Of a stretch of 64,000 nt of DNA, positions 1 to 64,000 are shown piece by piece; position 1 is the first letter of the stretch, and each line of letters begins with the position of its first letter. Under the pieces are notes generated by a model. It was not told the DNA's origin, made no database searches, and saw nothing but the letters and a program-made list of their open reading frames with translations. Source of the stretch: Caulobacter sp. 73W (GTDB lineage: Bacteria > Pseudomonadota > Alphaproteobacteria > Caulobacterales > Caulobacteraceae); the NCBI RefSeq assembly GCF_041021955.1, contig NZ_CP158375.1, forward strand, positions 1,426,001 to 1,490,000. The letters run 5' to 3'. The position numbers and the translations under genes are program-made.

Positions 1-1
1 C

Positions 2-1937
<1,936 letters not shown>

Positions 1938-1953
1938 TTTCCTGGAGCATCCC

Positions 1954-2898
1954 ATGACCCGCATCGCACTCGCCGGCGCCGGCGCGTTCGGCATCAAGCA
2001 TCTCGACGGCCTCAAGAACATCGAGGGCGTCGAGATCGTCTCGATCATCAGCCGCACCCTGGAACAGGCCCAGGACGTGGCCGCCAAGTACGGAGCCAAG
2101 CACGCCTCCACCGAACTGGCCGACGCCCTGGCCCGCGACGATGTCGACGCGGTGATCCTATGCACCCCGACCCAGATGCACGCCGCCCAGGCGATCGCCT
2201 GCCTGGAAGCGGGCAAGCATGTGCAGGTGGAGATCCCGCTGGCCGACAGCCTGGCCGACGCCGAGGCCGTGCTGGCCGCCCAGAAGAAGGCCGGCAAGGT
2301 GGCCATGGTCGGCCATACCCGCCGCTTCAACCCATCCCACCAGTACGTCCACAACAAGATCAAGGCGGGCGAGGTGAACCTGCAGCAGATGGATGTGCAG
2401 ACCTACTTCTTTCGGCGCAAGAACCTGAACGCCCTGGGCCAGCCGCGCAGCTGGACCGACCACCTCTTGTGGCACCACGCGGCCCACACGGTGGACCTGT
2501 TCGCCTATCAGTCGGGCGAGATCGTCGAGGCCCACGCCATGCAGGGGCCCAAGCATCCCGAGCTGGGCATCGCCATGGACATGTCGATCCAGCTGAAATC
2601 GATCACCGGCGCGATCTGCACCCTGTCGCTGAGCTTCAACAACGACGGACCGCTGGGCACCTTCTTCCGCTACATCTGCGACAACGGTACCTACATCGCC
2701 CGCTACGATGACCTGGTGAACGGCAAGGAAGAGCCGATCGACGTCAGCAAGGTGGACGTGTCGATGAACGGCATCGAACTGCAGGACCGCGAGTTCATCG
2801 CCGCGATCCGCGAAGGCCGCGAGCCCAACAGCTCGGTGGCGCAGGTGCTGCCCTGCTACCGGATCCTCGACAAGCTGGACAAGCAGCTGGAAGGCTGA
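1954..2898 (+). CDS. ligC: 4-carboxy-2-hydroxymuconate-6-semialdehyde dehydrogenase
   Basis: Gfo/Idh/MocA-family NAD(P)-dependent oxidoreductase that oxidises the cyclic hemiacetal form of the LigAB product to 2-pyrone-4,6-dicarboxylate, the LigI substrate. Length 314 aa, near the 315 aa of SYK-6 LigC. A Rossmann nucleotide motif GAGAFG sits at residues 8-13, followed by the CTPTQMHA and VEIPLADS segments that shape the cofactor site in this family. A purine-rich GGAG lies ahead of the ATG. It is the last lig gene here; ligJ, ligK and ligU homologues are not in the window, so the rest of the pathway must lie elsewhere. Confidence 0.9.
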   Translation: MTRIALAGAGAFGIKHLDGLKNIEGVEIVSIISRTLEQAQDVAAKYGAKHASTELADALARDDVDAVILCTPTQMHAAQAIACLEAGKHVQVEIPLADSLADAEAVLAAQKKAGKVAMVGHTRRFNPSHQYVHNKIKAGEVNLQQMDVQTYFFRRKNLNALGQPRSWTDHLLWHHAAHTVDLFAYQSGEIVEAHAMQGPKHPELGIAMDMSIQLKSITGAICTLSLSFNNDGPLGTFFRYICDNGTYIARYDDLVNGKEEPIDVSKVDVSMNGIELQDREFIAAIREGREPNSSVAQVLPCYRILDKLDKQLEG

Positions 2899-2915
2899 AC
2901 GCCGACGCTCAGGTT

Positions 2916-2960
2916 TATAACATAACACCCCTCTTGAGAATCTGAATGATATAACATAAC
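2916..2960 (+). promoter_or_regulatory. two Zur-box-like elements before the TBDR-ABC operon
   Basis: The 11-mer TATAACATAAC occurs twice as a direct repeat (2916-2926 and 2950-2960, 34 bp apart) in the only gap before the operon. The first copy gives a perfect TTATAACATAAC half-site. The second sits in ATGATATAACAT, one base from the palindrome ATGTTATAACAT, which resembles published Zur boxes of proteobacteria. This AT-rich block stands out from the surrounding GC-rich DNA. Zinc control is an inference from motif resemblance; two metal-type TBDRs downstream fit it. Confidence 0.5.
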
Positions 2961-2996
2961 GGTCCCGCCCTGGATTTGATTTCGGGGGCGCTGCTG

Positions 2997-5144
2997 ATGT
3001 TTGGACGATCGATCTGGCTTGTGTCGGCAAGCGTTCTGGCGGTGAGCACGAGCGCTCACGCCGAGGCTGACATCGACGCCGATGTCAGCGAGGTCATCGT
3101 CACGGGCGTCGCCGACCGTCAGCTGCTCCTCGACGCAACGACCGCCACGGGCAGCCGGATGGGACTGACCGCCCGCGAGACGCCGGCCATCGTCGATATT
3201 CTGTCGGAGCGGCAGATTCGCGAGTTCGGCGCGCGCACCAATGTCGAGGCCCTCAACCGCGCGCCCGGCGTGACCTCGTCGCTGCCCGCTACTAGCCCCG
3301 GCGCGCCGACCATGCGCGGCTTCACCGGCGGTTCGGTCGGACTGCTCTATGACGGCGTGCGGGTCGCGACCCCCGGCATCATGTCACGGGCGACCGACAG
3401 CTTCCTGTATGAGCGGATCGAGATCCTCAAGGGTCCGGCTTCGGTGCTCTACGGCGAAGGCGCTCTGGCCGGTGCCATCAACCTTTCGCCCAAGAAGGCG
3501 CGCATCGGCGGCAGCGGCGGCGAGCTGCTGGCCAGCTACGGCAGCTTCAATACGACACGCCTGGCCGCCGATCTGAGCGTTCCGTTGAGCGACAAGATCG
3601 CGGTCCGCGCCGTCGGCGCCTATGGCCGCACCGATGGTTTCGTCGATGACACGGACAGCAACTTCCTGGCGGCCAGTCTCAGCGTCGCCCTGCAGCCCAC
3701 CGACCGCCTGAGCCTGGATCTGGCCGTCGATTACAGCCAGGACGAATACAACACCGCCGACTACGGCATTCCCCTGGTTCCAACGGCGGTCGCCAAGAGG
3801 CCCTCCAGCGCCGCCACCGGCCCGGGCGGCCTCGTCATCGACCGCGCCATGCGCAAGACCAACCTCAATGTCGCCGACGGCATACTGGATTCCGACACGC
3901 TGTGGCTGCGCTCGAAGCTGCGTTACGAGATCAACGATCAGCTTAGCTTCCAGAACGATCTGAGCCGCTATCACTCCGATCGTCGCTTCATCAATGCGGA
4001 GATCTACGGGTTCAATCCGGCGACCAGCCTGATCGACCGTTCCACCGGCATCATCACCCACGACATCGACTACTGGATCGAACGCCCGGCGCTTGTCGGC
4101 GATGTGATGATCGGCGGATTGCGCGACCGCTTCACGCTTGGCGCCGAGTTCAGCACCCTCCAGTTCGCCACGAGGCGATACTTTGCAACCACCACTTCGG
4201 TCGACCCGAGCAATCCGATCCGCGGACGCTTTCCAGGCGGATCCAGCGCGCCCTTGCCGCCGATCAATTCGAACGCGACGGTCAAGGTCGCCTCGATCTT
4301 CGCCGAGAACGCCCTCGATCTGACGGACCGCCTGCTGGTCGCGGGCGGCGCGCGTTACGACTGGATCGATTTTGAACGCCATCTGGCGCCCTCGACCCAT
4401 ATCGAGCGCGACTATGGCGCGCTGTCATGGCGCATGGGGGCGGTTTACGACCTCGCGTCCAAGACCCAGATCTTCGCGCAGTACGCCGAAGCGATCGTTC
4501 CCGTCGGCAACTTCCTGTTGCTGTCCCTGGCCAACGCCCGGTTCGATCTGACGACCGGCCGCTCGGTGGAAGGCGGCCTCAAGTCGAGCTTCTGGGACGA
4601 CCGGATCGACCTGACCGTGGCGGCCTATCACATCGTCCAGGACGACATCGTCACCCGCGATCCGACCAATCCGACCCTGTCGATCCAGGGCGGGAAGCAG
4701 TCGGCGCGCGGCGTCGAGCTGTCGATGTCGGCGGCGGTCACGCGCCAGCTGCGCATCGACGCCAACTACACACGCCTGAACGCACGCTTCGACGAACTGA
4801 TCGAGGCCGGTGGAGTCAGCCGGGAAGGCAAGACGCCGCCCCGCATTCCGGAATCCATCGCCAATCTCTTCGCCTTCTATTCGGTGGAAGGCACGCCGCT
4901 GACCCTGAGCGCCGGCATCCGCCACGCCGGACGCTTTTTCACGGACAACGCAAATCAGGTGCGCGCGCGTGGGTACACCACCGTGGACGCCGCGATCGGT
5001 TATCGGCTCGGCCGCGCCGAGATCACGCTTCGCGGCCGCAATCTGACCAACGCCTTCTACGTCGACTACACCGACGTCTCGACCCAGCAGTTCCAGGTCG
5101 CCGCGCCGCGAAGCGTGGAGATCGCCATCTCCACCCGCTTCTAG
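2997..5144 (+). CDS. TonB-dependent outer-membrane receptor (metal/metallophore type)
   Basis: Outer-membrane gated porin of 715 aa that would import a scarce ligand using TonB energy. Signal peptide MFGRSIWLVSASVLAVSTSAHA, a TonB-box-like SEVIVTG, a plug domain (IVDILSERQIREFGAR, then YERIEILKGPASVLYGEG) and a beta-barrel ending in an aromatic residue (ISTRF). I chose the ATG that gives a clean signal peptide and has GGGGGCG upstream; an earlier TTG would add 7 residues. The barrel resembles siderophore-type receptors (NLTNAFYVDYT near the end). It opens an operon with an ABC transporter and a second TBDR, downstream of Zur-box-like repeats, so zinc or a zincophore is a plausible ligand, not proven. 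Confidence 0.88.
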   Translation: MFGRSIWLVSASVLAVSTSAHAEADIDADVSEVIVTGVADRQLLLDATTATGSRMGLTARETPAIVDILSERQIREFGARTNVEALNRAPGVTSSLPATSPGAPTMRGFTGGSVGLLYDGVRVATPGIMSRATDSFLYERIEILKGPASVLYGEGALAGAINLSPKKARIGGSGGELLASYGSFNTTRLAADLSVPLSDKIAVRAVGAYGRTDGFVDDTDSNFLAASLSVALQPTDRLSLDLAVDYSQDEYNTADYGIPLVPTAVAKRPSSAATGPGGLVIDRAMRKTNLNVADGILDSDTLWLRSKLRYEINDQLSFQNDLSRYHSDRRFINAEIYGFNPATSLIDRSTGIITHDIDYWIERPALVGDVMIGGLRDRFTLGAEFSTLQFATRRYFATTTSVDPSNPIRGRFPGGSSAPLPPINSNATVKVASIFAENALDLTDRLLVAGGARYDWIDFERHLAPSTHIERDYGALSWRMGAVYDLASKTQIFAQYAEAIVPVGNFLLLSLANARFDLTTGRSVEGGLKSSFWDDRIDLTVAAYHIVQDDIVTRDPTNPTLSIQGGKQSARGVELSMSAAVTRQLRIDANYTRLNARFDELIEAGGVSREGKTPPRIPESIANLFAFYSVEGTPLTLSAGIRHAGRFFTDNANQVRARGYTTVDAAIGYRLGRAEITLRGRNLTNAFYVDYTDVSTQQFQVAAPRSVEIAISTRF

Positions 5145-5153
5145 GAGACCGCC

Positions 5154-5861
5154 ATGTCCGCCCTGGCGCTCAAGAATTTTTCGCTCAGCTTCGACGGCGC
5201 CAAGGCCGTCGATGGTCTGAATCTGACGTTGCAGCCTGGCGAGGTCTACGCCCTGCTCGGCCCTAACGGCGCAGGCAAGACCACCACGCTCAACATGATC
5301 CTTGGGTTCTTGAAGCCGGACAGCGGCTCCATCGAGATCGATGGCGTCGATGCGGTGCGCGACGCGCTGACCGCGCGGCGCGCGGTCGCCTACCTGCCTG
5401 AGACAGTCATGCTTCAGCCCAATCTGAGCGCGGTGGAGAACCTGCGTTACTTCGCTCTGCTGGCCGGCCGTAAGCTCGATGCCGCGACCGCTCGGAGCCT
5501 GCTCGATGAGGCCGGCCTTCAAGCCGAAGCCCACGGGCGCCGCGCCGACGGCTTCTCCAAGGGGATGCGTCAGAAGGTTGGGGTGGCCATCGCCTTGGCC
5601 AAGAACGCCAAGGTCCTGCTTCTGGACGAGCCGACCTCGGGTCTCGACGCGAGCGCCGCAAGCGACCTTTCCGTGCTTATCCGCTCGTCGTCGCAGCGCG
5701 GGCTTGCGGTCCTGATGGCCACTCATGACCTTTTCCGGGTCAAGGACGTGGCCCATCGGCTGGGCATTTTGCGCGCCGGTCGGCTGATGGAGGAGCGTGA
5801 CGCCGCCGCCCTTGGCCCCGTGGAGCTGGAGCGGCTCTATCTGGAGCGCCTGGCGGCATGA
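5154..5861 (+). CDS. ABC transporter ATP-binding protein
   Basis: Cytoplasmic ATPase of 235 aa of the NatA/NosF type that would power the two ABC-2 permeases encoded next. Walker A GPNGAGKTT at residues 36-44, Walker B VLLLDEPTSGLD, and a non-canonical signature FSKGMRQKV in place of LSGGQ, typical of this exporter-like subfamily; the switch histidine lies in MATHD. GGAGACCGCC precedes the ATG, 9 bases after the receptor stop, and the 3' end overlaps the next gene as ATGA. No substrate-binding protein is encoded nearby, so an importer of the classic ZnuABC kind is unlikely; the direction of transport is not evident. Confidence 0.9.
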   Translation: MSALALKNFSLSFDGAKAVDGLNLTLQPGEVYALLGPNGAGKTTTLNMILGFLKPDSGSIEIDGVDAVRDALTARRAVAYLPETVMLQPNLSAVENLRYFALLAGRKLDAATARSLLDEAGLQAEAHGRRADGFSKGMRQKVGVAIALAKNAKVLLLDEPTSGLDASAASDLSVLIRSSSQRGLAVLMATHDLFRVKDVAHRLGILRAGRLMEERDAAALGPVELERLYLERLAA

Positions 5862-7252
5862 CCGGTCTGATCACGCTTGAGCTTGCGGTGCTCCGCCGCG
5901 ATCCCCGCGCGTTCGGCTCGCTCATCGCCCTGGGGGTTCTCATCCTCGTGGCGTTCACCGCACACGCCTCGTCCAACTTCCAGTCCGACCGCGCCAAGGC
6001 GCAGGTGGCCGCCGCCGAGCGCGCCCGCTGGGTAGGCCAGGGCGAGAAGGATCCGCACAGCGCCGCCCACTACAGCATCTTCGCCTTCAAGCCATCGCCC
6101 GTCCTGGCGCCCCTCGATCCGGGCGCTGAGCCTTTCGTGGGTCAGAGCGTGTGGCTGGAAGCCCACCACCAGAACGACATGCTCAATCGGCCGCAGCAGA
6201 ACGCCTCGCTGCTGCAGCGCGCCGCCTTCGCCAGTCCCGCCGGTCTGCTGACCAGCTTCGCGCCCCTTGTCGTCTTCCTGTTGGGCTTCACCCTCGTCGC
6301 CCAGGACCGTGAGCGCGGCGGTTTGCGACTGGCGCTAGGCGCGGCCATTCACCCGGCGCGGCTGGTTGCGGCTCGGGCGACCGCGACGTGGATCGCCGCG
6401 AGCCTGACCCTCGTCGCCCCCGCGGCGCTCGCCGCAGGAGCCTGGGCCATCGTTCAGGGCCGGCTTGATCTGGATATCGCCGCGCGCCTCCTCGCCTGGT
6501 CGGCGGCCATGGCGGCCTATCTCGCCGTGGCGGCTGTCTGCGCGGTGACGATCTGTCTTCGCGCGGCCAACGCCCGCTTGGCGCTGGCGGCGCTGTTCGG
6601 CGCGTGGATCGCCTTCGCCCTGGCCGCCCCCCGCCTGATCGACGGCGCGGTCGAGGCCTGGCGTCCCCTGCCCTCGAGCCAGTCGGTCAAGCAGCAGATC
6701 GCCCGTGATGCGCCGGCCTTCTGGTCGGATGAGCAGAACGCCCGAAACCGCATCGCCCTGATGGCTCGCTATGGGGTCAAGCGCTACGAGGACATTCCCA
6801 ACGCCCGCATGGCCGAACTCGACCTGATGGAACGTCATAGCCATCAGGTCTTCGATCGCGTCCTGGGCGGTTTCTATGCGAAGGTCGCCGACCAGGATCG
6901 GTTGTTCTCCGCCTTGAGCGCCGGGTCGCCGGCGGCGGGCGCCCAGGTTCTTTCCGCCGCCGCCGTCGGCAGCGACTTCTCCCATCATCGCCACTTCATC
7001 GACCAGGCCGAGCGTTATCGGCGCGATCTGGTCAACGCCATGAACGCCGATGGCATGGCCCACCGCGCCCAGGGGACCGAGCGTCATCTCAATGACGAGA
7101 CCCTGTGGTCGTCGATCCCGCCATTCGCCTATAGCGCCCCGCGCCTTGACCGGGCCGCGGGCACGGCCTGGCCAGCTCTGGCGGCACTCTTCGCCTGGCT
7201 TTTGGCCGCCATCTTCGCCCTGCGCCTCACCGCCCGGAAGCTCAAGCCATGA
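5858..7252 (+). CDS. ABC-2 permease, DUF3526-like, first of two
   Basis: Membrane protein of 464 aa. One membrane segment near residues 20-37 is followed by a long extracytoplasmic region to about residue 125, then five or six hydrophobic segments (SPAGLLTSFAPLVVFLLGF, ATWIAASLTLVAPAALAAGA and others), a second soluble stretch (about 260-420) and a final helix. The WVGQGEKDPHSAAHYSIFAFKP region and the PGAEPFVGQSVWLEAHHQ motif resemble DUF3526-type ABC permeases. Histidine clusters (EAHHQND; SHHRHF) in predicted extracytoplasmic loops could bind metal. Overlaps both neighbours by ATGA junctions, so it is made with the ATPase and the second permease. Confidence 0.8.
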   Translation: MTGLITLELAVLRRDPRAFGSLIALGVLILVAFTAHASSNFQSDRAKAQVAAAERARWVGQGEKDPHSAAHYSIFAFKPSPVLAPLDPGAEPFVGQSVWLEAHHQNDMLNRPQQNASLLQRAAFASPAGLLTSFAPLVVFLLGFTLVAQDRERGGLRLALGAAIHPARLVAARATATWIAASLTLVAPAALAAGAWAIVQGRLDLDIAARLLAWSAAMAAYLAVAAVCAVTICLRAANARLALAALFGAWIAFALAAPRLIDGAVEAWRPLPSSQSVKQQIARDAPAFWSDEQNARNRIALMARYGVKRYEDIPNARMAELDLMERHSHQVFDRVLGGFYAKVADQDRLFSALSAGSPAAGAQVLSAAAVGSDFSHHRHFIDQAERYRRDLVNAMNADGMAHRAQGTERHLNDETLWSSIPPFAYSAPRLDRAAGTAWPALAALFAWLLAAIFALRLTARKLKP

Positions 7253-8739
7253 CCCCGCGCTTTGTCGATCTCTTCGTATGGGAATGGCGTCAGGCCGGCC
7301 GCTCGCCTTTGCTTTGGACGATCCTCCTGGCGCTGCTCGTCAGCTTCGTCTGGGGCGCTCAGAACACCGCGTGGCTTCATCGCGAGCAAAGCCAGGCGAT
7401 CGCGCGCGCGGTCGCCTCCAGCGCCGCCTATGACGCCCAGACCCGCGACCTGGCCAAGGCGTTTCATGCACCCGTCTCGCCCGGCAAGGGCCAGGTCGCC
7501 TATTGGCAAGATCCCACCAACATCGCCGGATACAGCGAGTATTTCGTCAAGCAGCTGGCCGCCAAGCCGCATGCCCCGGCCTCGGCTCTGGCCAGCGGAG
7601 TCAGCGATCTTGCGCCCAGCCGCCTGGAGATAAAGCTCAACACCCCGTTCGGCTTTCTCGACACCTATGACTTTCAAAACCCTCGCGGCCTGGCGTTGGG
7701 CCGGTTTGATCTGGCGTTCGCCGCGGTGTTCCTGGGGCCGGCCGCGCTGCTTCTGCTCCTTTGCCTGCTTTGCACGGTCGAGCGCGACCGCGGCATGCTG
7801 CGTCTGGTCGCGTCGCAGTCGGTCGCCGCGCCGGCCTGGGTCGGGGCCCGCGTCCTGGCGATCCTCGCCTGGGTCGTTCCCGTGGCGACCATCGGCCTCG
7901 TCGCCGCCATGGCGGGGGCTGGAGCCCCGGGAACGGCCGCGGCCTCTGTCGCCGCAGCGGCCGTCCTCTTGGCCGCCTATCTGCTCTTCTGGGGGGCGGT
8001 CGCCTATTTCGTCCTGGCGCGCCAGCCCGGCGCGGGCGCGGCGCTGAGCACCCTCGCCGCGGTGTGGGCGATCTTGACCATCGGTGCGCCCATCGCCCTT
8101 GGGGCGGTGCTGTCGATCATCGATCCGCCGCCTTCGCCAGTGCTCTATGTCGACGCCCAACGCCGCACCACGGACGCCGTGCAGGATGAACGCGACGCGA
8201 TCATAGAGTCGGCCATCAACAGCCGCCCCCAACTCGCCAGCCTGGCTCGGCCGCTGTCGGCCCTGGACCACGCGACACGTCTCAGCTTCCTGGTCCCCGA
8301 GATCGAACAGCGTCTGTCAGCTCTGCGAACGGCGGCGCAAGACCATCGTGACCGCCAGTATCGCGCCGCCGATACGGCCAGCTGGGTTTTGCCTTCGGTC
8401 GGCGTCGAGAACGCCTTCGCACGCCTGGCGGGTACGGACGCCGCCCGCCAGCGCGCGTTCGAAGATCAGGCCCGCGCCTATCAGCAGACCTTGCGGGCCG
8501 CGGTCTATCCGCTTGTTCACGCCGAGATGCTCATTCCTGTTCGCCCTGTCGAGCGATCAACCCGCGGCATCCTGAACCTCGAGACGCCCCCAAATCTCCC
8601 CGCGTTCGTCTTCGTCGAACCCAAGGGGCAAACCCCGGTCGTTCGTGCGCTCACCCTGGCCTCTTGGCTGGCCGTGGTCGGCGCGCTGATCGCGATGCTT
8701 GCTGCACGTCGAGCCCGGATCTGGAGGGTCGTCCAATGA
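7249..8739 (+). CDS. ABC-2 permease, DUF3526-like, second of two
   Basis: Membrane protein of 496 aa with the same plan as the preceding permease: an N-terminal membrane anchor (SPLLWTILLALLVSFVWGA), a large extracytoplasmic domain to about residue 155, a bundle of hydrophobic helices (FLGPAALLLLLCLLCTVERDRGMLRLVAS and following), a second soluble part and a last helix near the C-terminus. VERDRGMLRL matches AQDRERGGLRL of the first permease, showing that they are diverged paralogues forming a heterodimer. Its stop overlaps the second receptor start (ATGA). Substrate unknown. Confidence 0.8.
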   Translation: MTPRFVDLFVWEWRQAGRSPLLWTILLALLVSFVWGAQNTAWLHREQSQAIARAVASSAAYDAQTRDLAKAFHAPVSPGKGQVAYWQDPTNIAGYSEYFVKQLAAKPHAPASALASGVSDLAPSRLEIKLNTPFGFLDTYDFQNPRGLALGRFDLAFAAVFLGPAALLLLLCLLCTVERDRGMLRLVASQSVAAPAWVGARVLAILAWVVPVATIGLVAAMAGAGAPGTAAASVAAAAVLLAAYLLFWGAVAYFVLARQPGAGAALSTLAAVWAILTIGAPIALGAVLSIIDPPPSPVLYVDAQRRTTDAVQDERDAIIESAINSRPQLASLARPLSALDHATRLSFLVPEIEQRLSALRTAAQDHRDRQYRAADTASWVLPSVGVENAFARLAGTDAARQRAFEDQARAYQQTLRAAVYPLVHAEMLIPVRPVERSTRGILNLETPPNLPAFVFVEPKGQTPVVRALTLASWLAVVGALIAMLAARRARIWRVVQ

Positions 8740-10661
8740 AGAGCCGCGTGCTTCTGGGCGCCGCGTCGGCCTTGGCCCTGGCCGGTCCGGCCATGGCGCA
8801 ACGATCGACCGACAACGCGGTGACCGCCGCCGAAGACGCGTTCGGCACCTCGATCGGCAATGAGACGATCGGGCTCTATGGGCCAAGCCAGGTCCGGGGC
8901 TTCTCCCCCGTCACCGCCGGCAATGTGCGCATCGAAGGCGTCTATCTCGACCGGCAAGGCTATATCGCCAATCGCCTCGTCTCCGGTTCGACCGTTCGCG
9001 TCGGCCTGAGCGCCCAGGGCTATCTCTTCCCCGCGCCGACCGGCATCGTCGACTATCGCCTTCGCGATGTGGGCGACACGCCGATGGTCAGCGTCGTGGC
9101 GGGGTCCATGGCCTATGGCGCGCCGACCCTGGAGGTGGACGCCCAGTTGCCGATCGATGGCCGTCGGCTCGGCGTGGCGGCGGGCGCCTCTTACGCGCAT
9201 GAGGAATATTACGACGGTTCTGACGCGCACTATGTGCGGCTGGCGGTCATCCCGCGCTGGCGTCCCAACGACAGCGTGGAGGTCATTCCCTTCTGGTCGA
9301 CCACCATCGGCAAGGACGAGGAAGTGGCGCCCACGATCCTGACCGCCGGCGCTTATGCGCCGCGCGAGGTTCCCAGGCGCCGCTACTTTGGCCAGCCCTG
9401 GGCGGCCAAGGACAGTCGTAGCGTCAATGCAGGCGTGATCGGCAAGGCGCGGATCGGCGAGGACTGGTCATTGGTCGCGGGAGTTCTTCGATCCACCTTC
9501 GAGAACGAGCAGAACTTCGCACAGCTCTTTCTCGACGTGGATCGCGACGGTGTCGGGACTGAACGGGTCATCGCCGACCCCGGACAACGCTACGCCTCCA
9601 CGAGCGGCGAGCTTCGCCTCAGCCGCAGCTTCACCGAAGGGGACCGGCTGCACACCTTGCATGCGACGCTGCGCGCCCGCAGCCTCGACAGCGACTACGG
9701 CGGCGCGGCCGCCCCCATCGACGAGGCGAACGTGCGCGTGGGCGTCTACGCCCCGCTGGCCCGGCCGGCATCCTTCAGCTTTGGTCAGCGCACCCACGAC
9801 CGCGTGCGCCAGACGACGGCGGGCCTAGCCTACGAAGGCCGGTGGAAGGGCGTTGGGGAGGCCAGCCTCGGGGTTCAGCGCGCCGATTATGAGAAGACGA
9901 TCCTTGTCCCCGGATCGGGCCCCACCACGGCCGCCGACCAGCCGTGGCTATTGAACGCGGCGGCGGCGGCCCATCTCAACCAAAAGGTGGCGCTTTACGC
10001 CGGCTATACGCGCGGGCTGGAGGAAAGCGGCCTTGCGCCCAACAACGCCGCCAACCGCAACGAGGCGCTTCCGGCTATCCGGACCCGGCAACTCGACGCC
10101 GGCGTTCGTTGGACTGTCAGCGCCAAGCTCAAGCTGGTGGCTGGCGTGTTCGACGTGCGCAAGCCCTACTTCAACACCGACGAGACCAACGCATTTGTGG
10201 TGCTTGGCGATGTACGCCATCGCGGCGCCGAGTTCAGCCTGACGGGCAGTCCGACGAAGGACCTGAGCGTCGTGGCCGGCGCCGTGCTCATGCAGCCCCG
10301 CGTCACCGGCGAGGCGGTCGAGCAGGGGAGGGTCGGGAAGATTCCGCTGGGACAGCCTGAGCGCATACTGCGCGTCAACCTGGAATACCGCCCGCCGATC
10401 TGGCCCGGCTTCGCCGTCGATCTCGCCATAGCCAACTACGGCGAGCGCGCGGCTTCGCGTGACAACGCCGTCTTCCTTGAGGGCTATACGCTTGTCGATC
10501 TGGGCGCTCGGTATCGTTTCAAGGTGGCCGACAATCCGGCCATGCTGCGGGTGCAGATCGCGAACCTCACGGACGCCTATGTCTGGAGCGTCGCCGGCAG
10601 CAACAGCTATGGCCTGCAGGATCGTCGACGGGTGACCGCGACCCTGGCGGTGGACTTCTGA
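8736..10661 (+). CDS. TonB-dependent receptor closing the ABC operon
   Basis: Outer-membrane receptor of 641 aa with signal peptide MKSRVLLGAASALALAGPAMA. The plug is recognisable (NETIGLYGPSQVRGFSPVTAGNVRIEGVYLDRQG) but shorter and different from the first receptor of the operon, and the protein is smaller than the other TBDRs here (715-898 aa). The barrel has the usual C-terminal pattern (IANLTDAYVW ... TLAVDF, aromatic end). The ATG overlaps the permease stop (ATGA), so a longer frame starting inside the permease gene is rejected. Two unlike receptors bracketing one ABC system suggest two ligands or two forms of one ligand. Confidence 0.86.
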   Translation: MKSRVLLGAASALALAGPAMAQRSTDNAVTAAEDAFGTSIGNETIGLYGPSQVRGFSPVTAGNVRIEGVYLDRQGYIANRLVSGSTVRVGLSAQGYLFPAPTGIVDYRLRDVGDTPMVSVVAGSMAYGAPTLEVDAQLPIDGRRLGVAAGASYAHEEYYDGSDAHYVRLAVIPRWRPNDSVEVIPFWSTTIGKDEEVAPTILTAGAYAPREVPRRRYFGQPWAAKDSRSVNAGVIGKARIGEDWSLVAGVLRSTFENEQNFAQLFLDVDRDGVGTERVIADPGQRYASTSGELRLSRSFTEGDRLHTLHATLRARSLDSDYGGAAAPIDEANVRVGVYAPLARPASFSFGQRTHDRVRQTTAGLAYEGRWKGVGEASLGVQRADYEKTILVPGSGPTTAADQPWLLNAAAAAHLNQKVALYAGYTRGLEESGLAPNNAANRNEALPAIRTRQLDAGVRWTVSAKLKLVAGVFDVRKPYFNTDETNAFVVLGDVRHRGAEFSLTGSPTKDLSVVAGAVLMQPRVTGEAVEQGRVGKIPLGQPERILRVNLEYRPPIWPGFAVDLAIANYGERAASRDNAVFLEGYTLVDLGARYRFKVADNPAMLRVQIANLTDAYVWSVAGSNSYGLQDRRRVTATLAVDF

Positions 10662-10713
10662 ATGGACGAGCGCCCCCGTCGCACGGCGAGGCGGTCCAAG
10701 GCCAAGCTCAATC

Positions 10714-11175
10714 CTAAATGATCCCAAACTCTCGCATGGCCGGGACAAAGTTGACATTGTCATGATTGTCCCGCGTCAGCTTCAGCAGCGCGAACCTCTG
10801 CAGTTCGGTCAGGCTCGACCATTGGGCGCGGTTCGGCGGCGGCGTCTTGATCGCCCTGGCGTGGATCGCGACGATCTCCGGCACCTGATCTGACCGCTCC
10901 CACACAGGCGCCGGCGGGTCGGCCAGCGCGCCCGCGACCTCGCCTGCCCGCGCCGCCACAAGCTCCACGAGCAGGCGGCGATAGTCGCCCACGTCCTCGC
11001 GCGTGCGGCAGGGCGTCTCCACAAGGCGCTGCCGATCCTCAAGCGTGAAACGGCTCCATTGCCGGAGGGTCAGCTTGATGGCGACGCGATCAAGCTTCAT
11101 CCGCACGGCCATCGGGATGCATCGAAGGCTCGCCACGAAGTCGCTTTCGAACGCAAATAGCTGCTCGTCGCTCAT
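10714..11175 (-). CDS. nitrate reductase-associated protein
   Basis: Cytoplasmic protein of 153 aa matching the conserved family found beside assimilatory nitrate reductases in cyanobacteria and proteobacteria (FAFESDFVASLRCIPMAVRMKLDRVAIKLTLRQWSRF is the usual N-terminal pattern, LTELQRFALLKL the C-terminal one). The molecular role is unknown. It is the last gene of the nitrate operon; its ATG overlaps the cobA stop. It converges with the TBDR gene across a 52-bp gap in which I saw no clear hairpin terminator. Confidence 0.82.
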   Translation of the reverse strand: MSDEQLFAFESDFVASLRCIPMAVRMKLDRVAIKLTLRQWSRFTLEDRQRLVETPCRTREDVGDYRRLLVELVAARAGEVAGALADPPAPVWERSDQVPEIVAIHARAIKTPPPNRAQWSSLTELQRFALLKLTRDNHDNVNFVPAMREFGII

Positions 11176-11957
11176 AGGCGCGCCTCCTTGCTGAGGTTCA
11201 TCGCGCGGGCCTGTCCCCAGGCCGAGGAACGCGCCGCCACCTCGCCGACGATCACCACGACCGGCCCGTCGAGCTTCGCGGCGGCTAGGCGGCCGGGCAG
11301 ATCGGCCAGCGTGCCGCTGACCGTGCGGGCGTCGCTTCGGCCCGCGTTCTGGACGGCCAGCACGGGAGTGCCGGCCGGCCGTCCGGCGGCGATCAGCCTT
11401 TGGGAGGCTTCGCCGAGCTTCGAGCGCCCCATGTACAGGGCCAAAGTCGCCTGACGATCAGAGGCGCTGGCCCAACCCTCTTCGGTGAGCCGCCCATCGG
11501 CCGTCGTCGCCGTGGCGATCACCAGCCGCCGCGCCTCGGCGCGGTGCGTCAGGGGCAGGTCGAACTGGGCGGCGGCGGCGCAGACGGCGGTGATCCCAGG
11601 GACGATCTCAAACGCGACGCTGTGATTGCGCAGAAAGGCCGCCTCTTCCCCCACGCGACCGAAGACGGAAGGATCGCCGCCCTTGAGGCGGACCACCTTC
11701 AGTCCGCGCCGCGCGAGACGCAACATCAGGCGATTGATGGTCTCCTGCTTCATGCTGGCCCGCCCTGCCCGCTTGCCCGTCTGGATCTTCAGACAGGCGG
11801 CGGGAGCGCAGCGGATGATCTCATCGCTGACCAAGGCGTCGTAGAGCAGCGCCTGCGCCCCTTCGATGCAGCGCAGGGCGCGAACGGTCAGCAGATCAAC
11901 GGCGCCGGGCCCCGCGCCGACCAGGCTCACCCGGCCATGGCCCTGTTCAAGAGGCAT
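11172..11957 (-). CDS. cobA: uroporphyrinogen-III C-methyltransferase (siroheme synthesis)
   Basis: SAM-dependent methyltransferase of 261 aa that converts uroporphyrinogen III to precorrin-2, the first step to siroheme, the cofactor of the nitrite reductase encoded upstream. Family motifs: VSLVGAGPGAVDLLTVRA at the N-terminus, VVRLKGGDPSVFGR, and VPGITAVCAAAA. The start MPLEQGHG was chosen because it puts VGAGPG at the normal position; it overlaps the nasA end by 11 bases. There is no CysG-type dehydrogenase/ferrochelatase domain, so those later steps need another gene. Confidence 0.92.
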   Translation of the reverse strand: MPLEQGHGRVSLVGAGPGAVDLLTVRALRCIEGAQALLYDALVSDEIIRCAPAACLKIQTGKRAGRASMKQETINRLMLRLARRGLKVVRLKGGDPSVFGRVGEEAAFLRNHSVAFEIVPGITAVCAAAAQFDLPLTHRAEARRLVIATATTADGRLTEEGWASASDRQATLALYMGRSKLGEASQRLIAAGRPAGTPVLAVQNAGRSDARTVSGTLADLPGRLAAAKLDGPVVVIVGEVAARSSAWGQARAMNLSKEARL

Positions 11958-14608
11958 CTTGCGTCTCCATGACGAGGCTTTCCTTGAGAATGCGAGCGAT
12001 CTGAGGACGGCAGGAGCCGCAGGCCGAGCCCGCGCCGGTCGCGTCGGCGACCGCATTGACATCGCGAGCTCCATCCCTAGCGGCCGCGGCGATCCTGTCG
12101 GCCCGCACCCCGCGACAGGCGCAGACGATGGGCGCGCAGGAGAGGGGTTGGCCGGCCGCGCGGCCGATCAGAAGGTTGAGGCGGTCCGCCCCATCAAGCT
12201 GCGGCTTGGCGAAGAGCTGCGCCAGCCAGTCGCGAGGCGGGAGGCGCCCGCCCGCGGTCATGAAGACCACGCGATCCAGCCGTCCGTTGATCAGGTAGGC
12301 CTCGCGAAGGCTGCCGGCGGCCGCATCCTCGACACGCAGCACGTCGCCGCCCGCGCCCTCGACCAGCTTTCGGCGAAGGGCCTCGCGTTCCCGCTCGTCG
12401 CCTCGGCCGGCGAACTCATGGAGATGACAGGCCTCCTGGGTGATCCGGCGCCAGATCAGATCGCCTTGCGCCATCCGCGGTTCGCGGGCGATGAAGAAAC
12501 CGCGCCAGGTCTCGCGATAGGGCCGCACCCGGCACGGGGTGTGCTTGAATTCGGGTTGGCCGGATCGAGGATCGACCACGCCCTCCACCAGCGGATTGAC
12601 CCGGCCCGACGCGGCGTAGGCGCTTGTCCAGTGCATGGGCATGAAGGCCGATCCGACGGTTTGACGATCGGTCAGACGGGCCAGAACGACCGCTTCGCCC
12701 CCACGCGTCTGGACACGGGTCAGCTGTCCGTCGAGCACGCCCCAAGCCCTGGCGTCGTCGGGGTGCAGCTCGATACACGGCTCCGGCTCGTGGCGGCAGA
12801 GCTCGGGCGCCAGACCCGTGCGGGTCAGGGTATGCCAATGATCGCGGACGCGCCCCGTGTTGAGCGCCAAGGGATAGATCTCGCAGACCTCGCGAGCGGG
12901 GCTCTTGGGTCGCACCGGGTTCATTCGGGCGCGCCCATCAGGCGTCTCAAAGCGCCCGTCGGTGAAGAGTTCGCGCCGTGCCGCCTCCCGCCGTCACCGG
13001 CCACTGGACAGGCTCGAGCCCCTCGTAGGCCTCGGGCGTTAATCCGGCCAACGGCCCCAGGTTCAAGGTCCGCCCGTGGTTCTCATAGGCTGTAAGACGC
13101 GCCCATTCGCGGAAGACCTGGGCGCAGGAGCGCCAGTTGAATCCGTCCGTGAAGCCCATGGCCTGGGCGACCTCGGCGATGATCCGCCAATCGGCCTTGG
13201 CTTCGCCCGGCGCCGGGAACAGCGGGCGCTGACGGGAGACGCGGCGCTCCGAATTGGTGACCGTGCCGTCCTTTTCACCCCAGGCCAAAGCAGGCAGGGC
13301 CACATCTGCGAAGCCCATGGTGTCGGTGTCGGCCATCACATCGGATACGACCACGAACGGACACGCCTCCAGGGCCCGGCGCACCCGCTCGGCGTCGGGC
13401 AGGCTGACCGCCGGGTTGGTGGCCATGATCCATAGGGCCTTGATACGGCCGTCCGCCGCCGCCTCGAACATGTCGATCGCCTTGAGGCCCGGCGCCTTGG
13501 CCATTCCAGGCGCGCCCCAGAAGCGCCCCACCCGCTCACGGGCCGCCTCGTCGAAATCCATATGGGCGGCCAGGGTCGTGGCCATGCCGCCCGTCTCGCG
13601 TCCTCCCATGGCGTTGGGCTGACCGGTGATCGAAAACGGACAGGCGCCTGGCTTGCCGATGCGCCCGGTGGCCAGATGGACGTTCAGGATGGCGAGGCCC
13701 TTGGCGACGCCCTGCGCGGACTGATTGGCGCCCATGGAGAACAGGCTGACGGTCCGGGGCGTTCGGGCGAAGACGGTGTAGAAGCCTTCCAGATCGCGGG
13801 GCGCCAGGCCGCAGTCGGAGGCCACCGCCCCTATCGACTGATCGTCTTGCGCCAAGGCCTGTTCGACCTCAGCCAGGCCGTTGACGTGGTCGGTGATGAA
13901 CGTGCGGTCGATGGCGCCGCGCCGGATCAGGTCAGCCAGAAGGCCGTTCCAGAGACGCACGTCCGTCTGCGGCCGAAGCGCGAGGTGGAGGTCCGCCATC
14001 TCGGCGGTGTCGGTCCGTCGCGGATCGATGACCACGTGCTGCTGCCCGCGAGCCTTGGCCGCCTCCATGCGCCTGTAGAGCACGGGATGCGTCCAGGCGG
14101 CGTTGTGGCCGCTGAACACCACGAGATCGGCCAGCTCAAGGTCCTCGTAGCAGCCCGGCACCAGGTCGGCCCCGAAGGCCAGCTTGTGTGCGACCACGGC
14201 CGAGGCCATGCAGAGGCGCGAGTTGGTGTCGATGTTCCCCGAGCCGATGAAGCCCTTCATCAGCTTGTTGGCCGCGTAATAGTCTTCAGTGAGGAGCTGA
14301 CCTGAGACGTAGAAGCCCACGGCGTCCGGCCCATGGCGCTCGATGGTCTCGCGAAAGCGGCGACCGATTAGGCCCGCAGCCTCCTTCCACGCGGCGCGCC
14401 GCCCACCGATCGTCGGATGTAGCAGCCGGCCCTCCAGGCCGACCGTCGAGCCCAGGGCGCCGCCTTTCGAGCACAGACGCCCCAAGTTGGCCGGATGGGC
14501 CCTATCGCCCGCCGCCTTCAGAACGCGCCCCTCGGGCGCGACCGCCAAGCCACAGCCGACGCCGCAGTAAGGGCAGGTCGTCCGCACCAGGCCCCCTTCC
14601 CCGCTCAT
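11947..14608 (-). pseudogene. nasA: assimilatory nitrate reductase, large subunit, broken by a frameshift
   Basis: Molybdopterin-guanine-dinucleotide enzyme that reduces nitrate to nitrite in the cytoplasm. The N-terminal piece (553 aa, stop at 12947) has the [4Fe-4S] motif CPYCGVGCG at residues 12-20 with its fourth Cys in RLCSKGG. The C-terminal piece, whose own ATG is at 12924, holds the MopB dinucleotide-binding domain and a BFD-like [2Fe-2S] domain (CACRGVRADRI ... GSACGSC). The break is at 12972-12976: the frame reads TARTLHRRAL-stop, but one added base restores TARELFTDGRFETPDGRARMNPVRP, the expected junction. All catalytic segments are otherwise intact, so this is either a recent mutation or a one-base sequence error. 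Start: ATG after the nirD stop. Confidence 0.85.
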
Positions 14609-14609
14609 G

Positions 14610-14945
14610 TCAGGCGCGTCCCAGCAACAGACGGCCTTGCTCGACGCGGAGCGGAATTGTCGGCGTGCAGCCTTTGCCATGGTCCGCGCCCATGGGCTCG
14701 CCGGTCGCCAGGTCGATGTTCCATCCGTGCAGCGGGCAGGCGACCGCCCGGCCGTGGACCATGCCCTGGCTCAAGGGACCACCCTTGTGGGGGCAAGCGT
14801 CCTTCAGCGCGAAGACGGCGCCGTCTCCGGTGCGGAAGATGGCGATGTCGCCCTGGGCGGTGGGTACGCGGCGGGCGCCGCGCAGCGGGATATCGGTGAC
14901 GGCCCCCACGTCCGTCCAGGCGATGGGATCGAGTGTGAGGGTCAT
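14610..14945 (-). CDS. nirD: nitrite reductase small subunit (Rieske-type)
   Basis: Protein of 111 aa, the small subunit of the cytoplasmic NADH-dependent siroheme nitrite reductase. A Rieske fold with both metal-binding boxes is visible: CPHKGGPLSQG and CPLHGWNID, so unlike some NirD proteins it keeps the Cys-x-His pairs that could hold a [2Fe-2S] cluster. Its start overlaps the nirB stop by ATGA, and nasA begins 1 base after its stop, giving tight coupling of nitrite and nitrate reductase synthesis. Confidence 0.92.
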   Translation of the reverse strand: MTLTLDPIAWTDVGAVTDIPLRGARRVPTAQGDIAIFRTGDGAVFALKDACPHKGGPLSQGMVHGRAVACPLHGWNIDLATGEPMGADHGKGCTPTIPLRVEQGRLLLGRA

Positions 14946-17392
14946 GCCGGGGCGAACTCCATTCGACGGCTGAGCGGATTGAATTCGTCGGGGTCGCGGC
15001 CGGCCACGCGTTCAGCCCAAGGGTCGATGCGCGAGAAGCGCTGCGAATAGGCGAAGCGGTCGTAAAGCGCCTGGCGCAGGCCCTCGTCCTCCACATGGCG
15101 GCGGATATGGTCGAGGCCCACGCGGTCCACCCACTTGTAGATGCGCTCCAGATAGAAGCCTTCTTCGCGATAGAGCTGGGTCGCCGCGCAGATCACCCAC
15201 AAGGCTTCGCGCTCGCCCACGACCTTGGTCAGCAGTTGAGTGCCTTGGATGTGCAGTCCGGCGGCGCCGCCGATATGGATCTCGTACCCGCTGTCCACGC
15301 AGATGACGCCGATGTCCTTGCAGGTGGCCTCGGCGCAGTTGCGCGGGCAGCCGGAGACCGCCAGCTTCAGCTTGGCCGGGGTCCATGAGCCCCACATGAA
15401 CTTCTCCAGCCGCACGCCAAGACCCGTCGAGTCCTGGGTGCCGAACCGGCACCAGTCTGATCCAACGCAGGTCTTGACGGTGCGAAGGCCCTTTGCGTAG
15501 GCGTGGCCGCTGACCAGGCCCGCGGCGTTCAGATCCGACCACACCGCCGGGAGGTCGTCCTTGCGGACGCCCAGAAGGTCGATGCGCTGACCGCCGGTCA
15601 CCTTCACCGACGGAATGTCGAACTTGTCCACCACATCGGCGATGGCCCGAAGCTCCGCGGCGCTGGTCATGCCGCCCCACATGCGGGGGACGACGGAATA
15701 GGTGCCGTCCTTCTGGATATTGGCGTGCACCCGCTCGTTGATGAAGCGCGACTGCTTGTCGTCACGGTACGCGCCGGGCCAGGCGCACAGCAGGTAGTAG
15801 TTCAGGGCAGGACGGCAGCTGGCGCAGCCGTCCGGCGTCGTCCATTCCAGCGCCTGGAAGACCGCGTGCATGGACTTGAGCTCCAGGGCCACGATCGTGC
15901 GCCGGAGATGTTCGTGACCATGGTGGGTGCAGCCGCAGACCGGCTTGGGCCCCACCTGCGCCTTGAACCCATCACCGAGGGTGAGCTTGAGAAGCTTCTC
16001 CACCAAGGGCGTGCAGGAGCCGCAGGAGGCTGAGGCCTTGGTGACGGCCTTCACCGCATCGAGCGTATCGAGGCCCTGCTCGGTCACCGCCTGAACGATC
16101 GCGCCCTTGCACACGCCGTTGCAGCCGCAGACTTCGGTGTCATCGGCCATGGCTGCAACGGCGGCGCTAGGGTCCAGCCCTCGAAGGCCCTCCGTTGCGG
16201 CCTGTCCGAAGATGAGGGTTTCACGGATATCGGCGACCTCCGCGCCCGAGCGCATCAGGTCGAAGTACCAACCGCCGTCGGCGGCCTCGCCGAAGAGCAC
16301 GGCGCCGGCCAGACGGCCCTGCTCGATCACCAGACGCTTGTAGACGCCGCGCCCCGCGTCCCGAAAGACGATGTCCTCGCAACCTTCGCCGCCAGCGAAG
16401 CGGCCCGCCGAGAAGACTTCGACTCCGGACACCTTAAGGCGCGTGGAAAGGACCGTGCCCTCGTAGGCGCCAAGACCGCCAGTGAGGCCCAGGGCCAGGC
16501 TCTTGCACATCTCCCAGATCGGGGCGACGAGCCCATAGACCTGTCCGCGATGCTCGACGCATTCGCCGACGGCGAAGATGTGCGGGTCGGAGGTGCGCAT
16601 GGCGTCGTCGACGACCACGCCGCGGCCGATCTCAAGACCGGCGCCCCGGGCGAGCGCCACGTTCGGACGGATGCCGACCGCGAGAACGAGAAGCTCGCAA
16701 GGCAAGGTGCGGCCGTCCTTGAGCCGGAGCCCCGCCACGCGGCCCTCGCGGCCGACGATCTCTTCGGACTGGGCGCCAAGGACGGTCTCGACGCCACGCG
16801 ATGAAAGCGCCTCGGTCAGCAGATGGCCCGCGGACGGATCAAGCTGGCGCTCCATGAGCACGTCCATCAGGTGGACGACGGTGGCGGCCATACCCCGCCG
16901 CGCAAGACCATAGGCCGCCTCGATGCCCAGAAGGCCGCCGCCGATCACCACCGCTTTCCCGCCGGCGTCCGCGGCCGCCACCATGGCGTCCACGTCGTCC
17001 AGGTCGCGAAAGGCGACCACGCCCTCCAGGTCGATCCCCGGCAGGGGCAGCCTCACGGGATCTGATCCGGTGGCGAGGATCAGCTTGTCGTAAGACGCGG
17101 TGACGTCCCCTGCCCTGACCAAACGCGCCTCTACGTCTATGGCGTCCACAGCGCGGCCGGCGTGCAAGGTGATGTGGTTGTCCTGATACCAAGCCAGGTC
17201 GTTGATGATGATGTCCTCGAACCGCTTCTCGCCGGCCAGCACGGGCGACAGCATGATGCGGTCATAGTTCACCCGAGGCTCGGCCCCGAAGATGGTGATC
17301 TCGTAGCGATCTGGATCTCGCTTCAGGATTTCCTGAACCGCGCGGCAACCGGCCATGCCGTTGCCGATGACGACGAGCTTTTGCTTGGTCAC
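14942..17392 (-). CDS. nirB: nitrite reductase [NAD(P)H] large subunit
   Basis: Cytoplasmic enzyme of 816 aa reducing nitrite to ammonium with NAD(P)H. Domains in order: FAD-binding (VVIGNGMAG at 7-15), NAD-binding (VVIGGGLLGIEAA), BFD-like [2Fe-2S] (CGCNGVCKG ... CGSC), and the siroheme/[4Fe-4S] domain with CVGSDWCRFG and SGCPRNCAEA, whose cysteines hold the coupled cofactor. All are intact. The start is GTG, preceded by GGAGCATCGCA, 10 bases after narK. Needs siroheme, consistent with cobA in the same operon. Confidence 0.95.
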   Translation of the reverse strand: MTKQKLVVIGNGMAGCRAVQEILKRDPDRYEITIFGAEPRVNYDRIMLSPVLAGEKRFEDIIINDLAWYQDNHITLHAGRAVDAIDVEARLVRAGDVTASYDKLILATGSDPVRLPLPGIDLEGVVAFRDLDDVDAMVAAADAGGKAVVIGGGLLGIEAAYGLARRGMAATVVHLMDVLMERQLDPSAGHLLTEALSSRGVETVLGAQSEEIVGREGRVAGLRLKDGRTLPCELLVLAVGIRPNVALARGAGLEIGRGVVVDDAMRTSDPHIFAVGECVEHRGQVYGLVAPIWEMCKSLALGLTGGLGAYEGTVLSTRLKVSGVEVFSAGRFAGGEGCEDIVFRDAGRGVYKRLVIEQGRLAGAVLFGEAADGGWYFDLMRSGAEVADIRETLIFGQAATEGLRGLDPSAAVAAMADDTEVCGCNGVCKGAIVQAVTEQGLDTLDAVKAVTKASASCGSCTPLVEKLLKLTLGDGFKAQVGPKPVCGCTHHGHEHLRRTIVALELKSMHAVFQALEWTTPDGCASCRPALNYYLLCAWPGAYRDDKQSRFINERVHANIQKDGTYSVVPRMWGGMTSAAELRAIADVVDKFDIPSVKVTGGQRIDLLGVRKDDLPAVWSDLNAAGLVSGHAYAKGLRTVKTCVGSDWCRFGTQDSTGLGVRLEKFMWGSWTPAKLKLAVSGCPRNCAEATCKDIGVICVDSGYEIHIGGAAGLHIQGTQLLTKVVGEREALWVICAATQLYREEGFYLERIYKWVDRVGLDHIRRHVEDEGLRQALYDRFAYSQRFSRIDPWAERVAGRDPDEFNPLSRRMEFAPA

Positions 17393-17402
17393 TGCGATGC
17401 TC

Positions 17403-18626
17403 CTAGAGGCGAAGCGGCGCGGCCGCGGGGCCGGACAGATGCGCCCAGGTGCGTCTCCACCGGCCCTTGACCCCAGTGAGGCCGACGAGCGCGATCAGAC
17501 AGAGGACGCAAAAGGCGAGCAGACCGGCTTGGTAAGAGCCCGTCGCCTGTTTCGCCCAGCCCAGGCTGGAGGCCAGGTAGAAGCCGCCCAGTCCCCCGGT
17601 CATGCCGACCAGCCCGGTGACGACGCCGATCTCCTTGCCAAAGCGCTGGGGCGCCAGCTGAAAGACGGCCCCGTTGCCGGCGCCCAGGACGACCATGGCC
17701 GCCATGAGCACCGCCAGCGACAGCCGCGCATCGGCGACATGAAAACTGGCCGCGGCGAGCAGCAGGGCGGCCAGCAGATAGACGATCGTCAAGGTACGCA
17801 CGCCGCCGAACCGGTCCGCCAGTCCTCCCCCGACCGGCCGGGCGAAAGAGCCGGCGAAGACGCAGGCGGCGGTGAAGAAGCCTGCGGTCACCGCCGGCAA
17901 GCCGTACTCGGCGTTGAAGTAGATGGTCAGCGAAGACGACAGCCCGACGAAGCCGCCGAAGGTGACGCCGTAGAGCGCCATCAGCCACCAGGCGTCCTTG
18001 ATCTTCAGGACCTCAAGATACTGAGCGATGGCCTTGGGCTGCGGCCGCTGCGGCGGGTCCTTGGCGAAGATCACGAACACCAGGAAGGCGACGAGCAGGG
18101 GCGCAACGGCCAATCCGATGACGTTGGTCCAGCCGAAGGCTTGCGCCAGACCTGGTGCAAACAGCGCCGCCAGCGCGGTCCCCGAGTTGCCCGCCCCGGC
18201 GATGCCGAGCGCGAGGCCTTGATGTTCGGGGGGATACCAGCGGGACGCCAGGGGCAGGGCCACGGCGAAGGAGGCGCCCGCCACGCCGAGCACGCATCCC
18301 AGGGCCAGGACCTGCGGATAGCCGCCGACGCCCAGCAGCCAGGCCAGGCCAAGACCGGCCATGACGATGAGTTGGCCGATGATCCCCGTGGTCTTGGGGC
18401 CGAGATGATCGACCATCACCCCAGCGACCAGGCGCAGAAGGGCGCCGGCGAGGACCGGCAAGGCGACCATCAAGCCTTTTTGCGAAGGCGTGAGGTCAAA
18501 ATCCTCGGCGATGGCCACGCCGAGCGGACCGAGCAGGACCCAGACCATGAAGCTCAGGTCGAAATACAGGAAGGCTGACAGGAGGGTCGGCGTATGACCG
18601 GCCTTCAGGAACGCGCGGTTCAGCAT
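17403..18626 (-). CDS. narK: nitrate/nitrite MFS transporter
   Basis: Major facilitator protein of 407 aa with about 12 hydrophobic segments. LKAGHTPTLLSAFLYFDLSFMVWVLLG at the N-terminus, the LALGIAGAGNSGTALAALFAP segment and GNGAVFQLAPQRFGKEIG are typical of NarK/NasA-type nitrate porters (nitrate signature motifs around the GNxG segments). The start MLNRAFLKAGH was chosen on family length; an upstream ATG (MKSPFRHGD) would add 22 residues and lies in a candidate RNA hairpin. Probably imports nitrate for nasA and exports excess nitrite. First gene after the nasTS terminator, so likely the start of the nitrate-induced transcript. Confidence 0.9.
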   Translation of the reverse strand: MLNRAFLKAGHTPTLLSAFLYFDLSFMVWVLLGPLGVAIAEDFDLTPSQKGLMVALPVLAGALLRLVAGVMVDHLGPKTTGIIGQLIVMAGLGLAWLLGVGGYPQVLALGCVLGVAGASFAVALPLASRWYPPEHQGLALGIAGAGNSGTALAALFAPGLAQAFGWTNVIGLAVAPLLVAFLVFVIFAKDPPQRPQPKAIAQYLEVLKIKDAWWLMALYGVTFGGFVGLSSSLTIYFNAEYGLPAVTAGFFTAACVFAGSFARPVGGGLADRFGGVRTLTIVYLLAALLLAAASFHVADARLSLAVLMAAMVVLGAGNGAVFQLAPQRFGKEIGVVTGLVGMTGGLGGFYLASSLGWAKQATGSYQAGLLAFCVLCLIALVGLTGVKGRWRRTWAHLSGPAAAPLRL

Positions 18627-18682
18627 GGCGGGAGGCCCCGTGCAGATATGGACGGAAGCGGCGGCGTCGCCGTGGCGAAAGG

Positions 18683-18698
18683 GGCTCTTCATCGAGCC
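18683..18698 (-). promoter_or_regulatory. hexaloop hairpin in the narK leader, possible NasT target
   Basis: On the minus strand GGCTC, a six-base loop GATGAA, and GAGCC form a perfect 5-bp stem about 57 bases ahead of the chosen narK start. NasT-family ANTAR proteins bind paired hexaloop hairpins (first base A, fourth base G) in nas leaders and prevent termination. Here G is in position 4, but position 1 is G and I could not find a convincing second hairpin. It is an inference from neighbours. Confidence 0.25.
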
Positions 18699-18815
18699 GC
18701 TATCACAATGAGCCGCGAACGCCGTTGTCCTGGGCCTTGAGACCATGACGAAGCGCTCGGTGACCGCCGTCACCCCCTCTAGCCGCCCTTGGATGCGACG
18801 AGCGCTTAGTCGGGC

Positions 18816-18845
18816 AAAAATCAGGCGCCCCGAGGCGGCGTCTGA
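18816..18845 (-). terminator. intrinsic terminator after nasS
   Basis: Directly after the nasS stop the minus strand forms a GC-rich stem, TCAG-A-CGCC pairing with GGCG-C-CTGA with one mismatch, followed by TTTTT. It separates nasTS from the narK-nirB transcript. Being in the narK leader, it could also be a NasT-controlled attenuator. Confidence 0.65.
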
Positions 18846-19781
18846 TCAGTTTTGAGGCTGAGCCAGCGGCGCGAAGACCTGGCCGGCCGCGTCGATGGTC
18901 TGCTCGCGATCGGCCAACGCACCCCAGCGGAGCATCTGCTCCGTCTGCCTGGCCACCGCCTCGGCCGGCGGCGGGGCGACCGTGAACTGGATGTCGGCCA
19001 GGGCGGCCCCGGCGATGGCCGCGACAGGACCCAAGGCTTCGGGCGCGCTGAGCAGGGATGCCAGTTCCTCGCGGTTGGCGCCGCCGCGCGCCCACGCTGC
19101 GGCGTCCGCCAGGGCGGCGCTGACCGCATCCATGCGGTCTTGCTGACGTCGCAGCGGGGTGTCGGCGAACGCGAACACCTTGTCGAGGGCGCCCGGCTGA
19201 AGGGTCGAGGCCCTGCCCGCCACCGCACCGACGCCGGAAGCCTGGGCCGCCAGGTTCCATGGTTCGCCGGCACAAAAGCCGTCGATCGCGCCGCTCTCGA
19301 GAAGCTCGCCCATCCGGGCCGGCGGCGCGACGGTGATGCGGACGTCCGTCAGAAGATCGACGCCCGCCGCAGCCAGCCAGTCGCGAAGCAGGTAGTTGTG
19401 CAGGGCGTGCGGATAGACCACCGCGAAGGTCAGCGGCCGCAGGCCAGCCTCGCGGCGAATGGCGACGTGCTCCGGCAACGTCTGTCCGTCCAGAGCACGC
19501 GAGAGCGTGATCGCCGCGCCGCCATCATTCAGTGTGATGGGCGCGATGAGCCGGCTCGGTCCGCCTCCGTCGCCAAGCCGCGCCGCCAGCGCCAGCGGCG
19601 CCAGCAGGTGCGCGCCGTCCAACGCTCCCACCGCAAGCTTGTCGCGTACAGTGGCCCACGAGGCTTCTCGGCGCAGCTCCACCTGAAGCCCGCGCGCCGA
19701 AAAGAACCCCATGCCCTTGGCGACGATGAGGGGAGCGGCGTCAAACAGCGGCAGGAAACCAAAGGCCAGACGCTCAGCCAT
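18846..19781 (-). CDS. nasS: cytosolic nitrate sensor of the NrtA/NasS family
   Basis: Periplasmic-binding-protein-like fold of 311 aa without a signal peptide (begins MAERLAFGFLPLFDAAPLIVAKGMGFF), so it stays in the cytoplasm. In known NasS/NasT systems NasS binds NasT until nitrate or nitrite releases it. NrtA-like features: AKGMGFFSARGLQVEL, VYPHALHNYLLRDWLAAAGV, and GFCAGEPWNLAA, the ligand-site segments. It overlaps nasT by 8 bases and is followed by an intrinsic terminator. Confidence 0.86.
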   Translation of the reverse strand: MAERLAFGFLPLFDAAPLIVAKGMGFFSARGLQVELRREASWATVRDKLAVGALDGAHLLAPLALAARLGDGGGPSRLIAPITLNDGGAAITLSRALDGQTLPEHVAIRREAGLRPLTFAVVYPHALHNYLLRDWLAAAGVDLLTDVRITVAPPARMGELLESGAIDGFCAGEPWNLAAQASGVGAVAGRASTLQPGALDKVFAFADTPLRRQQDRMDAVSAALADAAAWARGGANREELASLLSAPEALGPVAAIAGAALADIQFTVAPPPAEAVARQTEQMLRWGALADREQTIDAAGQVFAPLAQPQN

Positions 19782-20355
19782 CGGCTTCCCCCTTCAGAAC
19801 GTCGGCGAAGGCGAGAAGATCGGCGGCGACGGCGCCCAGCGGTCTTCCCTTGTCCATGGAAAGCTTGCGCAGCAGCCTGTAGGCCCCGTCCTCGTCCAGA
19901 CCGCGCTCTCGCATCAGCAACGCCTTGGCGCGTTCGACGGTCTTGCGCGAAGCAAGGTCGGCCTTGGCCTTCTCCAGATCGAGCCGCAGCTGGCTCATGA
20001 GCGCAAAGCGGCTCATGGCCACCTCAAGCACCGGCCGAATGCGCGCCGGCGCCAAGCCATCGACTACATAGGCGGCCACGCCGGCCCGGACGGCTTCCTC
20101 GGCGAGCCCCGGTTCGGACCGATCGACGAACATCACCACGGGGCGCGGGTTGGCGTGGCTGGCTTCACGCAGGCTCTCCAGGGTGTCGCGGTCCGGGCTG
20201 TCGGCGGCCACGACGACGACATCCGGACCAAATTCGGCGGCCTGCTGCTCGTCGAAGAGCGCCAGATGCCGCACCTGCAGCGGCTCCACGCCGCCAAGCC
20301 CTTCAGTAACGAGCGCGGCGCGGGCGGGATCGGGATCGACGATGAGCACGCGCAT
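19774..20355 (-). CDS. nasT: ANTAR-domain response regulator, nas antiterminator
   Basis: Protein of 193 aa: an N-terminal pseudo-receiver (MRVLIVDPDPARAALV; to about residue 120), a coiled-coil linker and a C-terminal ANTAR RNA-binding domain (RKTVERAKALLMRERGLDEDGAYRLLRKLSM). In characterised systems NasT binds leader RNA hairpins and allows read-through into the nitrate genes when NasS releases it. The start ATG has no obvious Shine-Dalgarno. Located between mobA and nasS in the same orientation. Confidence 0.88.
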   Translation of the reverse strand: MRVLIVDPDPARAALVTEGLGGVEPLQVRHLALFDEQQAAEFGPDVVVVAADSPDRDTLESLREASHANPRPVVMFVDRSEPGLAEEAVRAGVAAYVVDGLAPARIRPVLEVAMSRFALMSQLRLDLEKAKADLASRKTVERAKALLMRERGLDEDGAYRLLRKLSMDKGRPLGAVAADLLAFADVLKGEADG

Positions 20356-20448
20356 AAGAACTGCATAAGGCGATGGGCCATCAAACGCAGGTCTTCATCA
20401 CAGGCAGGCCCTTCGCTCCGCCGAGGCGCCCAAGAATTGATCACCCCG

Positions 20449-21003
20449 TCAGACGCTGGAGGCGCGGCTCATTGCGGCGACCGCCTCGAGCAGACGCTCG
20501 CGCTCGAGCGGCGTATTGGCGCCTCTCAGCCGCTCGTACGCCTCGGCCGCAGGCGCGAGCCTCTTCAGGCCCGCCCCGTCGGCCAGACGGCCAAGGGGCC
20601 AACCCGATTGCGCCTCTTCAGGCAGCGCGGCGAGGGTGATCACCATCGGCAGATGCAGACTCTCGAAGGCCGCTCCGGGCGCATCGGCGACCAGCAGGGG
20701 CGCAAGATCGTCGCTTCTCAAGGTCGGCGCATCCACCGCCAGAACAAGGGCGCGGCGAAGGCCAAGACCTCTCAGGGTCCCGGCGCCGGCAAGGACGCCG
20801 CCGACAGGTCCAAGGCGCGGATCCTCCACCTCGCCGCCCGGCCCCACGACCAGGATCGGATCGGCTCCGACAGCCGCGGCGATCGCACGGCACCGCTGCA
20901 CCGCCGACACCCCGCCCCAGTCCAGAGCGCCCTTGTCGGCGCCCATGCGCGTGGAGGCGCCTCCGTTGAGAATCAGGGCGCCAAGGCTATCGGCGACGGG
21001 CAT
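20449..21003 (-). CDS. mobA: molybdenum cofactor guanylyltransferase
   Basis: Transfers GMP to molybdopterin to make the MGD cofactor needed by NasA. The N-terminal nucleotidyltransferase motif LILNGGASTRMGADKGAL is clear, as is AVDAPTL (the Mg-binding aspartate region). The ATG giving 184 aa was chosen because AAGGAG lies 8 bases upstream; a start 7 codons earlier lacks this. Shorter than many MobA proteins (about 190-200 aa) but complete in motifs. First gene of the nitrate block. Confidence 0.87.
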   Translation of the reverse strand: MPVADSLGALILNGGASTRMGADKGALDWGGVSAVQRCRAIAAAVGADPILVVGPGGEVEDPRLGPVGGVLAGAGTLRGLGLRRALVLAVDAPTLRSDDLAPLLVADAPGAAFESLHLPMVITLAALPEEAQSGWPLGRLADGAGLKRLAPAAEAYERLRGANTPLERERLLEAVAAMSRASSV

Positions 21004-21134
21004 GCGAACTCCTTGAGGCAGCATCGCCTGCTATTTCGGCGCCGCTTGAAAGCGAGCGCAAGAAAGGCCTTGCCCCTCTTGCTCAATCCGCCGGCCGCCA
21101 TCTGCTCGCATCACATGCCTCTAGGAGCGTCATC

Positions 21135-21527
21135 GTGTCTGCCTTGTCGGATCATCAGGCTCAGGTCGTCGCGCTCGCCTCGCGGCAAGCTGCTCTGGAA
21201 GACATGCTGACGGCCTATGCGCGGGTGATCGCCAAGGTTCGTCGCGCTGAGGACAGAGGGCCGGCGGTCGCGGCAGGATTAGCCGAGTTGCACGCATGGC
21301 TTACCGAAGCGGGTCGCGAGACGGCGATAGAGCTGGCCCTATTGAATCAGACCCTGCCGACCGCTGAGCCGGAAGCGGATCGTCAGCCCCTCTTTCCGTG
21401 GCTGCATAGGTTGAAGCAAGCCTGGATCGACAAACCCTGGAAGCGGTTGGCGAGCTTCGCCTCTAGTCGATCCTTGGGGGCTGAAGCAGGCAGGAGGGGG
21501 GACGATTGCAGTTCTCCTGTCAGGTGA
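21135..21527 (+). CDS. small uncharacterised protein
   Basis: I do not recognise this 130 aa protein. It starts at GTG with TAGGAGCG just upstream, and reads as a mostly helical soluble protein (HQAQVVALASRQAALEDMLTAYARVIAKVRRAED) with a tryptophan/proline-rich segment (LFPWLHRLKQAWIDKPWKRL) and no signal peptide or membrane helix. It is divergent from mobA, and its last 8 bases overlap the 3' end of the opposing DUF3237 gene. Codon use (GC-rich third positions) suggests it is real. It could belong to the nitrate region, but nothing in its sequence shows this. Confidence 0.55.
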   Translation: MSALSDHQAQVVALASRQAALEDMLTAYARVIAKVRRAEDRGPAVAAGLAELHAWLTEAGRETAIELALLNQTLPTAEPEADRQPLFPWLHRLKQAWIDKPWKRLASFASSRSLGAEAGRRGDDCSSPVR

Positions 21528-22065
21528 CGCGGAAGATCTTCAACGCCACATGGTCGGGGTGGCGCTCGCCGGCGCAGACGAACACCGACTCCGTCAACCA
21601 ACGCAGCGCCGGCGCCCCGGTCTCGAAGACGGGGCTGGCGCGGAAATAGTACAGCGACGGGTCCAGGTCCTCGCCCGCCGCCAGGCGCGCGGAGACCTCG
21701 GCCGACGCCTTGCGCACACCGGGATTAGTCACGATCACCGCCGGCCCGCCACCGTCCGGCTGGATGGTGTAGCGGGCCCAGATCTCCGTCATCCCGTCCG
21801 GACGAAGGGTCTGCCAGTCGGCGCCGCCGGGCAGGATGGTCCCCTTCAGGTCGCCGTCCACGCGCCCGCCGATGATCGGCACGATGCGCCGCCGCCCGCC
21901 GGGGACCTCGCCGACCTCGATCCCGGCGCCGATCTCCACACGGAAGGTCATCACCGGAACAAGCGAAGGCGCGGCCGGCTGCGCCGATGAGGGCTGGGCC
22001 GCCAGCGTGAGCGAGGCTGCACCTGCGGTGACGATCAACGCGCGGCGAGAAAGATCCTGGCGCAT
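21520..22065 (-). CDS. DUF3237-family protein with Tat-type signal
   Basis: Protein of 181 aa with an N-terminal twin-arginine signal (MRQDLSRRALIVTAGAASLTLAAQPSSAQ), so probably exported folded to the periplasm. The mature part fits DUF3237: FRVEIGAGIEVGEVPGGRRRIVPIIGGRVDGDLKGTILPGGADW, then YTIQPDGGGPAVIVTNPGVR and YYFRASPVFETGAPALRWL. The family is a small beta-barrel of unknown function often linked to aromatic or steroid catabolism. Last gene of the TBDR-VOC-VOC-DUF3237 run, 126 bases after the second VOC gene; a tandem reading with the VOC genes is inferred. Confidence 0.78.
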   Translation of the reverse strand: MRQDLSRRALIVTAGAASLTLAAQPSSAQPAAPSLVPVMTFRVEIGAGIEVGEVPGGRRRIVPIIGGRVDGDLKGTILPGGADWQTLRPDGMTEIWARYTIQPDGGGPAVIVTNPGVRKASAEVSARLAAGEDLDPSLYYFRASPVFETGAPALRWLTESVFVCAGERHPDHVALKIFRVT

Positions 22066-22191
22066 GTCCGCTTCTTGATTGTTTGAACCCTAACGATCGC
22101 TCGACAGGTCGCGGCCTTCAAGGACTCAAAGAAACGACGCCGCACCCATCGAGGCGCGACGTCGTCAGTATGAGGGGGGTTACCCTCGTCT

Positions 22192-22896
22192 CTAGACCAG
22201 CCGGAACCGCACGTTGCAGATGTCGGCCGTGCGCCCGGCGTTCGCCTTGTCGGCGGCCTGCAGGTCGAGCCCGATCAGGCCCAGCCGCTGTTGCTTGGGC
22301 GAGAAGCGGACGACCTTGCCGGGGAACTGCACCGTCATTCCCGAGACCGGGCTCTGGAACAGCCGTCCGACCTGCTGGGCGATCTCCGCGGGGTCGTGCT
22401 CGACCGCCACGTCGGCGGCGACCACATCCTTGGCCAGCTTGCTCTTCTCGTACTTGCGGCCGACCGGATCACCCCACCAGCCGTTGGGCAGCGAGTAGCG
22501 ATAGGTCTCCAGGTGCGTGCCGAAGCGCTTGGGATCGAACTGGATCATGTCCTGGCCGCGGAACAGCATGTCTCGGGTCAGGCGCAGCTTTTCCGCCGAG
22601 GCGCGGGCCCGGAAGGCGTCCGCGTCGAAGGTCTGGAAGACGATCATGTAGCCGCCCTCCCCGCCCTGTTCCTTGAACCAGCGGTGGAGACGGTGGTCGG
22701 GCTTGGTCGGCTGGACCAGCTCCAGCATGGTGTCGCCGACCATCATCATCTCGTTGCGGAAGCCCAGCACGTCGCCCATGTCGTGGCGATGGCCGGCGGG
22801 CGTCTGCAGGAAGGCCTGCAGCTTGGCCGAGACCGCGTCGATGTCCGGGCTCGTCAGCACGAAGTGGCGGACGAGATGGGGTTTTTCCTGATCCAT
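22192..22896 (-). CDS. VOC (glyoxalase/extradiol-dioxygenase fold) protein, cytoplasmic
   Basis: Protein of 234 aa with two vicinal-oxygen-chelate modules. It begins KPHLVRHFVLTSPDIDAVSAKLQAFL, contains MMMVGDTMLELVQPTKPDHRLHRWFKEQGGEGGYMIVFQT, and ends FSPKQQRLGLIGLDLQAADK. Candidate metal ligands are His10 and the Glu of TMLELVQP. No signal peptide, unlike its neighbour, with which it shares the same blueprint (LTRDMLFRGQDMIQFDPKRFGTHLE). AGGAGGGACC precedes the ATG. The reaction is unknown; VOC enzymes include dioxygenases, isomerases and lyases. Confidence 0.78.
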   Translation of the reverse strand: MDQEKPHLVRHFVLTSPDIDAVSAKLQAFLQTPAGHRHDMGDVLGFRNEMMMVGDTMLELVQPTKPDHRLHRWFKEQGGEGGYMIVFQTFDADAFRARASAEKLRLTRDMLFRGQDMIQFDPKRFGTHLETYRYSLPNGWWGDPVGRKYEKSKLAKDVVAADVAVEHDPAEIAQQVGRLFQSPVSGMTVQFPGKVVRFSPKQQRLGLIGLDLQAADKANAGRTADICNVRFRLV

Positions 22897-22906
22897 CCGG
22901 TCCCTC

Positions 22907-23707
22907 CTAGACGAACTTGAACTGGACGCCGCCGATGCGGGCCCAATCGCCCACGCGCAGCTTGTCGCGGGCCTTGAGGTGCAGGGTGGTCAGGCCGCGC
23001 CTGCCGCCCTGCACCGGCGTGAAATCGACGAAGCGGTCATCCAGACGCACCTTCGTCCCGGTCCGCTCGCCGAGGAACAGACGGGCGATCTGAGCGGAGA
23101 TGGCGGCCGGATCCTCGACCGCCACTTCGCAGCCGATGATGTCCGACGCCACGCGGGACTCGCCATAGGGACCGGTGCGCGGATTGCCCCACCAATCCTC
23201 TTCCGGCGTGTATTTGTAGAGTTCGAAGTGGGTGGCGAAGTGCTTGTAGTCGAACTGCAGCATGTGCTGGCCCTTGAACATCATGTCCCGTGTCAAGGTC
23301 AGTTTCTCGGCCGCCGCGCGCGCCTTCAAGGCGTCCGTGTCGTAGGTCTGCAGCACCACCATGAAGCCGCCGTCGCCGCCGTTCTCGTCGAACCAGCGGC
23401 TGAGCAAGTGGTCGTTCTTGATGGGCTGAACGACCTCCAGCATGGTCGCGCCGACCCGGATCATGGTGCTGTAGAAGCCGAAAGCCTCGGTCACGCCGGG
23501 CCCCTCCTTCTTGGGCGTCGGCGGCAGGCCCAGCACCTCGTAGATCTGATCGCATACGAAGTTCATGTCGTGGGTGGCGATCACATAGTGGCGGATGCGG
23601 ATCGGCCGCTCGGCCGCGCTGGCCGCAGCCGCGCCGAGCGCCAGGCTGGCGCCGGCGGCGCCGATCAGGGTGTCCCTGCGTGTCATTCGAAGATCGCTTT
23701 TGTGCAT
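22907..23707 (-). CDS. VOC-family protein with Tat signal, paralogue of the next gene
   Basis: Protein of 266 aa with twin-arginine leader (MTRRDTLIGAAGASLALGAAAASA), hence likely exported. The mature protein parallels the cytoplasmic VOC gene 10 bases downstream: IRHYVIATHDMNFVCDQIYEVLG, RVGATMLEVVQPIKNDHLLSRWFDENGGDGGFMVVLQT, LTRDMMFKGQHMLQFDYKHFATHFEL. His and Glu residues equivalent to VOC metal ligands are kept. The pair suggests one substrate class met on both sides of the inner membrane. Start chosen for its GAGGGA Shine-Dalgarno. Follows the TBDR by 14 bases. Confidence 0.78.
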   Translation of the reverse strand: MHKSDLRMTRRDTLIGAAGASLALGAAAASAAERPIRIRHYVIATHDMNFVCDQIYEVLGLPPTPKKEGPGVTEAFGFYSTMIRVGATMLEVVQPIKNDHLLSRWFDENGGDGGFMVVLQTYDTDALKARAAAEKLTLTRDMMFKGQHMLQFDYKHFATHFELYKYTPEEDWWGNPRTGPYGESRVASDIIGCEVAVEDPAAISAQIARLFLGERTGTKVRLDDRFVDFTPVQGGRRGLTTLHLKARDKLRVGDWARIGGVQFKFV

Positions 23708-23721
23708 GACATTTCCCTCGA

Positions 23722-25971
23722 TCAGAACTCGGCGCGCACCTCGGCGCCGACGGTGCGCGCCGGGCCGAAGAAGGCGGAATAGGAACCGGTCAAGCCGGGC
23801 GAGTCATAGATGCGCAGGGCGTAGCTTTCGTCGAAGGCGTTCTCGACGAAGCCGGCGACTTCATACTTGCCGTCGGCGAACCGCACGCCCGCGCGGAAGT
23901 TGGCGATCCCGAAGGCCGCCTGGCGGGTGGCCGGATTGAGGTCGCCGCCATAGATGACCTCGTCGCGCCAGTTGTATTCGCCGCGCAGGAAGCCGATCAC
24001 GCCGTCATCGAGGCGGAAGTCTTGCTGACCACGCAGGGTGATCTGCCAGCGCGGATTGTTGCTGAGATCCTTGCCCGACAGGTCCTGGCCGGTCGCCGGG
24101 CAGGTGCGCGTCGCCGTCTGCACGCTGGTGCAGGGCGCGCCCAGGTACTCCTTGAAGATGGCGTCGACATAGGCCACGCCCAGCGAGGCCGAACCGCCGG
24201 TCCACGGACGGACGGCCACGTCGGCTTCGAAGCCCTGGCTGCGCAGCTTGCCTGCGTTGCGCAGGATCTGCGACGAGGTGACGTTGTCGAACGACGAGGC
24301 CTGGTAGTTGCTGAAGTCGCTGTAGAAGATCGTGGCGTTGGCGGTGAGGCGATTGGCCAGCCACTTGGTGCGGGCGCCCAGCTCGAACGCCAGCACGGTT
24401 TCCGGCTTCAGAACAGCGCGGTCCGGCTGCAGGAAGAAGACGTTGCCGGTGTTGTTGTCGATGGCCCGGCCCTTGTAGCCGCGCGACACCGATCCGTAGA
24501 AGTTCTGACCGCTCTCGGTGGTGTAGCGCAGGCCCGCGCGGCCCAGCCAGTTGGTGTCGTTGGTCTTGATGATTCCGCGGAACGTGCCGGGCGTGAAGGC
24601 GAAGTAGTTGCCCGACCGGAAACTGGAAACCTTCAGATCCTCATAGAGGCCGCGAGCGCCGGCGAAGGCCTCGAAGCCGCCGCCCAGGTCCAGCGTGCCG
24701 TCGGCGAAGATGGCGTAGTTGTTGGTGAGGGTCTTGCCGATCCCCGTGGTCGAGCTCTGGCCCAGGATGGTGCCGCGGCCGCCGGCGGTGATCGTGTCGC
24801 CCTTCTGGACGTGGTGATAGGCGTAGGCGCCGACGATCCACTGGAAGGCCTCGCCCGGCGCGGAGATCAGCTGGACCTCCTGGGTGTAGACGGCCAGGTC
24901 GCGTTGCTGGCGCGGGTCGTTGCCGATGTTCACCGGCAGGCCGTCGACATCAATGGTGTCGAGCTCCTTCCAGGTGCGGTGACCGGTGATCGAGCGGATG
25001 GTCAGCCCGCTCTCCAGGCGGTGATCGACGATGCCGGTCAGTTGCATGGTGCGGGTCTGCTCATTGAGCGGACCGTCAGCCAGCGAGATGCGGTTGTCGG
25101 GACCCGGCTTCACGCCCCAGGTCGCAAGCGCCGGCAGCAGATAGGTGCGGGTGAGCGCACCGTAGGCGATCGGCTCCAGCCCGTAGAAGCTGGTGCGGCA
25201 GCACTGGTTGTCCTGCTCTTCGTACTGGGCGATCAGCTGGACGTTGGTCTGGCCGACCTCGTAGTCGCCGCGCAGGCGAACGCCCCAGCGATCACGGGTG
25301 TTCTCGCGCCGCCCCTTCACCGGGTTCCACACTTGGCCCTTGGACTGGTCGAGCATGAAGCCAGATAGACGCGCCTTGAAGCTCTCGGTCAGGGGGCCGC
25401 TGACGCCGCCCTCCAGACGCACTTCGCCGAGCGTCGAGCCGTAGCGGCCGTTGAGGTAGGCGCTGACCTCATCGGTAGGGCCGCGGGTGACGATGTTGAC
25501 CACGCCGGCCGAGGAGTTCTTGCCGAACAGCGTGCCCTGCGGGCCGCGCAGCACTTCGATGCGCTCGATGTCGAACAGGTCGACCAGCGCGGCGCCGCCC
25601 GGACCCGAAACGATGCCGTCGATGACGGTGGAGACGCTGGGCTCGGTCGCCGAACCGAAGGCGGCGCTCCCGACGCCGCGGATGCGCAGACCCGCGCCGG
25701 CCGACGACTGGCCCGGCGAGAACGAAAGGGATGGAGCGATGGCGTACAGGTCCTCGACCCTGTTGACGCCCTGGCGCCGCAGCTCGTCGCCGCTGACCAC
25801 GCTGATGGAGATCGGCACCTCGGCCAGTCCCTGTTCGCGCTTCTGCGCGGTGACGATGATCTCTTCGATCTGCGCCGCGTCCTGTGCTTGCGCCTGCGTA
25901 GCGAGACCGTGCGAACCCCCAACCGCCAAGCATGCAGCAAGCATGCCTCGCGCGCCTTTTGACCCGATCAT
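23722..25971 (-). CDS. TonB-dependent receptor of the VOC/DUF3237 operon
   Basis: Outer-membrane receptor of 749 aa: signal region MIGSKGARGMLAACLAVGGSHGLATQAQAQ, TonB box IEEIIVTAQKR, plug with DIERIEVLRGPQGTLFGKNSSAGVVNIVTRGP, and a barrel ending VGAEVRAEF. IIVTAQKREQ plus GPQGTLFGKN marks the class common in sphingomonads and Caulobacterales that imports hydrophobic or aromatic organic compounds rather than iron. GGGAGGGGCGC lies before the ATG. Heads an operon of Tat-exported and cytosolic VOC proteins, which may process the imported compound. Confidence 0.9.
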   Translation of the reverse strand: MIGSKGARGMLAACLAVGGSHGLATQAQAQDAAQIEEIIVTAQKREQGLAEVPISISVVSGDELRRQGVNRVEDLYAIAPSLSFSPGQSSAGAGLRIRGVGSAAFGSATEPSVSTVIDGIVSGPGGAALVDLFDIERIEVLRGPQGTLFGKNSSAGVVNIVTRGPTDEVSAYLNGRYGSTLGEVRLEGGVSGPLTESFKARLSGFMLDQSKGQVWNPVKGRRENTRDRWGVRLRGDYEVGQTNVQLIAQYEEQDNQCCRTSFYGLEPIAYGALTRTYLLPALATWGVKPGPDNRISLADGPLNEQTRTMQLTGIVDHRLESGLTIRSITGHRTWKELDTIDVDGLPVNIGNDPRQQRDLAVYTQEVQLISAPGEAFQWIVGAYAYHHVQKGDTITAGGRGTILGQSSTTGIGKTLTNNYAIFADGTLDLGGGFEAFAGARGLYEDLKVSSFRSGNYFAFTPGTFRGIIKTNDTNWLGRAGLRYTTESGQNFYGSVSRGYKGRAIDNNTGNVFFLQPDRAVLKPETVLAFELGARTKWLANRLTANATIFYSDFSNYQASSFDNVTSSQILRNAGKLRSQGFEADVAVRPWTGGSASLGVAYVDAIFKEYLGAPCTSVQTATRTCPATGQDLSGKDLSNNPRWQITLRGQQDFRLDDGVIGFLRGEYNWRDEVIYGGDLNPATRQAAFGIANFRAGVRFADGKYEVAGFVENAFDESYALRIYDSPGLTGSYSAFFGPARTVGAEVRAEF

Positions 25972-26297
25972 GAGCGCCCCTCCCTAGGGCTTTGCGTATT
26001 TTTATGACCTCAGTCTAGGTGCATCTTTTTATAAAAGTCACCCATTTATTTATAGGCTAGATGTATTAGCTTCGCCGCGAACATGGAGGGTGGCCCGCCG
26101 CCCGCCACCAGCGGCGTTGCGCAGGATCAAACACACGATCCGTCGCCTTGGCGCATATGAGAGAAGGCGCCCTGCGGCGATTTGGTTACAAGCCAGATGC
26201 GGCGGTGCGATCGCGATGGAACAGAGACGAGGCCGATGACAGGATCGAACAGCGAGCAGGCCGCGCCGCCGCACCAGGGCGGACGGGAGACGGCCCG
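25972..26297. promoter_or_regulatory. divergent control region between a TBDR and marR
   Basis: No gene is supported in this 326-bp gap. The half nearest the TBDR is AT-rich, with a perfect 10-bp palindrome TTTTATAAAA at 26027-26036 inside CTTTTTATAAAAGT and a further TTTATTTATAGG tract. These are candidate -10/operator elements for the receptor or autoregulation of the adjacent MarR. The half nearest marR is GC-rich and holds only weak upstream alternative starts of marR. Confidence 0.45.
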
Positions 26298-26777
26298 ATG
26301 AGCCTGCGCTCTGTGAGGACGTCAAGCGCTCAGCGGCCCCTGGCCATGGCCGGGCTGGACGAGGCCCTGGGCTTTCGCCTGCGCATGCTGGAGCAGTACA
26401 TCCTGCGCAACTTCGCGCTCCACATGGACCCGCTGAAGATCAGTCCGACGCTCTATTCAATCCTGATGCTGATCCAGGCCAATCCAAAGTGCCGGCAAGC
26501 CGAACTGAGCCAGGCCCTGGGCATGCATCAGCCCAACCTTGTCGAGCGCGTGGGGCTGTTGATCGACCGGGGGCTGGTGGCCCGCGCCGAGGACCCCGCC
26601 GACCGGCGCGCCAATGTCCTGGAGCTGACCTTCGCCGGCCAGCACTTCATGGAAAAGGTCGCGCAGGCCCACGACCTTCACCTGGCCGACCTGTACAGCC
26701 AGCTCGGACGGGATCGCTATGAGGCCCTGCTGGCGCTGTGTGCGCCGGCCGAGGAGGCCGATCCGGTCAAGGCCTAG
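26298..26777 (+). CDS. MarR-family transcriptional regulator
   Basis: Winged-helix DNA-binding dimer of 159 aa: LDEALGFRLRMLEQYILRNF (dimerisation helix), PTLYSILMLIQANPKCRQAELSQALGMHQPNLVERVGLLIDRGLVARAEDPADRRANVLELT (recognition helix and wing with the DxRxN motif). The ATG MSLRS was taken because GGGAGA precedes it; upstream in-frame starts give an atypical Arg-rich tail. Divergent from the VOC/TBDR operon, which it most likely controls in response to an aromatic ligand. Its stop overlaps that of the converging marR gene at CTAG. Confidence 0.86.
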   Translation: MSLRSVRTSSAQRPLAMAGLDEALGFRLRMLEQYILRNFALHMDPLKISPTLYSILMLIQANPKCRQAELSQALGMHQPNLVERVGLLIDRGLVARAEDPADRRANVLELTFAGQHFMEKVAQAHDLHLADLYSQLGRDRYEALLALCAPAEEADPVKA

Positions 26778-27247
26778 CGCCAGACGCGCATCATGGTGGC
26801 GATGAGGGCGCGGCGCTCGTCGTCGGACAGCCAGGGCAGCACGCGCGTCTCGTGGTCGATGATCCGCGCCTCGACTTCCGTCGCCACGGCCCGTCCGGCT
26901 TCGCTGAGCCGTAAGCCTTGCGAGCGTCCGTCGGCGGCGATCCGCTCGATCAGACCGGCCTCGGTCAGGTCCGCCGTCAGCGGCGCCATGTTGGCCCGCT
27001 TGATCCCCAGCAGGCGGCCGAGCTCGCTCTGGGTGATGTCGGGGCGCTCGCCGATCAGCATGAGGATCGAGGCCTCGGTGATCTTCAGGTCCAGACCCTG
27101 AAGCGACTGGGCCAGGTCCGCCAGGATGGCGGCCGAGGCTCGCCGGATCTGATAGCCTAAAAAGCCTTCGAGGCGATTGCCCGGCTGGGGGTTCGAAGAG
27201 GCCGGCTTGTCGCTCATCGGCGCGTTCAAGCATGGGGACTGGGACAT
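26774..27247 (-). CDS. MarR-family regulator of the hydroxycinnamate operon (FerC-like)
   Basis: Winged-helix protein of 157 aa (GNRLEGFLGYQIRRASAAILADLAQSL; ITQSELGRLLGIKRANMAPLTADLTEAGLIERIAADGRSQGLRLSEAG). In Sphingobium SYK-6 the ferBA genes are repressed by the MarR protein FerC with feruloyl-CoA-type thioesters as inducers; position as the last gene of a vdh-ferB-ferA operon suggests the same role, as an inference. GGAGGCGATTGTC precedes the ATG. The wing has DGRSQG in place of the usual DxRxR, a mild divergence. Confidence 0.84.
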   Translation of the reverse strand: MSQSPCLNAPMSDKPASSNPQPGNRLEGFLGYQIRRASAAILADLAQSLQGLDLKITEASILMLIGERPDITQSELGRLLGIKRANMAPLTADLTEAGLIERIAADGRSQGLRLSEAGRAVATEVEARIIDHETRVLPWLSDDERRALIATMMRVWR

Positions 27248-27266
27248 GACAATCGCCTCCCCGATC

Positions 27267-28598
27267 TCAGTCGACCGTCGCCGGCTTTGAAGGCAGGCCG
27301 ACCAGGGCGACCGCCGCCATGAGCGAGCCCAGCGCCATCACCAGGGCGACCAGGCCAAGGCCCAGGCCTTGCGCGAAAAGCAGACCGGCCACGATCGGGC
27401 CCAGCACCGCGCCGCCGCGCCCCACCCCGATCGCAAAGCCGGTGCCGCCGGCGCGAAGAGTGGTCGGGAAGGCCTGGGCGAGCAGGGCGTAGAACCCGAC
27501 CACGCCGGCGTTGGTGCAGAAGCCGGCGACGGCGGCGAGAAGGGCCAGCATGCCAAGGCCGTCCTGCACCTGGCCGAACAAGGTCACGAAGCCCGCCGAC
27601 AGGATCAGGGCGCCGATGACCAGCGGCCGCAGGTTGATGCGGGTGGTCAGCAGGCTGAGCAGGACCGCGCCGCTCAGGCCGCCGACATTGGCCCAGACCA
27701 GCACGCCGCCGGCCAGCGAAGGCGCGTAGCCCATATCGACCACGATCTTCGGGATCCACTTCAGGATGAAGTAAAAGGTCATGATGTGCGCCGCATAGGC
27801 GAAGGTCAGCAGCAGGGTCGCCCGCGCCATGCCCGGAGCGAAGAGTTGGCCAAGCGACGGCTTGACCGCCTTGGGCGACGGGGGCGGCAGGGCGGCGACG
27901 GTGGGATGGCCCATCCGCGTCAGCTGATGATTGACCCGCTCCAGGTCTCCCGCTCGACGACGATTGGTCAGGAAGCCCACCGATTCCGGCAGCAGGATCC
28001 AGGCCAGCGGCAGGCAGGCGGCGGTGCAGATGGCGCCGAACACGAATACATGTCTCCACTCGCCGCCGGACAGCAGCATGGAGGCCACCGCCCCGCCCGC
28101 CACCGCGCCCAGGGGATAGCCGCCCGCCATCAGCGCCACGGCCAGGTGGCGGCGGCGGTCATTGGCGAACTCGGCGACCATGGCGTTGGTGCAGGCCAGC
28201 ATGCCGCCGATGCCCAGGCCCGTAGCCATGCGGATCGCCGAAAGGGACGGCAGGTCCCAGGCCAGGGGCGCCAGGCCCATTCCCACGGCCATGAGCACCA
28301 GACAGCCCAGGATGATCGGGCGTCGGCCGAGCCGGTCTGCCAAGCCGCCGATGATCACCGAGCCGGCGGCCATGCCGATCAACTCCATCGACAGCACCAC
28401 GCCCAGGGCGGCCCGATCGACACCCCACTCGGCGGCGATGCCGGGCGAGGCGAAGCTGATCGACAGCACGTCGAAGCCGTCGAGGGCGTTGAGGAGGATG
28501 CAGGCGATGACAGCCAGCCACTGGGCCCCGCCCATGGGGCGGCTGGCCATTATGGCGCGCGGATCATCCAGCGCCGCAGAGCCGTTGAAAGAGGTCAT
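27267..28598 (-). CDS. aromatic acid:H+ symporter (AAHS-type MFS)
   Basis: Inner-membrane permease of 443 aa with 12 hydrophobic segments. NALDGFDVLSISFASPGI in the first helix contains the DGFD motif essential in PcaK/VanK-type aromatic acid transporters, GGLADRLGRRP is the MFS loop 2-3 motif, and ESVGFL follows helix 6. Probably imports ferulate, vanillate or a related acid. Its ATG overlaps the amidohydrolase stop, and marR follows 20 bases after its stop. Confidence 0.86.
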   Translation of the reverse strand: MTSFNGSAALDDPRAIMASRPMGGAQWLAVIACILLNALDGFDVLSISFASPGIAAEWGVDRAALGVVLSMELIGMAAGSVIIGGLADRLGRRPIILGCLVLMAVGMGLAPLAWDLPSLSAIRMATGLGIGGMLACTNAMVAEFANDRRRHLAVALMAGGYPLGAVAGGAVASMLLSGGEWRHVFVFGAICTAACLPLAWILLPESVGFLTNRRRAGDLERVNHQLTRMGHPTVAALPPPSPKAVKPSLGQLFAPGMARATLLLTFAYAAHIMTFYFILKWIPKIVVDMGYAPSLAGGVLVWANVGGLSGAVLLSLLTTRINLRPLVIGALILSAGFVTLFGQVQDGLGMLALLAAVAGFCTNAGVVGFYALLAQAFPTTLRAGGTGFAIGVGRGGAVLGPIVAGLLFAQGLGLGLVALVMALGSLMAAVALVGLPSKPATVD

Positions 28599-29476
28599 GC
28601 AGCGTCTCCGAAAAGCAGGTTGAGCGCGTTGGTCTTGAGGATCGGCTCGCGCACCTTGGGCGAAAAGCCGGCTTCATCAAAGGCGGCGATCCACTTGTTG
28701 GGCGCGATCAGCGGATAGTCTGAACCGAACAGGAATTTATGACCAAGGGCGCCGTTGGCGTACTGGGCGATCTGCGGCGGGAACTTGCGCGGGCTCCAGC
28801 CCGACAGGTCGATGAACACGTTGGGCTTGTGCAGCGCCATCGACAGCGCCTCGTCCGTCCACGGCCAGCTGGGATGGGCCAGGACGATGGGCATGTCGGG
28901 AAAATCCACCGCCACGTCGTCGATCAGGATCGGCTGGCCGTACTTCAGGCGCACGCCCCCGCCGCCGGGCATCCCCGTGCCCATGCCGCTGTGGCCAGTG
29001 TGGAAGATGGCCGGCAGCTTGTAGTGGTTGATCACCTCATAGAGCGGCCAGGCCATCCGGTCGCCGGGATCGAAGTCCTGCAGCGGCGGATGAAACTTGA
29101 AGCCGCGCACGCCGTGATCCTCGATCAGCCGGCGCGCTTCGAGCGCTCCAAGCTTGCCCTTGTGCGGGTCGATGGAGGCGAAGGCCAGCATCATGTCGCT
29201 GTTGTCGGCGGCGGCCTGGGCGATTTCTTCGTTGCGGATGCGCCGGATGCCGCGGCCGGCCTCCATGTCCACGGTGAACATCACCAGGCCGATATTGGCG
29301 GCGCGATAGTGGGCTATGGTCTCGGGGATGGTCGGGCGTCGGCGTTCGGTCTTGAAGTACTCTGTGCTGGCGTCGAGGAACTCGCCGAAGACGGGATCCT
29401 CGGGATCGTGGCAGGAGACCTCGGCATGAACATGAAAGTCGATCGCCAGGCGCTTTTCGAAATCGCTGCGAGCCAT
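28595..29476 (-). CDS. amidohydrolase-2 family protein (decarboxylase/hydrolase)
   Basis: TIM-barrel enzyme of 293 aa related to ACMSD, gamma-resorcylate decarboxylase and LigW-type enzymes. Metal-site features: HVH in IDFHVHAE, a His in GFKFHPPLQDF, FHTGHSG, LAHPSWP and the terminal Asp in LFGSDYPL. The start MARSDFEKR avoids an implausible Arg-rich extension and lies 32 bases after ferA. In the ferulate operon it may decarboxylate or hydrolyse an aromatic intermediate; the substrate cannot be read from sequence. Confidence 0.8.
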   Translation of the reverse strand: MARSDFEKRLAIDFHVHAEVSCHDPEDPVFGEFLDASTEYFKTERRRPTIPETIAHYRAANIGLVMFTVDMEAGRGIRRIRNEEIAQAAADNSDMMLAFASIDPHKGKLGALEARRLIEDHGVRGFKFHPPLQDFDPGDRMAWPLYEVINHYKLPAIFHTGHSGMGTGMPGGGGVRLKYGQPILIDDVAVDFPDMPIVLAHPSWPWTDEALSMALHKPNVFIDLSGWSPRKFPPQIAQYANGALGHKFLFGSDYPLIAPNKWIAAFDEAGFSPKVREPILKTNALNLLFGDAA

Positions 29477-29507
29477 GACGGCGTCTCCTGGCGTCGAGGG
29501 GGGACCG

Positions 29508-31664
29508 CTAGGGTCGATCGACCAGCATGAGGGCGTCCAGAGCGACGGCGCCCTGTCCCTTGGGATAGACGACCACCGGATTGAGATCGATCTCGCGGAT
29601 CTGCGGCGTCGACAGCAGGGCCTGCCCAACGATCTCGACCATGGCCGCGACGGCGTCGACGTCCAGCGGCGCGGAGCCTCTGAACCCGGTGAGCAACGGC
29701 GCCTGCTTGAGGCCCAGGATCGCCTCGACGATGGCTTGTCGCGTCAGGTCGGCCCCCAGCAGTTTAACGTCCTGCAGGATCTCGGCCTGCACGCCGCCAA
29801 AGCCGACCAGGATGACCGGCCCCCAGTCAGGATCGTTGCGTGCGCCGATGATCAGTTCAACGCCGCGCGCGCCCATGGCTTCCACCAGCACGCCGTCGAG
29901 CGACAGGCCCGGGCGGTGGCGCGCGATGTTGTCGTGCAGTCGCGCCCAGCCGTCGGCGACCGCTTGCGCGTCCCCAAGGCCGAGGATGACGCCGCCGGCG
30001 TCGCTCTTGTGCGACAGGTCGGCGGACTGCGCCTTGAGCACCACCGGATAGCCCAGCGCCGTCGCCGCGGCGACCGCCTCGTCCGCCGTGGTCGCCAGAC
30101 GCCCCTTGGGGAAGCTGACGCCCAGGGGAGCCAGGATCGCCTTGGCTTCGTGTTCGGGGATCACGCCTTCGCGCGCCGACAGTGCCGACATGTCCACCCG
30201 GGCGCGATCGGCCGCGTCGAGGTTGCGCGCCGCGTGGGCGTTCAGGCGCTTGATCGCGCGCAGGGCGCGTTCGGTCGACGGGAAGTAAGGAACACCCGCC
30301 GCGCGCAATTGCGCCACCACGCCCTCGGGCAGGATCGCGCCCTCGTCCAGTCCGGCGAAGATCACCGGCTTGCCGGGCTTGCCTTGCTTGACCGCTCGCA
30401 GGATCGGCGGAGCCTTGATGCCCACCGTGACAGGGTCGGTCTGGATGATGCCGACCACGACGGCGCCGAAGCGCTGGTCGTCGAACAGGGCGGTCAGGGT
30501 GCGGTGATAGAGGTCGGGCTCCACCAGCCCCTGGGCGGTCAGGTCCAGCGGATTGCTGACCCCGACGAACTCCGGCAGCGCCGCGCGCAGGGCGGGGGAA
30601 TCTTCGTCGCCGATGGTCGGCAACGGCAGATCCAGCTCTTCGCAAAGGTCGAGGGTCAGGGCCTTGAAGGCGCCGGACTCGCCGAGCACCACCGTGCCGC
30701 CGCTGGGGGCGACCGGGCAGCGCAGGGCGATCTCGGCGATGTCGCCAAGCTCTTCCAGCGTCTCGGCCATGACCACGCCGCAGCGTTCGACCAGGGTGCG
30801 CATGACCTGATAGTCGCCGGCCATGGCGCCGGTGTGCGTGGCGGCCGACTGGCGGGCGGCGGCGCTCTTGCCCGGATGCAGAAGCACGATGGTCTTGCCG
30901 GCGGCGCGCGCGGCGCGGGCGGCGGCCATGAAGCGTCGCGGCTTGCGGAACTGCTCGACGATCATGGCGATCACGCGGGTGGACGGGTCATCCACCAGGT
31001 GTTCCACATAGTCCTCGACGCCGCTGGCGGCCTCGTTGCCGGTCGATACCGAATAGGACAGACCCAGCGCGCGGCTGGCGATGGTCACGGCCAGGACCGC
31101 CGCCATGGCGCCGCTCTGGGAGACGATGGCGACGCCTTCGCGATCGCCCAGGGGTTCGGCCAGGGTCTCGACAAAGGTCAGCGGCACGCCGTCGACATAG
31201 TTAACCATGCCCAGGCAGTTGGGCCCCTCGATCACCATGCCCGCCGCCTTGGCGACGCGGGCGATCTCCTGCTGCTCGGCCATGCCCTCCTCGCCGCCTT
31301 CGGCGAAGCCGGCGGAGAAGATCACGGCGGCGCCCACTTGGCGTTCGGCCAGCGCCTTGACCGCATCCAGGACGGCGGCGCGCGGGATGGCCAGCACGGC
31401 GGCGTCGACGCCCAACGGCAGGTCGGCGATGGACTTGAGGCAGGGCCGCCCATCGATCTCATCGCGGCGCGGGTTGATCAGATGGATGTCGCCCTTGAAG
31501 CCGTTGCGCACCAGGTTGGACAGCACCGAAGCGCCCAGGGCGCCGGGTGTGGGCGAGGCGCCGACAATGACCACCGAGCGCGGCGAGAGCAGGCGCTGGA
31601 TGGGGATGGCGGCGTCCGTCGAGGAATCCATCGGGGCGATCGGCGACAAGGGCTGGATGGTCAC
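29508..31664 (-). CDS. ferA: feruloyl-CoA synthetase, NDP-forming acyl-CoA synthetase type
   Basis: Activates hydroxycinnamates such as ferulate with CoA and ATP. The 718 aa product has the full plan of NDP-forming acyl-CoA synthetases: CoA-binding Rossmann domain (SVVIVGASPTPGALG), ligase domain with the phosphohistidine His277 in ATHTGAMAGD, and a C-terminal ATP-grasp (GYPVVLKAQSADLSHKSDAGGV ... GVELIIGARND). SYK-6 FerA is of this type, unlike the AMP-forming Fcs of pseudomonads, and the ferB and vdh neighbours make feruloyl/p-coumaroyl the likely substrates. The frame starts at GTG; a later ATG (MDSSTDAA) is possible. 6 bases after ferB. Confidence 0.86.
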   Translation of the reverse strand: MTIQPLSPIAPMDSSTDAAIPIQRLLSPRSVVIVGASPTPGALGASVLSNLVRNGFKGDIHLINPRRDEIDGRPCLKSIADLPLGVDAAVLAIPRAAVLDAVKALAERQVGAAVIFSAGFAEGGEEGMAEQQEIARVAKAAGMVIEGPNCLGMVNYVDGVPLTFVETLAEPLGDREGVAIVSQSGAMAAVLAVTIASRALGLSYSVSTGNEAASGVEDYVEHLVDDPSTRVIAMIVEQFRKPRRFMAAARAARAAGKTIVLLHPGKSAAARQSAATHTGAMAGDYQVMRTLVERCGVVMAETLEELGDIAEIALRCPVAPSGGTVVLGESGAFKALTLDLCEELDLPLPTIGDEDSPALRAALPEFVGVSNPLDLTAQGLVEPDLYHRTLTALFDDQRFGAVVVGIIQTDPVTVGIKAPPILRAVKQGKPGKPVIFAGLDEGAILPEGVVAQLRAAGVPYFPSTERALRAIKRLNAHAARNLDAADRARVDMSALSAREGVIPEHEAKAILAPLGVSFPKGRLATTADEAVAAATALGYPVVLKAQSADLSHKSDAGGVILGLGDAQAVADGWARLHDNIARHRPGLSLDGVLVEAMGARGVELIIGARNDPDWGPVILVGFGGVQAEILQDVKLLGADLTRQAIVEAILGLKQAPLLTGFRGSAPLDVDAVAAMVEIVGQALLSTPQIREIDLNPVVVYPKGQGAVALDALMLVDRP

Positions 31665-31670
31665 GGTCGA

Positions 31671-32510
31671 TCAGGCCTTCTGACGCGACTTGTCATACGC
31701 GCCGAGGCCCGGCTTGTAGGTCTTGTCGTCGATGAACTGCTTGATGCCTTCCTTGCGGCCGTCGTTGTCGAAGCTGTTGGCGGCCTCTTGCGCGCGGATC
31801 AGGAAATCCTCGGCGTTGTCGTAGGTCATCTCGCGCACCCGGCGCACGGCGTCCTTGGTCGCCTTCAGCGCCACCGGGTTCTTGCCCAGCAGCACCTTGG
31901 CCACCTCGGCCACGCGGGCCTCCAGCTTGTCCAGCGGCAGGGCTTCGTTGACCAGGCCCCACTCGGCGGCGGTCTTGCCGTCGACGTTCTCGCCCATCAT
32001 GGCGTGGTACATGGCGCGGCGGAACGACAGCAGCTCGGCCGCGACCTTGGAGGCCCCGCCGCCTGGCAGGATGCCCCAGTTGATCTCGCTGAGGCCGAAC
32101 TGAGCCTCCTCGGCGGCGAAGGCCAGGTCGCAGGCGAACAGCGGGCCGTAGCCGCCGCCGAAGCACCAGCCGTTGACCATGGCGATGGTCGGCTTGTTGT
32201 ACCAGCGCAGGCGACGCCACCAGCCGTAGCTCTCGCGCTGGGCCTGACGCACGCCGCCCAGGCCCTGGGCCTCGGTGTCGCGGAAATACTCCTTCAGGTC
32301 CATGCCCGCCGACCAGGCGGAGCCCTCGCCGGTCAGCACCAGGACGCCCACGTCCTCGCGGTACTCCAGTTCGTCCAGGACGCGCATCATCTGGCGATTG
32401 AGCTTGGGGCTCATGCAGTTGCGCTTCTCGGGGCGATTGAACTTCACCCAAGCCACGCCGTCCTTGACGACAAAGGCGACGGTGTCTTGCTCGCTACGTT
32501 CGGTGGTCAT
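31671..32510 (-). CDS. ferB: feruloyl-CoA hydratase/lyase
   Basis: Crotonase-fold enzyme of 279 aa converting feruloyl-CoA to vanillin and acetyl-CoA by hydration and retro-aldol cleavage. The pattern closely follows p-hydroxycinnamoyl-CoA hydratase-lyase: FNRPEKRNCMSPKLN, the oxyanion segments AWSAGMDLKEYF and VNGWCFGGGYGPL, and FGLSEINWG with Glu142 equivalent to the catalytic Glu143 of the Pseudomonas enzyme; KQFIDDKTYKPGLGAY closes the protein. AAGGACAG lies before the ATG. Sits between vdh and ferA. Confidence 0.92.
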   Translation of the reverse strand: MTTERSEQDTVAFVVKDGVAWVKFNRPEKRNCMSPKLNRQMMRVLDELEYREDVGVLVLTGEGSAWSAGMDLKEYFRDTEAQGLGGVRQAQRESYGWWRRLRWYNKPTIAMVNGWCFGGGYGPLFACDLAFAAEEAQFGLSEINWGILPGGGASKVAAELLSFRRAMYHAMMGENVDGKTAAEWGLVNEALPLDKLEARVAEVAKVLLGKNPVALKATKDAVRRVREMTYDNAEDFLIRAQEAANSFDNDGRKEGIKQFIDDKTYKPGLGAYDKSRQKA

Positions 32511-32576
32511 GGTCTGTCCTTATGGGGCGGGGGAGGTGGTGCGCCTGACAAAGGTCAGGCCGCCCCGTTGCAATGC

Positions 32577-34028
32577 CTAGATGGGGTAGTGGCCGGACTG
32601 GGTCTCGATCGTGATCCAGCGCAGCTCGGTGAAGGATTCGATGCCGGCGCGGCCGCCGAACCGGCCGTAGCCGGAGGCCTTGACCCCGCCGAACGGCATC
32701 TGCGCCTCGTCGTGAACGGTCGGGCCGTTGACGTGGCAGATGCCCGACTTGATCTGGCGGGCGACGCGAAGGCCGCGCGCGGTGTCCTTGGTGAAGACCG
32801 CCGCCGACAGGCCGTACTCGGTGTCGTTGGCCAGGGCGATGGCGTGCGCCTCATCTCGAGCGCGGATGACGCCGACCACCGGCCCAAAGCTTTCGTCGCG
32901 GAAGAGCTTCATGGACGGGGTGACCTTGTCGATGACGGTGGCGGGCATCAGCACGCCGTCGGCGCGGCCGCCATTGACCTGCACGGCGCCGCCTGCGACG
33001 GCGTCGGCGACCAGGCTTTCGACATGGGCGACGGTCTTGGCGTCGACGACGGCGCCCAGGGGGGTCTTGCCCTCGCGCGGATCGCCCACCGCCATGGTGG
33101 CGACCTTGGCCTTGAACTTCTCGACAAAGGCCTCGGCCACCGCCTCGACGACGATGATCCGCTCGGTCGACATGCAGATCTGGCCCTGGTTCATGAAGGC
33201 GCCGAAGGCCGCGGCCTTGACCGCTTCGTCCAGGTCGGCGTCCTCAAGGACGATCATAGGCGCCTTGCCGCCCAGCTCCAGAAGCACGGGCTTGAGATGC
33301 TCGGCCGCCCGCTTGGCGATGATGCGGCCGACGGCCGTGGAGCCGGTGAAGTTGATGCGGCGCACGGCTTCATGGTCGATCAGGGCGCCCACCACCTCGC
33401 CAGCGTCCTTGGGAGCGTTGGTGACCAGGTTGACCACACCGTCGCCCAGGCCCGCCTCGGCGAAGGCCTCGATGATCAGGGCATGGGTGCGTGGGCACTG
33501 TTCAGAGGCCTTGAGCACCACGGTGTTGCCGCAGGCCAGCGGCATGGCCACGGCGCGCACGCCCAGGATGATCGGGGCGTTCCAAGGGGCGATGCCGACG
33601 ATCACGCCGACCGGCTCGCGCACCGCCATGGCGATGCAGCCCGGCTTGTCCGACGGAATCACTTCGCCGCTGATCTGAGTGGTCATGGCGGCCGCTTCGC
33701 GGATGATCCCGGCGGCCAGCATCAGGTTGAACCGCGCCCAGCCCTCGGTGGCGCCGATCTCGTGCATCATGGCCTGGACGAAGGCGTCGGCCCGAGCCTC
33801 CAGGGCGCCGGCGGCGACCATCAGCTTGGCGCGGCGGCCGTTGGGGCCGAGCGCCGACCAGGCGGGGAACGCCGCGGCCGCGGCGGCGGCGGCGGCGGCG
33901 GCGTCAGCGGCCGTGCCGGCCACGGCGCGGGTGGCGACCTCGCCGGTGATCGGGTTGAGGCGATCAAAGCTGGCCGACCCGTCACGAGACTGGCCGCCGA
34001 TGAAGAGGCTCACATTCGATTGGGTCAT
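32577..34028 (-). CDS. aldehyde dehydrogenase, probable vanillin dehydrogenase
   Basis: NAD(P)-dependent dehydrogenase of 483 aa oxidising the FerB product vanillin to vanillate. Catalytic Cys285 (QGQICMST) and Glu251 (LELGGKAP) are present, with the NFTGST cofactor turn. Length and motifs match the LigV/Vdh group, but the assignment to vanillin relies on operon context. GGGAGCCCGTC precedes the ATG; a longer frame with a Asn-rich start is rejected. Residues 42-53 are a pure alanine run encoded by GGC/GCC repeats, a likely slippage site. First gene of the hydroxycinnamate operon. Confidence 0.87.
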   Translation of the reverse strand: MTQSNVSLFIGGQSRDGSASFDRLNPITGEVATRAVAGTAADAAAAAAAAAAAFPAWSALGPNGRRAKLMVAAGALEARADAFVQAMMHEIGATEGWARFNLMLAAGIIREAAAMTTQISGEVIPSDKPGCIAMAVREPVGVIVGIAPWNAPIILGVRAVAMPLACGNTVVLKASEQCPRTHALIIEAFAEAGLGDGVVNLVTNAPKDAGEVVGALIDHEAVRRINFTGSTAVGRIIAKRAAEHLKPVLLELGGKAPMIVLEDADLDEAVKAAAFGAFMNQGQICMSTERIIVVEAVAEAFVEKFKAKVATMAVGDPREGKTPLGAVVDAKTVAHVESLVADAVAGGAVQVNGGRADGVLMPATVIDKVTPSMKLFRDESFGPVVGVIRARDEAHAIALANDTEYGLSAAVFTKDTARGLRVARQIKSGICHVNGPTVHDEAQMPFGGVKASGYGRFGGRAGIESFTELRWITIETQSGHYPI

Positions 34029-34046
34029 GACGGGCTCCCTAGAATT

Positions 34047-34067
34047 ATTGTTATGAGGCATATCAAT
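34047..34067 (-). promoter_or_regulatory. inverted-repeat operator before the ferulate operon
   Basis: ATTGTTATG and CATATCAAT are 9-bp arms with one mismatch and a 3-base spacer, centred 29 bases ahead of the aldehyde dehydrogenase start. This is the size and symmetry of MarR-family operators, and it differs from the 20-21 bp motif of the neighbouring island. Likely bound by the MarR protein at the end of the operon; inferred. Confidence 0.5.
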
Positions 34068-34135
34068 CCTGTTTGGGGTCCGCAAGCGTCAGGCGGAGGG
34101 TCGAGACAGGAAATCGCGTCAGCTGGATGCAAGCT

Positions 34136-34161
34136 TGGCGGAGCCCCTGCGGGCTCCGCCA
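34136..34161 (-). terminator. hairpin after the third-cluster TBDR
   Basis: An 11-bp perfect stem (arms TGGCGGAGCCC and GGGCTCCGCCA, loop CTGC on the plus strand) follows the TBDR stop within 7 bases. No U-run follows on either strand, so it may be a processing or Rho-assisted terminator between the TBDR and the ferulate operon promoter. Confidence 0.5.
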
Positions 34162-34167
34162 GCCGGA

Positions 34168-36486
34168 TCAGAACTTCAGGCGGGCCTCGACGAAGATCTG
34201 ACGAGGCGCGCTGGGGATCTCCACCTTGCTGCCGGTGGGGGCCAGGGTCGCTTGGTAGATGTTGTAGCGAGTGTCGCCGAGGTTGGTCCCCTGCACCGCC
34301 AGCTCCAGCCCGTCGAAGGCGGCCGGCTCCCAGGCCAGGCGGGCGTTCACCAGGGTGTAGCTGTCCTGATAGGAGGTCGGATCCGCCGCGGTCAGGAACA
34401 TGTCGCCCTTGTACGAGACGTCGGCCCGGACGGTGATGTCGCCGATGGCGGGGTGGAACTGGTACTGGGCGCCGCCGGTGATCGACCAGTCGGGTATCTG
34501 CGGCACGCGGTCGTCCAGCTTGAACCCGCTGCTCAGGGCGCCCGGCGCCAGCTCGTCGAACTTGGCGTCCACATAGCCGACATTGAAGTTGAGGTTCAGG
34601 TCGGCGGTCGGACGCGCCACGAACTCGGCTTCGAAGCCCCGGATCTTGGAGCTGCCCGCGTTGCGGGTGGTGCGCAGGTTGGCGTTGGTCACCGGATCGA
34701 CCGACTGCACGGTCAGCTGGATCTGGTCGTACTGGCTCTGGAAGACGGCCAGATTGGCGGTCAGGCGGCGGTTGAACCAGTCGGTCTTCAGGCCCAGCTC
34801 GTAGGCCGCCAGTTCTTCCGGCTCATACTGAGGCGTCGGCACCAGCGCGTTGTTCGAGGCGCCGAAGCCGCCGCTCTTGAAACCTTCCGAATAGGAGGCG
34901 TAGGCCAGAATGTTGTCGGCCGGGCGCCAGTCCAGCCCGATGCGCGGCGAGAAGCTGTCCCATTCGGCGCTGGCGCGGCTGAACGGCACCTGGGTGGCGC
35001 CGCGCTGGGTGAAGAACACGGAGTAGGCGTAGTCCTTCTTGTCCTTGTTCAGGCGCCCGCCGAGCGTCAGATCAAGCTTGTCGGTGAACGACCAGGTAGC
35101 CTGGCCGTAGGCGGCGTAGCTTTCGGCGTTCATGTAGAAGTAGGTCAGGGTGTCGCCGGCGTCCGCGGGCGTACGCAGCGCCACGGGGATGTTCTCCCAG
35201 ATCCCGTGGAAGCTCTCGGTGTACAGCACCGAGCTGCCCCGCTCCTTGAAGGCATAAAGACCGATGATGAAGTTCAGCCGGTCGTCGAACGCGCGCCCAG
35301 AGAGTTGGAACTCCTGGCTATACTGGTGCTGGTTGAGCTTGGTCTGCGAGGTCTGGAGCGAGAACGGGGTGTGATCCCCATCGACCCCGATCTCCGCCGA
35401 GATGGTGCGCCCCGAGGTGATCGACTTGAAGTTCAGGTTCTCGCTCAGACGCTGTTCAATCACCAAGGAGGCGCCGCCGATCTGGCTGTCGTCGTAGTTG
35501 GGCTGACGGTCCCAGGTCTTGTCGACATCCGTCGACACGTAGCGGCCGTCGACGATGCTTCCCGGCGCCAGACCCAGGCGCGCGGCTTCGGGCGCGGCGG
35601 CGTACTGGTTGAAGCGCGCCATCTTGGCGATCGTGGCGCCCGTCGGTGCGAAACCGGTGATGCGGCCCAGCGGCGGATGCTGGTTCTGTTCGGTGAAGTC
35701 GGCGTTCAGGCTGACCGTGGTGTCGGCCGTGGGCGTCCAGAGCAGCGCGCCGCGAAGAATAAAACGCTTCTCGTCCGAAAGCGGAGCTCCATCAAGCGCC
35801 TGCTCGCCCCAGCCGTCCGAGGTCAGATAGGAGGCCGTGAGTTTGCCGCCCAAGGCGCCGTCGATCAGGGGGCCGTTGATGCTGGCGATGTAGTCACGCC
35901 GACCATACTCGCCCAGACGCGTCTTCAGCAAACCACCCACTTCGCCGCTGACCCGCGGTCGGGTGGTCACCACATTGATCGCGCCGCCGATCGTGTTGCG
36001 GCCGAACAGGGTGCCTTGCGGACCGCGCAGCACCTCGACGCGCTCGATATCCTCCAGCGACAGCAGGCCGCCCACCGAACGGGCCAGATAGACGTCGTCG
36101 ACATAGACGCCGACGCCTGGATCGGTGGGAAACTGGAAGTCGCCCGTGCCGACCCCGCGGATATAGGCGGCGAACGCCGAGCCGCCGCCAGCCGGGCGGT
36201 TGGTCTGGTGGATTTCAAGGTTCGGCGCGAAGTTGGTCATCTGACCCAGATTGGTGACGCCGCGCTCCACGAGCGCTTCGGCGCCAAGGGCGGTGATGGA
36301 GACGGGCGTGTCCTGCAGACGCGTCTCGCGCCGCTGGGCGGTGACGACGATCTCCTCGACGCCGTTGAAGGCCTCGGCGGTCGGCGCGGCCTGTCGGGCC
36401 TGGGCCGACGTGGCGACCAAGGCGGTCAGGCCGACCGTTGCAAGCAGCAAGGTGCGCGCACGCATGATCTTCGTGATGTTGGACAA
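34168..36486 (-). CDS. TonB-dependent receptor, organic-substrate type
   Basis: Outer-membrane receptor of about 772 aa. Signal peptide around RTLLLATVGLTALVATSAQA, TonB box VEEIVVTAQRRETRLQDTPVSI, plug with DIERVEVLRGPQGTLFGRNTIGGAINVV, barrel ending IFVEARLKF. I prefer the TTG start because GGGAGA lies 5 bases before it; an ATG at 36465 has only a weak site and would be 7 codons shorter. A promoter with TTGACA and the island operator lies about 80 bases upstream. Downstream of the frameshifted MFS gene, with which it forms a transporter pair. Confidence 0.87.
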   Translation of the reverse strand: MSNITKIMRARTLLLATVGLTALVATSAQARQAAPTAEAFNGVEEIVVTAQRRETRLQDTPVSITALGAEALVERGVTNLGQMTNFAPNLEIHQTNRPAGGGSAFAAYIRGVGTGDFQFPTDPGVGVYVDDVYLARSVGGLLSLEDIERVEVLRGPQGTLFGRNTIGGAINVVTTRPRVSGEVGGLLKTRLGEYGRRDYIASINGPLIDGALGGKLTASYLTSDGWGEQALDGAPLSDEKRFILRGALLWTPTADTTVSLNADFTEQNQHPPLGRITGFAPTGATIAKMARFNQYAAAPEAARLGLAPGSIVDGRYVSTDVDKTWDRQPNYDDSQIGGASLVIEQRLSENLNFKSITSGRTISAEIGVDGDHTPFSLQTSQTKLNQHQYSQEFQLSGRAFDDRLNFIIGLYAFKERGSSVLYTESFHGIWENIPVALRTPADAGDTLTYFYMNAESYAAYGQATWSFTDKLDLTLGGRLNKDKKDYAYSVFFTQRGATQVPFSRASAEWDSFSPRIGLDWRPADNILAYASYSEGFKSGGFGASNNALVPTPQYEPEELAAYELGLKTDWFNRRLTANLAVFQSQYDQIQLTVQSVDPVTNANLRTTRNAGSSKIRGFEAEFVARPTADLNLNFNVGYVDAKFDELAPGALSSGFKLDDRVPQIPDWSITGGAQYQFHPAIGDITVRADVSYKGDMFLTAADPTSYQDSYTLVNARLAWEPAAFDGLELAVQGTNLGDTRYNIYQATLAPTGSKVEIPSAPRQIFVEARLKF

Positions 36487-36565
36487 GGCCGTCTCCCTGA
36501 TGTTCCCCCCGCCTTCAGGCGGTACGACTGGAGCCTTGATGACTCCCATTTTTGATCCAGGTCAT

Positions 36566-36592
36566 ACTGTTTGTAGTGCAAACGGTTGTCAA
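36566..36592 (-). promoter_or_regulatory. island operator and promoter of the TBDR
   Basis: Plus-strand ACTGT-N11-ACGGT occupies 36566-36586. On the minus strand TTGACA (36587-36592) abuts it, giving TTGACA, 17 bases, CAGTAT. The same -35, spacing and -10 recur before capA at 40.6 kb, so the operator fills the spacer, the classical geometry for repression. Confidence 0.65.
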
Positions 36593-37893
36593 TCAATCCG
36601 ATCGACCAGCCTGCCCTGAAGCGGCCGCCCGCAGGCCCAGAACAAGGACCGCGGCGACGGCGATGATGGCGCACAGCAGATAGATCGTGGCCGCGAAGTC
36701 GCCGGTCTGTTGGCGGATGATCCCCACCAGCGGGGTCATGATCATGCCGGCGGTGTTGCCGATCATGTTAACCACGGTGATGCCTGGGCCGGTGTCTTCA
36801 CGCCGCAGCAGCGAAACCGGAATGGCCCAGAACACCCCCTGCGCTCCGCCCAGACCCAAGCCGCCCAGCAACAGCAGGACCACCGCCCGCCAACCCGGCT
36901 CGACCAGGAAGGCGCCCAGCAGACACGCGCCGCCAAGCACGGCGGCGGCGCCCAGGTGCAGGTGTCGCTCCTGGGTGCGGTCCGAGTTCCAGGCATTGAG
37001 GATCATGCCGGCCGCCACCCCGACCCACGGCAGAGCGGAGATCACGCCGATCTGCAGGGGGGCGCCCCGGCCACCTGGCGCACGACCTGGGCCATCCAGA
37101 AGATCAGACCCTGGGCGCCGGCCAGCAGGCAGAACCAGATCGCGCAGGCGGCCCAGAAAGAGCCGCTGCGAAGGAAAAGCAGCCGTCCGGCGGGGCCGGA
37201 ACGCTCGGCCTGGTCACTGGCCGCCTCGGTGACGACCAGCGCCTTTTCCTCATCGTTCAGCCACCGCGCCGCCTCCAGGCGGTCGATAAAGACGTAATAG
37301 GCGGCGACGCCGCAGGCGATGGTGACGAGGCCCTCGACAAAGACCATGAAGCGCCAGCCCGACAGGGAGAAGAGGTGCAGGTCGGACGTCATCAGCCAGC
37401 CCGACAGCGGCGCGCCGATCACCTGCGAGATGGGGATGGCCAGCATGGTGCCGCTGATCGCCGAGGCGCGGAACCGGCGGGGCATCCACAGCGCCGCCAG
37501 ATAGGCCGCCCCGGGCGCAAAGCCCCCTTCGGCGATCCCGAGCAAAAAGCGCAGGACGTAGAAATGCTCGGGCGTGCGGATGAATGCCATCAGGGTCGCC
37601 ACCGCGCCCCAGACGATCACCGATCCCGCCACCCAGCGGCGGGCGTGGATACGCCGCAGCAGCGCGGTATGCGGATATTGCAGGGCGATGTAGCCGAGGA
37701 AGAAGAACAGGCCTGCGCCACGGCCGTACATCTCCGGCGACAGGCCGATCTCTTGGTTCATCTCCAGCGCCGCGATGGCGATGTTGGAGCGGTCCAGGGA
37801 GGACATGAAGATCAGGAAGGTGAGCGGCGCGATCAGCCGCCAGAAGATCTTGTCGCGAAGCCGGCGCTCGACCGGATTGAGGGCGGCCGACAT
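36593..37893 (-). pseudogene. MFS permease of the anion:cation symporter family, frameshifted
   Basis: A 12-helix ACS-type permease (MSSLDRSNIAIAALEMNQEIGLSPEMYGRG at the N-terminus is the family signature). The first piece stops after VVRQVAGAPPCRSA at 37042; the second starts inside it and completes the last helices (ISALPWVGVAAGMILNAW to the C-terminus). In the minus strand the break lies in a run of six C (plus-strand G at 37057-37062); seven C would read APPLQIGVISALP and join the halves into about 430 aa. A homopolymer of this kind is prone to slippage or sequencing error. Likely imported an organic acid for the island. Start MSAALNPVERR chosen with GGGGGGCTGAG upstream. Confidence 0.8.
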
Positions 37894-38006
37894 CTCAGCC
37901 CCCCGTCGCCTGCGCGGCCGCACGCATGGAAATCATCGTCATCGTCTCCTCCCGATCCGCCCGGCTTGCCGCCGATGTTTCGGACGCGTTCGTCGCGCCC
38001 AGCAAA

Positions 38007-38027
38007 TTCGTTTGCCATAAAAACAGT
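38007..38027 (+). promoter_or_regulatory. island operator, weaker copy, between MFS and cytochrome c genes
   Basis: TTCGT-N11-ACAGT; on the minus strand it reads ACTGT-N11-ACGAA with GCAAACG as in the 36.6-kb site. One half-site is good, the other degenerate. It lies in the divergent gap and could serve either gene. Confidence 0.45.
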
Positions 38028-38048
38028 AAGCACAATATCGTATCTTTC

Positions 38049-39701
38049 ATGCTGACCTCGTCACAGGCCCGATCCGCGCTCTTTTGTCTTGGTGTAGGGG
38101 CGTCCGTGCTCGGCCTCGGGCTGGGCGCGTCGGCCGTCGATCGCTCCAAGGCGCCCGGGGTGGTGGGCGACGTGGCCGGGCAGGTTCCCGCGCAGCAACA
38201 GCAGGCCCAGACCGCGCCTGTAGCGGCCAGCGCGGCCGGCGCCGCCACCCGCGACTGGGCCTCGCCCGGCGCCGGCGGGGTCCTGCCCGCGTCGGCCGAC
38301 TATCCCAACGAGACCGGTCGGCTGGGCGTGCTAAATCTGGACGGCCCCATCCGCACCAAGGGCCATCCCTTCTTCACGCCGCTGGGCGCCAACGGCCGCG
38401 CCTGCGTGACCTGCCACCAGCCGGGCGACGCGATGAGCGTGTCGGTCTCGACCATCAAGGAGCGCTGGGCGGCGACGGGCGGCAAGGACCCGCTGTTCGC
38501 GGCGGTCGACGGCTCAAACTGTCCCAGCCTGCCCCAGGGCGATCCCAGGTCCCATTCGCTGCTGCTGGAGAAGGGGCTGTTCCGCATCTTCCTGCCGTTC
38601 CCGCCGCGCGCCGCCGACGGCTCGGTCCTGAAACCGGAGTTCTCCATCGAAGTCGTGCGCGACCCGACGGGCTGCAACACCGACCCGGTTTTTGGCCTGA
38701 AGAGCGACAACCCGATGGTGTCGGTCTTCCGCCGGCCGCGCCCCCTGGCCAATGTGAAGTATCTGCTGGAGCTGCCGCACGGCGTGCCGCCCAACGACAA
38801 GTTCTTCTTCAACGACAAAACACTCCTGCCTCGGGATCCCGAGACGGGCGGCTTCGTATCGATGCAGCTTCTGTCGGACGGCCGCCAGCCGACCCTGCGC
38901 ACGCAGGCGGTCGAGGCGGCGGTCAACCACCTGCAGAAGGTCGGCGCCCCCAGCCGCGCCGAGTTGGACAAGATCATCGCCTTCGAGAAGCAGATCTATG
39001 TCGCCCAGGTCCAGGACATCGACGGCGGCGCCTTGACCGGCGACGGCGCGCCGCCCGGCCTTGGCCCACGCGCCCTGGCCGATGGAGCCCCGGCCCATCT
39101 GGCCAACAACGCGGTCAACCGCATCTTCGGCAGCTTCAAACCGTGGCTGGATGAAGCCGCCCTGCCGGGCGCGAACAAGGCCGAGCAGGCCCGCCGCGAC
39201 TTTCGCGCCTCGGCGGCGCGCGGGGCGGATATTTTCTGGCGCCGCCGGTTCATCATCAAGGATGTGGGCCAGTACAATTCCAAGGGGCTGAGCAACCCCT
39301 TCAAGCGCTCCTGCGGCTCGGGCTGCCACAACACCCTGCTGGCCGGCATGGACCTGGCGCCGGGATTCATGGACCTGGGCCTCAATACCCACCCGACCAA
39401 CGACCGGCCGGACCTGCCGCTGTTCAAGGTGACCTGCAAGGCGTCGGCTCCGCCCCAGGCCTATCTGGGCCGCACCATCTACACCTACGACCCGGGCCGG
39501 GCGCTGATCACCGGCAAGTGCGTCGATGTGGGCAGCACCATGACCCAGCAGATGCGCGGCCTGGCGGCGCGCGCGCCTTATTTCACCAACGGCTCGGCGG
39601 CCAATCTTCGCGAGCTGGTCGACTACTACGACCGCCGGTTCAACATCGGCTACAGCGAGCGCGACAAGCAGGACCTCGTCAACTTCATGAGGACGCTGTG
39701 A
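38049..39701 (+). CDS. exported di-heme cytochrome c-like protein
   Basis: Periplasmic protein of 550 aa, with a hydrophobic leader (LFCLGVGASVLGLGLGASA). One canonical heme c site CVTCH at 119-123 and a second, unusual CX3CH site (CGSGCH) at 422-427. The C-terminal part (TMTQQMRGLAARAPYFTNGSAANLRELVDYYDRRFNIG) resembles the cytochrome c peroxidase/MauG-like group, which ends with that kind of segment around a distal ligand. Could carry electrons for a periplasmic oxidation of the imported substrate. The ATG has no clear ribosome site; the leader decided the start. The stop overlaps the next gene start (GTGA). Confidence 0.75.
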   Translation: MLTSSQARSALFCLGVGASVLGLGLGASAVDRSKAPGVVGDVAGQVPAQQQQAQTAPVAASAAGAATRDWASPGAGGVLPASADYPNETGRLGVLNLDGPIRTKGHPFFTPLGANGRACVTCHQPGDAMSVSVSTIKERWAATGGKDPLFAAVDGSNCPSLPQGDPRSHSLLLEKGLFRIFLPFPPRAADGSVLKPEFSIEVVRDPTGCNTDPVFGLKSDNPMVSVFRRPRPLANVKYLLELPHGVPPNDKFFFNDKTLLPRDPETGGFVSMQLLSDGRQPTLRTQAVEAAVNHLQKVGAPSRAELDKIIAFEKQIYVAQVQDIDGGALTGDGAPPGLGPRALADGAPAHLANNAVNRIFGSFKPWLDEAALPGANKAEQARRDFRASAARGADIFWRRRFIIKDVGQYNSKGLSNPFKRSCGSGCHNTLLAGMDLAPGFMDLGLNTHPTNDRPDLPLFKVTCKASAPPQAYLGRTIYTYDPGRALITGKCVDVGSTMTQQMRGLAARAPYFTNGSAANLRELVDYYDRRFNIGYSERDKQDLVNFMRTL

Positions 39702-40534
39702 TCCCCCGCGCCCTGGCCCTCGCCCTGACGGCGGCGTTCGCCTCGACCCACGCCCTGGCCGCGCCGGCGCCGGGCGACGCCGTCTCTTTCATCGCCTGCC
39801 CCGTCGCCCGCGACACCGGGCCCGACACCGACCTCTGCTTTTTCGCCGAGCACAGGGGCGAGAGTTTCGCCCTGCTCAATCCGCCGGACACCGGCGGTCC
39901 GGAACTGGGCCATCAGGTGCTGGTCGAAGGGGTGGTGACCGACAAGCCCCACCTGTGCGGCGGCCTTCAGCTGGAAGGGCGGTTCACGCCCCTTCGCGAA
40001 CTGTCGCCGCAGTGCAATGTGTTGCTGCCCTTCGACGGCAAGACCACCATCGCGGCCGGTTCGGCCTTCAGCGTGGTGCAGCGGCGCACCGGACTGCAGG
40101 AGCTGGCCGAACGCGCCGAGCGCGAACCGGCGCTCTCCATCCTGCCGATGACCCAACCGCCGGCTCCACCGCCGCCCTTGCCGCTTAAGCCCTATCCGAC
40201 CCGCAGCCTGACCCTGGACTACCTGTTCGACAGCGATCGCGGCGTGGGGCCGCAACTGGGCGAACTGGTGGCGCTCGTCGATTACGCCAAGGCGATCAAG
40301 GCGCGACGGGTGACGATCCGCACCCAGCGCGCCGCCAGCCGGCTCGATGACGGTCAGGTCCTGAATGAAGTTCCAGGGATGGGGCGTCGGCGCGCCGAAA
40401 AGCTGACGACGATCATCTCGGGTCTGGGTTTCGCGCCCGAGCGCATCATCACTCAGGTCAGCGAAGAGCCCCCGACGCCCGACGGCCGCGAGGACTGGCG
40501 CGCCCGCGCCGCCACGGTGACCGTCGAGCCCTGA
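39698..40534 (+). CDS. exported protein with degenerate OmpA-like domain
   Basis: I do not recognise a specific family. The 278 aa product starts at a GTG overlapping the cytochrome stop (GAGG 7 bases upstream), with signal peptide ALALALTAAFASTHALA. A Cys-containing N-terminal domain to about residue 125 is followed by a proline-rich hinge (QPPAPPPPLPLKPYP). The C-terminal part (LDYLFDSDRGVGPQLGELVALVDYAKAIKARRVTIRT ... GMGRRRAEKLTTIISGLGFAPERI) follows the spacing of OmpA-like peptidoglycan-binding domains but lacks the usual GHTD. Translational coupling implies a partnership with the cytochrome. Confidence 0.65.
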   Translation: MIPRALALALTAAFASTHALAAPAPGDAVSFIACPVARDTGPDTDLCFFAEHRGESFALLNPPDTGGPELGHQVLVEGVVTDKPHLCGGLQLEGRFTPLRELSPQCNVLLPFDGKTTIAAGSAFSVVQRRTGLQELAERAEREPALSILPMTQPPAPPPPLPLKPYPTRSLTLDYLFDSDRGVGPQLGELVALVDYAKAIKARRVTIRTQRAASRLDDGQVLNEVPGMGRRRAEKLTTIISGLGFAPERIITQVSEEPPTPDGREDWRARAATVTVEP

Positions 40535-40558
40535 CCACCCCGCTCAACGAACCGCCGA

Positions 40559-40587
40559 TTGACAACTGTATATATCACAAACAGTAT
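40559..40587 (+). promoter_or_regulatory. island operator and promoter of the first capA operon
   Basis: TTGACA at 40559-40564 is followed at once by ACTGT-N11-ACAGT (40565-40585), so that the 17-base spacer and the -10 hexamer CAGTAT lie in the operator. This is the best-formed copy of the motif and matches the 36.6-kb promoter base for base in layout. Confidence 0.68.
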
Positions 40588-40705
40588 TTCTTCATAACAA
40601 TCCAGCCGAGCGGCCAACGCTCATGCGGACGTGGGGAGATACAAGCGTGATCGTCACCAATTCATCAGGGCTGGGCGCAGCCTCGCGCCGGATCGGCGAG
40701 CAGCC

Positions 40706-41869
40706 ATGAGCAGCGCGCGCTTCTACGCCGTCGCCGACATCGGGCCAGACCGTGACGACCCGCGCGAGTGCTTTGCTCTGGTGCGCGACGAACTTCGCAA
40801 GGCCGATATCGCCTTTTCCCAACTGGAAGTGAACCTCACCGAACGCGGCGCCCGCCTGCCCCAGGTGCGCCACACCCATCGCGCCAAGGCCTCCAGCGCC
40901 GCGGCGATGAGGGACGCCGGCTTCACCGTCGTGTCGTTCAGCGGCAACCACTGCATGGACTGGGGCCGAGACGGCTTCTTCGACACCATCGACAACCTCA
41001 AGAGCGCGGGCCTGGACGTGGCGGGGGTGGGGGCCGATATCGCGCAGGCGCGCACGCCGGTGATCCAGGAGGCCAACGGGATCAAGGTCGCGTTCCTCGC
41101 CTACAACTCCATTCTGCCGGCCAACTACTGGGCCGAAGCTGATCGGCCTGGATGCGCGCCCATGCGCGCCTGGACGATCTACGAGCAGATCGAGCCCGAT
41201 CAGCCGGGCACCCCCTGCCGCGTCCACACCTACGCCAATCGCGACGACCTGGCGTCGATGGCCGCCGACATCAAGGCCGCCCGTCAGCAAGCCGACGTGG
41301 TGGCGGTGTCGATACACTGGGGCATCCACTTCATCCCCGCTGTCCTGGCCGACTATCAGCAGGAGGTCGCGCACGCCGCCGTCGAGGCAGGCGCCGACAT
41401 CATCCTTGGCCACCACGCCCACATCCTGAAGGGGGTCGAGGTCTATCGCGGCAAGCCGATCTTCTACTCGATGGGCAACTTCGCCATCGATCTGCGCATG
41501 ACGCCCGAGCACGCCAAGGGAAAGGGCTTTCGAGAAATCCAGGCTCTCAGCCCCGGCTGGGAGCCCGACTTCGGCAGCCTCTACAACTTCCCGCCGGACT
41601 CGCGCATGACCATGGTTGTCACCGCTGACGCCACCGCGCAGGGCCTGACCAATGTCGGCTTTCTGCCCGCCTTCATCAATCGCGACGCGCAGCCCGAGAT
41701 CATGAAGCCGGGGGACGAGCGCTTCGACAAGATCGTCGACTACATGCGCTGGGCTAGTCAGGCGGCCGGGCTGAACGCCCGCTTCACGCCAAGCGGGGAG
41801 ACCGTGCTGGTCGACGCCCAGCCTGACCTCGACGCCCCTTCCACCCCCGCCGCGGAGACCGCCCGATGA
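40706..41869 (+). CDS. CapA-family metallophosphoesterase-fold protein, first copy
   Basis: Protein of 387 aa of the CapA/PgsA family (calcineurin-like fold). Motifs: VADIGPDRDDPRE, FSGNHCMDWG, VSIHWGIHF and GHHAHILKGVEVYRGKPIFYSMGNF, which supply the metal-binding Asn/His set. It has no signal peptide or membrane anchor, unlike classic CapA of poly-gamma-glutamate capsule synthesis, and no capB/capC neighbours are present. It heads an operon with a permease and a MmgE/PrpD protein and has a paralogue at 61.6 kb in the same island. A catabolic phosphoesterase or hydrolase role is an inference. Confidence 0.8.
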   Translation: MSSARFYAVADIGPDRDDPRECFALVRDELRKADIAFSQLEVNLTERGARLPQVRHTHRAKASSAAAMRDAGFTVVSFSGNHCMDWGRDGFFDTIDNLKSAGLDVAGVGADIAQARTPVIQEANGIKVAFLAYNSILPANYWAEADRPGCAPMRAWTIYEQIEPDQPGTPCRVHTYANRDDLASMAADIKAARQQADVVAVSIHWGIHFIPAVLADYQQEVAHAAVEAGADIILGHHAHILKGVEVYRGKPIFYSMGNFAIDLRMTPEHAKGKGFREIQALSPGWEPDFGSLYNFPPDSRMTMVVTADATAQGLTNVGFLPAFINRDAQPEIMKPGDERFDKIVDYMRWASQAAGLNARFTPSGETVLVDAQPDLDAPSTPAAETAR

Positions 41870-42915
41870 ACCTGCTCAACCGGACGCCCCTGCTGGTCGT
41901 CGTCGCGCTCTACATGCTGACCTACATTCCCTACATGGTCATCACCAAGCAGCTGTCGAGCAGCCCGGCGGCGGCGCTTGGCAGGCCGCTGACCGGACTG
42001 GAGATCCTGCCGGCCACCCTGATCGTCAGCGGCGTCTTCACCTTCATCTTCATCGCCTGGTCGGGCTGGTGGCGCGCCGCCAACCAGCGCCGGCTGCTGG
42101 GACTGGATGTGCCCTTCCCCACGCGCTGGACGTTCCTGTCGGGCGTCTGCACGGCGCTGGTCCTGTTCACCGTGCCGATGTCGCTGACCTTCGAGGGCGT
42201 GAGCATCCCGTTCATCCAGCTTTTGATGCGCGGCGACGTTCTGCTGCTGGCGCCGCTGGTCGACATCGCCTTCCGCCGCAAGGTGGCGTGGTACTCGTGG
42301 GTGGCGTTGGGCCTGGTGGCGATCGGCCTGTTCCTGACCATCCGCCAGCGCGGCGGGCTGCACCTGCCGCCCTTGGCGATCGGCACCATCGTTCTCTACA
42401 CCATCGGCTATTTTGGCCGCCTGGCGGTGATGACCCGCGTCTCCAAGTCGGGCGATCCGGAGAGCATCAAGCGCTACTTCGTCGAGGAGAAGCTGATCGG
42501 CATTCCCATGGCCGTGGTCTTCCTGGCCATGATCCCGCTGCTGGGGCTGGGCGGTCAGGCCTCGGAGCTTTCCTTCGGCTTCTTTGGGGTTTGGGGAAGC
42601 GCGCAGATCTGGCCGATCCTGGTGCTCTCAGCCCTGCTGTTCGTGGTCTCGGTCTTCGCCGCCGTCATCCTGCTCAATCCGCGTGAAAACACCTTCTGCG
42701 TGCCGATGGAACGCTCTGCGAGCATCGTGGCCGGGATCGCCGCCTCCTTCATCCTGGCCATGGCGTTCGGCTTGCCGATGCCGACCTCGGCCGAGATCGC
42801 CGGCGCCCTGCTGATGATCGCCGCCGTCGTCCTACTGTCGGTCGCCCCCTTGCTCGAAAAGCGCCGCGCGCCGGTTTCGCCCAAGCTTCAGGCCGCCACC
42901 GAGGAGCCGTCGTGA
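41866..42915 (+). CDS. multispan membrane protein, DMT/EamA-like
   Basis: Inner-membrane protein of 349 aa with about ten hydrophobic helices, beginning PLLVVVALYMLTYIPYMVITKQL. The two-fold arrangement and the RGDVLLLAPLVDIAF and ERSASIVAGIAASFILAMAFG segments are reminiscent of drug/metabolite (EamA-type) transporters, but I see no diagnostic motif. Overlaps capA (ATGA) and the MmgE gene (GTGA), so all three are coupled. Possibly moves the substrate or product of the flanking enzymes. Confidence 0.65.
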   Translation: MNLLNRTPLLVVVALYMLTYIPYMVITKQLSSSPAAALGRPLTGLEILPATLIVSGVFTFIFIAWSGWWRAANQRRLLGLDVPFPTRWTFLSGVCTALVLFTVPMSLTFEGVSIPFIQLLMRGDVLLLAPLVDIAFRRKVAWYSWVALGLVAIGLFLTIRQRGGLHLPPLAIGTIVLYTIGYFGRLAVMTRVSKSGDPESIKRYFVEEKLIGIPMAVVFLAMIPLLGLGGQASELSFGFFGVWGSAQIWPILVLSALLFVVSVFAAVILLNPRENTFCVPMERSASIVAGIAASFILAMAFGLPMPTSAEIAGALLMIAAVVLLSVAPLLEKRRAPVSPKLQAATEEPS

Positions 42916-44318
42916 GCTCAGGCGAAGGCCTTACTCGGCAGGTCGCCCGACACATCGCTGGCAGCCGGTTCGAACAGCTGTCGCCTCAAGCGCTGAGGAT
43001 GACCCGCCTTTCGCTGCTGGACGCCGTAGGCGTGACCCTGGCGGCGAGCCGCCTGGGCGAGGGGGTCGCGGCCTTCGCCGACACGGTCGCCGAGACCGGA
43101 GGCGCGGCTCAGGCCAGCGTCGCGGGGTTCGGATTCAAGAGCTCGATCCTGGGGGCGGTGCTGGTCAACGGCGCCGCGGCCCACGCCCTGGATTTCGAGG
43201 ACGCCTATGACGGCGCGCCGATCCACCCCAACGCCGCCTGTGTTCCGGTGGCCCTGGCCCTGACCGAGCACCTGGACCTCTCGGGCCAGGAGCTTTTGAC
43301 CGCGCTGGCGGTCGGCTGCGATCTGGTCTGTCGCCTCGGCCTGGCGCTGAAGATCAATCCGGACGAGGCCGGCTGGTATCCGCCGCCGATCCTCAGCACC
43401 TTTGGAGCGGCGGCGGTGGGGGCCAGGCTCCTTGGGCTGAACGAGGATGAGACGGTCAACGCCCTGGCGCTGGCGCTCAACCAGGCGACGGCCACCGCGC
43501 AGTTCAAGACCGCGCCGGGCTCCACCCTGCGCTCGGTCCGCGACGCCTTTCCCGCTCATGCCGGCCTGCTGGCCGCCCTGCTGGCCAAGCGCGGCGTCCT
43601 GGGTTTCGACGGCGCACTTGAAGGCAAGGCGGGCCTCTTCTCGCTGTTCGCACAGGGCCAGTATGACCCCGACATCATCCTGGATGATCTGGGGAGCCGT
43701 TTCAGCGGCGAGCGCCTGAGCTTCAAGCCCTGGCCCAGTTGCCGTGGAACCCACGCCTTCATCGAGGCGGCCCTGGCCTTGCAGCGAGAGCACGGATTCA
43801 CCGCCGACGAGGTGGAGGCCATGGTGTTCACCGGCGGCAAGGTGCAGCAGATGCTGGCCGAGCCGGCGGCGCAAAAGAGCGCGCCCAAGACCGCCATCGA
43901 CGCCAAGTTCAGCCTGCCGTTCTCCACCGCCGCCGCCTTGATCGACGGCGAGGTGACGCTGGCCACATACGGTCCCTCCAGACTGGTGGATCCCACGATC
44001 CTGGAACTGGCGGCGCGCTTCTCCTACGTCCTCGATCCGGCCGCCACCCTGGCTGACGCCGCATCCGGGGAACTTGGCCTGGTCTTGCGTTCAGGCCGTC
44101 GCCTGCACAGGCGGATCAGCCATCCGCTGGGGGCCCCGCAAAATCCAATGAGCGAGCAGGACATCCTCGCCAAGTTCACCGCCTGCGCGCGCCTGTCCCG
44201 CCGCGCCCTTGCGAGCGAACAAATCCGGAGCCTGAGCGAGACGATCCTCACCCTGGATCGGATCGAGCGGCCGGGCGGGCGGCTGGCCGTGATGGCCGGC
44301 GAGGCCGACATACTGTAG
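42912..44318 (+). CDS. MmgE/PrpD family protein
   Basis: Cytoplasmic protein of 468 aa of the MmgE/PrpD fold, whose members include 2-methylcitrate dehydratase, cis-aconitate decarboxylase and epimerases. Family segments: LDAVGVTLAASRLGEG, VNGAAAHALDFEDAYDGAPIHPNAACVPVALA (the HALDFED active-site motif), RSVRDAFPAHAGLLAALLA and FKPWPSCRGTHAFIEAAL. GTG start overlapping the preceding stop. Probably dehydrates or isomerises a carboxylic acid intermediate; the substrate is not evident. Its last codons lie in the next island operator. Confidence 0.83.
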   Translation: MSSGEGLTRQVARHIAGSRFEQLSPQALRMTRLSLLDAVGVTLAASRLGEGVAAFADTVAETGGAAQASVAGFGFKSSILGAVLVNGAAAHALDFEDAYDGAPIHPNAACVPVALALTEHLDLSGQELLTALAVGCDLVCRLGLALKINPDEAGWYPPPILSTFGAAAVGARLLGLNEDETVNALALALNQATATAQFKTAPGSTLRSVRDAFPAHAGLLAALLAKRGVLGFDGALEGKAGLFSLFAQGQYDPDIILDDLGSRFSGERLSFKPWPSCRGTHAFIEAALALQREHGFTADEVEAMVFTGGKVQQMLAEPAAQKSAPKTAIDAKFSLPFSTAAALIDGEVTLATYGPSRLVDPTILELAARFSYVLDPAATLADAASGELGLVLRSGRRLHRRISHPLGAPQNPMSEQDILAKFTACARLSRRALASEQIRSLSETILTLDRIERPGGRLAVMAGEADIL

Positions 44319-44345
44319 CATAAACAAACAGTTCGGTTCTTGACA
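44312..44345 (+). promoter_or_regulatory. island operator before the second-module TBDR
   Basis: ACTGT-N11-ACAGT at 44312-44332 overlaps the MmgE stop codon; TTGACA follows at 44340-44345, so here the operator lies upstream of that -35 candidate. Its reverse complement begins ACTGTTTGT, the extended half-site of the island motif. Confidence 0.6.
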
Positions 44346-44431
44346 ATTTGCGCATCGCCGATGACGTTGCGTCAGAGACGCCTCATCGAAAACCGCTGCT
44401 TGAACAGCGGTATGGCGTTCGGGGAGAGAAC

Positions 44432-47128
44432 ATGAACCATCCGCTCGTCGCGCCCGTCCGGCGCAAGACCCAATGGCTTTGCGCCAGCGCCCTGGCCGCC
44501 GCCGTCATCGCGCCCGGCGCGGCCTTGGCCCAGGCCGATCAGCCCATGGACACGGCCGTCGAGGAGATCGTGGTCACCGGCACCTCGATCCGGGGCGTGG
44601 CCCCGGTCGGCGCGCCCTCGCGTCCCATCGGTCAGGAGGAGTTGCAGGCCTCCGGCGTGGTCAGCACCGCCGACATCGTCCGCGCCCTGCCCCAGTTCAT
44701 CAGCCTCGGCGCTCAGGAAGGCCAGGGCGGCCAGACCCAGAACGCGGCGGCCAACGTCACCCAGGGCACCGGCGTCAATCTGCGCGGCCTGGGCACCGGT
44801 TCGACCCTGGTCCTGCTCAACGGCCGCCGCCTGTCGCCCAGCGGCGTCGACTGGCAGTTCAACGATGTATCGATGTTCCCGAGCGGCGCCCTGCAGCGGG
44901 TCGAGGTCGTCGCCGACGGCGCTTCGGCCATCTACGGCTCGGACGCCGTTGCCGGCGTGGTCAACTTCATCTTCCAGAGCCGCTTCGACGGCGCCCGCAC
45001 CTCGGCCAGCGCCGGCTTCGCCGACGGGGTCGAGCAATATCAGTTCGGCCAGACCTTCGGCAAAACCTGGAGCAGCGGCGACGTCTTCTTCGCCTACGAG
45101 CATTTCGAGCGCACGCCGCTGGACGCCGCGGATCGCGACTTCCTGTCGGCCGATCTTCGCCCCTTCGGCGGCCCTGACCGCCGGGTGACCAACGCCAACC
45201 CCGGCACCATCGTGGTCAGCGGCGTCACCTACGCCATTCCCACTGGCCAGAATGGGGTCGGCCTGTCGCCCAGCCGCCTGGTGGCCGGCACATCCAACCT
45301 GGGCGATCCGGCCCAGAGCCGTGACTTTCTGGCTCGTCAGAACCGCGAGAGCGTCGTCCTGTCCGTTCGCCAGGAACTGACCGACCGCCTGTCGGTCTCT
45401 TACGAGGGCTTCTACGGCACGCGCGACTTCAAGAACCGCGGCGGCTCGGCCGCGGGTGCGGCTGGCGCCGTGGCGGCGCTGGTGGTGCCGCGCTCCAACC
45501 CGTTCTTCGTGCACCCGACCAATCCGGCGGCGGCCTCGGTGACGGTCAACTACGACTTCGTCAACGACTTCGCCTCGTACAGCCATGGCCGCGAGTCGGT
45601 GTTCCAGAACGCGATCGCCGCGAAGTACGACCTGTTCGGCGACTGGATCGCCGAGGCGTCCTTCGCCAACAGCCGCTCCGATTCCGGGCGCCGCGCCGAA
45701 GGCCAGCTGCGCACGGTGAACCTGCCCTCCGTCCTGGCCGACACCAATCCGGCGACCGCCTTCAATCCGTTCGGGGACCGCGTGGCCCAGAACCCCGCCA
45801 CCCTGGCGCGACTGATCGGCTTCTCGGACCTAAAGACCAGCTACATTCTCGACGACTTCAATTTCAAGGTCAGCGGCACGCTGTTCAACTTGCCCGGCGG
45901 TGCGGTCAAGGCCGCGCTGGGCGCCGAGGCCTACTGGGCCAGCGGCCGCTCCAACCAGGTGCGCAACACCACCACGGCCGCGCCGGTCACAACGTTGCAC
46001 AGCCGCGTCACGCGCGACGTCAAGGCGGTGTTCGGCGAGATTTTCGTGCCGCTCATCGGGTCGCAGAACGCCATGCCGTTCGCCCAGCGCCTCGTGCTGT
46101 CGGCGGCGGCGCGATACGAGGACTATTCCGACTTCGGCCGCACCACCAATCCGAAGATCGGCCTGACCTGGGATCCGGTCTCCTCGCTGTCCCTGCGCGC
46201 CAGCTACGGCACCTCGTTCCGCGCCCCGACGCTCAAGGACATCGATGCGGCGGGCAGCGGCACCTACAACGTCGTCGACTTCATTGATCCGCGCTCGACC
46301 CAGGCCAACGGCCTCAGCCACGGCATCGAGCTTCTGGGCGGCCGCCCTGGGATCTCGCCGGAAGAGGCCGAGACCATCTCGGTTGGCGGCGATTTCGCCC
46401 CCACCTCGGTCCCCGGCCTGAAGCTGTCGGCGACTTACTACGCCGTCGACTACAAGAACCGCATCGATACCCTGCCCTACGCCACCACCCTGGCGAACCC
46501 GACGCTGCTGGGCCAATACATCACGCGCAATCCAAGCCCTGCTCTTCTGACCGATATCTACGCCTCGCCGTTCTACAAGGGCACGCCCGAGCCTTTCGGC
46601 AACTTCGTGCTGATCGTCGACAGCCGCCGCAAGAACCTTGGCGGCTTCAAGCAGACCGGCCTGGACCTTTCGGCCCAGTACGACTTCACCACCGGCCTGG
46701 GCGACTGGCGCGTGCGCGGCGACTGGACCGAGATCCTGAGCGCCAAGACCTCGCTTCTGCCAGGCTCCAACTTCGTGGATGTCCTGGACACCATCAATAA
46801 TCCGGTCAGCACGCGGGTGCGTCTGGCCGCCGGCTGGAGCCGCGATGGCTGGTCGCTGGACGGCTTCGTCAATCACGTGGGCTCCTACACCAACACCCTG
46901 GTGACGCCGAACGCCAAGGTCGACGCCTGGACCACCGTCGACCTGACCGCCGCCTATGTCGTGCAGAGCAGCTCCAGGCTGCTGCAGGGCGTGCGCCTGG
47001 CGGTCAGCGCCCAGAACGTCTTCGACGAGGATCCGCCCGTGGTCATCAACGGTCTGATGGCCTTCGACAGCGCCAACGCCAGCGCCATGGGCCGTTTCGT
47101 GAACTTCAGCATCGCCAAGCAATGGTGA
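44432..47128 (+). CDS. TonB-dependent receptor, large, first of a paralogous pair
   Basis: Outer-membrane receptor of 898 aa. Signal peptide around LCASALAAAVIAPGAALA, TonB box VEEIVVTGTSIRGV, plug with LRGLGTGSTLVLLNGRRLSPSG and LQRVEVVADGASAIYGSDAVAGVVNFIF, barrel ending MGRFVNFSIAKQW. This VTGTSIRGVAPVG class with a GSTLVLLNGRR plug is typical of carbohydrate/aromatic-compound receptors. GGGGAGAG sits 3 bases before the ATG. Closely parallel to the 896-aa receptor at 57.1 kb. Overlaps the tannase gene, so both come from one transcript. Confidence 0.9.
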   Translation: MNHPLVAPVRRKTQWLCASALAAAVIAPGAALAQADQPMDTAVEEIVVTGTSIRGVAPVGAPSRPIGQEELQASGVVSTADIVRALPQFISLGAQEGQGGQTQNAAANVTQGTGVNLRGLGTGSTLVLLNGRRLSPSGVDWQFNDVSMFPSGALQRVEVVADGASAIYGSDAVAGVVNFIFQSRFDGARTSASAGFADGVEQYQFGQTFGKTWSSGDVFFAYEHFERTPLDAADRDFLSADLRPFGGPDRRVTNANPGTIVVSGVTYAIPTGQNGVGLSPSRLVAGTSNLGDPAQSRDFLARQNRESVVLSVRQELTDRLSVSYEGFYGTRDFKNRGGSAAGAAGAVAALVVPRSNPFFVHPTNPAAASVTVNYDFVNDFASYSHGRESVFQNAIAAKYDLFGDWIAEASFANSRSDSGRRAEGQLRTVNLPSVLADTNPATAFNPFGDRVAQNPATLARLIGFSDLKTSYILDDFNFKVSGTLFNLPGGAVKAALGAEAYWASGRSNQVRNTTTAAPVTTLHSRVTRDVKAVFGEIFVPLIGSQNAMPFAQRLVLSAAARYEDYSDFGRTTNPKIGLTWDPVSSLSLRASYGTSFRAPTLKDIDAAGSGTYNVVDFIDPRSTQANGLSHGIELLGGRPGISPEEAETISVGGDFAPTSVPGLKLSATYYAVDYKNRIDTLPYATTLANPTLLGQYITRNPSPALLTDIYASPFYKGTPEPFGNFVLIVDSRRKNLGGFKQTGLDLSAQYDFTTGLGDWRVRGDWTEILSAKTSLLPGSNFVDVLDTINNPVSTRVRLAAGWSRDGWSLDGFVNHVGSYTNTLVTPNAKVDAWTTVDLTAAYVVQSSSRLLQGVRLAVSAQNVFDEDPPVVINGLMAFDSANASAMGRFVNFSIAKQW

Positions 47129-48693
47129 GGCGCGCCGCACTCGCGGGGGCGGCCGCGGCCGTCCTTCTCCTGCCGGCCGCCCCCATCGCCGGCGCGGCGG
47201 CCTCAACGGCTGCGCCGGCGGGCGGGGCCGCCGACCGGTGCGCCGCGCTCGCCGCCGCCGGCGCCTTCAGGGGCGTCCAGGTGGACGCCGCGCAATTGAC
47301 GCCGGCCGCCTGGACAAGTCCCGCGGTCTCCAACCGAAACGCCCAGCCGGTGGCGGCGAGCGTGTGCCGGGTGCAAGGCCGCATCGAAGGCGACGTCGGC
47401 TTCGAAGTGTGGCTGCCCGTGGACGGCTGGAACGGCCGCTTCCTGGGCACGGGAGTCGGCGGCAACGCCGGCTATCTGAACTATACGGACATGGCGCGCG
47501 GGGTCGGCCTCGGCTTCGCCGCCGCCTCGACCGACACCGGGCACAGTCTGGAGGACGTCTCCTGGGTGGCCGATCCGCGCAAGGTCGCCAACTACGCCAA
47601 TGTCGCCCACCACCGCCTGGCGGAAGTCTCCAAGGCCATGCTCGCCCGCTTCTACGGCGAGCCGGCACGGCACGCCTACTTCATCGGCTGCTCGGGCGGC
47701 GGGCGCCAGGCGCTCAAGGTCGTGCAGGATTTCCCCGCCGACTATGACGGTGTGATCGCCGGTGCTCCGGGGCTGGATCTGGTCACGCTCTCGGCGCGCC
47801 ATCTCGGCGCCTCCCTGCATGCCTTGCGCGATCCGGACGCGGCGGTCTCGCCCGCCGCCTGGGACGCCATAGGACAGGCCGCCGTAAAGGCCTGCGACAC
47901 CGATGACGGCGTGACCGACGGCGTCGTCGCCAATCCGGCCGCCTGCCGCTTCGATCCCGCTTCCCTGGCCTGCGGAACCACCGCATCGTCGGTCTGCCTG
48001 ACGCCCAAGCAACTGGCGACGGTGCAGGCGATCAGTGCGCCGCTCACTGTGGGCGGACGCGACGTCGATCCGGGCCTGCTGCCTGGGGTCACCCCAAGGC
48101 CGGGCCCGCCGCCCGCCCTGGCCCGATCAATCTTTGGCCATCTGGCGCACGGCGACGCGAACTGGAATCCGATCGGCTTCGATCCCGACAAGGACGTCCC
48201 GCCCGCCTGGAAGGGCTTGCCGACCATGGCCGCCGAGAAGACCGACGTGGCCGCCTTCGCCAAGCGCGGCGGCAAGCTGATCGTCTATCACGGGCTCATC
48301 GACCCAGCGACCCTGCCGCAACCGACAACGGCCTATGTGGAGGCCGCCAAGGCCAGTGTCGCCAAGGCCGGCGGCCCCGATTTCGCCCGCCTCTATCTGG
48401 CGCCCGGCATGCTGCATTGTCAGGGCGGCCCGGGCGCCGACCGCTTCGGCCAGGCCGGCGACCGCGTCACCGCGGACGACCCGCGCTCCAACGCCCTGTC
48501 GGCCCTCGTGCGCTGGGTCGAAGAGGGACAGGCGCCGCAAGACTTGCGGGCCTCTAAGATCGAGGCCGGCAGAACGATCTTCACCCGCAAGCTTTGCCCG
48601 CATCCGCAGGCGGCGGTCTACAATGGCGTCGGCGATCCGGACAGCGCCGACAGTTTCGTCTGCCGCGCCCCGGCGGACGGCGACAAGGAGTAA
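47122..48693 (+). CDS. tannase/feruloyl-esterase family protein, exported
   Basis: Serine esterase of 523 aa with a signal peptide (ALAGAAAAVLLLPAAPIAGAAA). The family nucleophile Ser191 lies in FIGCSGGGRQALK; the acid Asp is in VYHGLIDPATLP and the His in PGMLHCQGGPG, completing the triad. CS-D-HC pairing of Cys near Ser and His is kept. Family members release ferulate or gallate from esters; in this setting it would hydrolyse the substrate in the periplasm. Starts inside the TBDR end (overlap 7 bases), with the P450 gene 8 bases after it. Confidence 0.86.
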   Translation: MVRRAALAGAAAAVLLLPAAPIAGAAASTAAPAGGAADRCAALAAAGAFRGVQVDAAQLTPAAWTSPAVSNRNAQPVAASVCRVQGRIEGDVGFEVWLPVDGWNGRFLGTGVGGNAGYLNYTDMARGVGLGFAAASTDTGHSLEDVSWVADPRKVANYANVAHHRLAEVSKAMLARFYGEPARHAYFIGCSGGGRQALKVVQDFPADYDGVIAGAPGLDLVTLSARHLGASLHALRDPDAAVSPAAWDAIGQAAVKACDTDDGVTDGVVANPAACRFDPASLACGTTASSVCLTPKQLATVQAISAPLTVGGRDVDPGLLPGVTPRPGPPPALARSIFGHLAHGDANWNPIGFDPDKDVPPAWKGLPTMAAEKTDVAAFAKRGGKLIVYHGLIDPATLPQPTTAYVEAAKASVAKAGGPDFARLYLAPGMLHCQGGPGADRFGQAGDRVTADDPRSNALSALVRWVEEGQAPQDLRASKIEAGRTIFTRKLCPHPQAAVYNGVGDPDSADSFVCRAPADGDKE

Positions 48694-48701
48694 GCGTTCC
48701 C

Positions 48702-49907
48702 ATGGCTGACGACGTCCAATCGCTCTCTTCGGTCCCGCAAGATTTCGACGCTCTGGCGCCGGAGACCTTCGACAGCGCCTGGGAGGAGTACGGCCGCCTG
48801 CGCCGCGGCTGCCCGGTGGCGCACAGCGACGCCTGGGGCGGGTTCTGGGCGTTGATGGGCTACCACGACGTCGTGCGCACCGCCGCCGACCACAAGACCT
48901 TCACAACCACGGTCCAGAACGTGGTGCCCAAGGTCGCCTTCACCGGACGCCGCCCGCCCCTGCACCTGGATCCGCCCGAGCACACCCCCTATCGCCGCGC
49001 GCTCAATCCGCTTTTGACCCAGGACCGCGCCGACCTTCTGGAGCCGATGATCCGCAGGCTGGCGGGCGAGATGCTCGATCCTCTGATCGCCGCCGGCAAG
49101 GCCGACATCTGCACGGACTTCGGCAGCTACCTGCCCGTGCGGGTGTTCGCAGAATGGATGAACATGCCGGCCGAGGATGCGGTGCGCCTGGCCGCTGTCG
49201 GCCGGGCGTTCAACCTGGCCGTCCAGTCGAAGATCGACGAGGTGGTCAAGTCGACCAGCCTCGAGCTCTACGCCATCGCCCGGGCGCTGATCGACGAGCG
49301 CCGCGCCAACCCGCGCGATCCGGATCTCGACCCGACCTCGGCCCTGCTGGCCGCGCGACAGGACGGCGAGCCGCTACCCGACGATCTGATCCTGGGCACC
49401 ATCCGCCAGGTGCTGGTGGTCGGCATCGTCGCGCCCATGGTTCACGTGGGCAGCATGTGCGTGCACCTGTCGCGGGACCAGGCGCTGCAAGATCAGCTGC
49501 GCGCCGATCCCAGCCTGATGCCGGCTGCGATCGAGGAGTTCCTGCGCCTCTACACCCCCTATCGCGGGTTCTGCCGTACGGCCCGCGAGCCGGTGACCAT
49601 CGGCGGCCGCGACATCGCGCCTGAGGAGCCCATCGCCCTGGTCTACGCCTCGGCCAATCGCGACGAGACGGTGTTCGAGAACCCCGACCAGTTCATCCTC
49701 AACCGGCCGAACATCCGCGAACACGTCGCCTTCGGCGTCGGCGCGCACCGCTGCGCCGGCAGCGCCCTGGCGCGGCTGGAGCTTCGGGTGATGATGGAGG
49801 AGCTTCTGGCCCGCACGCGCCGCTTCGAAGTCGTTGGCGAGATCACCCCGACCCGATTCCCCGAGATCGGCGCCCTGTCCGTGCCGCTGTCGCTGGAGGC
49901 CCGATAA
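48702..49907 (+). CDS. cytochrome P450 with an altered I-helix
   Basis: Soluble bacterial P450 of 401 aa. Heme ligand Cys351 in FGVGAHRCAGSALARLE, ExxR at 279-282 (EFLR), and HLDPPEHTPYRRALNPLLT are clear. The I-helix at 238-249 reads LVVGIVAPMVHV: the acid-alcohol pair of the usual (A/G)Gx(D/E)T is replaced by Val and Ala. That pair protonates the iron-bound oxygen in typical P450s, so O2 activation may differ. No ferredoxin or reductase gene is adjacent. AAGGAG precedes the ATG by 14 bases. Could demethylate or hydroxylate an aromatic. Confidence 0.88.
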   Translation: MADDVQSLSSVPQDFDALAPETFDSAWEEYGRLRRGCPVAHSDAWGGFWALMGYHDVVRTAADHKTFTTTVQNVVPKVAFTGRRPPLHLDPPEHTPYRRALNPLLTQDRADLLEPMIRRLAGEMLDPLIAAGKADICTDFGSYLPVRVFAEWMNMPAEDAVRLAAVGRAFNLAVQSKIDEVVKSTSLELYAIARALIDERRANPRDPDLDPTSALLAARQDGEPLPDDLILGTIRQVLVVGIVAPMVHVGSMCVHLSRDQALQDQLRADPSLMPAAIEEFLRLYTPYRGFCRTAREPVTIGGRDIAPEEPIALVYASANRDETVFENPDQFILNRPNIREHVAFGVGAHRCAGSALARLELRVMMEELLARTRRFEVVGEITPTRFPEIGALSVPLSLEAR

Positions 49908-49929
49908 GGGGTCAGGGCGCTCAGTTCGT

Positions 49930-51202
49930 CTAGTCGCCCACGCTTGGCCTTCCCAGACGCAGGACGGTGTCGGCGCGGGTCGCGATCAAGCGGGAGAAGC
50001 GACGTAGGTCTTCGCACTCGAAGCCACTGTGGGCGAGCCCATCGGTGACCAGGCCGAGCTGTTGAATGACTTGAGAGGCGAGCGCCCGAGCGCGGCGTTC
50101 TACAAAAGCTGGGGCCATGCCGATCTCTGCGCCGAAGACGCGCCAGGTGTCGGTCTCGAAATCTTCCAACTTGCCCTGTTTGCCGATCTTCATCGCCAGC
50201 TTAGCGTGAACTTCGGGGTAGGCGGCCGTGCACATCAGGTCGTAGAGCGGCGCCAGTTCGATGCCACCGTGTGCGTAGAGCAGGCTGTAGTTTTTGCCGC
50301 GAGCGTCGGCGTTTCCGACGATCAGATTGAAAATCGCCGCGTCCAGCAGCGCCAACACTGCAGGCGCGGCCGGCTGGCAAACCGCTCGGACCAGCGCAAA
50401 ACAGTCTGCGAAGATCGGCCCTCCTTCGGCGGCGTACTTGTGCTCGGGCGAGATGCCAAGCGCCTGACAGAAATCCTCCTGATGGAGGCGAGCGATCACG
50501 CCATCAGCGCCGATCACTCGGTCGTGTCGGGTGACAAGCAGAAAGATGCGTTCGCCAACTCTACGAGGCTCCACTGGCGCCGTCGGCAGCCCCACAGCGC
50601 TGGCCAAGCGCATCGCCAACGCTTCGTTCTGCGTCATCGCGGGCCACATCGCACTGGCCGGCTTGAGGATGTGGGTGCTGGGCTGGCCAGGCGCAGGCAG
50701 GGCTATTGCGCCATCAACCAAGGACGACAGGCAGCTTTTCCTGAGCGCCCGCTAAAGAAAGGCTCACCCCCTGCGCCCCCGCCAGGAGCGGGCGCTTGGG
50801 GAGTTCATCCAAGATTTCGAGCAGCCTCTCATCACTAAGGGGCTTTGTGGCGCGCAGTCCCTTGGGCTGAGGCGGGGTTTCTCCTTGACGCCAAAGCGTG
50901 AGCGCGCCCGCAACGTCGCCGCCCAAACGTTCCAGAAGGCCGAAGTCGTTTTGCTGGGATACGCCAAGCGCGCGGGCGACCTTCTCGCGCTGCCACTGTT
51001 CCGGCAGTAATCCCGCGAAGAATGAGCGTGTCGCGCGGCGGCTGAAGACGCCGCGCTGCGCAGGCAGTGAAACGGAGACAGGCGGGCGGGTCGGATCGGC
51101 GAGCCAGCTATCTTCATAGGCAAAGCCTATGTCGCCATTCTCATCCAGCATCAGCTGGCCCACGGGAGCCTCGCCCCACCAGACGGTCAAGGCTTGCTTC
51201 AT
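49930..51202 (-). pseudogene. hipA: HipA-family serine/threonine kinase toxin, frameshifted
   Basis: The N-terminal piece (stop at 50714) has the HipA N1 and kinase start (SFFAGLLPEQWQREKVARALGV; LAGAQEKLPVVL). The second piece carries the ATP-binding STHILKP, catalytic NADARGKN and YDLMC segments. The N-terminal piece runs to VVLG-stop, while the next frame continues VDGAIALPAPGQPSTHILKP, the expected junction; removing one G around 50718-50720 rejoins them into about 420 aa. In functional modules HipA phosphorylates tRNA synthetase GltX and is held by HipB. As written it cannot make a full kinase. Confidence 0.82.
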
Positions 51203-51427
51203 CGCGTCGGCCGCTCGGTGGCGCGGTCAATCAGCCTGACCTCCAACCCCACAGCTGCAAGCACATCCAACGCCTTACCTAACTGGGCAGTGGCTTTGCC
51301 GTTTTCCAGTTCGACAAGGAAGCGCAGGCCTACGTTCGCTACAGCGGCCAGTTCGTCCTGCCGTAAACCCATAGCCTTGCGGGCTCGACGTATCTCACCC
51401 CCAATGGCGGCGGCTAAAGAGCGACAT
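51199..51427 (-). pseudogene. hipB: HipB-like antitoxin, start codon out of frame
   Basis: Short XRE-type helix-turn-helix gene too short to notice by length. The frame ending at the hipA start (ATGA overlap) reads LAAAIGGEIRRARKAMGLRQDELAAVANVG, then FLVELENGKATAQLGKALDVLAAVGLEVRL, a good HipB. No ATG, GTG or TTG lies in this frame before an in-frame TAG at 51451. The nearby ATG (51427) enters it if one T after the ATG is removed (MRSLAAAIGG, about 75 aa). Thus it is either frameshifted or starts at a rare codon. Three operator palindromes lie upstream. Confidence 0.6.
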
Positions 51428-51433
51428 GGAAAC

Positions 51434-51545
51434 TTCCCGTTCGGGAACTTCTAGATGAGCTCAGCTTCAAAATCAGGTAAATGTCCCGATCGGGAATTTA
51501 TCAGTCGCCAGTTAGGACGTTCGACATATATTTCCCGCTCGGGAA
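51434..51545 (-). promoter_or_regulatory. three HipB-type operators, 49-bp spaced
   Basis: Palindromes with arms TTCCCG and CGGGAA around a 2-base centre: TTCCCGTTCGGGAA at 51434, GTCCCGATCGGGAA at 51483 and TTCCCGCTCGGGAA at 51532. Their starts are exactly 49 bp apart. They lie ahead of hipB, with a TGATAAAT -10-like box between the second and third. HipB binds repeated palindromes of this sort to repress its own operon. Confidence 0.72.
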
Positions 51546-51566
51546 ACTTTCCATTTTTCTGAGCGG

Positions 51567-51585
51567 CGCGGGACATCGTCCCGCG
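51567..51585 (-). terminator. hairpin downstream of the HgdB-like gene
   Basis: A perfect 8-bp stem (CGCGGGAC/GTCCCGCG) with a 3-base loop lies 64 bases past the stop of the HgdB-like gene, just before the hip operators. There is no U-run after it, so terminator function is tentative. Confidence 0.35.
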
Positions 51586-51648
51586 AGGATCGTTCGCGAT
51601 GAGGCGGGCCTACGGGCGAGCCGGCTGAGCGCCGATTAGGCGAGAGAG

Positions 51649-54054
51649 CTAGCGCCTCTGCCCCTCGCGACCGGCCACGACGTCCTCGATGAAGGCCGTC
51701 ACCCGGCCTTCCAAGGCGTCGCCTTCGGCGCTCATATTGCCCATGGGCAGACGCAATACGGGCACGCCCGCGCGTTCCAGCGCCTCCAGGACAAAGGGGT
51801 CGGCGTCGTCGATCGCCACCGCGCCGTGGACGCCGTGGGTCCTGGCTTCCTTGACGTGCCAGGCGCCGGCCCAGGTGGGCATGCGAAGTTCGTCGCCCAT
51901 GGTCACGAAGCGGGCGGCAAGGGCACGCAGGACGTCCTGCTCACCTTCGAAAGCGCGCAGGTAACCGTCGGCGGCGAGGCCCAGATACATCGACCAGACG
52001 AAGACCGCCCCGTGGCTTTCCTCCCAGCGCTGATAGAAGCCCATGTCGCTCCAGAGGCCGCGCCCGACCCACATCAGCCTGACCCGCTCGCCCGGACAGG
52101 CGGCTTCGCCAGCGGCCGCTCGCGCGGCGACTTCCTCATAGAATCGCTTGGCGGCGTCGCGGCCCCAGACCGTGCCGCGATGCCATTGCGGCACCATGGT
52201 CGCCGGCATGGTGTCGGCGATGCCGGCCGGGGCCGGGACGGTGGCGGCGATCAGGTCGCGGGTGCGGCGGTAATAGTCCTCCTGTTCGTTGACCAGGGCC
52301 ATCACCTCGACGAAGCGGTCCATCTGGAACTTGCGTCCCGTGACCGCCTCCAGGCGCTCGATGCTGGCCGACAAATGGGCCGTCATCAGGTCGAGCCGCT
52401 CCGGCTCCAGGGTCGCGTCCCAGCGCTCGGGCAGATCGTCCCACCAGTCGGTGGGAATGTCCCAGCGGCTGTCGATGGTTCGCGGGAAGAACAGCAGGGT
52501 CGCGTCCGTCTCCCTGGCCCAGGCCTCGAAGAGCTTGCTTCCTGAGTCCGAGGCCGTGGTCAGGGACAGGATGTCCGGCTTGGGCAGGCCGCCCCAGGCG
52601 CCGCTCGCCGGATCGGGATCAAGCGCGGCGGCCAGGCCTTGGGCGCTATAGCCTTCGACGTCGGTCGGATAGTCGGCGCCGCGCAGCAGGGCGTTGTGCC
52701 GCCGCCCCTGCTGCTTGGCGGCCACGATTGAGGCCCACCACTGATTGACCACATAGGGCACGTCCATTGCCCGCAGGATTTCCTGCGGCGCGTCGGCGTT
52801 GACCACGGCGAAGGGGCTATCTTGGGCGCGGGCCTGAACATCGGCGAACCAGTCGCGCTGCCAGGCGCCGAAGTCGGACGTCGAGGCCAGCGCCTTGCGG
52901 CTGCGGCGGCCGTCGCTTTCGGGCCGAGGATTCTTGCCGGCGGAGGGAGCGGATGCCGGGGCTGAAACCGCCAGCGGCGACGCCTCTTGCGGCCCATCGC
53001 TCCAGAAGCTGGCGAAGACCTGCGCCAGACGCTGCAACTCGGCCGTGTCCGGCGCAGCGTTGGTCTTCAGGCGCAGGAGCGGCACGCCGAGCGGCTGCAG
53101 GGCGCGGACGAGATCATGGAGGTCCCAGGGCGCGGACTCATCGCCCGCAAGACGTAGATGGATCACGGCGTCGACGCCGAGCGCCTTGGCCTGCGAGGCC
53201 AGAAGCGCGGCGCGTTCTCGGCTCGACTGGCGAGGCGAGCCGGACGGCGCCGCTCGCCAGCGGGTGATCAGGGCTTCGAAGGGATCGCCGGTCTCGTCCA
53301 GATCGCGCTCGGCGACCGGCGCGCCCCACAGATGATCCTCACCGACGATCACGCAGCCGCTCGCCTCGATCAGGGCGTAGAGGGCGCTGGTTTCCTGCGG
53401 GGCGCCGGTGACGAGAACCCTTCGACCGCCAAGCGGCGAAGCGCCTGCGTGTCGCTCCGCCGCCTGGCTGATCAGGCGCTCGCCCTCGGTGACCGACACG
53501 CTTCCCAAGGCGGCGATCAGGTCAAGCGCTTCAACACCGCCCATGGTCGGCTGGGCCTGGGCGCGCACCGCTAGGAGCTGGCGCAGGCTGCGTCGCTGGG
53601 CGTTGGCGCGGACGATCTGCGCCGACAGCGCCTCGGCCTTGATCGACGCGCCGCTGAGCGCTTCCAGCCAGCCGGTGAACTGGGCCAGCCGGGCGCGATT
53701 GTAGGCGATCGTGGGCGCATCATCGCCATGCTGGACGTCCAGGAACGCGACCGGCGCCGACACGCCGCGTCCCAGCCGATCCAGCTCGCGCAGCACGGAG
53801 AACAACTGGGCGTCCTCGACGCAGCCATGAGACAGAGCCACGCCAGCCAAGCCGCCTCCAGCCTCGGCGGCCATCAGGCTGGCGACCAGGGCGCGGGTTC
53901 GCGGGGTCTGGCCGGCCAGGGACGGATGCCCATCCTCCCGATCCTGACCATCGACATTGGCGACAAGCCGAACGGGCTCCAGACCAGCGGCCCGCACCAA
54001 CTCGGCAGGCACGTCGATGCCGACGACAGCGACGGTGCGGAGAGCCTGGTTCAT
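51649..54054 (-). CDS. fused double 2-hydroxyacyl-CoA dehydratase/benzoyl-CoA reductase-like protein
   Basis: Protein of 801 aa holding two tandem HgdB/BcrC-like halves joined by a Pro/Ala/Ser-rich linker (about 352-392). The N half starts with VGIDVPAELVRAAGLEPVRL, the family opening. The C half has PQEILRAMDVPYVVNQWWASIVAAK and GADYPTDVEGYS (about 420-470). In known enzymes two subunits bind a [4Fe-4S] cluster through Cys, one in GYSxDxC; here residues 468-477 read GYSAQGLAAA and only three or four Cys exist overall (78, 234, one near the C-terminus). No HgdC-type activator ATPase is nearby. Function is unknown; may be a radical-free or structural derivative. Coupled to the CoA-transferase by TGATG. 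Confidence 0.72.
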   Translation of the reverse strand: MNQALRTVAVVGIDVPAELVRAAGLEPVRLVANVDGQDREDGHPSLAGQTPRTRALVASLMAAEAGGGLAGVALSHGCVEDAQLFSVLRELDRLGRGVSAPVAFLDVQHGDDAPTIAYNRARLAQFTGWLEALSGASIKAEALSAQIVRANAQRRSLRQLLAVRAQAQPTMGGVEALDLIAALGSVSVTEGERLISQAAERHAGASPLGGRRVLVTGAPQETSALYALIEASGCVIVGEDHLWGAPVAERDLDETGDPFEALITRWRAAPSGSPRQSSRERAALLASQAKALGVDAVIHLRLAGDESAPWDLHDLVRALQPLGVPLLRLKTNAAPDTAELQRLAQVFASFWSDGPQEASPLAVSAPASAPSAGKNPRPESDGRRSRKALASTSDFGAWQRDWFADVQARAQDSPFAVVNADAPQEILRAMDVPYVVNQWWASIVAAKQQGRRHNALLRGADYPTDVEGYSAQGLAAALDPDPASGAWGGLPKPDILSLTTASDSGSKLFEAWARETDATLLFFPRTIDSRWDIPTDWWDDLPERWDATLEPERLDLMTAHLSASIERLEAVTGRKFQMDRFVEVMALVNEQEDYYRRTRDLIAATVPAPAGIADTMPATMVPQWHRGTVWGRDAAKRFYEEVAARAAAGEAACPGERVRLMWVGRGLWSDMGFYQRWEESHGAVFVWSMYLGLAADGYLRAFEGEQDVLRALAARFVTMGDELRMPTWAGAWHVKEARTHGVHGAVAIDDADPFVLEALERAGVPVLRLPMGNMSAEGDALEGRVTAFIEDVVAGREGQRR

Positions 54055-55316
54055 CAGATGACGCCGTCCTGCTTAAGCACGGCGATCCGGTCGGCGTCGT
54101 AGCCCGGAATCTGGCTGTAGACCGTGGTGTTGTGCTCGCCCACCGCGACGGGCAGCACAGGATCGAAGCGCGCCTGGGCGCCTGAGAAGCGGATCGGCAC
54201 GCCGGCCGTCATCAGCTTCGCCTCATCGCCATAGGCCGGATGAGAGATCGGCACGGTCTCGCCCCGCGCCACGACCCTCGGATCCACCAGGCCTTCTGTC
54301 GGCTCGCGGACGGGCGCGGCGGGCACGCCTTGCGCTTCGAGCGCCGCGACCACCTCGGCGAGCGGCAGGCGGCTGGACCAGGCCTCGATCAGGGCTTCCA
54401 GTTCGCTGGCGTTGGCCACGCGGCGGTCGCGGCTGACGAAGCGTTCGTCCTGCGCCAGTTCGGGCGCGCCCATGGCGCGGAACAGGCCGCTGGCCAGTCC
54501 GTCATGCACCGCCACCACGGCCACATAGCCGTCGGCGCACTTAAAGACGCCGAAGGGCGAAAGGCGCTGGACGGTCAGGCCGGTGCGCGCCGGCAGACCG
54601 GCGATGGCCATGGCCTGCCAGTTCTCGATGGCCACGAAGGAGGTCAGGGCGCCGAGCATGGAGACATCGACTTGCTGGCCCACGCCGGTGTTGTGGCGCT
54701 GGTTGACGGCCGCCAGGATGCCGATGACCCCGAACATCGGCGCCAGCATGTCGGCCATGGGGATGCCGATCCGCACCGGCGGCTCGCCGGGGCCGCCGCT
54801 GGTGTACATCGCCCCGCTCAGCGCCTGGATGAGCACGTCCATGGCCTTGCTGCCCTCGGCGACGTCTGCGCCGAAGCCGCTGAGCGAGCAGTAGATGATC
54901 CCCGGATTTACGGCGCGGGCGGCCTCATAGCCGACGCCCAGCCGATCGGCCGTGCCGCTGGTGAAGTTCTCGACCACGATGTCGGCGCCGCGCACCAGGT
55001 CGGCGAACACTTCCCGCGCTTTGGGGTGCTTGAGGTTGAGACTGACCCCGTGCTTGCCGCGCGCCCGGGTCAGGTGGGAGATCGACAGGTCGTCCTCGTG
55101 GCGCTTCTCCACGGTGACGCCGTCGCGGCCGACATAGGGACTGTTGTCGCGCGCCAGGTCCCCGCCACGCGGGTCCTCCACCTTGATCACCGTCGCCCCC
55201 AGGCCCGCCAGCAGCAAGGTGGCGTAGGGGCCGGCGAGCGCGCGCGTGAGGTCGATGACCCGCAGGCCTTCAAGCGGACGGGAGGCGGTGGCGGCGTTCG
55301 AGGTCACGAAATTCAT
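54054..55316 (-). CDS. CaiB/BaiF type III CoA-transferase
   Basis: Cytoplasmic enzyme of 420 aa moving CoA between acids. Family segments: PLEGLRVIDLTRALAGPYATLLLAGLGATVIKVEDP at the N-terminus, NLKHPKAREVFADLVRGADIVVENFTSGTADRLG, and KAMDVLIQALSGAM with the catalytic Asp that forms the anhydride. The ATG was chosen by the family start; a long upstream extension is low-complexity and runs through the divergent promoter. The last base of its TGA is shared with the HgdB-like start. Likely activates the acid that the fused protein works on. Confidence 0.88.
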   Translation of the reverse strand: MNFVTSNAATASRPLEGLRVIDLTRALAGPYATLLLAGLGATVIKVEDPRGGDLARDNSPYVGRDGVTVEKRHEDDLSISHLTRARGKHGVSLNLKHPKAREVFADLVRGADIVVENFTSGTADRLGVGYEAARAVNPGIIYCSLSGFGADVAEGSKAMDVLIQALSGAMYTSGGPGEPPVRIGIPMADMLAPMFGVIGILAAVNQRHNTGVGQQVDVSMLGALTSFVAIENWQAMAIAGLPARTGLTVQRLSPFGVFKCADGYVAVVAVHDGLASGLFRAMGAPELAQDERFVSRDRRVANASELEALIEAWSSRLPLAEVVAALEAQGVPAAPVREPTEGLVDPRVVARGETVPISHPAYGDEAKLMTAGVPIRFSGAQARFDPVLPVAVGEHNTTVYSQIPGYDADRIAVLKQDGVI

Positions 55317-55376
55317 CCAAGGACTGGTCGCGCTTATGGCGATGAGAGGTCCATCAAGGAGCCCCGGGCAGTTCAA

Positions 55377-55413
55377 GTCAACAAATAGTTCGTTATTCAA
55401 ACTATTTGTTGAC
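55377..55413. promoter_or_regulatory. long perfect inverted repeat in a divergent promoter
   Basis: Arms GTCAACAAATAGTT and AACTATTTGTTGAC are perfectly complementary over 14 bp with a 9-base spacer. Inside lies ATAGT-N11-ACTAT (55385-55405), the island motif. TTGAC at each outer edge could serve as a -35 box in either direction, towards the CoA-transferase and towards the hydrolase. Confidence 0.62.
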
Positions 55414-55481
55414 GCACAGATCAGGGAGAGCGAGCTTGACGCTAGGGCGGCCGGCAGAGCCGCCACGCATTGGAGGAACTC

Positions 55482-56942
55482 ATGAGCCTGCGCGGCGGCC
55501 TTTTGTTGGGCGCGGTGATGCTTGCGATCGGCGCTGCGCCCGCGCATGCGGATCAGCCGGTGCGGGTGGCGCCCGCTGCCGCCCCATCCGCTCAGGACCC
55601 CATCTGGAGCGATCCCGCCCCGCCGGGAACGCCGTTGGCCGATCGCCTGGCCGCGCGCGGCTATCTTCGTGAGGAGACGTTCCTGTCCGGCCTGGCGGGA
55701 ACTTGGCGAGCCGGTCCCGACGGAGCCGAGCGAGGCTCCCCATCCACCCGGCCTTACACGACCCGCCTCATCGTCATCCGGCCGATTTCGTCCGAGCGGT
55801 TCTCGGGGCGCGTCCATCTTGTTCCCATTCACCCCTCTGCCGGCGACACGCCTTGGGACTGGGTATCCGAACACGTCCTGGCCAACGGCGACGCTTTCGT
55901 GGCGGTGATGATCGGAGGCGATGCGCCCTCGCGCGCCCTCGCCGCTTCGGGGCGGCAGGCCGCGGCGCCGTTGATCCTCAAGGCCTTCAACCCGGCTCGC
56001 TACGCGCGGATCGACTGGCCCGACGACGACAGCGCTCGCTGGGAGGCCTTCGGTCAGACCGCCGCCGTGCTCAAGGCCGACGGCGCGATCCTCGGCGCAA
56101 GGGCCAAGAGGGTCTACGCGTCGGGCTGGTCGTTCACCGGCAGTTTTCTTCGCACCTTCATCAATGAGGGCTTCCACGATCTGTCCCGTCTCGAGGATGG
56201 CGCCGCCGCGATCGACGGCTATCTGATCGGAATTTCCGCAGGTGGTTTCATCGCCGGCTATGTGCCCCTCGACAGCCTATCGCCGGTGCGCCCAGTCGAT
56301 GATCCTCGTCGCGTCCTGCGGGCGATAGACGCGCCGGTCGTGGAGCTGATGAGCCAGAACGAGGCGCTGACCAACACCGGCGCTCAGCCGCGCGACAGCG
56401 GCGCGGTCAAGGGCGGACGCCGTCTCTATGAGCTTGGCGGCCTGACCCATGGCGACGGCCTGCGCTCAACTCCCGCCCCACAAGGCGCCTGTCCTTATCC
56501 GGCCAGCGATGTGTCCATGAGCCACTACGCCCGCGCCACGCTCGCCCGCCTCGAAGCCTGGGTCGAGCGGGGCGTGTCCCCGCCCGCGAGCCTGCGCATC
56601 GCGCGAGGGCCTGATGGAAATTTCCCCCACGATGAGAACGGCAACGTGTCCGGAGGGCTTCGCCCCGTGGAGCTCGACGTGCCGCTGGCTTCATACGCCG
56701 AAGCCAGGGACAGGCCCGAATGCACGCCGCGAGCGGGACCATCCGGAGCTTATCTCGCGATCCGCCGCATTCCGCTCTCAAAGGAGGCGCTTAACCGCCT
56801 CTACCCTGGTGGGGCGGCCGACTACCTGGCGAAGGTCCACACGGCCGTGGCGCAACGCGTGCAGGCCGGCTGGCTCTCGCGCCGCGACGCCGAGGAGGAG
56901 CTCTCGCAAGCAAGCGCCGCGGCGGCACGTGCATTTCGATAA
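55482..56942 (+). CDS. exported alpha/beta-hydrolase-domain protein
   Basis: Protein of 486 aa with signal peptide SLRGGLLLGAVMLAIGAAPAHA. It fits the long alpha/beta hydrolase domain family of proteobacteria: RLIVIRPISSERFSGRVHLVPIHPSAG, nucleophile Ser217 in ASGWSFTGSFLRTF, and a His in ELGGLTHGDG. The G-W-S-F-T-G elbow departs from GxSxG at the last position only in spacing. GGAGGAACTC precedes the ATG. Substrate unknown; the island setting suggests an ester of an aromatic acid. Between two copies of the island operator. Confidence 0.76.
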   Translation: MSLRGGLLLGAVMLAIGAAPAHADQPVRVAPAAAPSAQDPIWSDPAPPGTPLADRLAARGYLREETFLSGLAGTWRAGPDGAERGSPSTRPYTTRLIVIRPISSERFSGRVHLVPIHPSAGDTPWDWVSEHVLANGDAFVAVMIGGDAPSRALAASGRQAAAPLILKAFNPARYARIDWPDDDSARWEAFGQTAAVLKADGAILGARAKRVYASGWSFTGSFLRTFINEGFHDLSRLEDGAAAIDGYLIGISAGGFIAGYVPLDSLSPVRPVDDPRRVLRAIDAPVVELMSQNEALTNTGAQPRDSGAVKGGRRLYELGGLTHGDGLRSTPAPQGACPYPASDVSMSHYARATLARLEAWVERGVSPPASLRIARGPDGNFPHDENGNVSGGLRPVELDVPLASYAEARDRPECTPRAGPSGAYLAIRRIPLSKEALNRLYPGGAADYLAKVHTAVAQRVQAGWLSRRDAEEELSQASAAAARAFR

Positions 56943-56975
56943 CGACGCTTGCCAAAAGATTAGTTCGAGTCACAT

Positions 56976-56995
56976 ACTATTTGTGCGCATACCGT
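56976..56995 (+). promoter_or_regulatory. island operator variant before the second paired TBDR
   Basis: ACTAT-N10-ACCGT. The left half ACTATTTGT matches the extended half-site with one change; the spacer is one base shorter than in the other copies. ACATACTAT here parallels ACATACTGT at 44.3 kb. Lies 71 bases before the TBDR start. Confidence 0.5.
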
Positions 56996-57065
56996 TTGAT
57001 TACCCAAACCAATAACGAGAACCGCCGACGGCATCGACCGAGCGGCAGCGCTGGAGGGCGCGCCT

Positions 57066-59756
57066 ATGATGAAGACCACCACCCGCCGACGCTCCAGTTG
57101 CGTCTCGATCCTAGCCCTAGCGGCCAGCTTGGGCGCGGCCTGCGCCGCCGCCGCGCAGGATGAGGCCCAGCTTGAAGAGGTGATCGTCACCGGGACCAGC
57201 ATTCGCGGGGTTGCGGCCGCCGGCTCGCCCACGGTGGGCGTGGACCTGGAACAGATCAAGGCGAGCGGGGCGGCGACCGTCGCCGACGCGGCGCGCACAC
57301 TGCCCCAGGTGTTCAACATCGGCGCCGACGAGAGCCGCAGCACCTTCACGGGCGGCGCCCAGGACGCCGCCGCCAACGCCACCGCCGTACGCGCGGTCAA
57401 TCTTCGGGGCATCGGTCCTGAGGCCACGCTGCTCCTGCTCAACGGTCGCCGCCTAGCCCCTAACGGGGTGATCAAGGCGATCGCCGACGTCGATCAGATT
57501 CCCGCGGCCGCGCTGCAGAGAATCGAAGTCGTCACCGACGGCGCCTCGGCCATCTATGGTTCGGACGCGGTGGCCGGCGTGGTCAATCTGATCACCCGCC
57601 GCAACTTCGACGGGGCCGAGACGACCGCGCGCTACGGCTTCGCCGACGCCGTCGAGCAATTCCAGTTCAGCCAGACCTTCGGCAAGACCTGGGACGGCGG
57701 CGGGCTGTTCTTCGTCTATGAACATAACGAGCGCGGCGAGCTTCTGGGTCGCGACCGTGACTTCACGAGCCAGGACCGCACCGCTCGCGGCGGCTCGGAC
57801 GCCCGCCCCTTCACCGCCGCTCCAGGCAATCTGGTGATCGGCGGGGTGCGCTACGCCCTGCCCGCCGGCGCCGGCGTCGGCGTGAATCCGGCGGCCCTGA
57901 GGCCCGGAACCGCCAATCGCTTCGACGAGGCGGCGGACGCGGCGTTGTTGCCCAAGCAGAACCGCGACACCATCCTGTTCAACGCCCATCACGATATCGA
58001 TGAGCGGCTGGACGTCTGGTACGAGGGTTTCTACACGCGCCGTACCTACGATCTGGCCGCGCCGCCGGCTTTGTTCTCGCTGGCCGTGACCAACGCCAAT
58101 CCGTGGTTCGTCGCCCCCGCGGGCGTGACCTCCGCGACCGTGGAATACCGGCTCACCGACGACCTCGATCCCAACTCGAGCGGCTTTGAGAACGCCCAGC
58201 AGCATGCGGTCGGCTTCAACTTCGACCTGGGCGCGGACTGGCGCCTGTCCGGCTATGTCGATCACAGCATGAGCCGCGGCTTCCAGGATCGCAAAAGCGT
58301 CCTGAACAACGCCGCCCTGACCGCGGCCCTGCGCAGCACCAACCCGGCCACCGCCTTCAACCCGTTCGGCGACGGGACCTTCAACCGCACCAACAATGCG
58401 GCGCTGCTCGACATCATCGACGCCAACCGTGCGACCTGGGGCACCAACATCGCCCAGGACTTCTCCCTGCGCGCGGACGGTCCGCTGTTCTCCCTGCCGG
58501 CTGGGCAGGTGCGCATGGCGGTGGGCGCGGAGTATCACGACAACACCTTCAAGCAGACGCTGGAAGCCACCAACGTGCTGGCCAGCGGCGAGGCGACCTA
58601 CAAGGTCATTCGCAACGACCGTCAGATCAAATCGCTCTACGGCGAACTGTTCGTTCCGTTGATCGGCGGCGAAAACGCCCTGCCCGGCGTGGCCAAACTC
58701 GACCTCTCCCTGGCCGCCCGCCGCGAGACGTTCTCGGACTTCGGCGCGACCACCAATCCCAAGATCGGGGTCATCTATTCGCCGGGCTTCGACCTGACGT
58801 TCCGCGCCACCTACGGCACCTCGTTCCGCGCGCCGTCGCTGGTCGACAGCGCCGACCAGATCAAGAACATCTTCATCCAGAACATCACCGACCCGACCTC
58901 GTCGACGGGGACCACCCGAGGCCTGTTCACCAACGGCGGCAACAACGGCCTGGGTCCAGAGACCGCCAAGACCTGGTCGGCGGGCTTCGACTGGCAGCCG
59001 CAGGCGGCCCTCGACGGCCTGAACGTGTCGGCCACCTGGTACAAGATCGCCTATGAGAACCGCATCGATGTTACGCCGGCTTCAGCCCTCACCCAGGGCA
59101 CGGTGTACTCGGCGTTCGTCACCCGCCGGCCCGCTGCGTCGGATGCGGCCGCAACCGCCGCCTTCAACGCCCTGGTCGCTCAGGCCCTCGCCAGCCCGGA
59201 CCTGCAGAACCCGGTCGAGCCGATCAGCAACATCAACGTTCTGATCGACGGACGCCGTCAGAACCTCGGGCAGCTGGAGCAGCAGGGCCTGGACGTGGCC
59301 GTGTCCTACGACTTCGACACGACCTTCGGGCGCTGGCGGGTGGGCGCCGATGTCAGCAAGGTGCTCAAGCTGGAACGCCGCACCACCGTCAGCACGCCAT
59401 GGCAGGACGTGCTCGATACTTTCGGCAATCCGGTGGACCTGCGTGTTCGCGGCGCCCTGGGCTGGCGCATGGGCGGGTTCAGCGCCAACGCCTTCGCCAA
59501 CTACACCGACAGCTACACCAACACGGCGATCACCCCGAACGTGAAGGTCAAGAGCCAGACGACGATCGACATGACCGGCTCCTACACCTTCCCCGAAGGG
59601 CGAGGCTGGACGGACGGCGTGCGGCTGTCGGTGAACGCCATCAACGTCTTTGATGAGGATCCGCCGATCGTCCTGAACGGCACGTTCTCCTGGGATAGCC
59701 AGATGGCTTCGGCCCTGGGCCGGTTCGTGTCCTTCGAGATCACCAAGGCGTGGTGA
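57066..59756 (+). CDS. TonB-dependent receptor, large, second of the pair
   Basis: Outer-membrane receptor of 896 aa, paralogue of the 898-aa receptor at 44.4 kb: TonB box LEEVIVTGTSIRGV, plug with LRGIGPEATLLLLNGRRLAPNG and LQRIEVVTDGASAIYGSDAVAGVVNLI, barrel ending ALGRFVSFEITKAW. Signal peptide around SCVSILALAASLGAACAAAA. GGAGGGCGCGCCT precedes two adjacent ATG codons; the first is used here. Followed by a strong terminator and the CocE-like gene, paralleling the receptor-esterase order of the other module. Confidence 0.9.
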   Translation: MMKTTTRRRSSCVSILALAASLGAACAAAAQDEAQLEEVIVTGTSIRGVAAAGSPTVGVDLEQIKASGAATVADAARTLPQVFNIGADESRSTFTGGAQDAAANATAVRAVNLRGIGPEATLLLLNGRRLAPNGVIKAIADVDQIPAAALQRIEVVTDGASAIYGSDAVAGVVNLITRRNFDGAETTARYGFADAVEQFQFSQTFGKTWDGGGLFFVYEHNERGELLGRDRDFTSQDRTARGGSDARPFTAAPGNLVIGGVRYALPAGAGVGVNPAALRPGTANRFDEAADAALLPKQNRDTILFNAHHDIDERLDVWYEGFYTRRTYDLAAPPALFSLAVTNANPWFVAPAGVTSATVEYRLTDDLDPNSSGFENAQQHAVGFNFDLGADWRLSGYVDHSMSRGFQDRKSVLNNAALTAALRSTNPATAFNPFGDGTFNRTNNAALLDIIDANRATWGTNIAQDFSLRADGPLFSLPAGQVRMAVGAEYHDNTFKQTLEATNVLASGEATYKVIRNDRQIKSLYGELFVPLIGGENALPGVAKLDLSLAARRETFSDFGATTNPKIGVIYSPGFDLTFRATYGTSFRAPSLVDSADQIKNIFIQNITDPTSSTGTTRGLFTNGGNNGLGPETAKTWSAGFDWQPQAALDGLNVSATWYKIAYENRIDVTPASALTQGTVYSAFVTRRPAASDAAATAAFNALVAQALASPDLQNPVEPISNINVLIDGRRQNLGQLEQQGLDVAVSYDFDTTFGRWRVGADVSKVLKLERRTTVSTPWQDVLDTFGNPVDLRVRGALGWRMGGFSANAFANYTDSYTNTAITPNVKVKSQTTIDMTGSYTFPEGRGWTDGVRLSVNAINVFDEDPPIVLNGTFSWDSQMASALGRFVSFEITKAW

Positions 59757-59799
59757 TCCGGCCTTAGGTTTCTTTCCCCCCGACGACCTCGGAAAACTG

Positions 59800-59840
59800 G
59801 GCGGTGGAGCAAGGCTATCCTTGCTCCACCGCCATCTTTT
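59800..59840 (+). terminator. strong hairpin between TBDR and CocE-like hydrolase
   Basis: A perfect 15-bp stem (arms GGCGGTGGAGCAAGG and CCTTGCTCCACCGCC, loop CTAT) followed by ATCTTTT. The next gene's Shine-Dalgarno GGAGACACC begins directly after the T tract, leaving no room for a separate promoter, so it may work as a partial terminator. Confidence 0.85.
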
Positions 59841-59850
59841 GGAGACACCG

Positions 59851-61620
59851 ATGATCCGCCCCCTTCTGCTCGCCGTCTCGATCCTGGCGCTTGGCGCGGG
59901 TCATGCCGCGGCCCGACCGCAAGAAGCCGGCGCGTCGGCGGCCTCGACCTTCGGGCGCTATGAACCAGAGCAGCCCTACAGCGAACAGGTGGTCACCACC
60001 TTCCACATTCCCATGCGCGACGGCACCAAGATCGCCCTGTCGCTGCATCGCCCGGCGGTGAACGGCAAGCCCGTGGAGACCCGCCTGCCGGTCATCTGGC
60101 ATCATGCCCTGGACATCGAGCCGGCGGGCCATCGCAAGCTCAAGGACGGCGCCGTCGACGCCCGCGGCCGCGAGCCGCTCGCCGATCTGGCCTATAACGG
60201 CTACGTGGTCGCGGTGGCCGCGCGCCGCGGCAACGGCGCGTCCTTCGGTTCGCGCCGCGGCTACGAGGATTTTACCGAGACCTTCGACGCCTACGAGATC
60301 ACCGAATGGCTGGCCGCCCAGTCATGGTCCGACGGCAAGGTCGGCATGTACGGCTGCTCCAACACCGGCGAGGCGGTGATGCACGCCATCATCGGCCGCC
60401 CGCCCAGCCTGAAGGCCGCCTTCGCGGGTTGCTTCGCCTGGGACCGCTATGACGGACACACCCGGGGCGGGATCATCGCCAACTATGGCACCGGCCCCCA
60501 GCGCACCGTCGAAGACGACATGAAGGCCACGCCCGTGCAGGCCGATCCGGAGCGTCGGCTCCTGCGCGCCGCCGCCGAGGAGCATCTGCGCTCCACCAAC
60601 CTGCTCGAACTGATGAAGTCGATGCCCTATCGCGACAGCTGGTCGCCGCTGGTCATGGCCAAGTTCTGGGGCGAGGTCAGCATCGGCGGCTATCTGGACC
60701 AGGTTCGCCAGTCGAAGGTCGCGCTCTACATCCAGGGCGGCTGGGCGGACGATTTCCGAACCGAGGGCCTGATCGCGCAGGCCAATCTGCCGGGACAGGC
60801 GCGCATCATCATCGGGCCGTGGCGCCACTGCCTGAACACCGGCTTTGACCTGCGCAGCGAGCAGCTGCGGTTCTTCGATCACTACCTGAAGGGCAAGGCC
60901 ACAGGCATCGAGACCGACGAGCCGATCAAGTACTTCACCATGGGCGCGCCCGCCGGAACCGAGTGGCGATCGGCCAAGGCCTGGCCGACCGCCGGCGCCG
61001 GACAGCGTCTGTTCCTGGGCGGGAGCGCCCTGCAGGCCGCATCGCCCTCGCGCGCGGGCGCGGCGGCCCTGACCGTCGACTACAAGCCGACCTGCCCGCC
61101 CGATCCGGTCCAACCCAATAGCGGCCCCTTCACCCAGCCGTGCCGTCCCAGCGGCGAGGCGGCGGTGTTCACTGGCCAGCCCCTGAAGGCCGACACCGAG
61201 GTCACCGGCCTGCCCATGGCCGATCTGTGGGTGTCGTCCGACGCGCCCGAACAGGCGGTCTTCGCCTATCTGGAGGATGTCGCGCCCGACGGCACGGCGA
61301 CGGTGATCACCGAGGGCCGCCAGCGCGCCTCGCTGCGCAAGGCGGTCAAGGCTCCGTGGGAGACGCTCGGCACGCCCTGGCGGCGCAGCTTCGCCGAGGA
61401 TCACCAGCCGCTCGTCGCCGGCGAGCCGGTGAAGGTGTCCTTCGATCTTCTGGCGGTGTCCTACGTTTTCAAGAAGGGACACAAGATCCGCCTGAGCGTC
61501 TCTGGCTCCGATCCTCGTGAACGCGGGCGCATCGAGACGTCGCCCCCGGCGCGCCTTGTGGTTCATAGTGGCGGAGCGACGGCGTCCAGTCTCACCCTGC
61601 CCGTCGCGGAGGCCCGATGA
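59851..61620 (+). CDS. CocE/NonD-family exported hydrolase
   Basis: Protein of 589 aa with signal peptide MIRPLLLAVSILALGAGHAAA. The S15/CocE fold is visible: FHIPMRDGTKIALSLHRP, nucleophile Ser170 in GMYGCSNTGEAVMH, Asp in YIQGGWADDFR, His in IGPWRHCLNTGF, and a C-terminal jelly-roll (TGLPMADLWVSSDAPEQAVFAYLEDVAPDG). Members cleave esters or amides. Probably periplasmic, acting on the compound taken up by the receptor just upstream. Overlaps the second capA gene (ATGA). Confidence 0.86.
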   Translation: MIRPLLLAVSILALGAGHAAARPQEAGASAASTFGRYEPEQPYSEQVVTTFHIPMRDGTKIALSLHRPAVNGKPVETRLPVIWHHALDIEPAGHRKLKDGAVDARGREPLADLAYNGYVVAVAARRGNGASFGSRRGYEDFTETFDAYEITEWLAAQSWSDGKVGMYGCSNTGEAVMHAIIGRPPSLKAAFAGCFAWDRYDGHTRGGIIANYGTGPQRTVEDDMKATPVQADPERRLLRAAAEEHLRSTNLLELMKSMPYRDSWSPLVMAKFWGEVSIGGYLDQVRQSKVALYIQGGWADDFRTEGLIAQANLPGQARIIIGPWRHCLNTGFDLRSEQLRFFDHYLKGKATGIETDEPIKYFTMGAPAGTEWRSAKAWPTAGAGQRLFLGGSALQAASPSRAGAAALTVDYKPTCPPDPVQPNSGPFTQPCRPSGEAAVFTGQPLKADTEVTGLPMADLWVSSDAPEQAVFAYLEDVAPDGTATVITEGRQRASLRKAVKAPWETLGTPWRRSFAEDHQPLVAGEPVKVSFDLLAVSYVFKKGHKIRLSVSGSDPRERGRIETSPPARLVVHSGGATASSLTLPVAEAR

Positions 61621-62750
61621 ACCCGTTTCGCCTGCTGATGACCGGCGACCTCGTCCTGGACGAGCCGAACGCCGACTTCTTCTTCGACCTGGCCCGCGAC
61701 ACCCTGGCCCAGGCCGATCTGGTGGTGGGGCATGTGGAGGTGCCCCACACCCTGCGCGGCCAGGAGTTGGTCGGCGACATTCCCGCCCCGGCCAGTGATC
61801 CGGAAAACCTGCGCGCCGTGGGCCGCGCCGGCTTCCACATGGTCAGCCTGGCGGGCAACCACATCCACGACCGCGGCGCCGAGGGCATCGAGGACACCAT
61901 CGCCAACCTTGCCGCCCAGGGCGTCGCCAGCGCCGGCGCCGGGGCCGATCTTGCAGCGGCGCGACAGCCGGCGACGGTGGCCAGACACGGCCGTCGCATC
62001 GGCCTGCTCAGCTACAACTGCGTGGGACCCAAGGAGGGCTGGGCCGGCCCCAAGCGCGCCGGCTGCGCCTATCTGAAGATCATCACCCACTACGAGCTCG
62101 AGAACGCAAATCCCGGCGGCCCGCCCAAGGTCTACACCTTCGCCGATCCCGACACCGTCGAGGCCATGCAGGCCGACATCGCCCGCCTGCGCGACCAGGT
62201 GGACGTTCTGATCGTCGCCTTCCACAAGGGCGTGGTCCACACGCCGGCCCACATCGCCATGTACGAGAAGGCCGTCAGCCGCGCCGCCATCGAGGCGGGC
62301 GCGGACATGGTCATCGGCCACCATTCGCACATCCTGCGCGGAATCGAAGTGTGGCGCGGCAAGCCGATCTTCCATGGCCTTGGCAACTTCATCACCGTGA
62401 CCCGCGCGCTGTCGGTGGAAGGTAACGAAAGCCCCGAACGGCGCGCCTGGGCGCAAAAGCGCAAGGTGCTGTTCGGCTTCGAGCCTGACCCGAACTATCC
62501 GCTCTACCCCTTCCACCCGGAGGCCAAGAACGGGATCGTCGCCGACTGCCGCTGGGACGCCGACGGGAACTTCACCCCGGGCTTCAAGCCGCTGTGGATG
62601 GAGCCGACCGGCCAGCCGCGCCCTTTGGGCGACGACGAGGACGGGCGCCGCGTCGCCGCCTATGTGGAAAAGATCAGCCGCGCGGCGGGCCTGGACACAC
62701 GGTTTTGGTGGGATGGCGATCGGGTGGTGTTCGCGCAAGCCAGCGACTAG
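61617..62750 (+). CDS. CapA-family metallophosphoesterase-fold protein, second copy
   Basis: Protein of 377 aa, paralogue of the 40.7-kb gene: LLMTGDLVLDEPNADFFF, VSLAGNHIHDRGAEGIEDT, VAFHKGVVH and GHHSHILRGIEVWRGKPIFHGLGNF align with it in order. No signal peptide or anchor is present. Co-translated with the exported CocE-like hydrolase, so it may act on the product after transport. The recurrence of CapA beside each receptor-hydrolase set argues for a catabolic function. Confidence 0.8.
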   Translation: MNPFRLLMTGDLVLDEPNADFFFDLARDTLAQADLVVGHVEVPHTLRGQELVGDIPAPASDPENLRAVGRAGFHMVSLAGNHIHDRGAEGIEDTIANLAAQGVASAGAGADLAAARQPATVARHGRRIGLLSYNCVGPKEGWAGPKRAGCAYLKIITHYELENANPGGPPKVYTFADPDTVEAMQADIARLRDQVDVLIVAFHKGVVHTPAHIAMYEKAVSRAAIEAGADMVIGHHSHILRGIEVWRGKPIFHGLGNFITVTRALSVEGNESPERRAWAQKRKVLFGFEPDPNYPLYPFHPEAKNGIVADCRWDADGNFTPGFKPLWMEPTGQPRPLGDDEDGRRVAAYVEKISRAAGLDTRFWWDGDRVVFAQASD

Positions 62751-62795
62751 CATGCTTGAGCGTCGACTCGCGCGGCGCCGGTCAGACGGACGGTG

Positions 62796-63293
62796 ATGAC
62801 GACGAACGCAAAGGCCCCGGCGCCGATCGACCCTGAAGAGCCGGCGGAAGTCACGCTGGGCGTGCTCGACAACATCATCGGCTTTCGGATCCGGCGGATC
62901 CAGAACCACATCTCGCGGTCCTTCCGAGCGCGCCTGAACAGCGACGAGCTGCGCCCGGGCGTGTTCTCGGCCCTTGCCCTGATCGGGGCCAATCCGGGGC
63001 TGTCGCAAAAGACGCTGGCGCGTGAGGTCGGCTTCGACAAGGCCACCATCGTCGCCATTCTCGACAACATGGAGCGCCAGGGCTGGACCGAGCGTCGCCG
63101 CTCCAGCACCGACCGCCGCCGCCACCTGCTGTTCGTCACACCGGCCGGCGCCAAGGCGCTGGAGGAGATGACTGTGCTGGCCCGCGAAAACGAGGCGCAC
63201 ATCAACGCCGCCCTGACCAAGTCCGAGCAGGCGACCCTGCAGACCCTGCTCGATAAGGTCTACAAGATCTGCTTCGTGGACGTGTCGACCTAG
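62796..63293 (+). CDS. MarR-family regulator, candidate controller of the island
   Basis: Winged-helix dimer of 165 aa: LDNIIGFRIRRIQNHISRSFRARL, then PGLSQKTLAREVGFDKATIVAILDNMERQGWTERRRSSTDRRRHLLFVTPAGAKAL, with the DRRRH wing. The ATG was preferred to a GTG one codon earlier. It follows the capA stop by 45 bases and is the only regulator gene in the 34-64 kb island apart from hipB, making it the natural candidate for the 20-21 bp operator; this is an inference. Its stop overlaps that of the converging MFS gene at CTAG. Confidence 0.86.
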   Translation: MTTNAKAPAPIDPEEPAEVTLGVLDNIIGFRIRRIQNHISRSFRARLNSDELRPGVFSALALIGANPGLSQKTLAREVGFDKATIVAILDNMERQGWTERRRSSTDRRRHLLFVTPAGAKALEEMTVLARENEAHINAALTKSEQATLQTLLDKVYKICFVDVST

Positions 63294-64000
63294 GCTTCGA
63301 CCGCCCGTCGCTTGCCCAGCTTCAGCGCCGCCACCACCAGGAAGGCGGACGCCAGAACGAAGCCCAGCGCCACCACCACCAAAGCCGTCTGCAAGCCGCT
63401 GGCCGAGGCCTGGGCGCAGGCCTGCGCCAACGGTTCGGCCGCATCCTTGGCCGCGCGGCCGCCCGGGCAGGCGGCGTTGAACGCCCCAAACACAGCCGGG
63501 AAGCTGGCGTTGGCCGCCGCGTCGCTGACGGCGCCGGCGATCAGCGGCCCGGTGCTGCCCAGCACGGTGGCGCCGAACATGAAGACCGCCGCGCCCGTCG
63601 CCCGCATGGTGCCGGGCACGATGTTCTGGATGGCCGCGTACATCGGCCCGTTCTTGAGATTGTAGGCCACCGCGGCGGCGAGCACGCAGGGCATGGCCAG
63701 ACGCCAGTCTGCTTGCGTGAAGGCCAGCAGGTAGAAGCCCGCGGTCAACACCCCGCCCACGGCCGGCACCAGCACATAGGAGCGGCCCTTGGCGTCGGAG
63801 AAGCGGTCGGCCGCGAAGCCGCCGATGAAGGTCCCGAGCAGCCCGAACAGACCGCTCAGCCCAACGACCCCGCCGGCCTGAGCCAGGGTCAGTTCGTGGC
63901 TGCGCATCATGAACGAGACCATGAAGACGGTGACCCCGTTATAGGCCACGCCGATGAACGCGCCGCCGATGAACAGGAAGACAAAGGCGGGATCGCCGAG
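63290..64000 (-). CDS. MFS transporter, C-terminal part, gene continues past the window
   Basis: The last 236 codons of a major facilitator permease; the frame is open to the window end (LGDPAFVFLFIGGAFIGVAYNGV...). Visible are five to six membrane segments and the GGFAADRFSDAKGRSYV loop motif between two of them, then NLKNGPMYAAIQNIVPGTMRATGAAVFMFGATVLGSTGPLIAGAVSDA, seen in spinster-like MFS proteins of sphingomonads and Caulobacterales. A periplasmic loop has two Cys (NAACPG; AQACAQ). Probably imports a product of the neighbouring hydrolases. Confidence 0.82.
   Translation of the reverse strand, partial: LGDPAFVFLFIGGAFIGVAYNGVTVFMVSFMMRSHELTLAQAGGVVGLSGLFGLLGTFIGGFAADRFSDAKGRSYVLVPAVGGVLTAGFYLLAFTQADWRLAMPCVLAAAVAYNLKNGPMYAAIQNIVPGTMRATGAAVFMFGATVLGSTGPLIAGAVSDAAANASFPAVFGAFNAACPGGRAAKDAAEPLAQACAQASASGLQTALVVVALGFVLASAFLVVAALKLGKRRAVEA

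Follow-up and report, generated by a model that had tools for sequence, protein, structure and literature searches.

A palindromic motif shared by catabolic-island and ferulate promoters of Caulobacter sp. 73W suggests a single MarR-type regulon

Genes and putative operators of the island

The window, a 64,000-nucleotide stretch of Caulobacter sp. 73W, holds an island of catabolic genes and a ferulate gene run (Table 1). The run lies behind a putative operator at 36566 and includes genes for a TonB-dependent receptor (TBDR), a vanillin dehydrogenase and a feruloyl-CoA hydratase-lyase; the neighboring genes suggest that the acyl-CoA synthetase is probably a feruloyl-CoA synthetase. Within the island, the cytochrome-c-like protein has a weak match to the di-heme family TIGR04039 (20.3 bits versus a cut-off of 362.85). 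We rejected a reading of the CoA-transferase and the HGD-like protein as an aryllactyl-CoA dehydratase on the FldA/FldBC model: the PF01869 activator was not found in the genome, and a single aligned BzdN cysteine is matched by a cysteine (by eye, with seven orthologues aligned).

Table 1. Genes and putative operators, by position in the window; L001 coordinates extend beyond it. Operator scores are those of the relatives' matrix.
Feature	Position	Strand	Remarks
MarR regulator	26774..27247	-	End of ferulate run; Pfam
Aromatic-acid MFS transporter-like	27267..28598	-	TIGR00895, 322 bits, under cut-off of 418.55
Amidohydrolase family protein	28595..29629	-	Same run; Pfam
ADP-forming acyl-CoA synthetase	29508..31664	-	Pfam ATP-grasp_5/Succ_CoA_lig; PDB matches are ADP-forming CoA ligases
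Feruloyl/p-hydroxycinnamoyl-CoA hydratase-lyase	31671..32510	-	NCBIfam NF006588, 468.5 bits, above cut-off of 276; 7xwc, 1.3e-132
Vanillin dehydrogenase-like	32577..34085	-	Best PDB match 9ihb, vanillin dehydrogenase, 2.8e-237
TonB-dependent receptor	34168..36549	-	Pfam; real start probably further in
Operator	36566..36586	-	23.4; heads TBDR/ferulate run
Cytochrome-c-like	37926..39701	+	One CxxCH and one CxxxCH in translation; start probably near 38049
Operator (weaker)	38007..38027	.	19.6; between split MFS gene (-) and cytochrome-c-like gene (+)
Operator	40565..40585	+	25.0; precedes capA/unknown/MmgE-PrpD; between TTGACA and CAGTAT (by eye)
CapA-like (PGA_cap)	40631..41869	+	
Unknown protein	41866..42915	+	No Pfam or NCBIfam match at E 0.001
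MmgE/PrpD family	42912..44318	+	
Operator (weakest)	44312..44332	+	15.1; 5' of a TTGACA and TBDR-tannase-P450 run
TonB-dependent receptor	44348..47128	+	Start probably near 44432
Tannase/feruloyl esterase family	47122..48693	+	Pfam, 7.5e-92
Cytochrome P450	48594..49907	+	
HGD/benzoyl-CoA-reductase-like fused protein	51649..54054	-	
Family III CoA-transferase	54054..55316	-	Start inferred
Operator	55385..55405	.	33.6; divergent promoters of CoA-transferase (-) and alpha/beta hydrolase (+)
Abhydrolase_10 hydrolase	55470..56942	+	
Operator	56960..56980	+	25.0; precedes TBDR-CocE-capA-MarR-A
TonB-dependent receptor	57066..59756	+	
CocE/NonD hydrolase	59821..61620	+	
CapA-like (PGA_cap)	61617..62750	+	
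MarR-A, proposed regulator	62793..63293	+	Pfam MarR_2, 2.9e-12; last gene of own likely target operon
MFS transporter	63290..64000	-	Runs past window (L001:3290-4708); operator L001:4778-4798
MarR-B, MarR-A paralogue	L001:4862-5458		Just outside window

A preliminary description of this DNA named six places sharing one motif. All six are present, and a matrix built from relatives recovers every one; at a threshold of at least 9 it yields exactly six sites in the window, scoring from 33.6 down to 15.1. The arms are inverted as described, but the 5-bp arms and 10-11 base spacer given earlier are the outer part of a 21-bp palindrome, ATAGTTTG-N5-CAAACTAT, with 8-bp arms and a 5-bp spacer. Five of the coordinates were exact; the sixth site is better placed at 56960-56980, since 56976 begins 16 bp later and is a further half-site register downstream of 56960. 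A seventh strong site, L001:4778-4798, is located 778 bp outside the window, ahead of an MFS gene. With some gene starts set by hand, five of the six window sites are wholly intergenic and the 44312 site shares the last 7 bases of the MmgE/PrpD gene, in agreement with the intergenic or stop-touching placement first proposed.

The palindromes lie upstream of genes, with -35/-10-like hexamers adjoining. A strict promoter scan of 26700-36700 found no promoter, so the hexamers named at the sites are by-eye matches. The 36566 operator sits between a TTGACA and a -10-like CAGTAT, which it overlaps, and a TTGAC flanks the 55385 operator on either side. The 38007 site is ~20 bp 5' of the likely ATG of the cytochrome-c-like gene.

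Chance expectation

The relatives' matrix comprises 19 distinct sites from six other Caulobacter genomes; these were initially chosen with a matrix from the window genome, and the matrix test is therefore not wholly independent. Neither matrix used the sites of ten ferulate loci or those of L080. The preliminary description had already raised the background frequency of the motif. In control stretches of the same chromosome totalling 228 kb, the relatives' matrix has 0 matches of at least 10 (maximum 9.8). A first pattern, searched across the whole genome with up to 3 mismatches, has 9 strand hits, fewer than the 12 of the reversed pattern used as its control. Because the control is the commoner of the two, the evidence from this pattern consists of its 1-2-mismatch matches and their clustering; it occurs at 5 distinct places, 4 of them inside the island. 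For a second pattern, built after 55385 and L001:4778, the genome-wide scan yields 22 strand hits versus 7 for its control. Its distinct places number 5 within the island and 11 elsewhere, the latter all at 3 mismatches. The first matrix has 5 matches of at least 10 in the 228 kb control, one of them scoring 18.5. Among 300 dinucleotide shuffles of the window, a single match of at least 15 arose in 12 shuffles and two arose in none.

Conservation in Caulobacter

Each of the six other Caulobacter genomes with MarR-A bears the motif at orthologous promoters. Between the window genome (G000) and G023, 130 of 147 site bases are identical versus 526 of 747 flanking bases; for the 36566 operator alone, the figures are 19/21 and 43/70. 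All 4 differences at 55385 fall inside the 5-bp spacer, and at 44312 the arms are retained in G023 with a spacer shorter by one base. Other G023 counterparts are those of 38007 (L080:12869, score 14.2), 40565 (L080:15446, 28.1) and 56960 (L017:5014). The 40565 site also has a counterpart in G035 (L025:2090, 26.8), between MarR-B and a capA orthologue, and a second G035 site (L024:9029) precedes a relative of the TBDR gene at 44348. Thus the relatives' matrix, the orthologous promoters and the slower change of sites than of flanks give good support to the earlier proposal of a single regulon. The 14 kb retrieved for G048, with its strict motif at L066:6879, contain no island gene. Among 11 loci labelled other than Caulobacter, L033, L036 and L040 have no site scoring at least 11 with the relatives' matrix.

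Two earlier statements are not supported: that the ferulate part stands apart from the motif, and that the regulon serves one unknown substrate. Site 36566 likely heads an operon reaching the vanillin dehydrogenase and feruloyl-CoA hydratase-lyase genes, and relatives bear the motif directly ahead of these genes. In 10 of the 11 Caulobacter genomes with the lyase and without MarR-A, a site precedes vdh-ech or MarR-D-vdh-ech, and all ten hold MarR-D; the eleventh, G019, has neither site nor MarR-D. The motif copies before ferulate genes in genomes lacking MarR-A are looser. G026 (L069:12789, 17.6) and G047 (L070:3371, 14.1) have an additional site between divergent tannase and TBDR genes. Inner stops reported in four genomes had hinted at a broken MarR-D; we dropped this idea, as the stops are at the frame end in the three checked (G031, G046 and G056).

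Candidate regulators

MarR-A and MarR-B both match Pfam MarR_2 and MarR above cut-off, and by eye the recognition helix of MarR-B resembles that of MarR-A. The closest solved structure to MarR-A is Rhodopseudomonas palustris CouR (6c28), at moderate similarity (2.7e-18), and its best NCBIfam match is the Saro_0803 equivalog NF053777 (94.7 bits, under the cut-off of 200). Across 75 Caulobacter genomes, with MarR-A presence called at E 1e-20 or better, the strict motif occurs in 6/7 genomes with MarR-A versus 1/68 without (Fisher 2.4e-7). By this distribution, MarR-A (62793-63293) is the best single candidate regulator, and MarR-B is also a possible binder. Co-occurrence does not split MarR-A from the surrounding island. 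The MarR encoded at 26774-27247 was rejected as the common binder. It is found at E 1e-15 or better in 3/75 Caulobacter genomes, of which G000 and G023 alone have a close orthologue, a distribution too narrow to account for the motif elsewhere.

Comparison with known systems

The regulons of FerC, CouR, HcaR and FerR are probably smaller than the regulon proposed here. These MarR regulators of hydroxycinnamate genes, including FerC of Sphingobium sp. SYK-6 and CouR of R. palustris and R. jostii, are described as hydroxycinnamoyl-CoA-responsive (PMC4737184, PMC10458429), R. palustris CouR being a p-coumaroyl-CoA-responsive repressor (PMC10458429). The R. jostii CouR box, cATTGA-N5-TCAATg, differs from our motif, as does the inverted repeat GCAATA...TATTGC reported at nov1 for Saro_0803, a MarR protein of N. 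aromaticivorans linked to resveratrol (PMC10046596). PheR, an IclR-type repressor of Sphingobium, was set aside because its motif is another one (PMC13273656).

Another likeness is to DesR of SYK-6, a MarR-type regulator linked to vanillate and syringate. Its operators IR-B and IR-M carry the 15-bp core GTTTG-N5-CATAC/CAAAC, which resembles that of the sites here; the DesR operators, GTTTGTGTMACATAC (PMC6888825), match our core with a variable spacer, and a G003 site, GTTTGTGCAACATAC, is one base off. DesR is also similar in acting on several promoters of aromatic catabolism, including that of its own gene, but its targets are desB, ligM and desR, not TBDR, esterase or CoA genes (PMC6888825); this comparison is of operators. 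The exact DesR pattern was not found in G000. A class-wide scan with the DesR repeat matched 1/385 genomes, in an A/T-rich stretch (L045) that we judged to be chance. No report of a regulon such as the one described here was found in titles and abstract openings, a search that covered few subscription papers.

Discussion

We consider it reasonably probable that these sites serve as operators for a single regulon, under MarR-type repression, that takes up and degrades plant phenolic (hydroxycinnamate) esters. A dimeric MarR protein, most likely MarR-A and perhaps with its paralogue MarR-B, would occupy the 21-bp palindrome and, from a position between or beside the -35/-10 elements, block transcription. 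On substrate entry an effector would free the promoter of repressor; a hydroxycinnamate or the corresponding CoA thioester is the probable one. The receptors, esterases, CoA enzymes, vanillin-forming ferulate genes and MFS transporter would then switch on jointly, and MarR-A, whose gene closes a likely target operon, would be induced too. The motif, its non-random position, its conservation and its link to the ferulate genes are apparent at the sequence level; the identity of the binding MarR, repression, the effector, the substrate and the operon structure are what we infer.

Could the matches be chance A/T-rich palindromes of intergenic DNA? The deficit of the first pattern against its reversed control and the 18.5 match of the first matrix favor this idea, but the relatives' matrix, the shuffles and the G000-G023 site conservation all oppose it, and we regard it as refuted on sequence grounds, the motif recurring at orthologous promoters; a chance origin is extremely improbable. 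A different question is whether MarR-B is the main repressor and MarR-A does another job. MarR-B adjoins the seventh site, and a strong site lies directly 5' of its gene in G031 (L022:16971) and G035 (L025:2090). However, of the 7 Caulobacter genomes that carry the island motif, just 4 (G000, G023, G031 and G035) have a close MarR-B orthologue, whereas MarR-A is present in 7/7; in G003, G056 and G046 the motif occurs and MarR-B does not. We think this assignment quite unlikely.

It is also conceivable, if doubtful, that the island substrate is unrelated to hydroxycinnamates (for example, peptide-like or a polyester) and that the shared ferulate operator reflects related MarR paralogues only. 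We know of no place in ferulate catabolism for the CapA, CocE, CoA-transferase, HGD-like and PrpD genes, and the ferulate lyase is accompanied by MarR-D in 15/18 genomes. Against this, MarR-D was not found in G000 or G023, where the ferulate run stands behind the island motif; the regulon contains a tannase/feruloyl esterase-family gene; and G026 and G047, which lack the island, have a site between tannase and TBDR genes.

Beyond the hydroxycinnamate regulon itself, we tentatively raise the possibility that a plant phenolic conjugate is degraded by a catabolic system not described before, run by MarR paralogues with one operator in common. The genus's ferulate operator would have been taken over by several additional promoters. 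The genes of the recruited promoters would be those for three receptors, two CapA-like proteins, CocE, the CoA-transferase and the cysteine-poor HGD-like protein; the half-site that stands in tandem at the MFS promoter, 16 bp away, belongs to the same reading. In the main reading, one switch would tie conserved CapA-like, CocE-like, CoA-transferase and HGD-like genes to hydroxycinnamate breakdown, and reuse of the ferulate-operon operator type across the island suggests a simple route by which such a regulon may have grown.

A clustered palindromic motif

Inspection of the sequence bears out a motif common to six promoters of the island: each place holds a 21-bp palindrome, best written ATAGTTTG-N5-CAAACTAT, with the variant ACTGTTTG/CAAACAGT. 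Five coordinates in the preliminary description are exact, and 56976 is better placed at 56960. Within a single contig of 4,007,162 bases the window spans 1426001-1490000, and a genome-wide search with a first pattern drawn from the window sites (up to three mismatches) finds five distinct places. The reversed control is commoner at this threshold (12 versus 9 strand matches), so the raw count proves nothing; what does show non-randomness is the clustering of four of the five places within 29 kb, together with the newly found site ahead of an MFS gene. When 55385 and L001:4778 serve as the model for a second pattern, 22 strand matches result, versus 7 in its control. Five distinct places lie in the island; eleven lie elsewhere, each of them with three mismatches.

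First-pattern matches and ferulate genes
Feature	Position	Remark
First-pattern match	36566	one mismatch
First-pattern match	40565	two mismatches
First-pattern match	44312	three mismatches
First-pattern match	L001:4778	three mismatches; 778 bp past window edge, ahead of MFS gene
First-pattern match	3,853,611	three mismatches
Vanillin dehydrogenase match	32577-34085	same strand as TBDR 34168-36549
Feruloyl-CoA hydratase-lyase match	31671-32510	same strand as TBDR 34168-36549

A first matrix, built on five sites in G000, the genome studied here, served to find sites in relatives; a second was built from 19 distinct sites in six other Caulobacter genomes. Six places in the window score at least 9 with the second matrix, identical to those originally reported. 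In 228 kb of control stretches it finds no place of at least 10; the first matrix finds five, one of them (18.5) dropping to 7.8 with the second. Among 300 window shuffles, 12 contain a single match of at least 15 and none contains two.

By eye, the palindrome at 36566 and 40565 occupies the gap between TTGACA and CAGTAT hexamers 17 bp apart, and at 44312 and 55385 it lies immediately upstream of a TTGAC element; both placements would be consistent with steric repression. An extra half-site is also evident 16 bp from the palindrome, where 13 of 88 flanks score at least 4, compared with 0 to 3 at 33 other offsets; the rows include near-copies (G003, G046 and G056), so the 13 cases are not all independent. 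All seven MFS promoters of Caulobacter genomes with MarR-A are among them (L001:4762-4798 in G000). Any binding of a second dimer there is speculative.

Conservation and candidate regulators

Of the 74 other Caulobacter genomes, six have close relatives (E 3.5e-63 or better) of the proposed repressor MarR-A (62793-63293, plus strand). The block kept around them encodes HGD-like, CoA-transferase, TBDR, CocE, CapA, MarR-A and MFS proteins (interrupted by a contig end in G046); its operators are found ahead of MFS and in the interval from CoA-transferase to TBDR. G035 also has TBDR-tannase-P450 and capA-unknown-PrpD, likewise with the motif. Between G000 and G023, 130 of 147 bases are identical across seven sites, versus 526 of 747 in the flanks. 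All four differences at 55385 are confined to the spacer; at 44312 the G023 spacer is one base shorter, which counts against conservation.

With at most one mismatch allowed, the motif in this strict form is present in 7 of 75 Caulobacter genomes, namely six of the seven MarR-A carriers and G048 (Fisher 2.4e-7). Sites in the seventh carrier, G031, miss the strict pattern yet score up to 31.4. G048, without MarR-A, has its site at L066:6879, with no island gene within the 14 kb fetched. Because MarR-A is itself an island gene, this co-occurrence does not prove that MarR-A binds. Close orthologues of MarR-B, a paralogue just outside the window (L001:4862-5458), are found in 4 of 75 genomes, and those of the MarR ending the ferulate run (26774-27247) in 2 of 75. 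In the MarR tree A, B, D and C/E form separate supported groups, their deep branching order being uncertain.

The closest solved relative of MarR-A is R. palustris CouR. DesR of SYK-6 binds GTTTGTGTCACATAC and GTTTGTGTAACATAC (PMC6888825), whose core appears to be the same as that of the island motif. The Saro_0803 and R. jostii CouR boxes differ from it. CoA thioesters are described as effectors of several hydroxycinnamate MarR regulators (PMC4737184, PMC10458429); those of DesR are vanillate and syringate.

Outside Caulobacter, loci that encode relatives of MarR-A or MarR-B, in Phenylobacterium and elsewhere, often have a related site, some with GTATG-N5-CATAC arms. With the second matrix, eight of the 11 loci scanned have a site of at least 15, and L033, L036 and L040 have none. 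Some sites precede island orthologues (L035:18118, for example, ahead of a CoA-transferase gene); L043:8647 is not obviously so placed. In L031, L034 and L037, the genes ahead of the MarR-A relatives make up a different set, which includes two HGD-like and two CoA-transferase-like members.

Neighboring genes and substrate

The MFS gene at 36593-37923 (minus strand) lies in two overlapping frames, reflecting a frameshift or a sequencing error, and 37926-39701 (plus), also in the island, encodes a cytochrome-c-like protein in which a single CxxCH and a single CxxxCH occur. At 49930-51202 (minus), Couple_hipA and HipA_C are in two frames that overlap by 8 bases; these may be the halves of a split HipA or a pair resembling HipS/HipT, and the second matrix places no operator of at least 9 between them. 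The product of 51649-54054 (minus) is a fusion resembling BzdN and BzdO halves, with three cysteines in all and one BzdN cysteine of the alignment matched. It is probably not a radical dehydratase, given the few cysteines and the lack of any PF01869 activator found in the G000 genome.

For the predicted regulon we infer that a regulator binds, in which direction it acts, and which effector and substrate are involved. Chlorogenate-type or other hydroxycinnamate esters would agree with the tannase-family and ferulate genes; such a substrate does not explain CapA, CocE, PrpD, the CoA-transferase or the HGD-like protein.

A link to ferulate genes

The motif had been described as absent from the ferulate part, which does not hold: site 36566 heads the ferulate run, and sites in relatives precede vdh-ech (vanillin dehydrogenase and lyase). 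Since the vanillin dehydrogenase and lyase genes follow the TBDR gene on one strand with short gaps (82 and 66 bp), 36566 probably controls both through a putative operon; a promoter in one of the gaps is conceivable, though none was found on strict scan criteria.

The lyase is present in 18 of 75 Caulobacter genomes, eleven of them without MarR-A. In ten of these eleven, a site (14.8 to 26.4) immediately precedes vdh-ech or MarR-D-vdh-ech, MarR-D being a MarR gene beside vdh-ech; G019 has no such site before its ferulate genes. G026 (17.6) and G047 (14.1) have a further site in the region that separates divergently oriented tannase and TBDR genes. MarR-D occurs in 15 of the 18 lyase genomes and was not found in G000, G023 or G019; in the first two of these, the ferulate run sits behind an island operator. 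From the sites before vdh-ech and those between tannase and TBDR genes, the motif appears to be the ferulate operator of Caulobacter as a genus.
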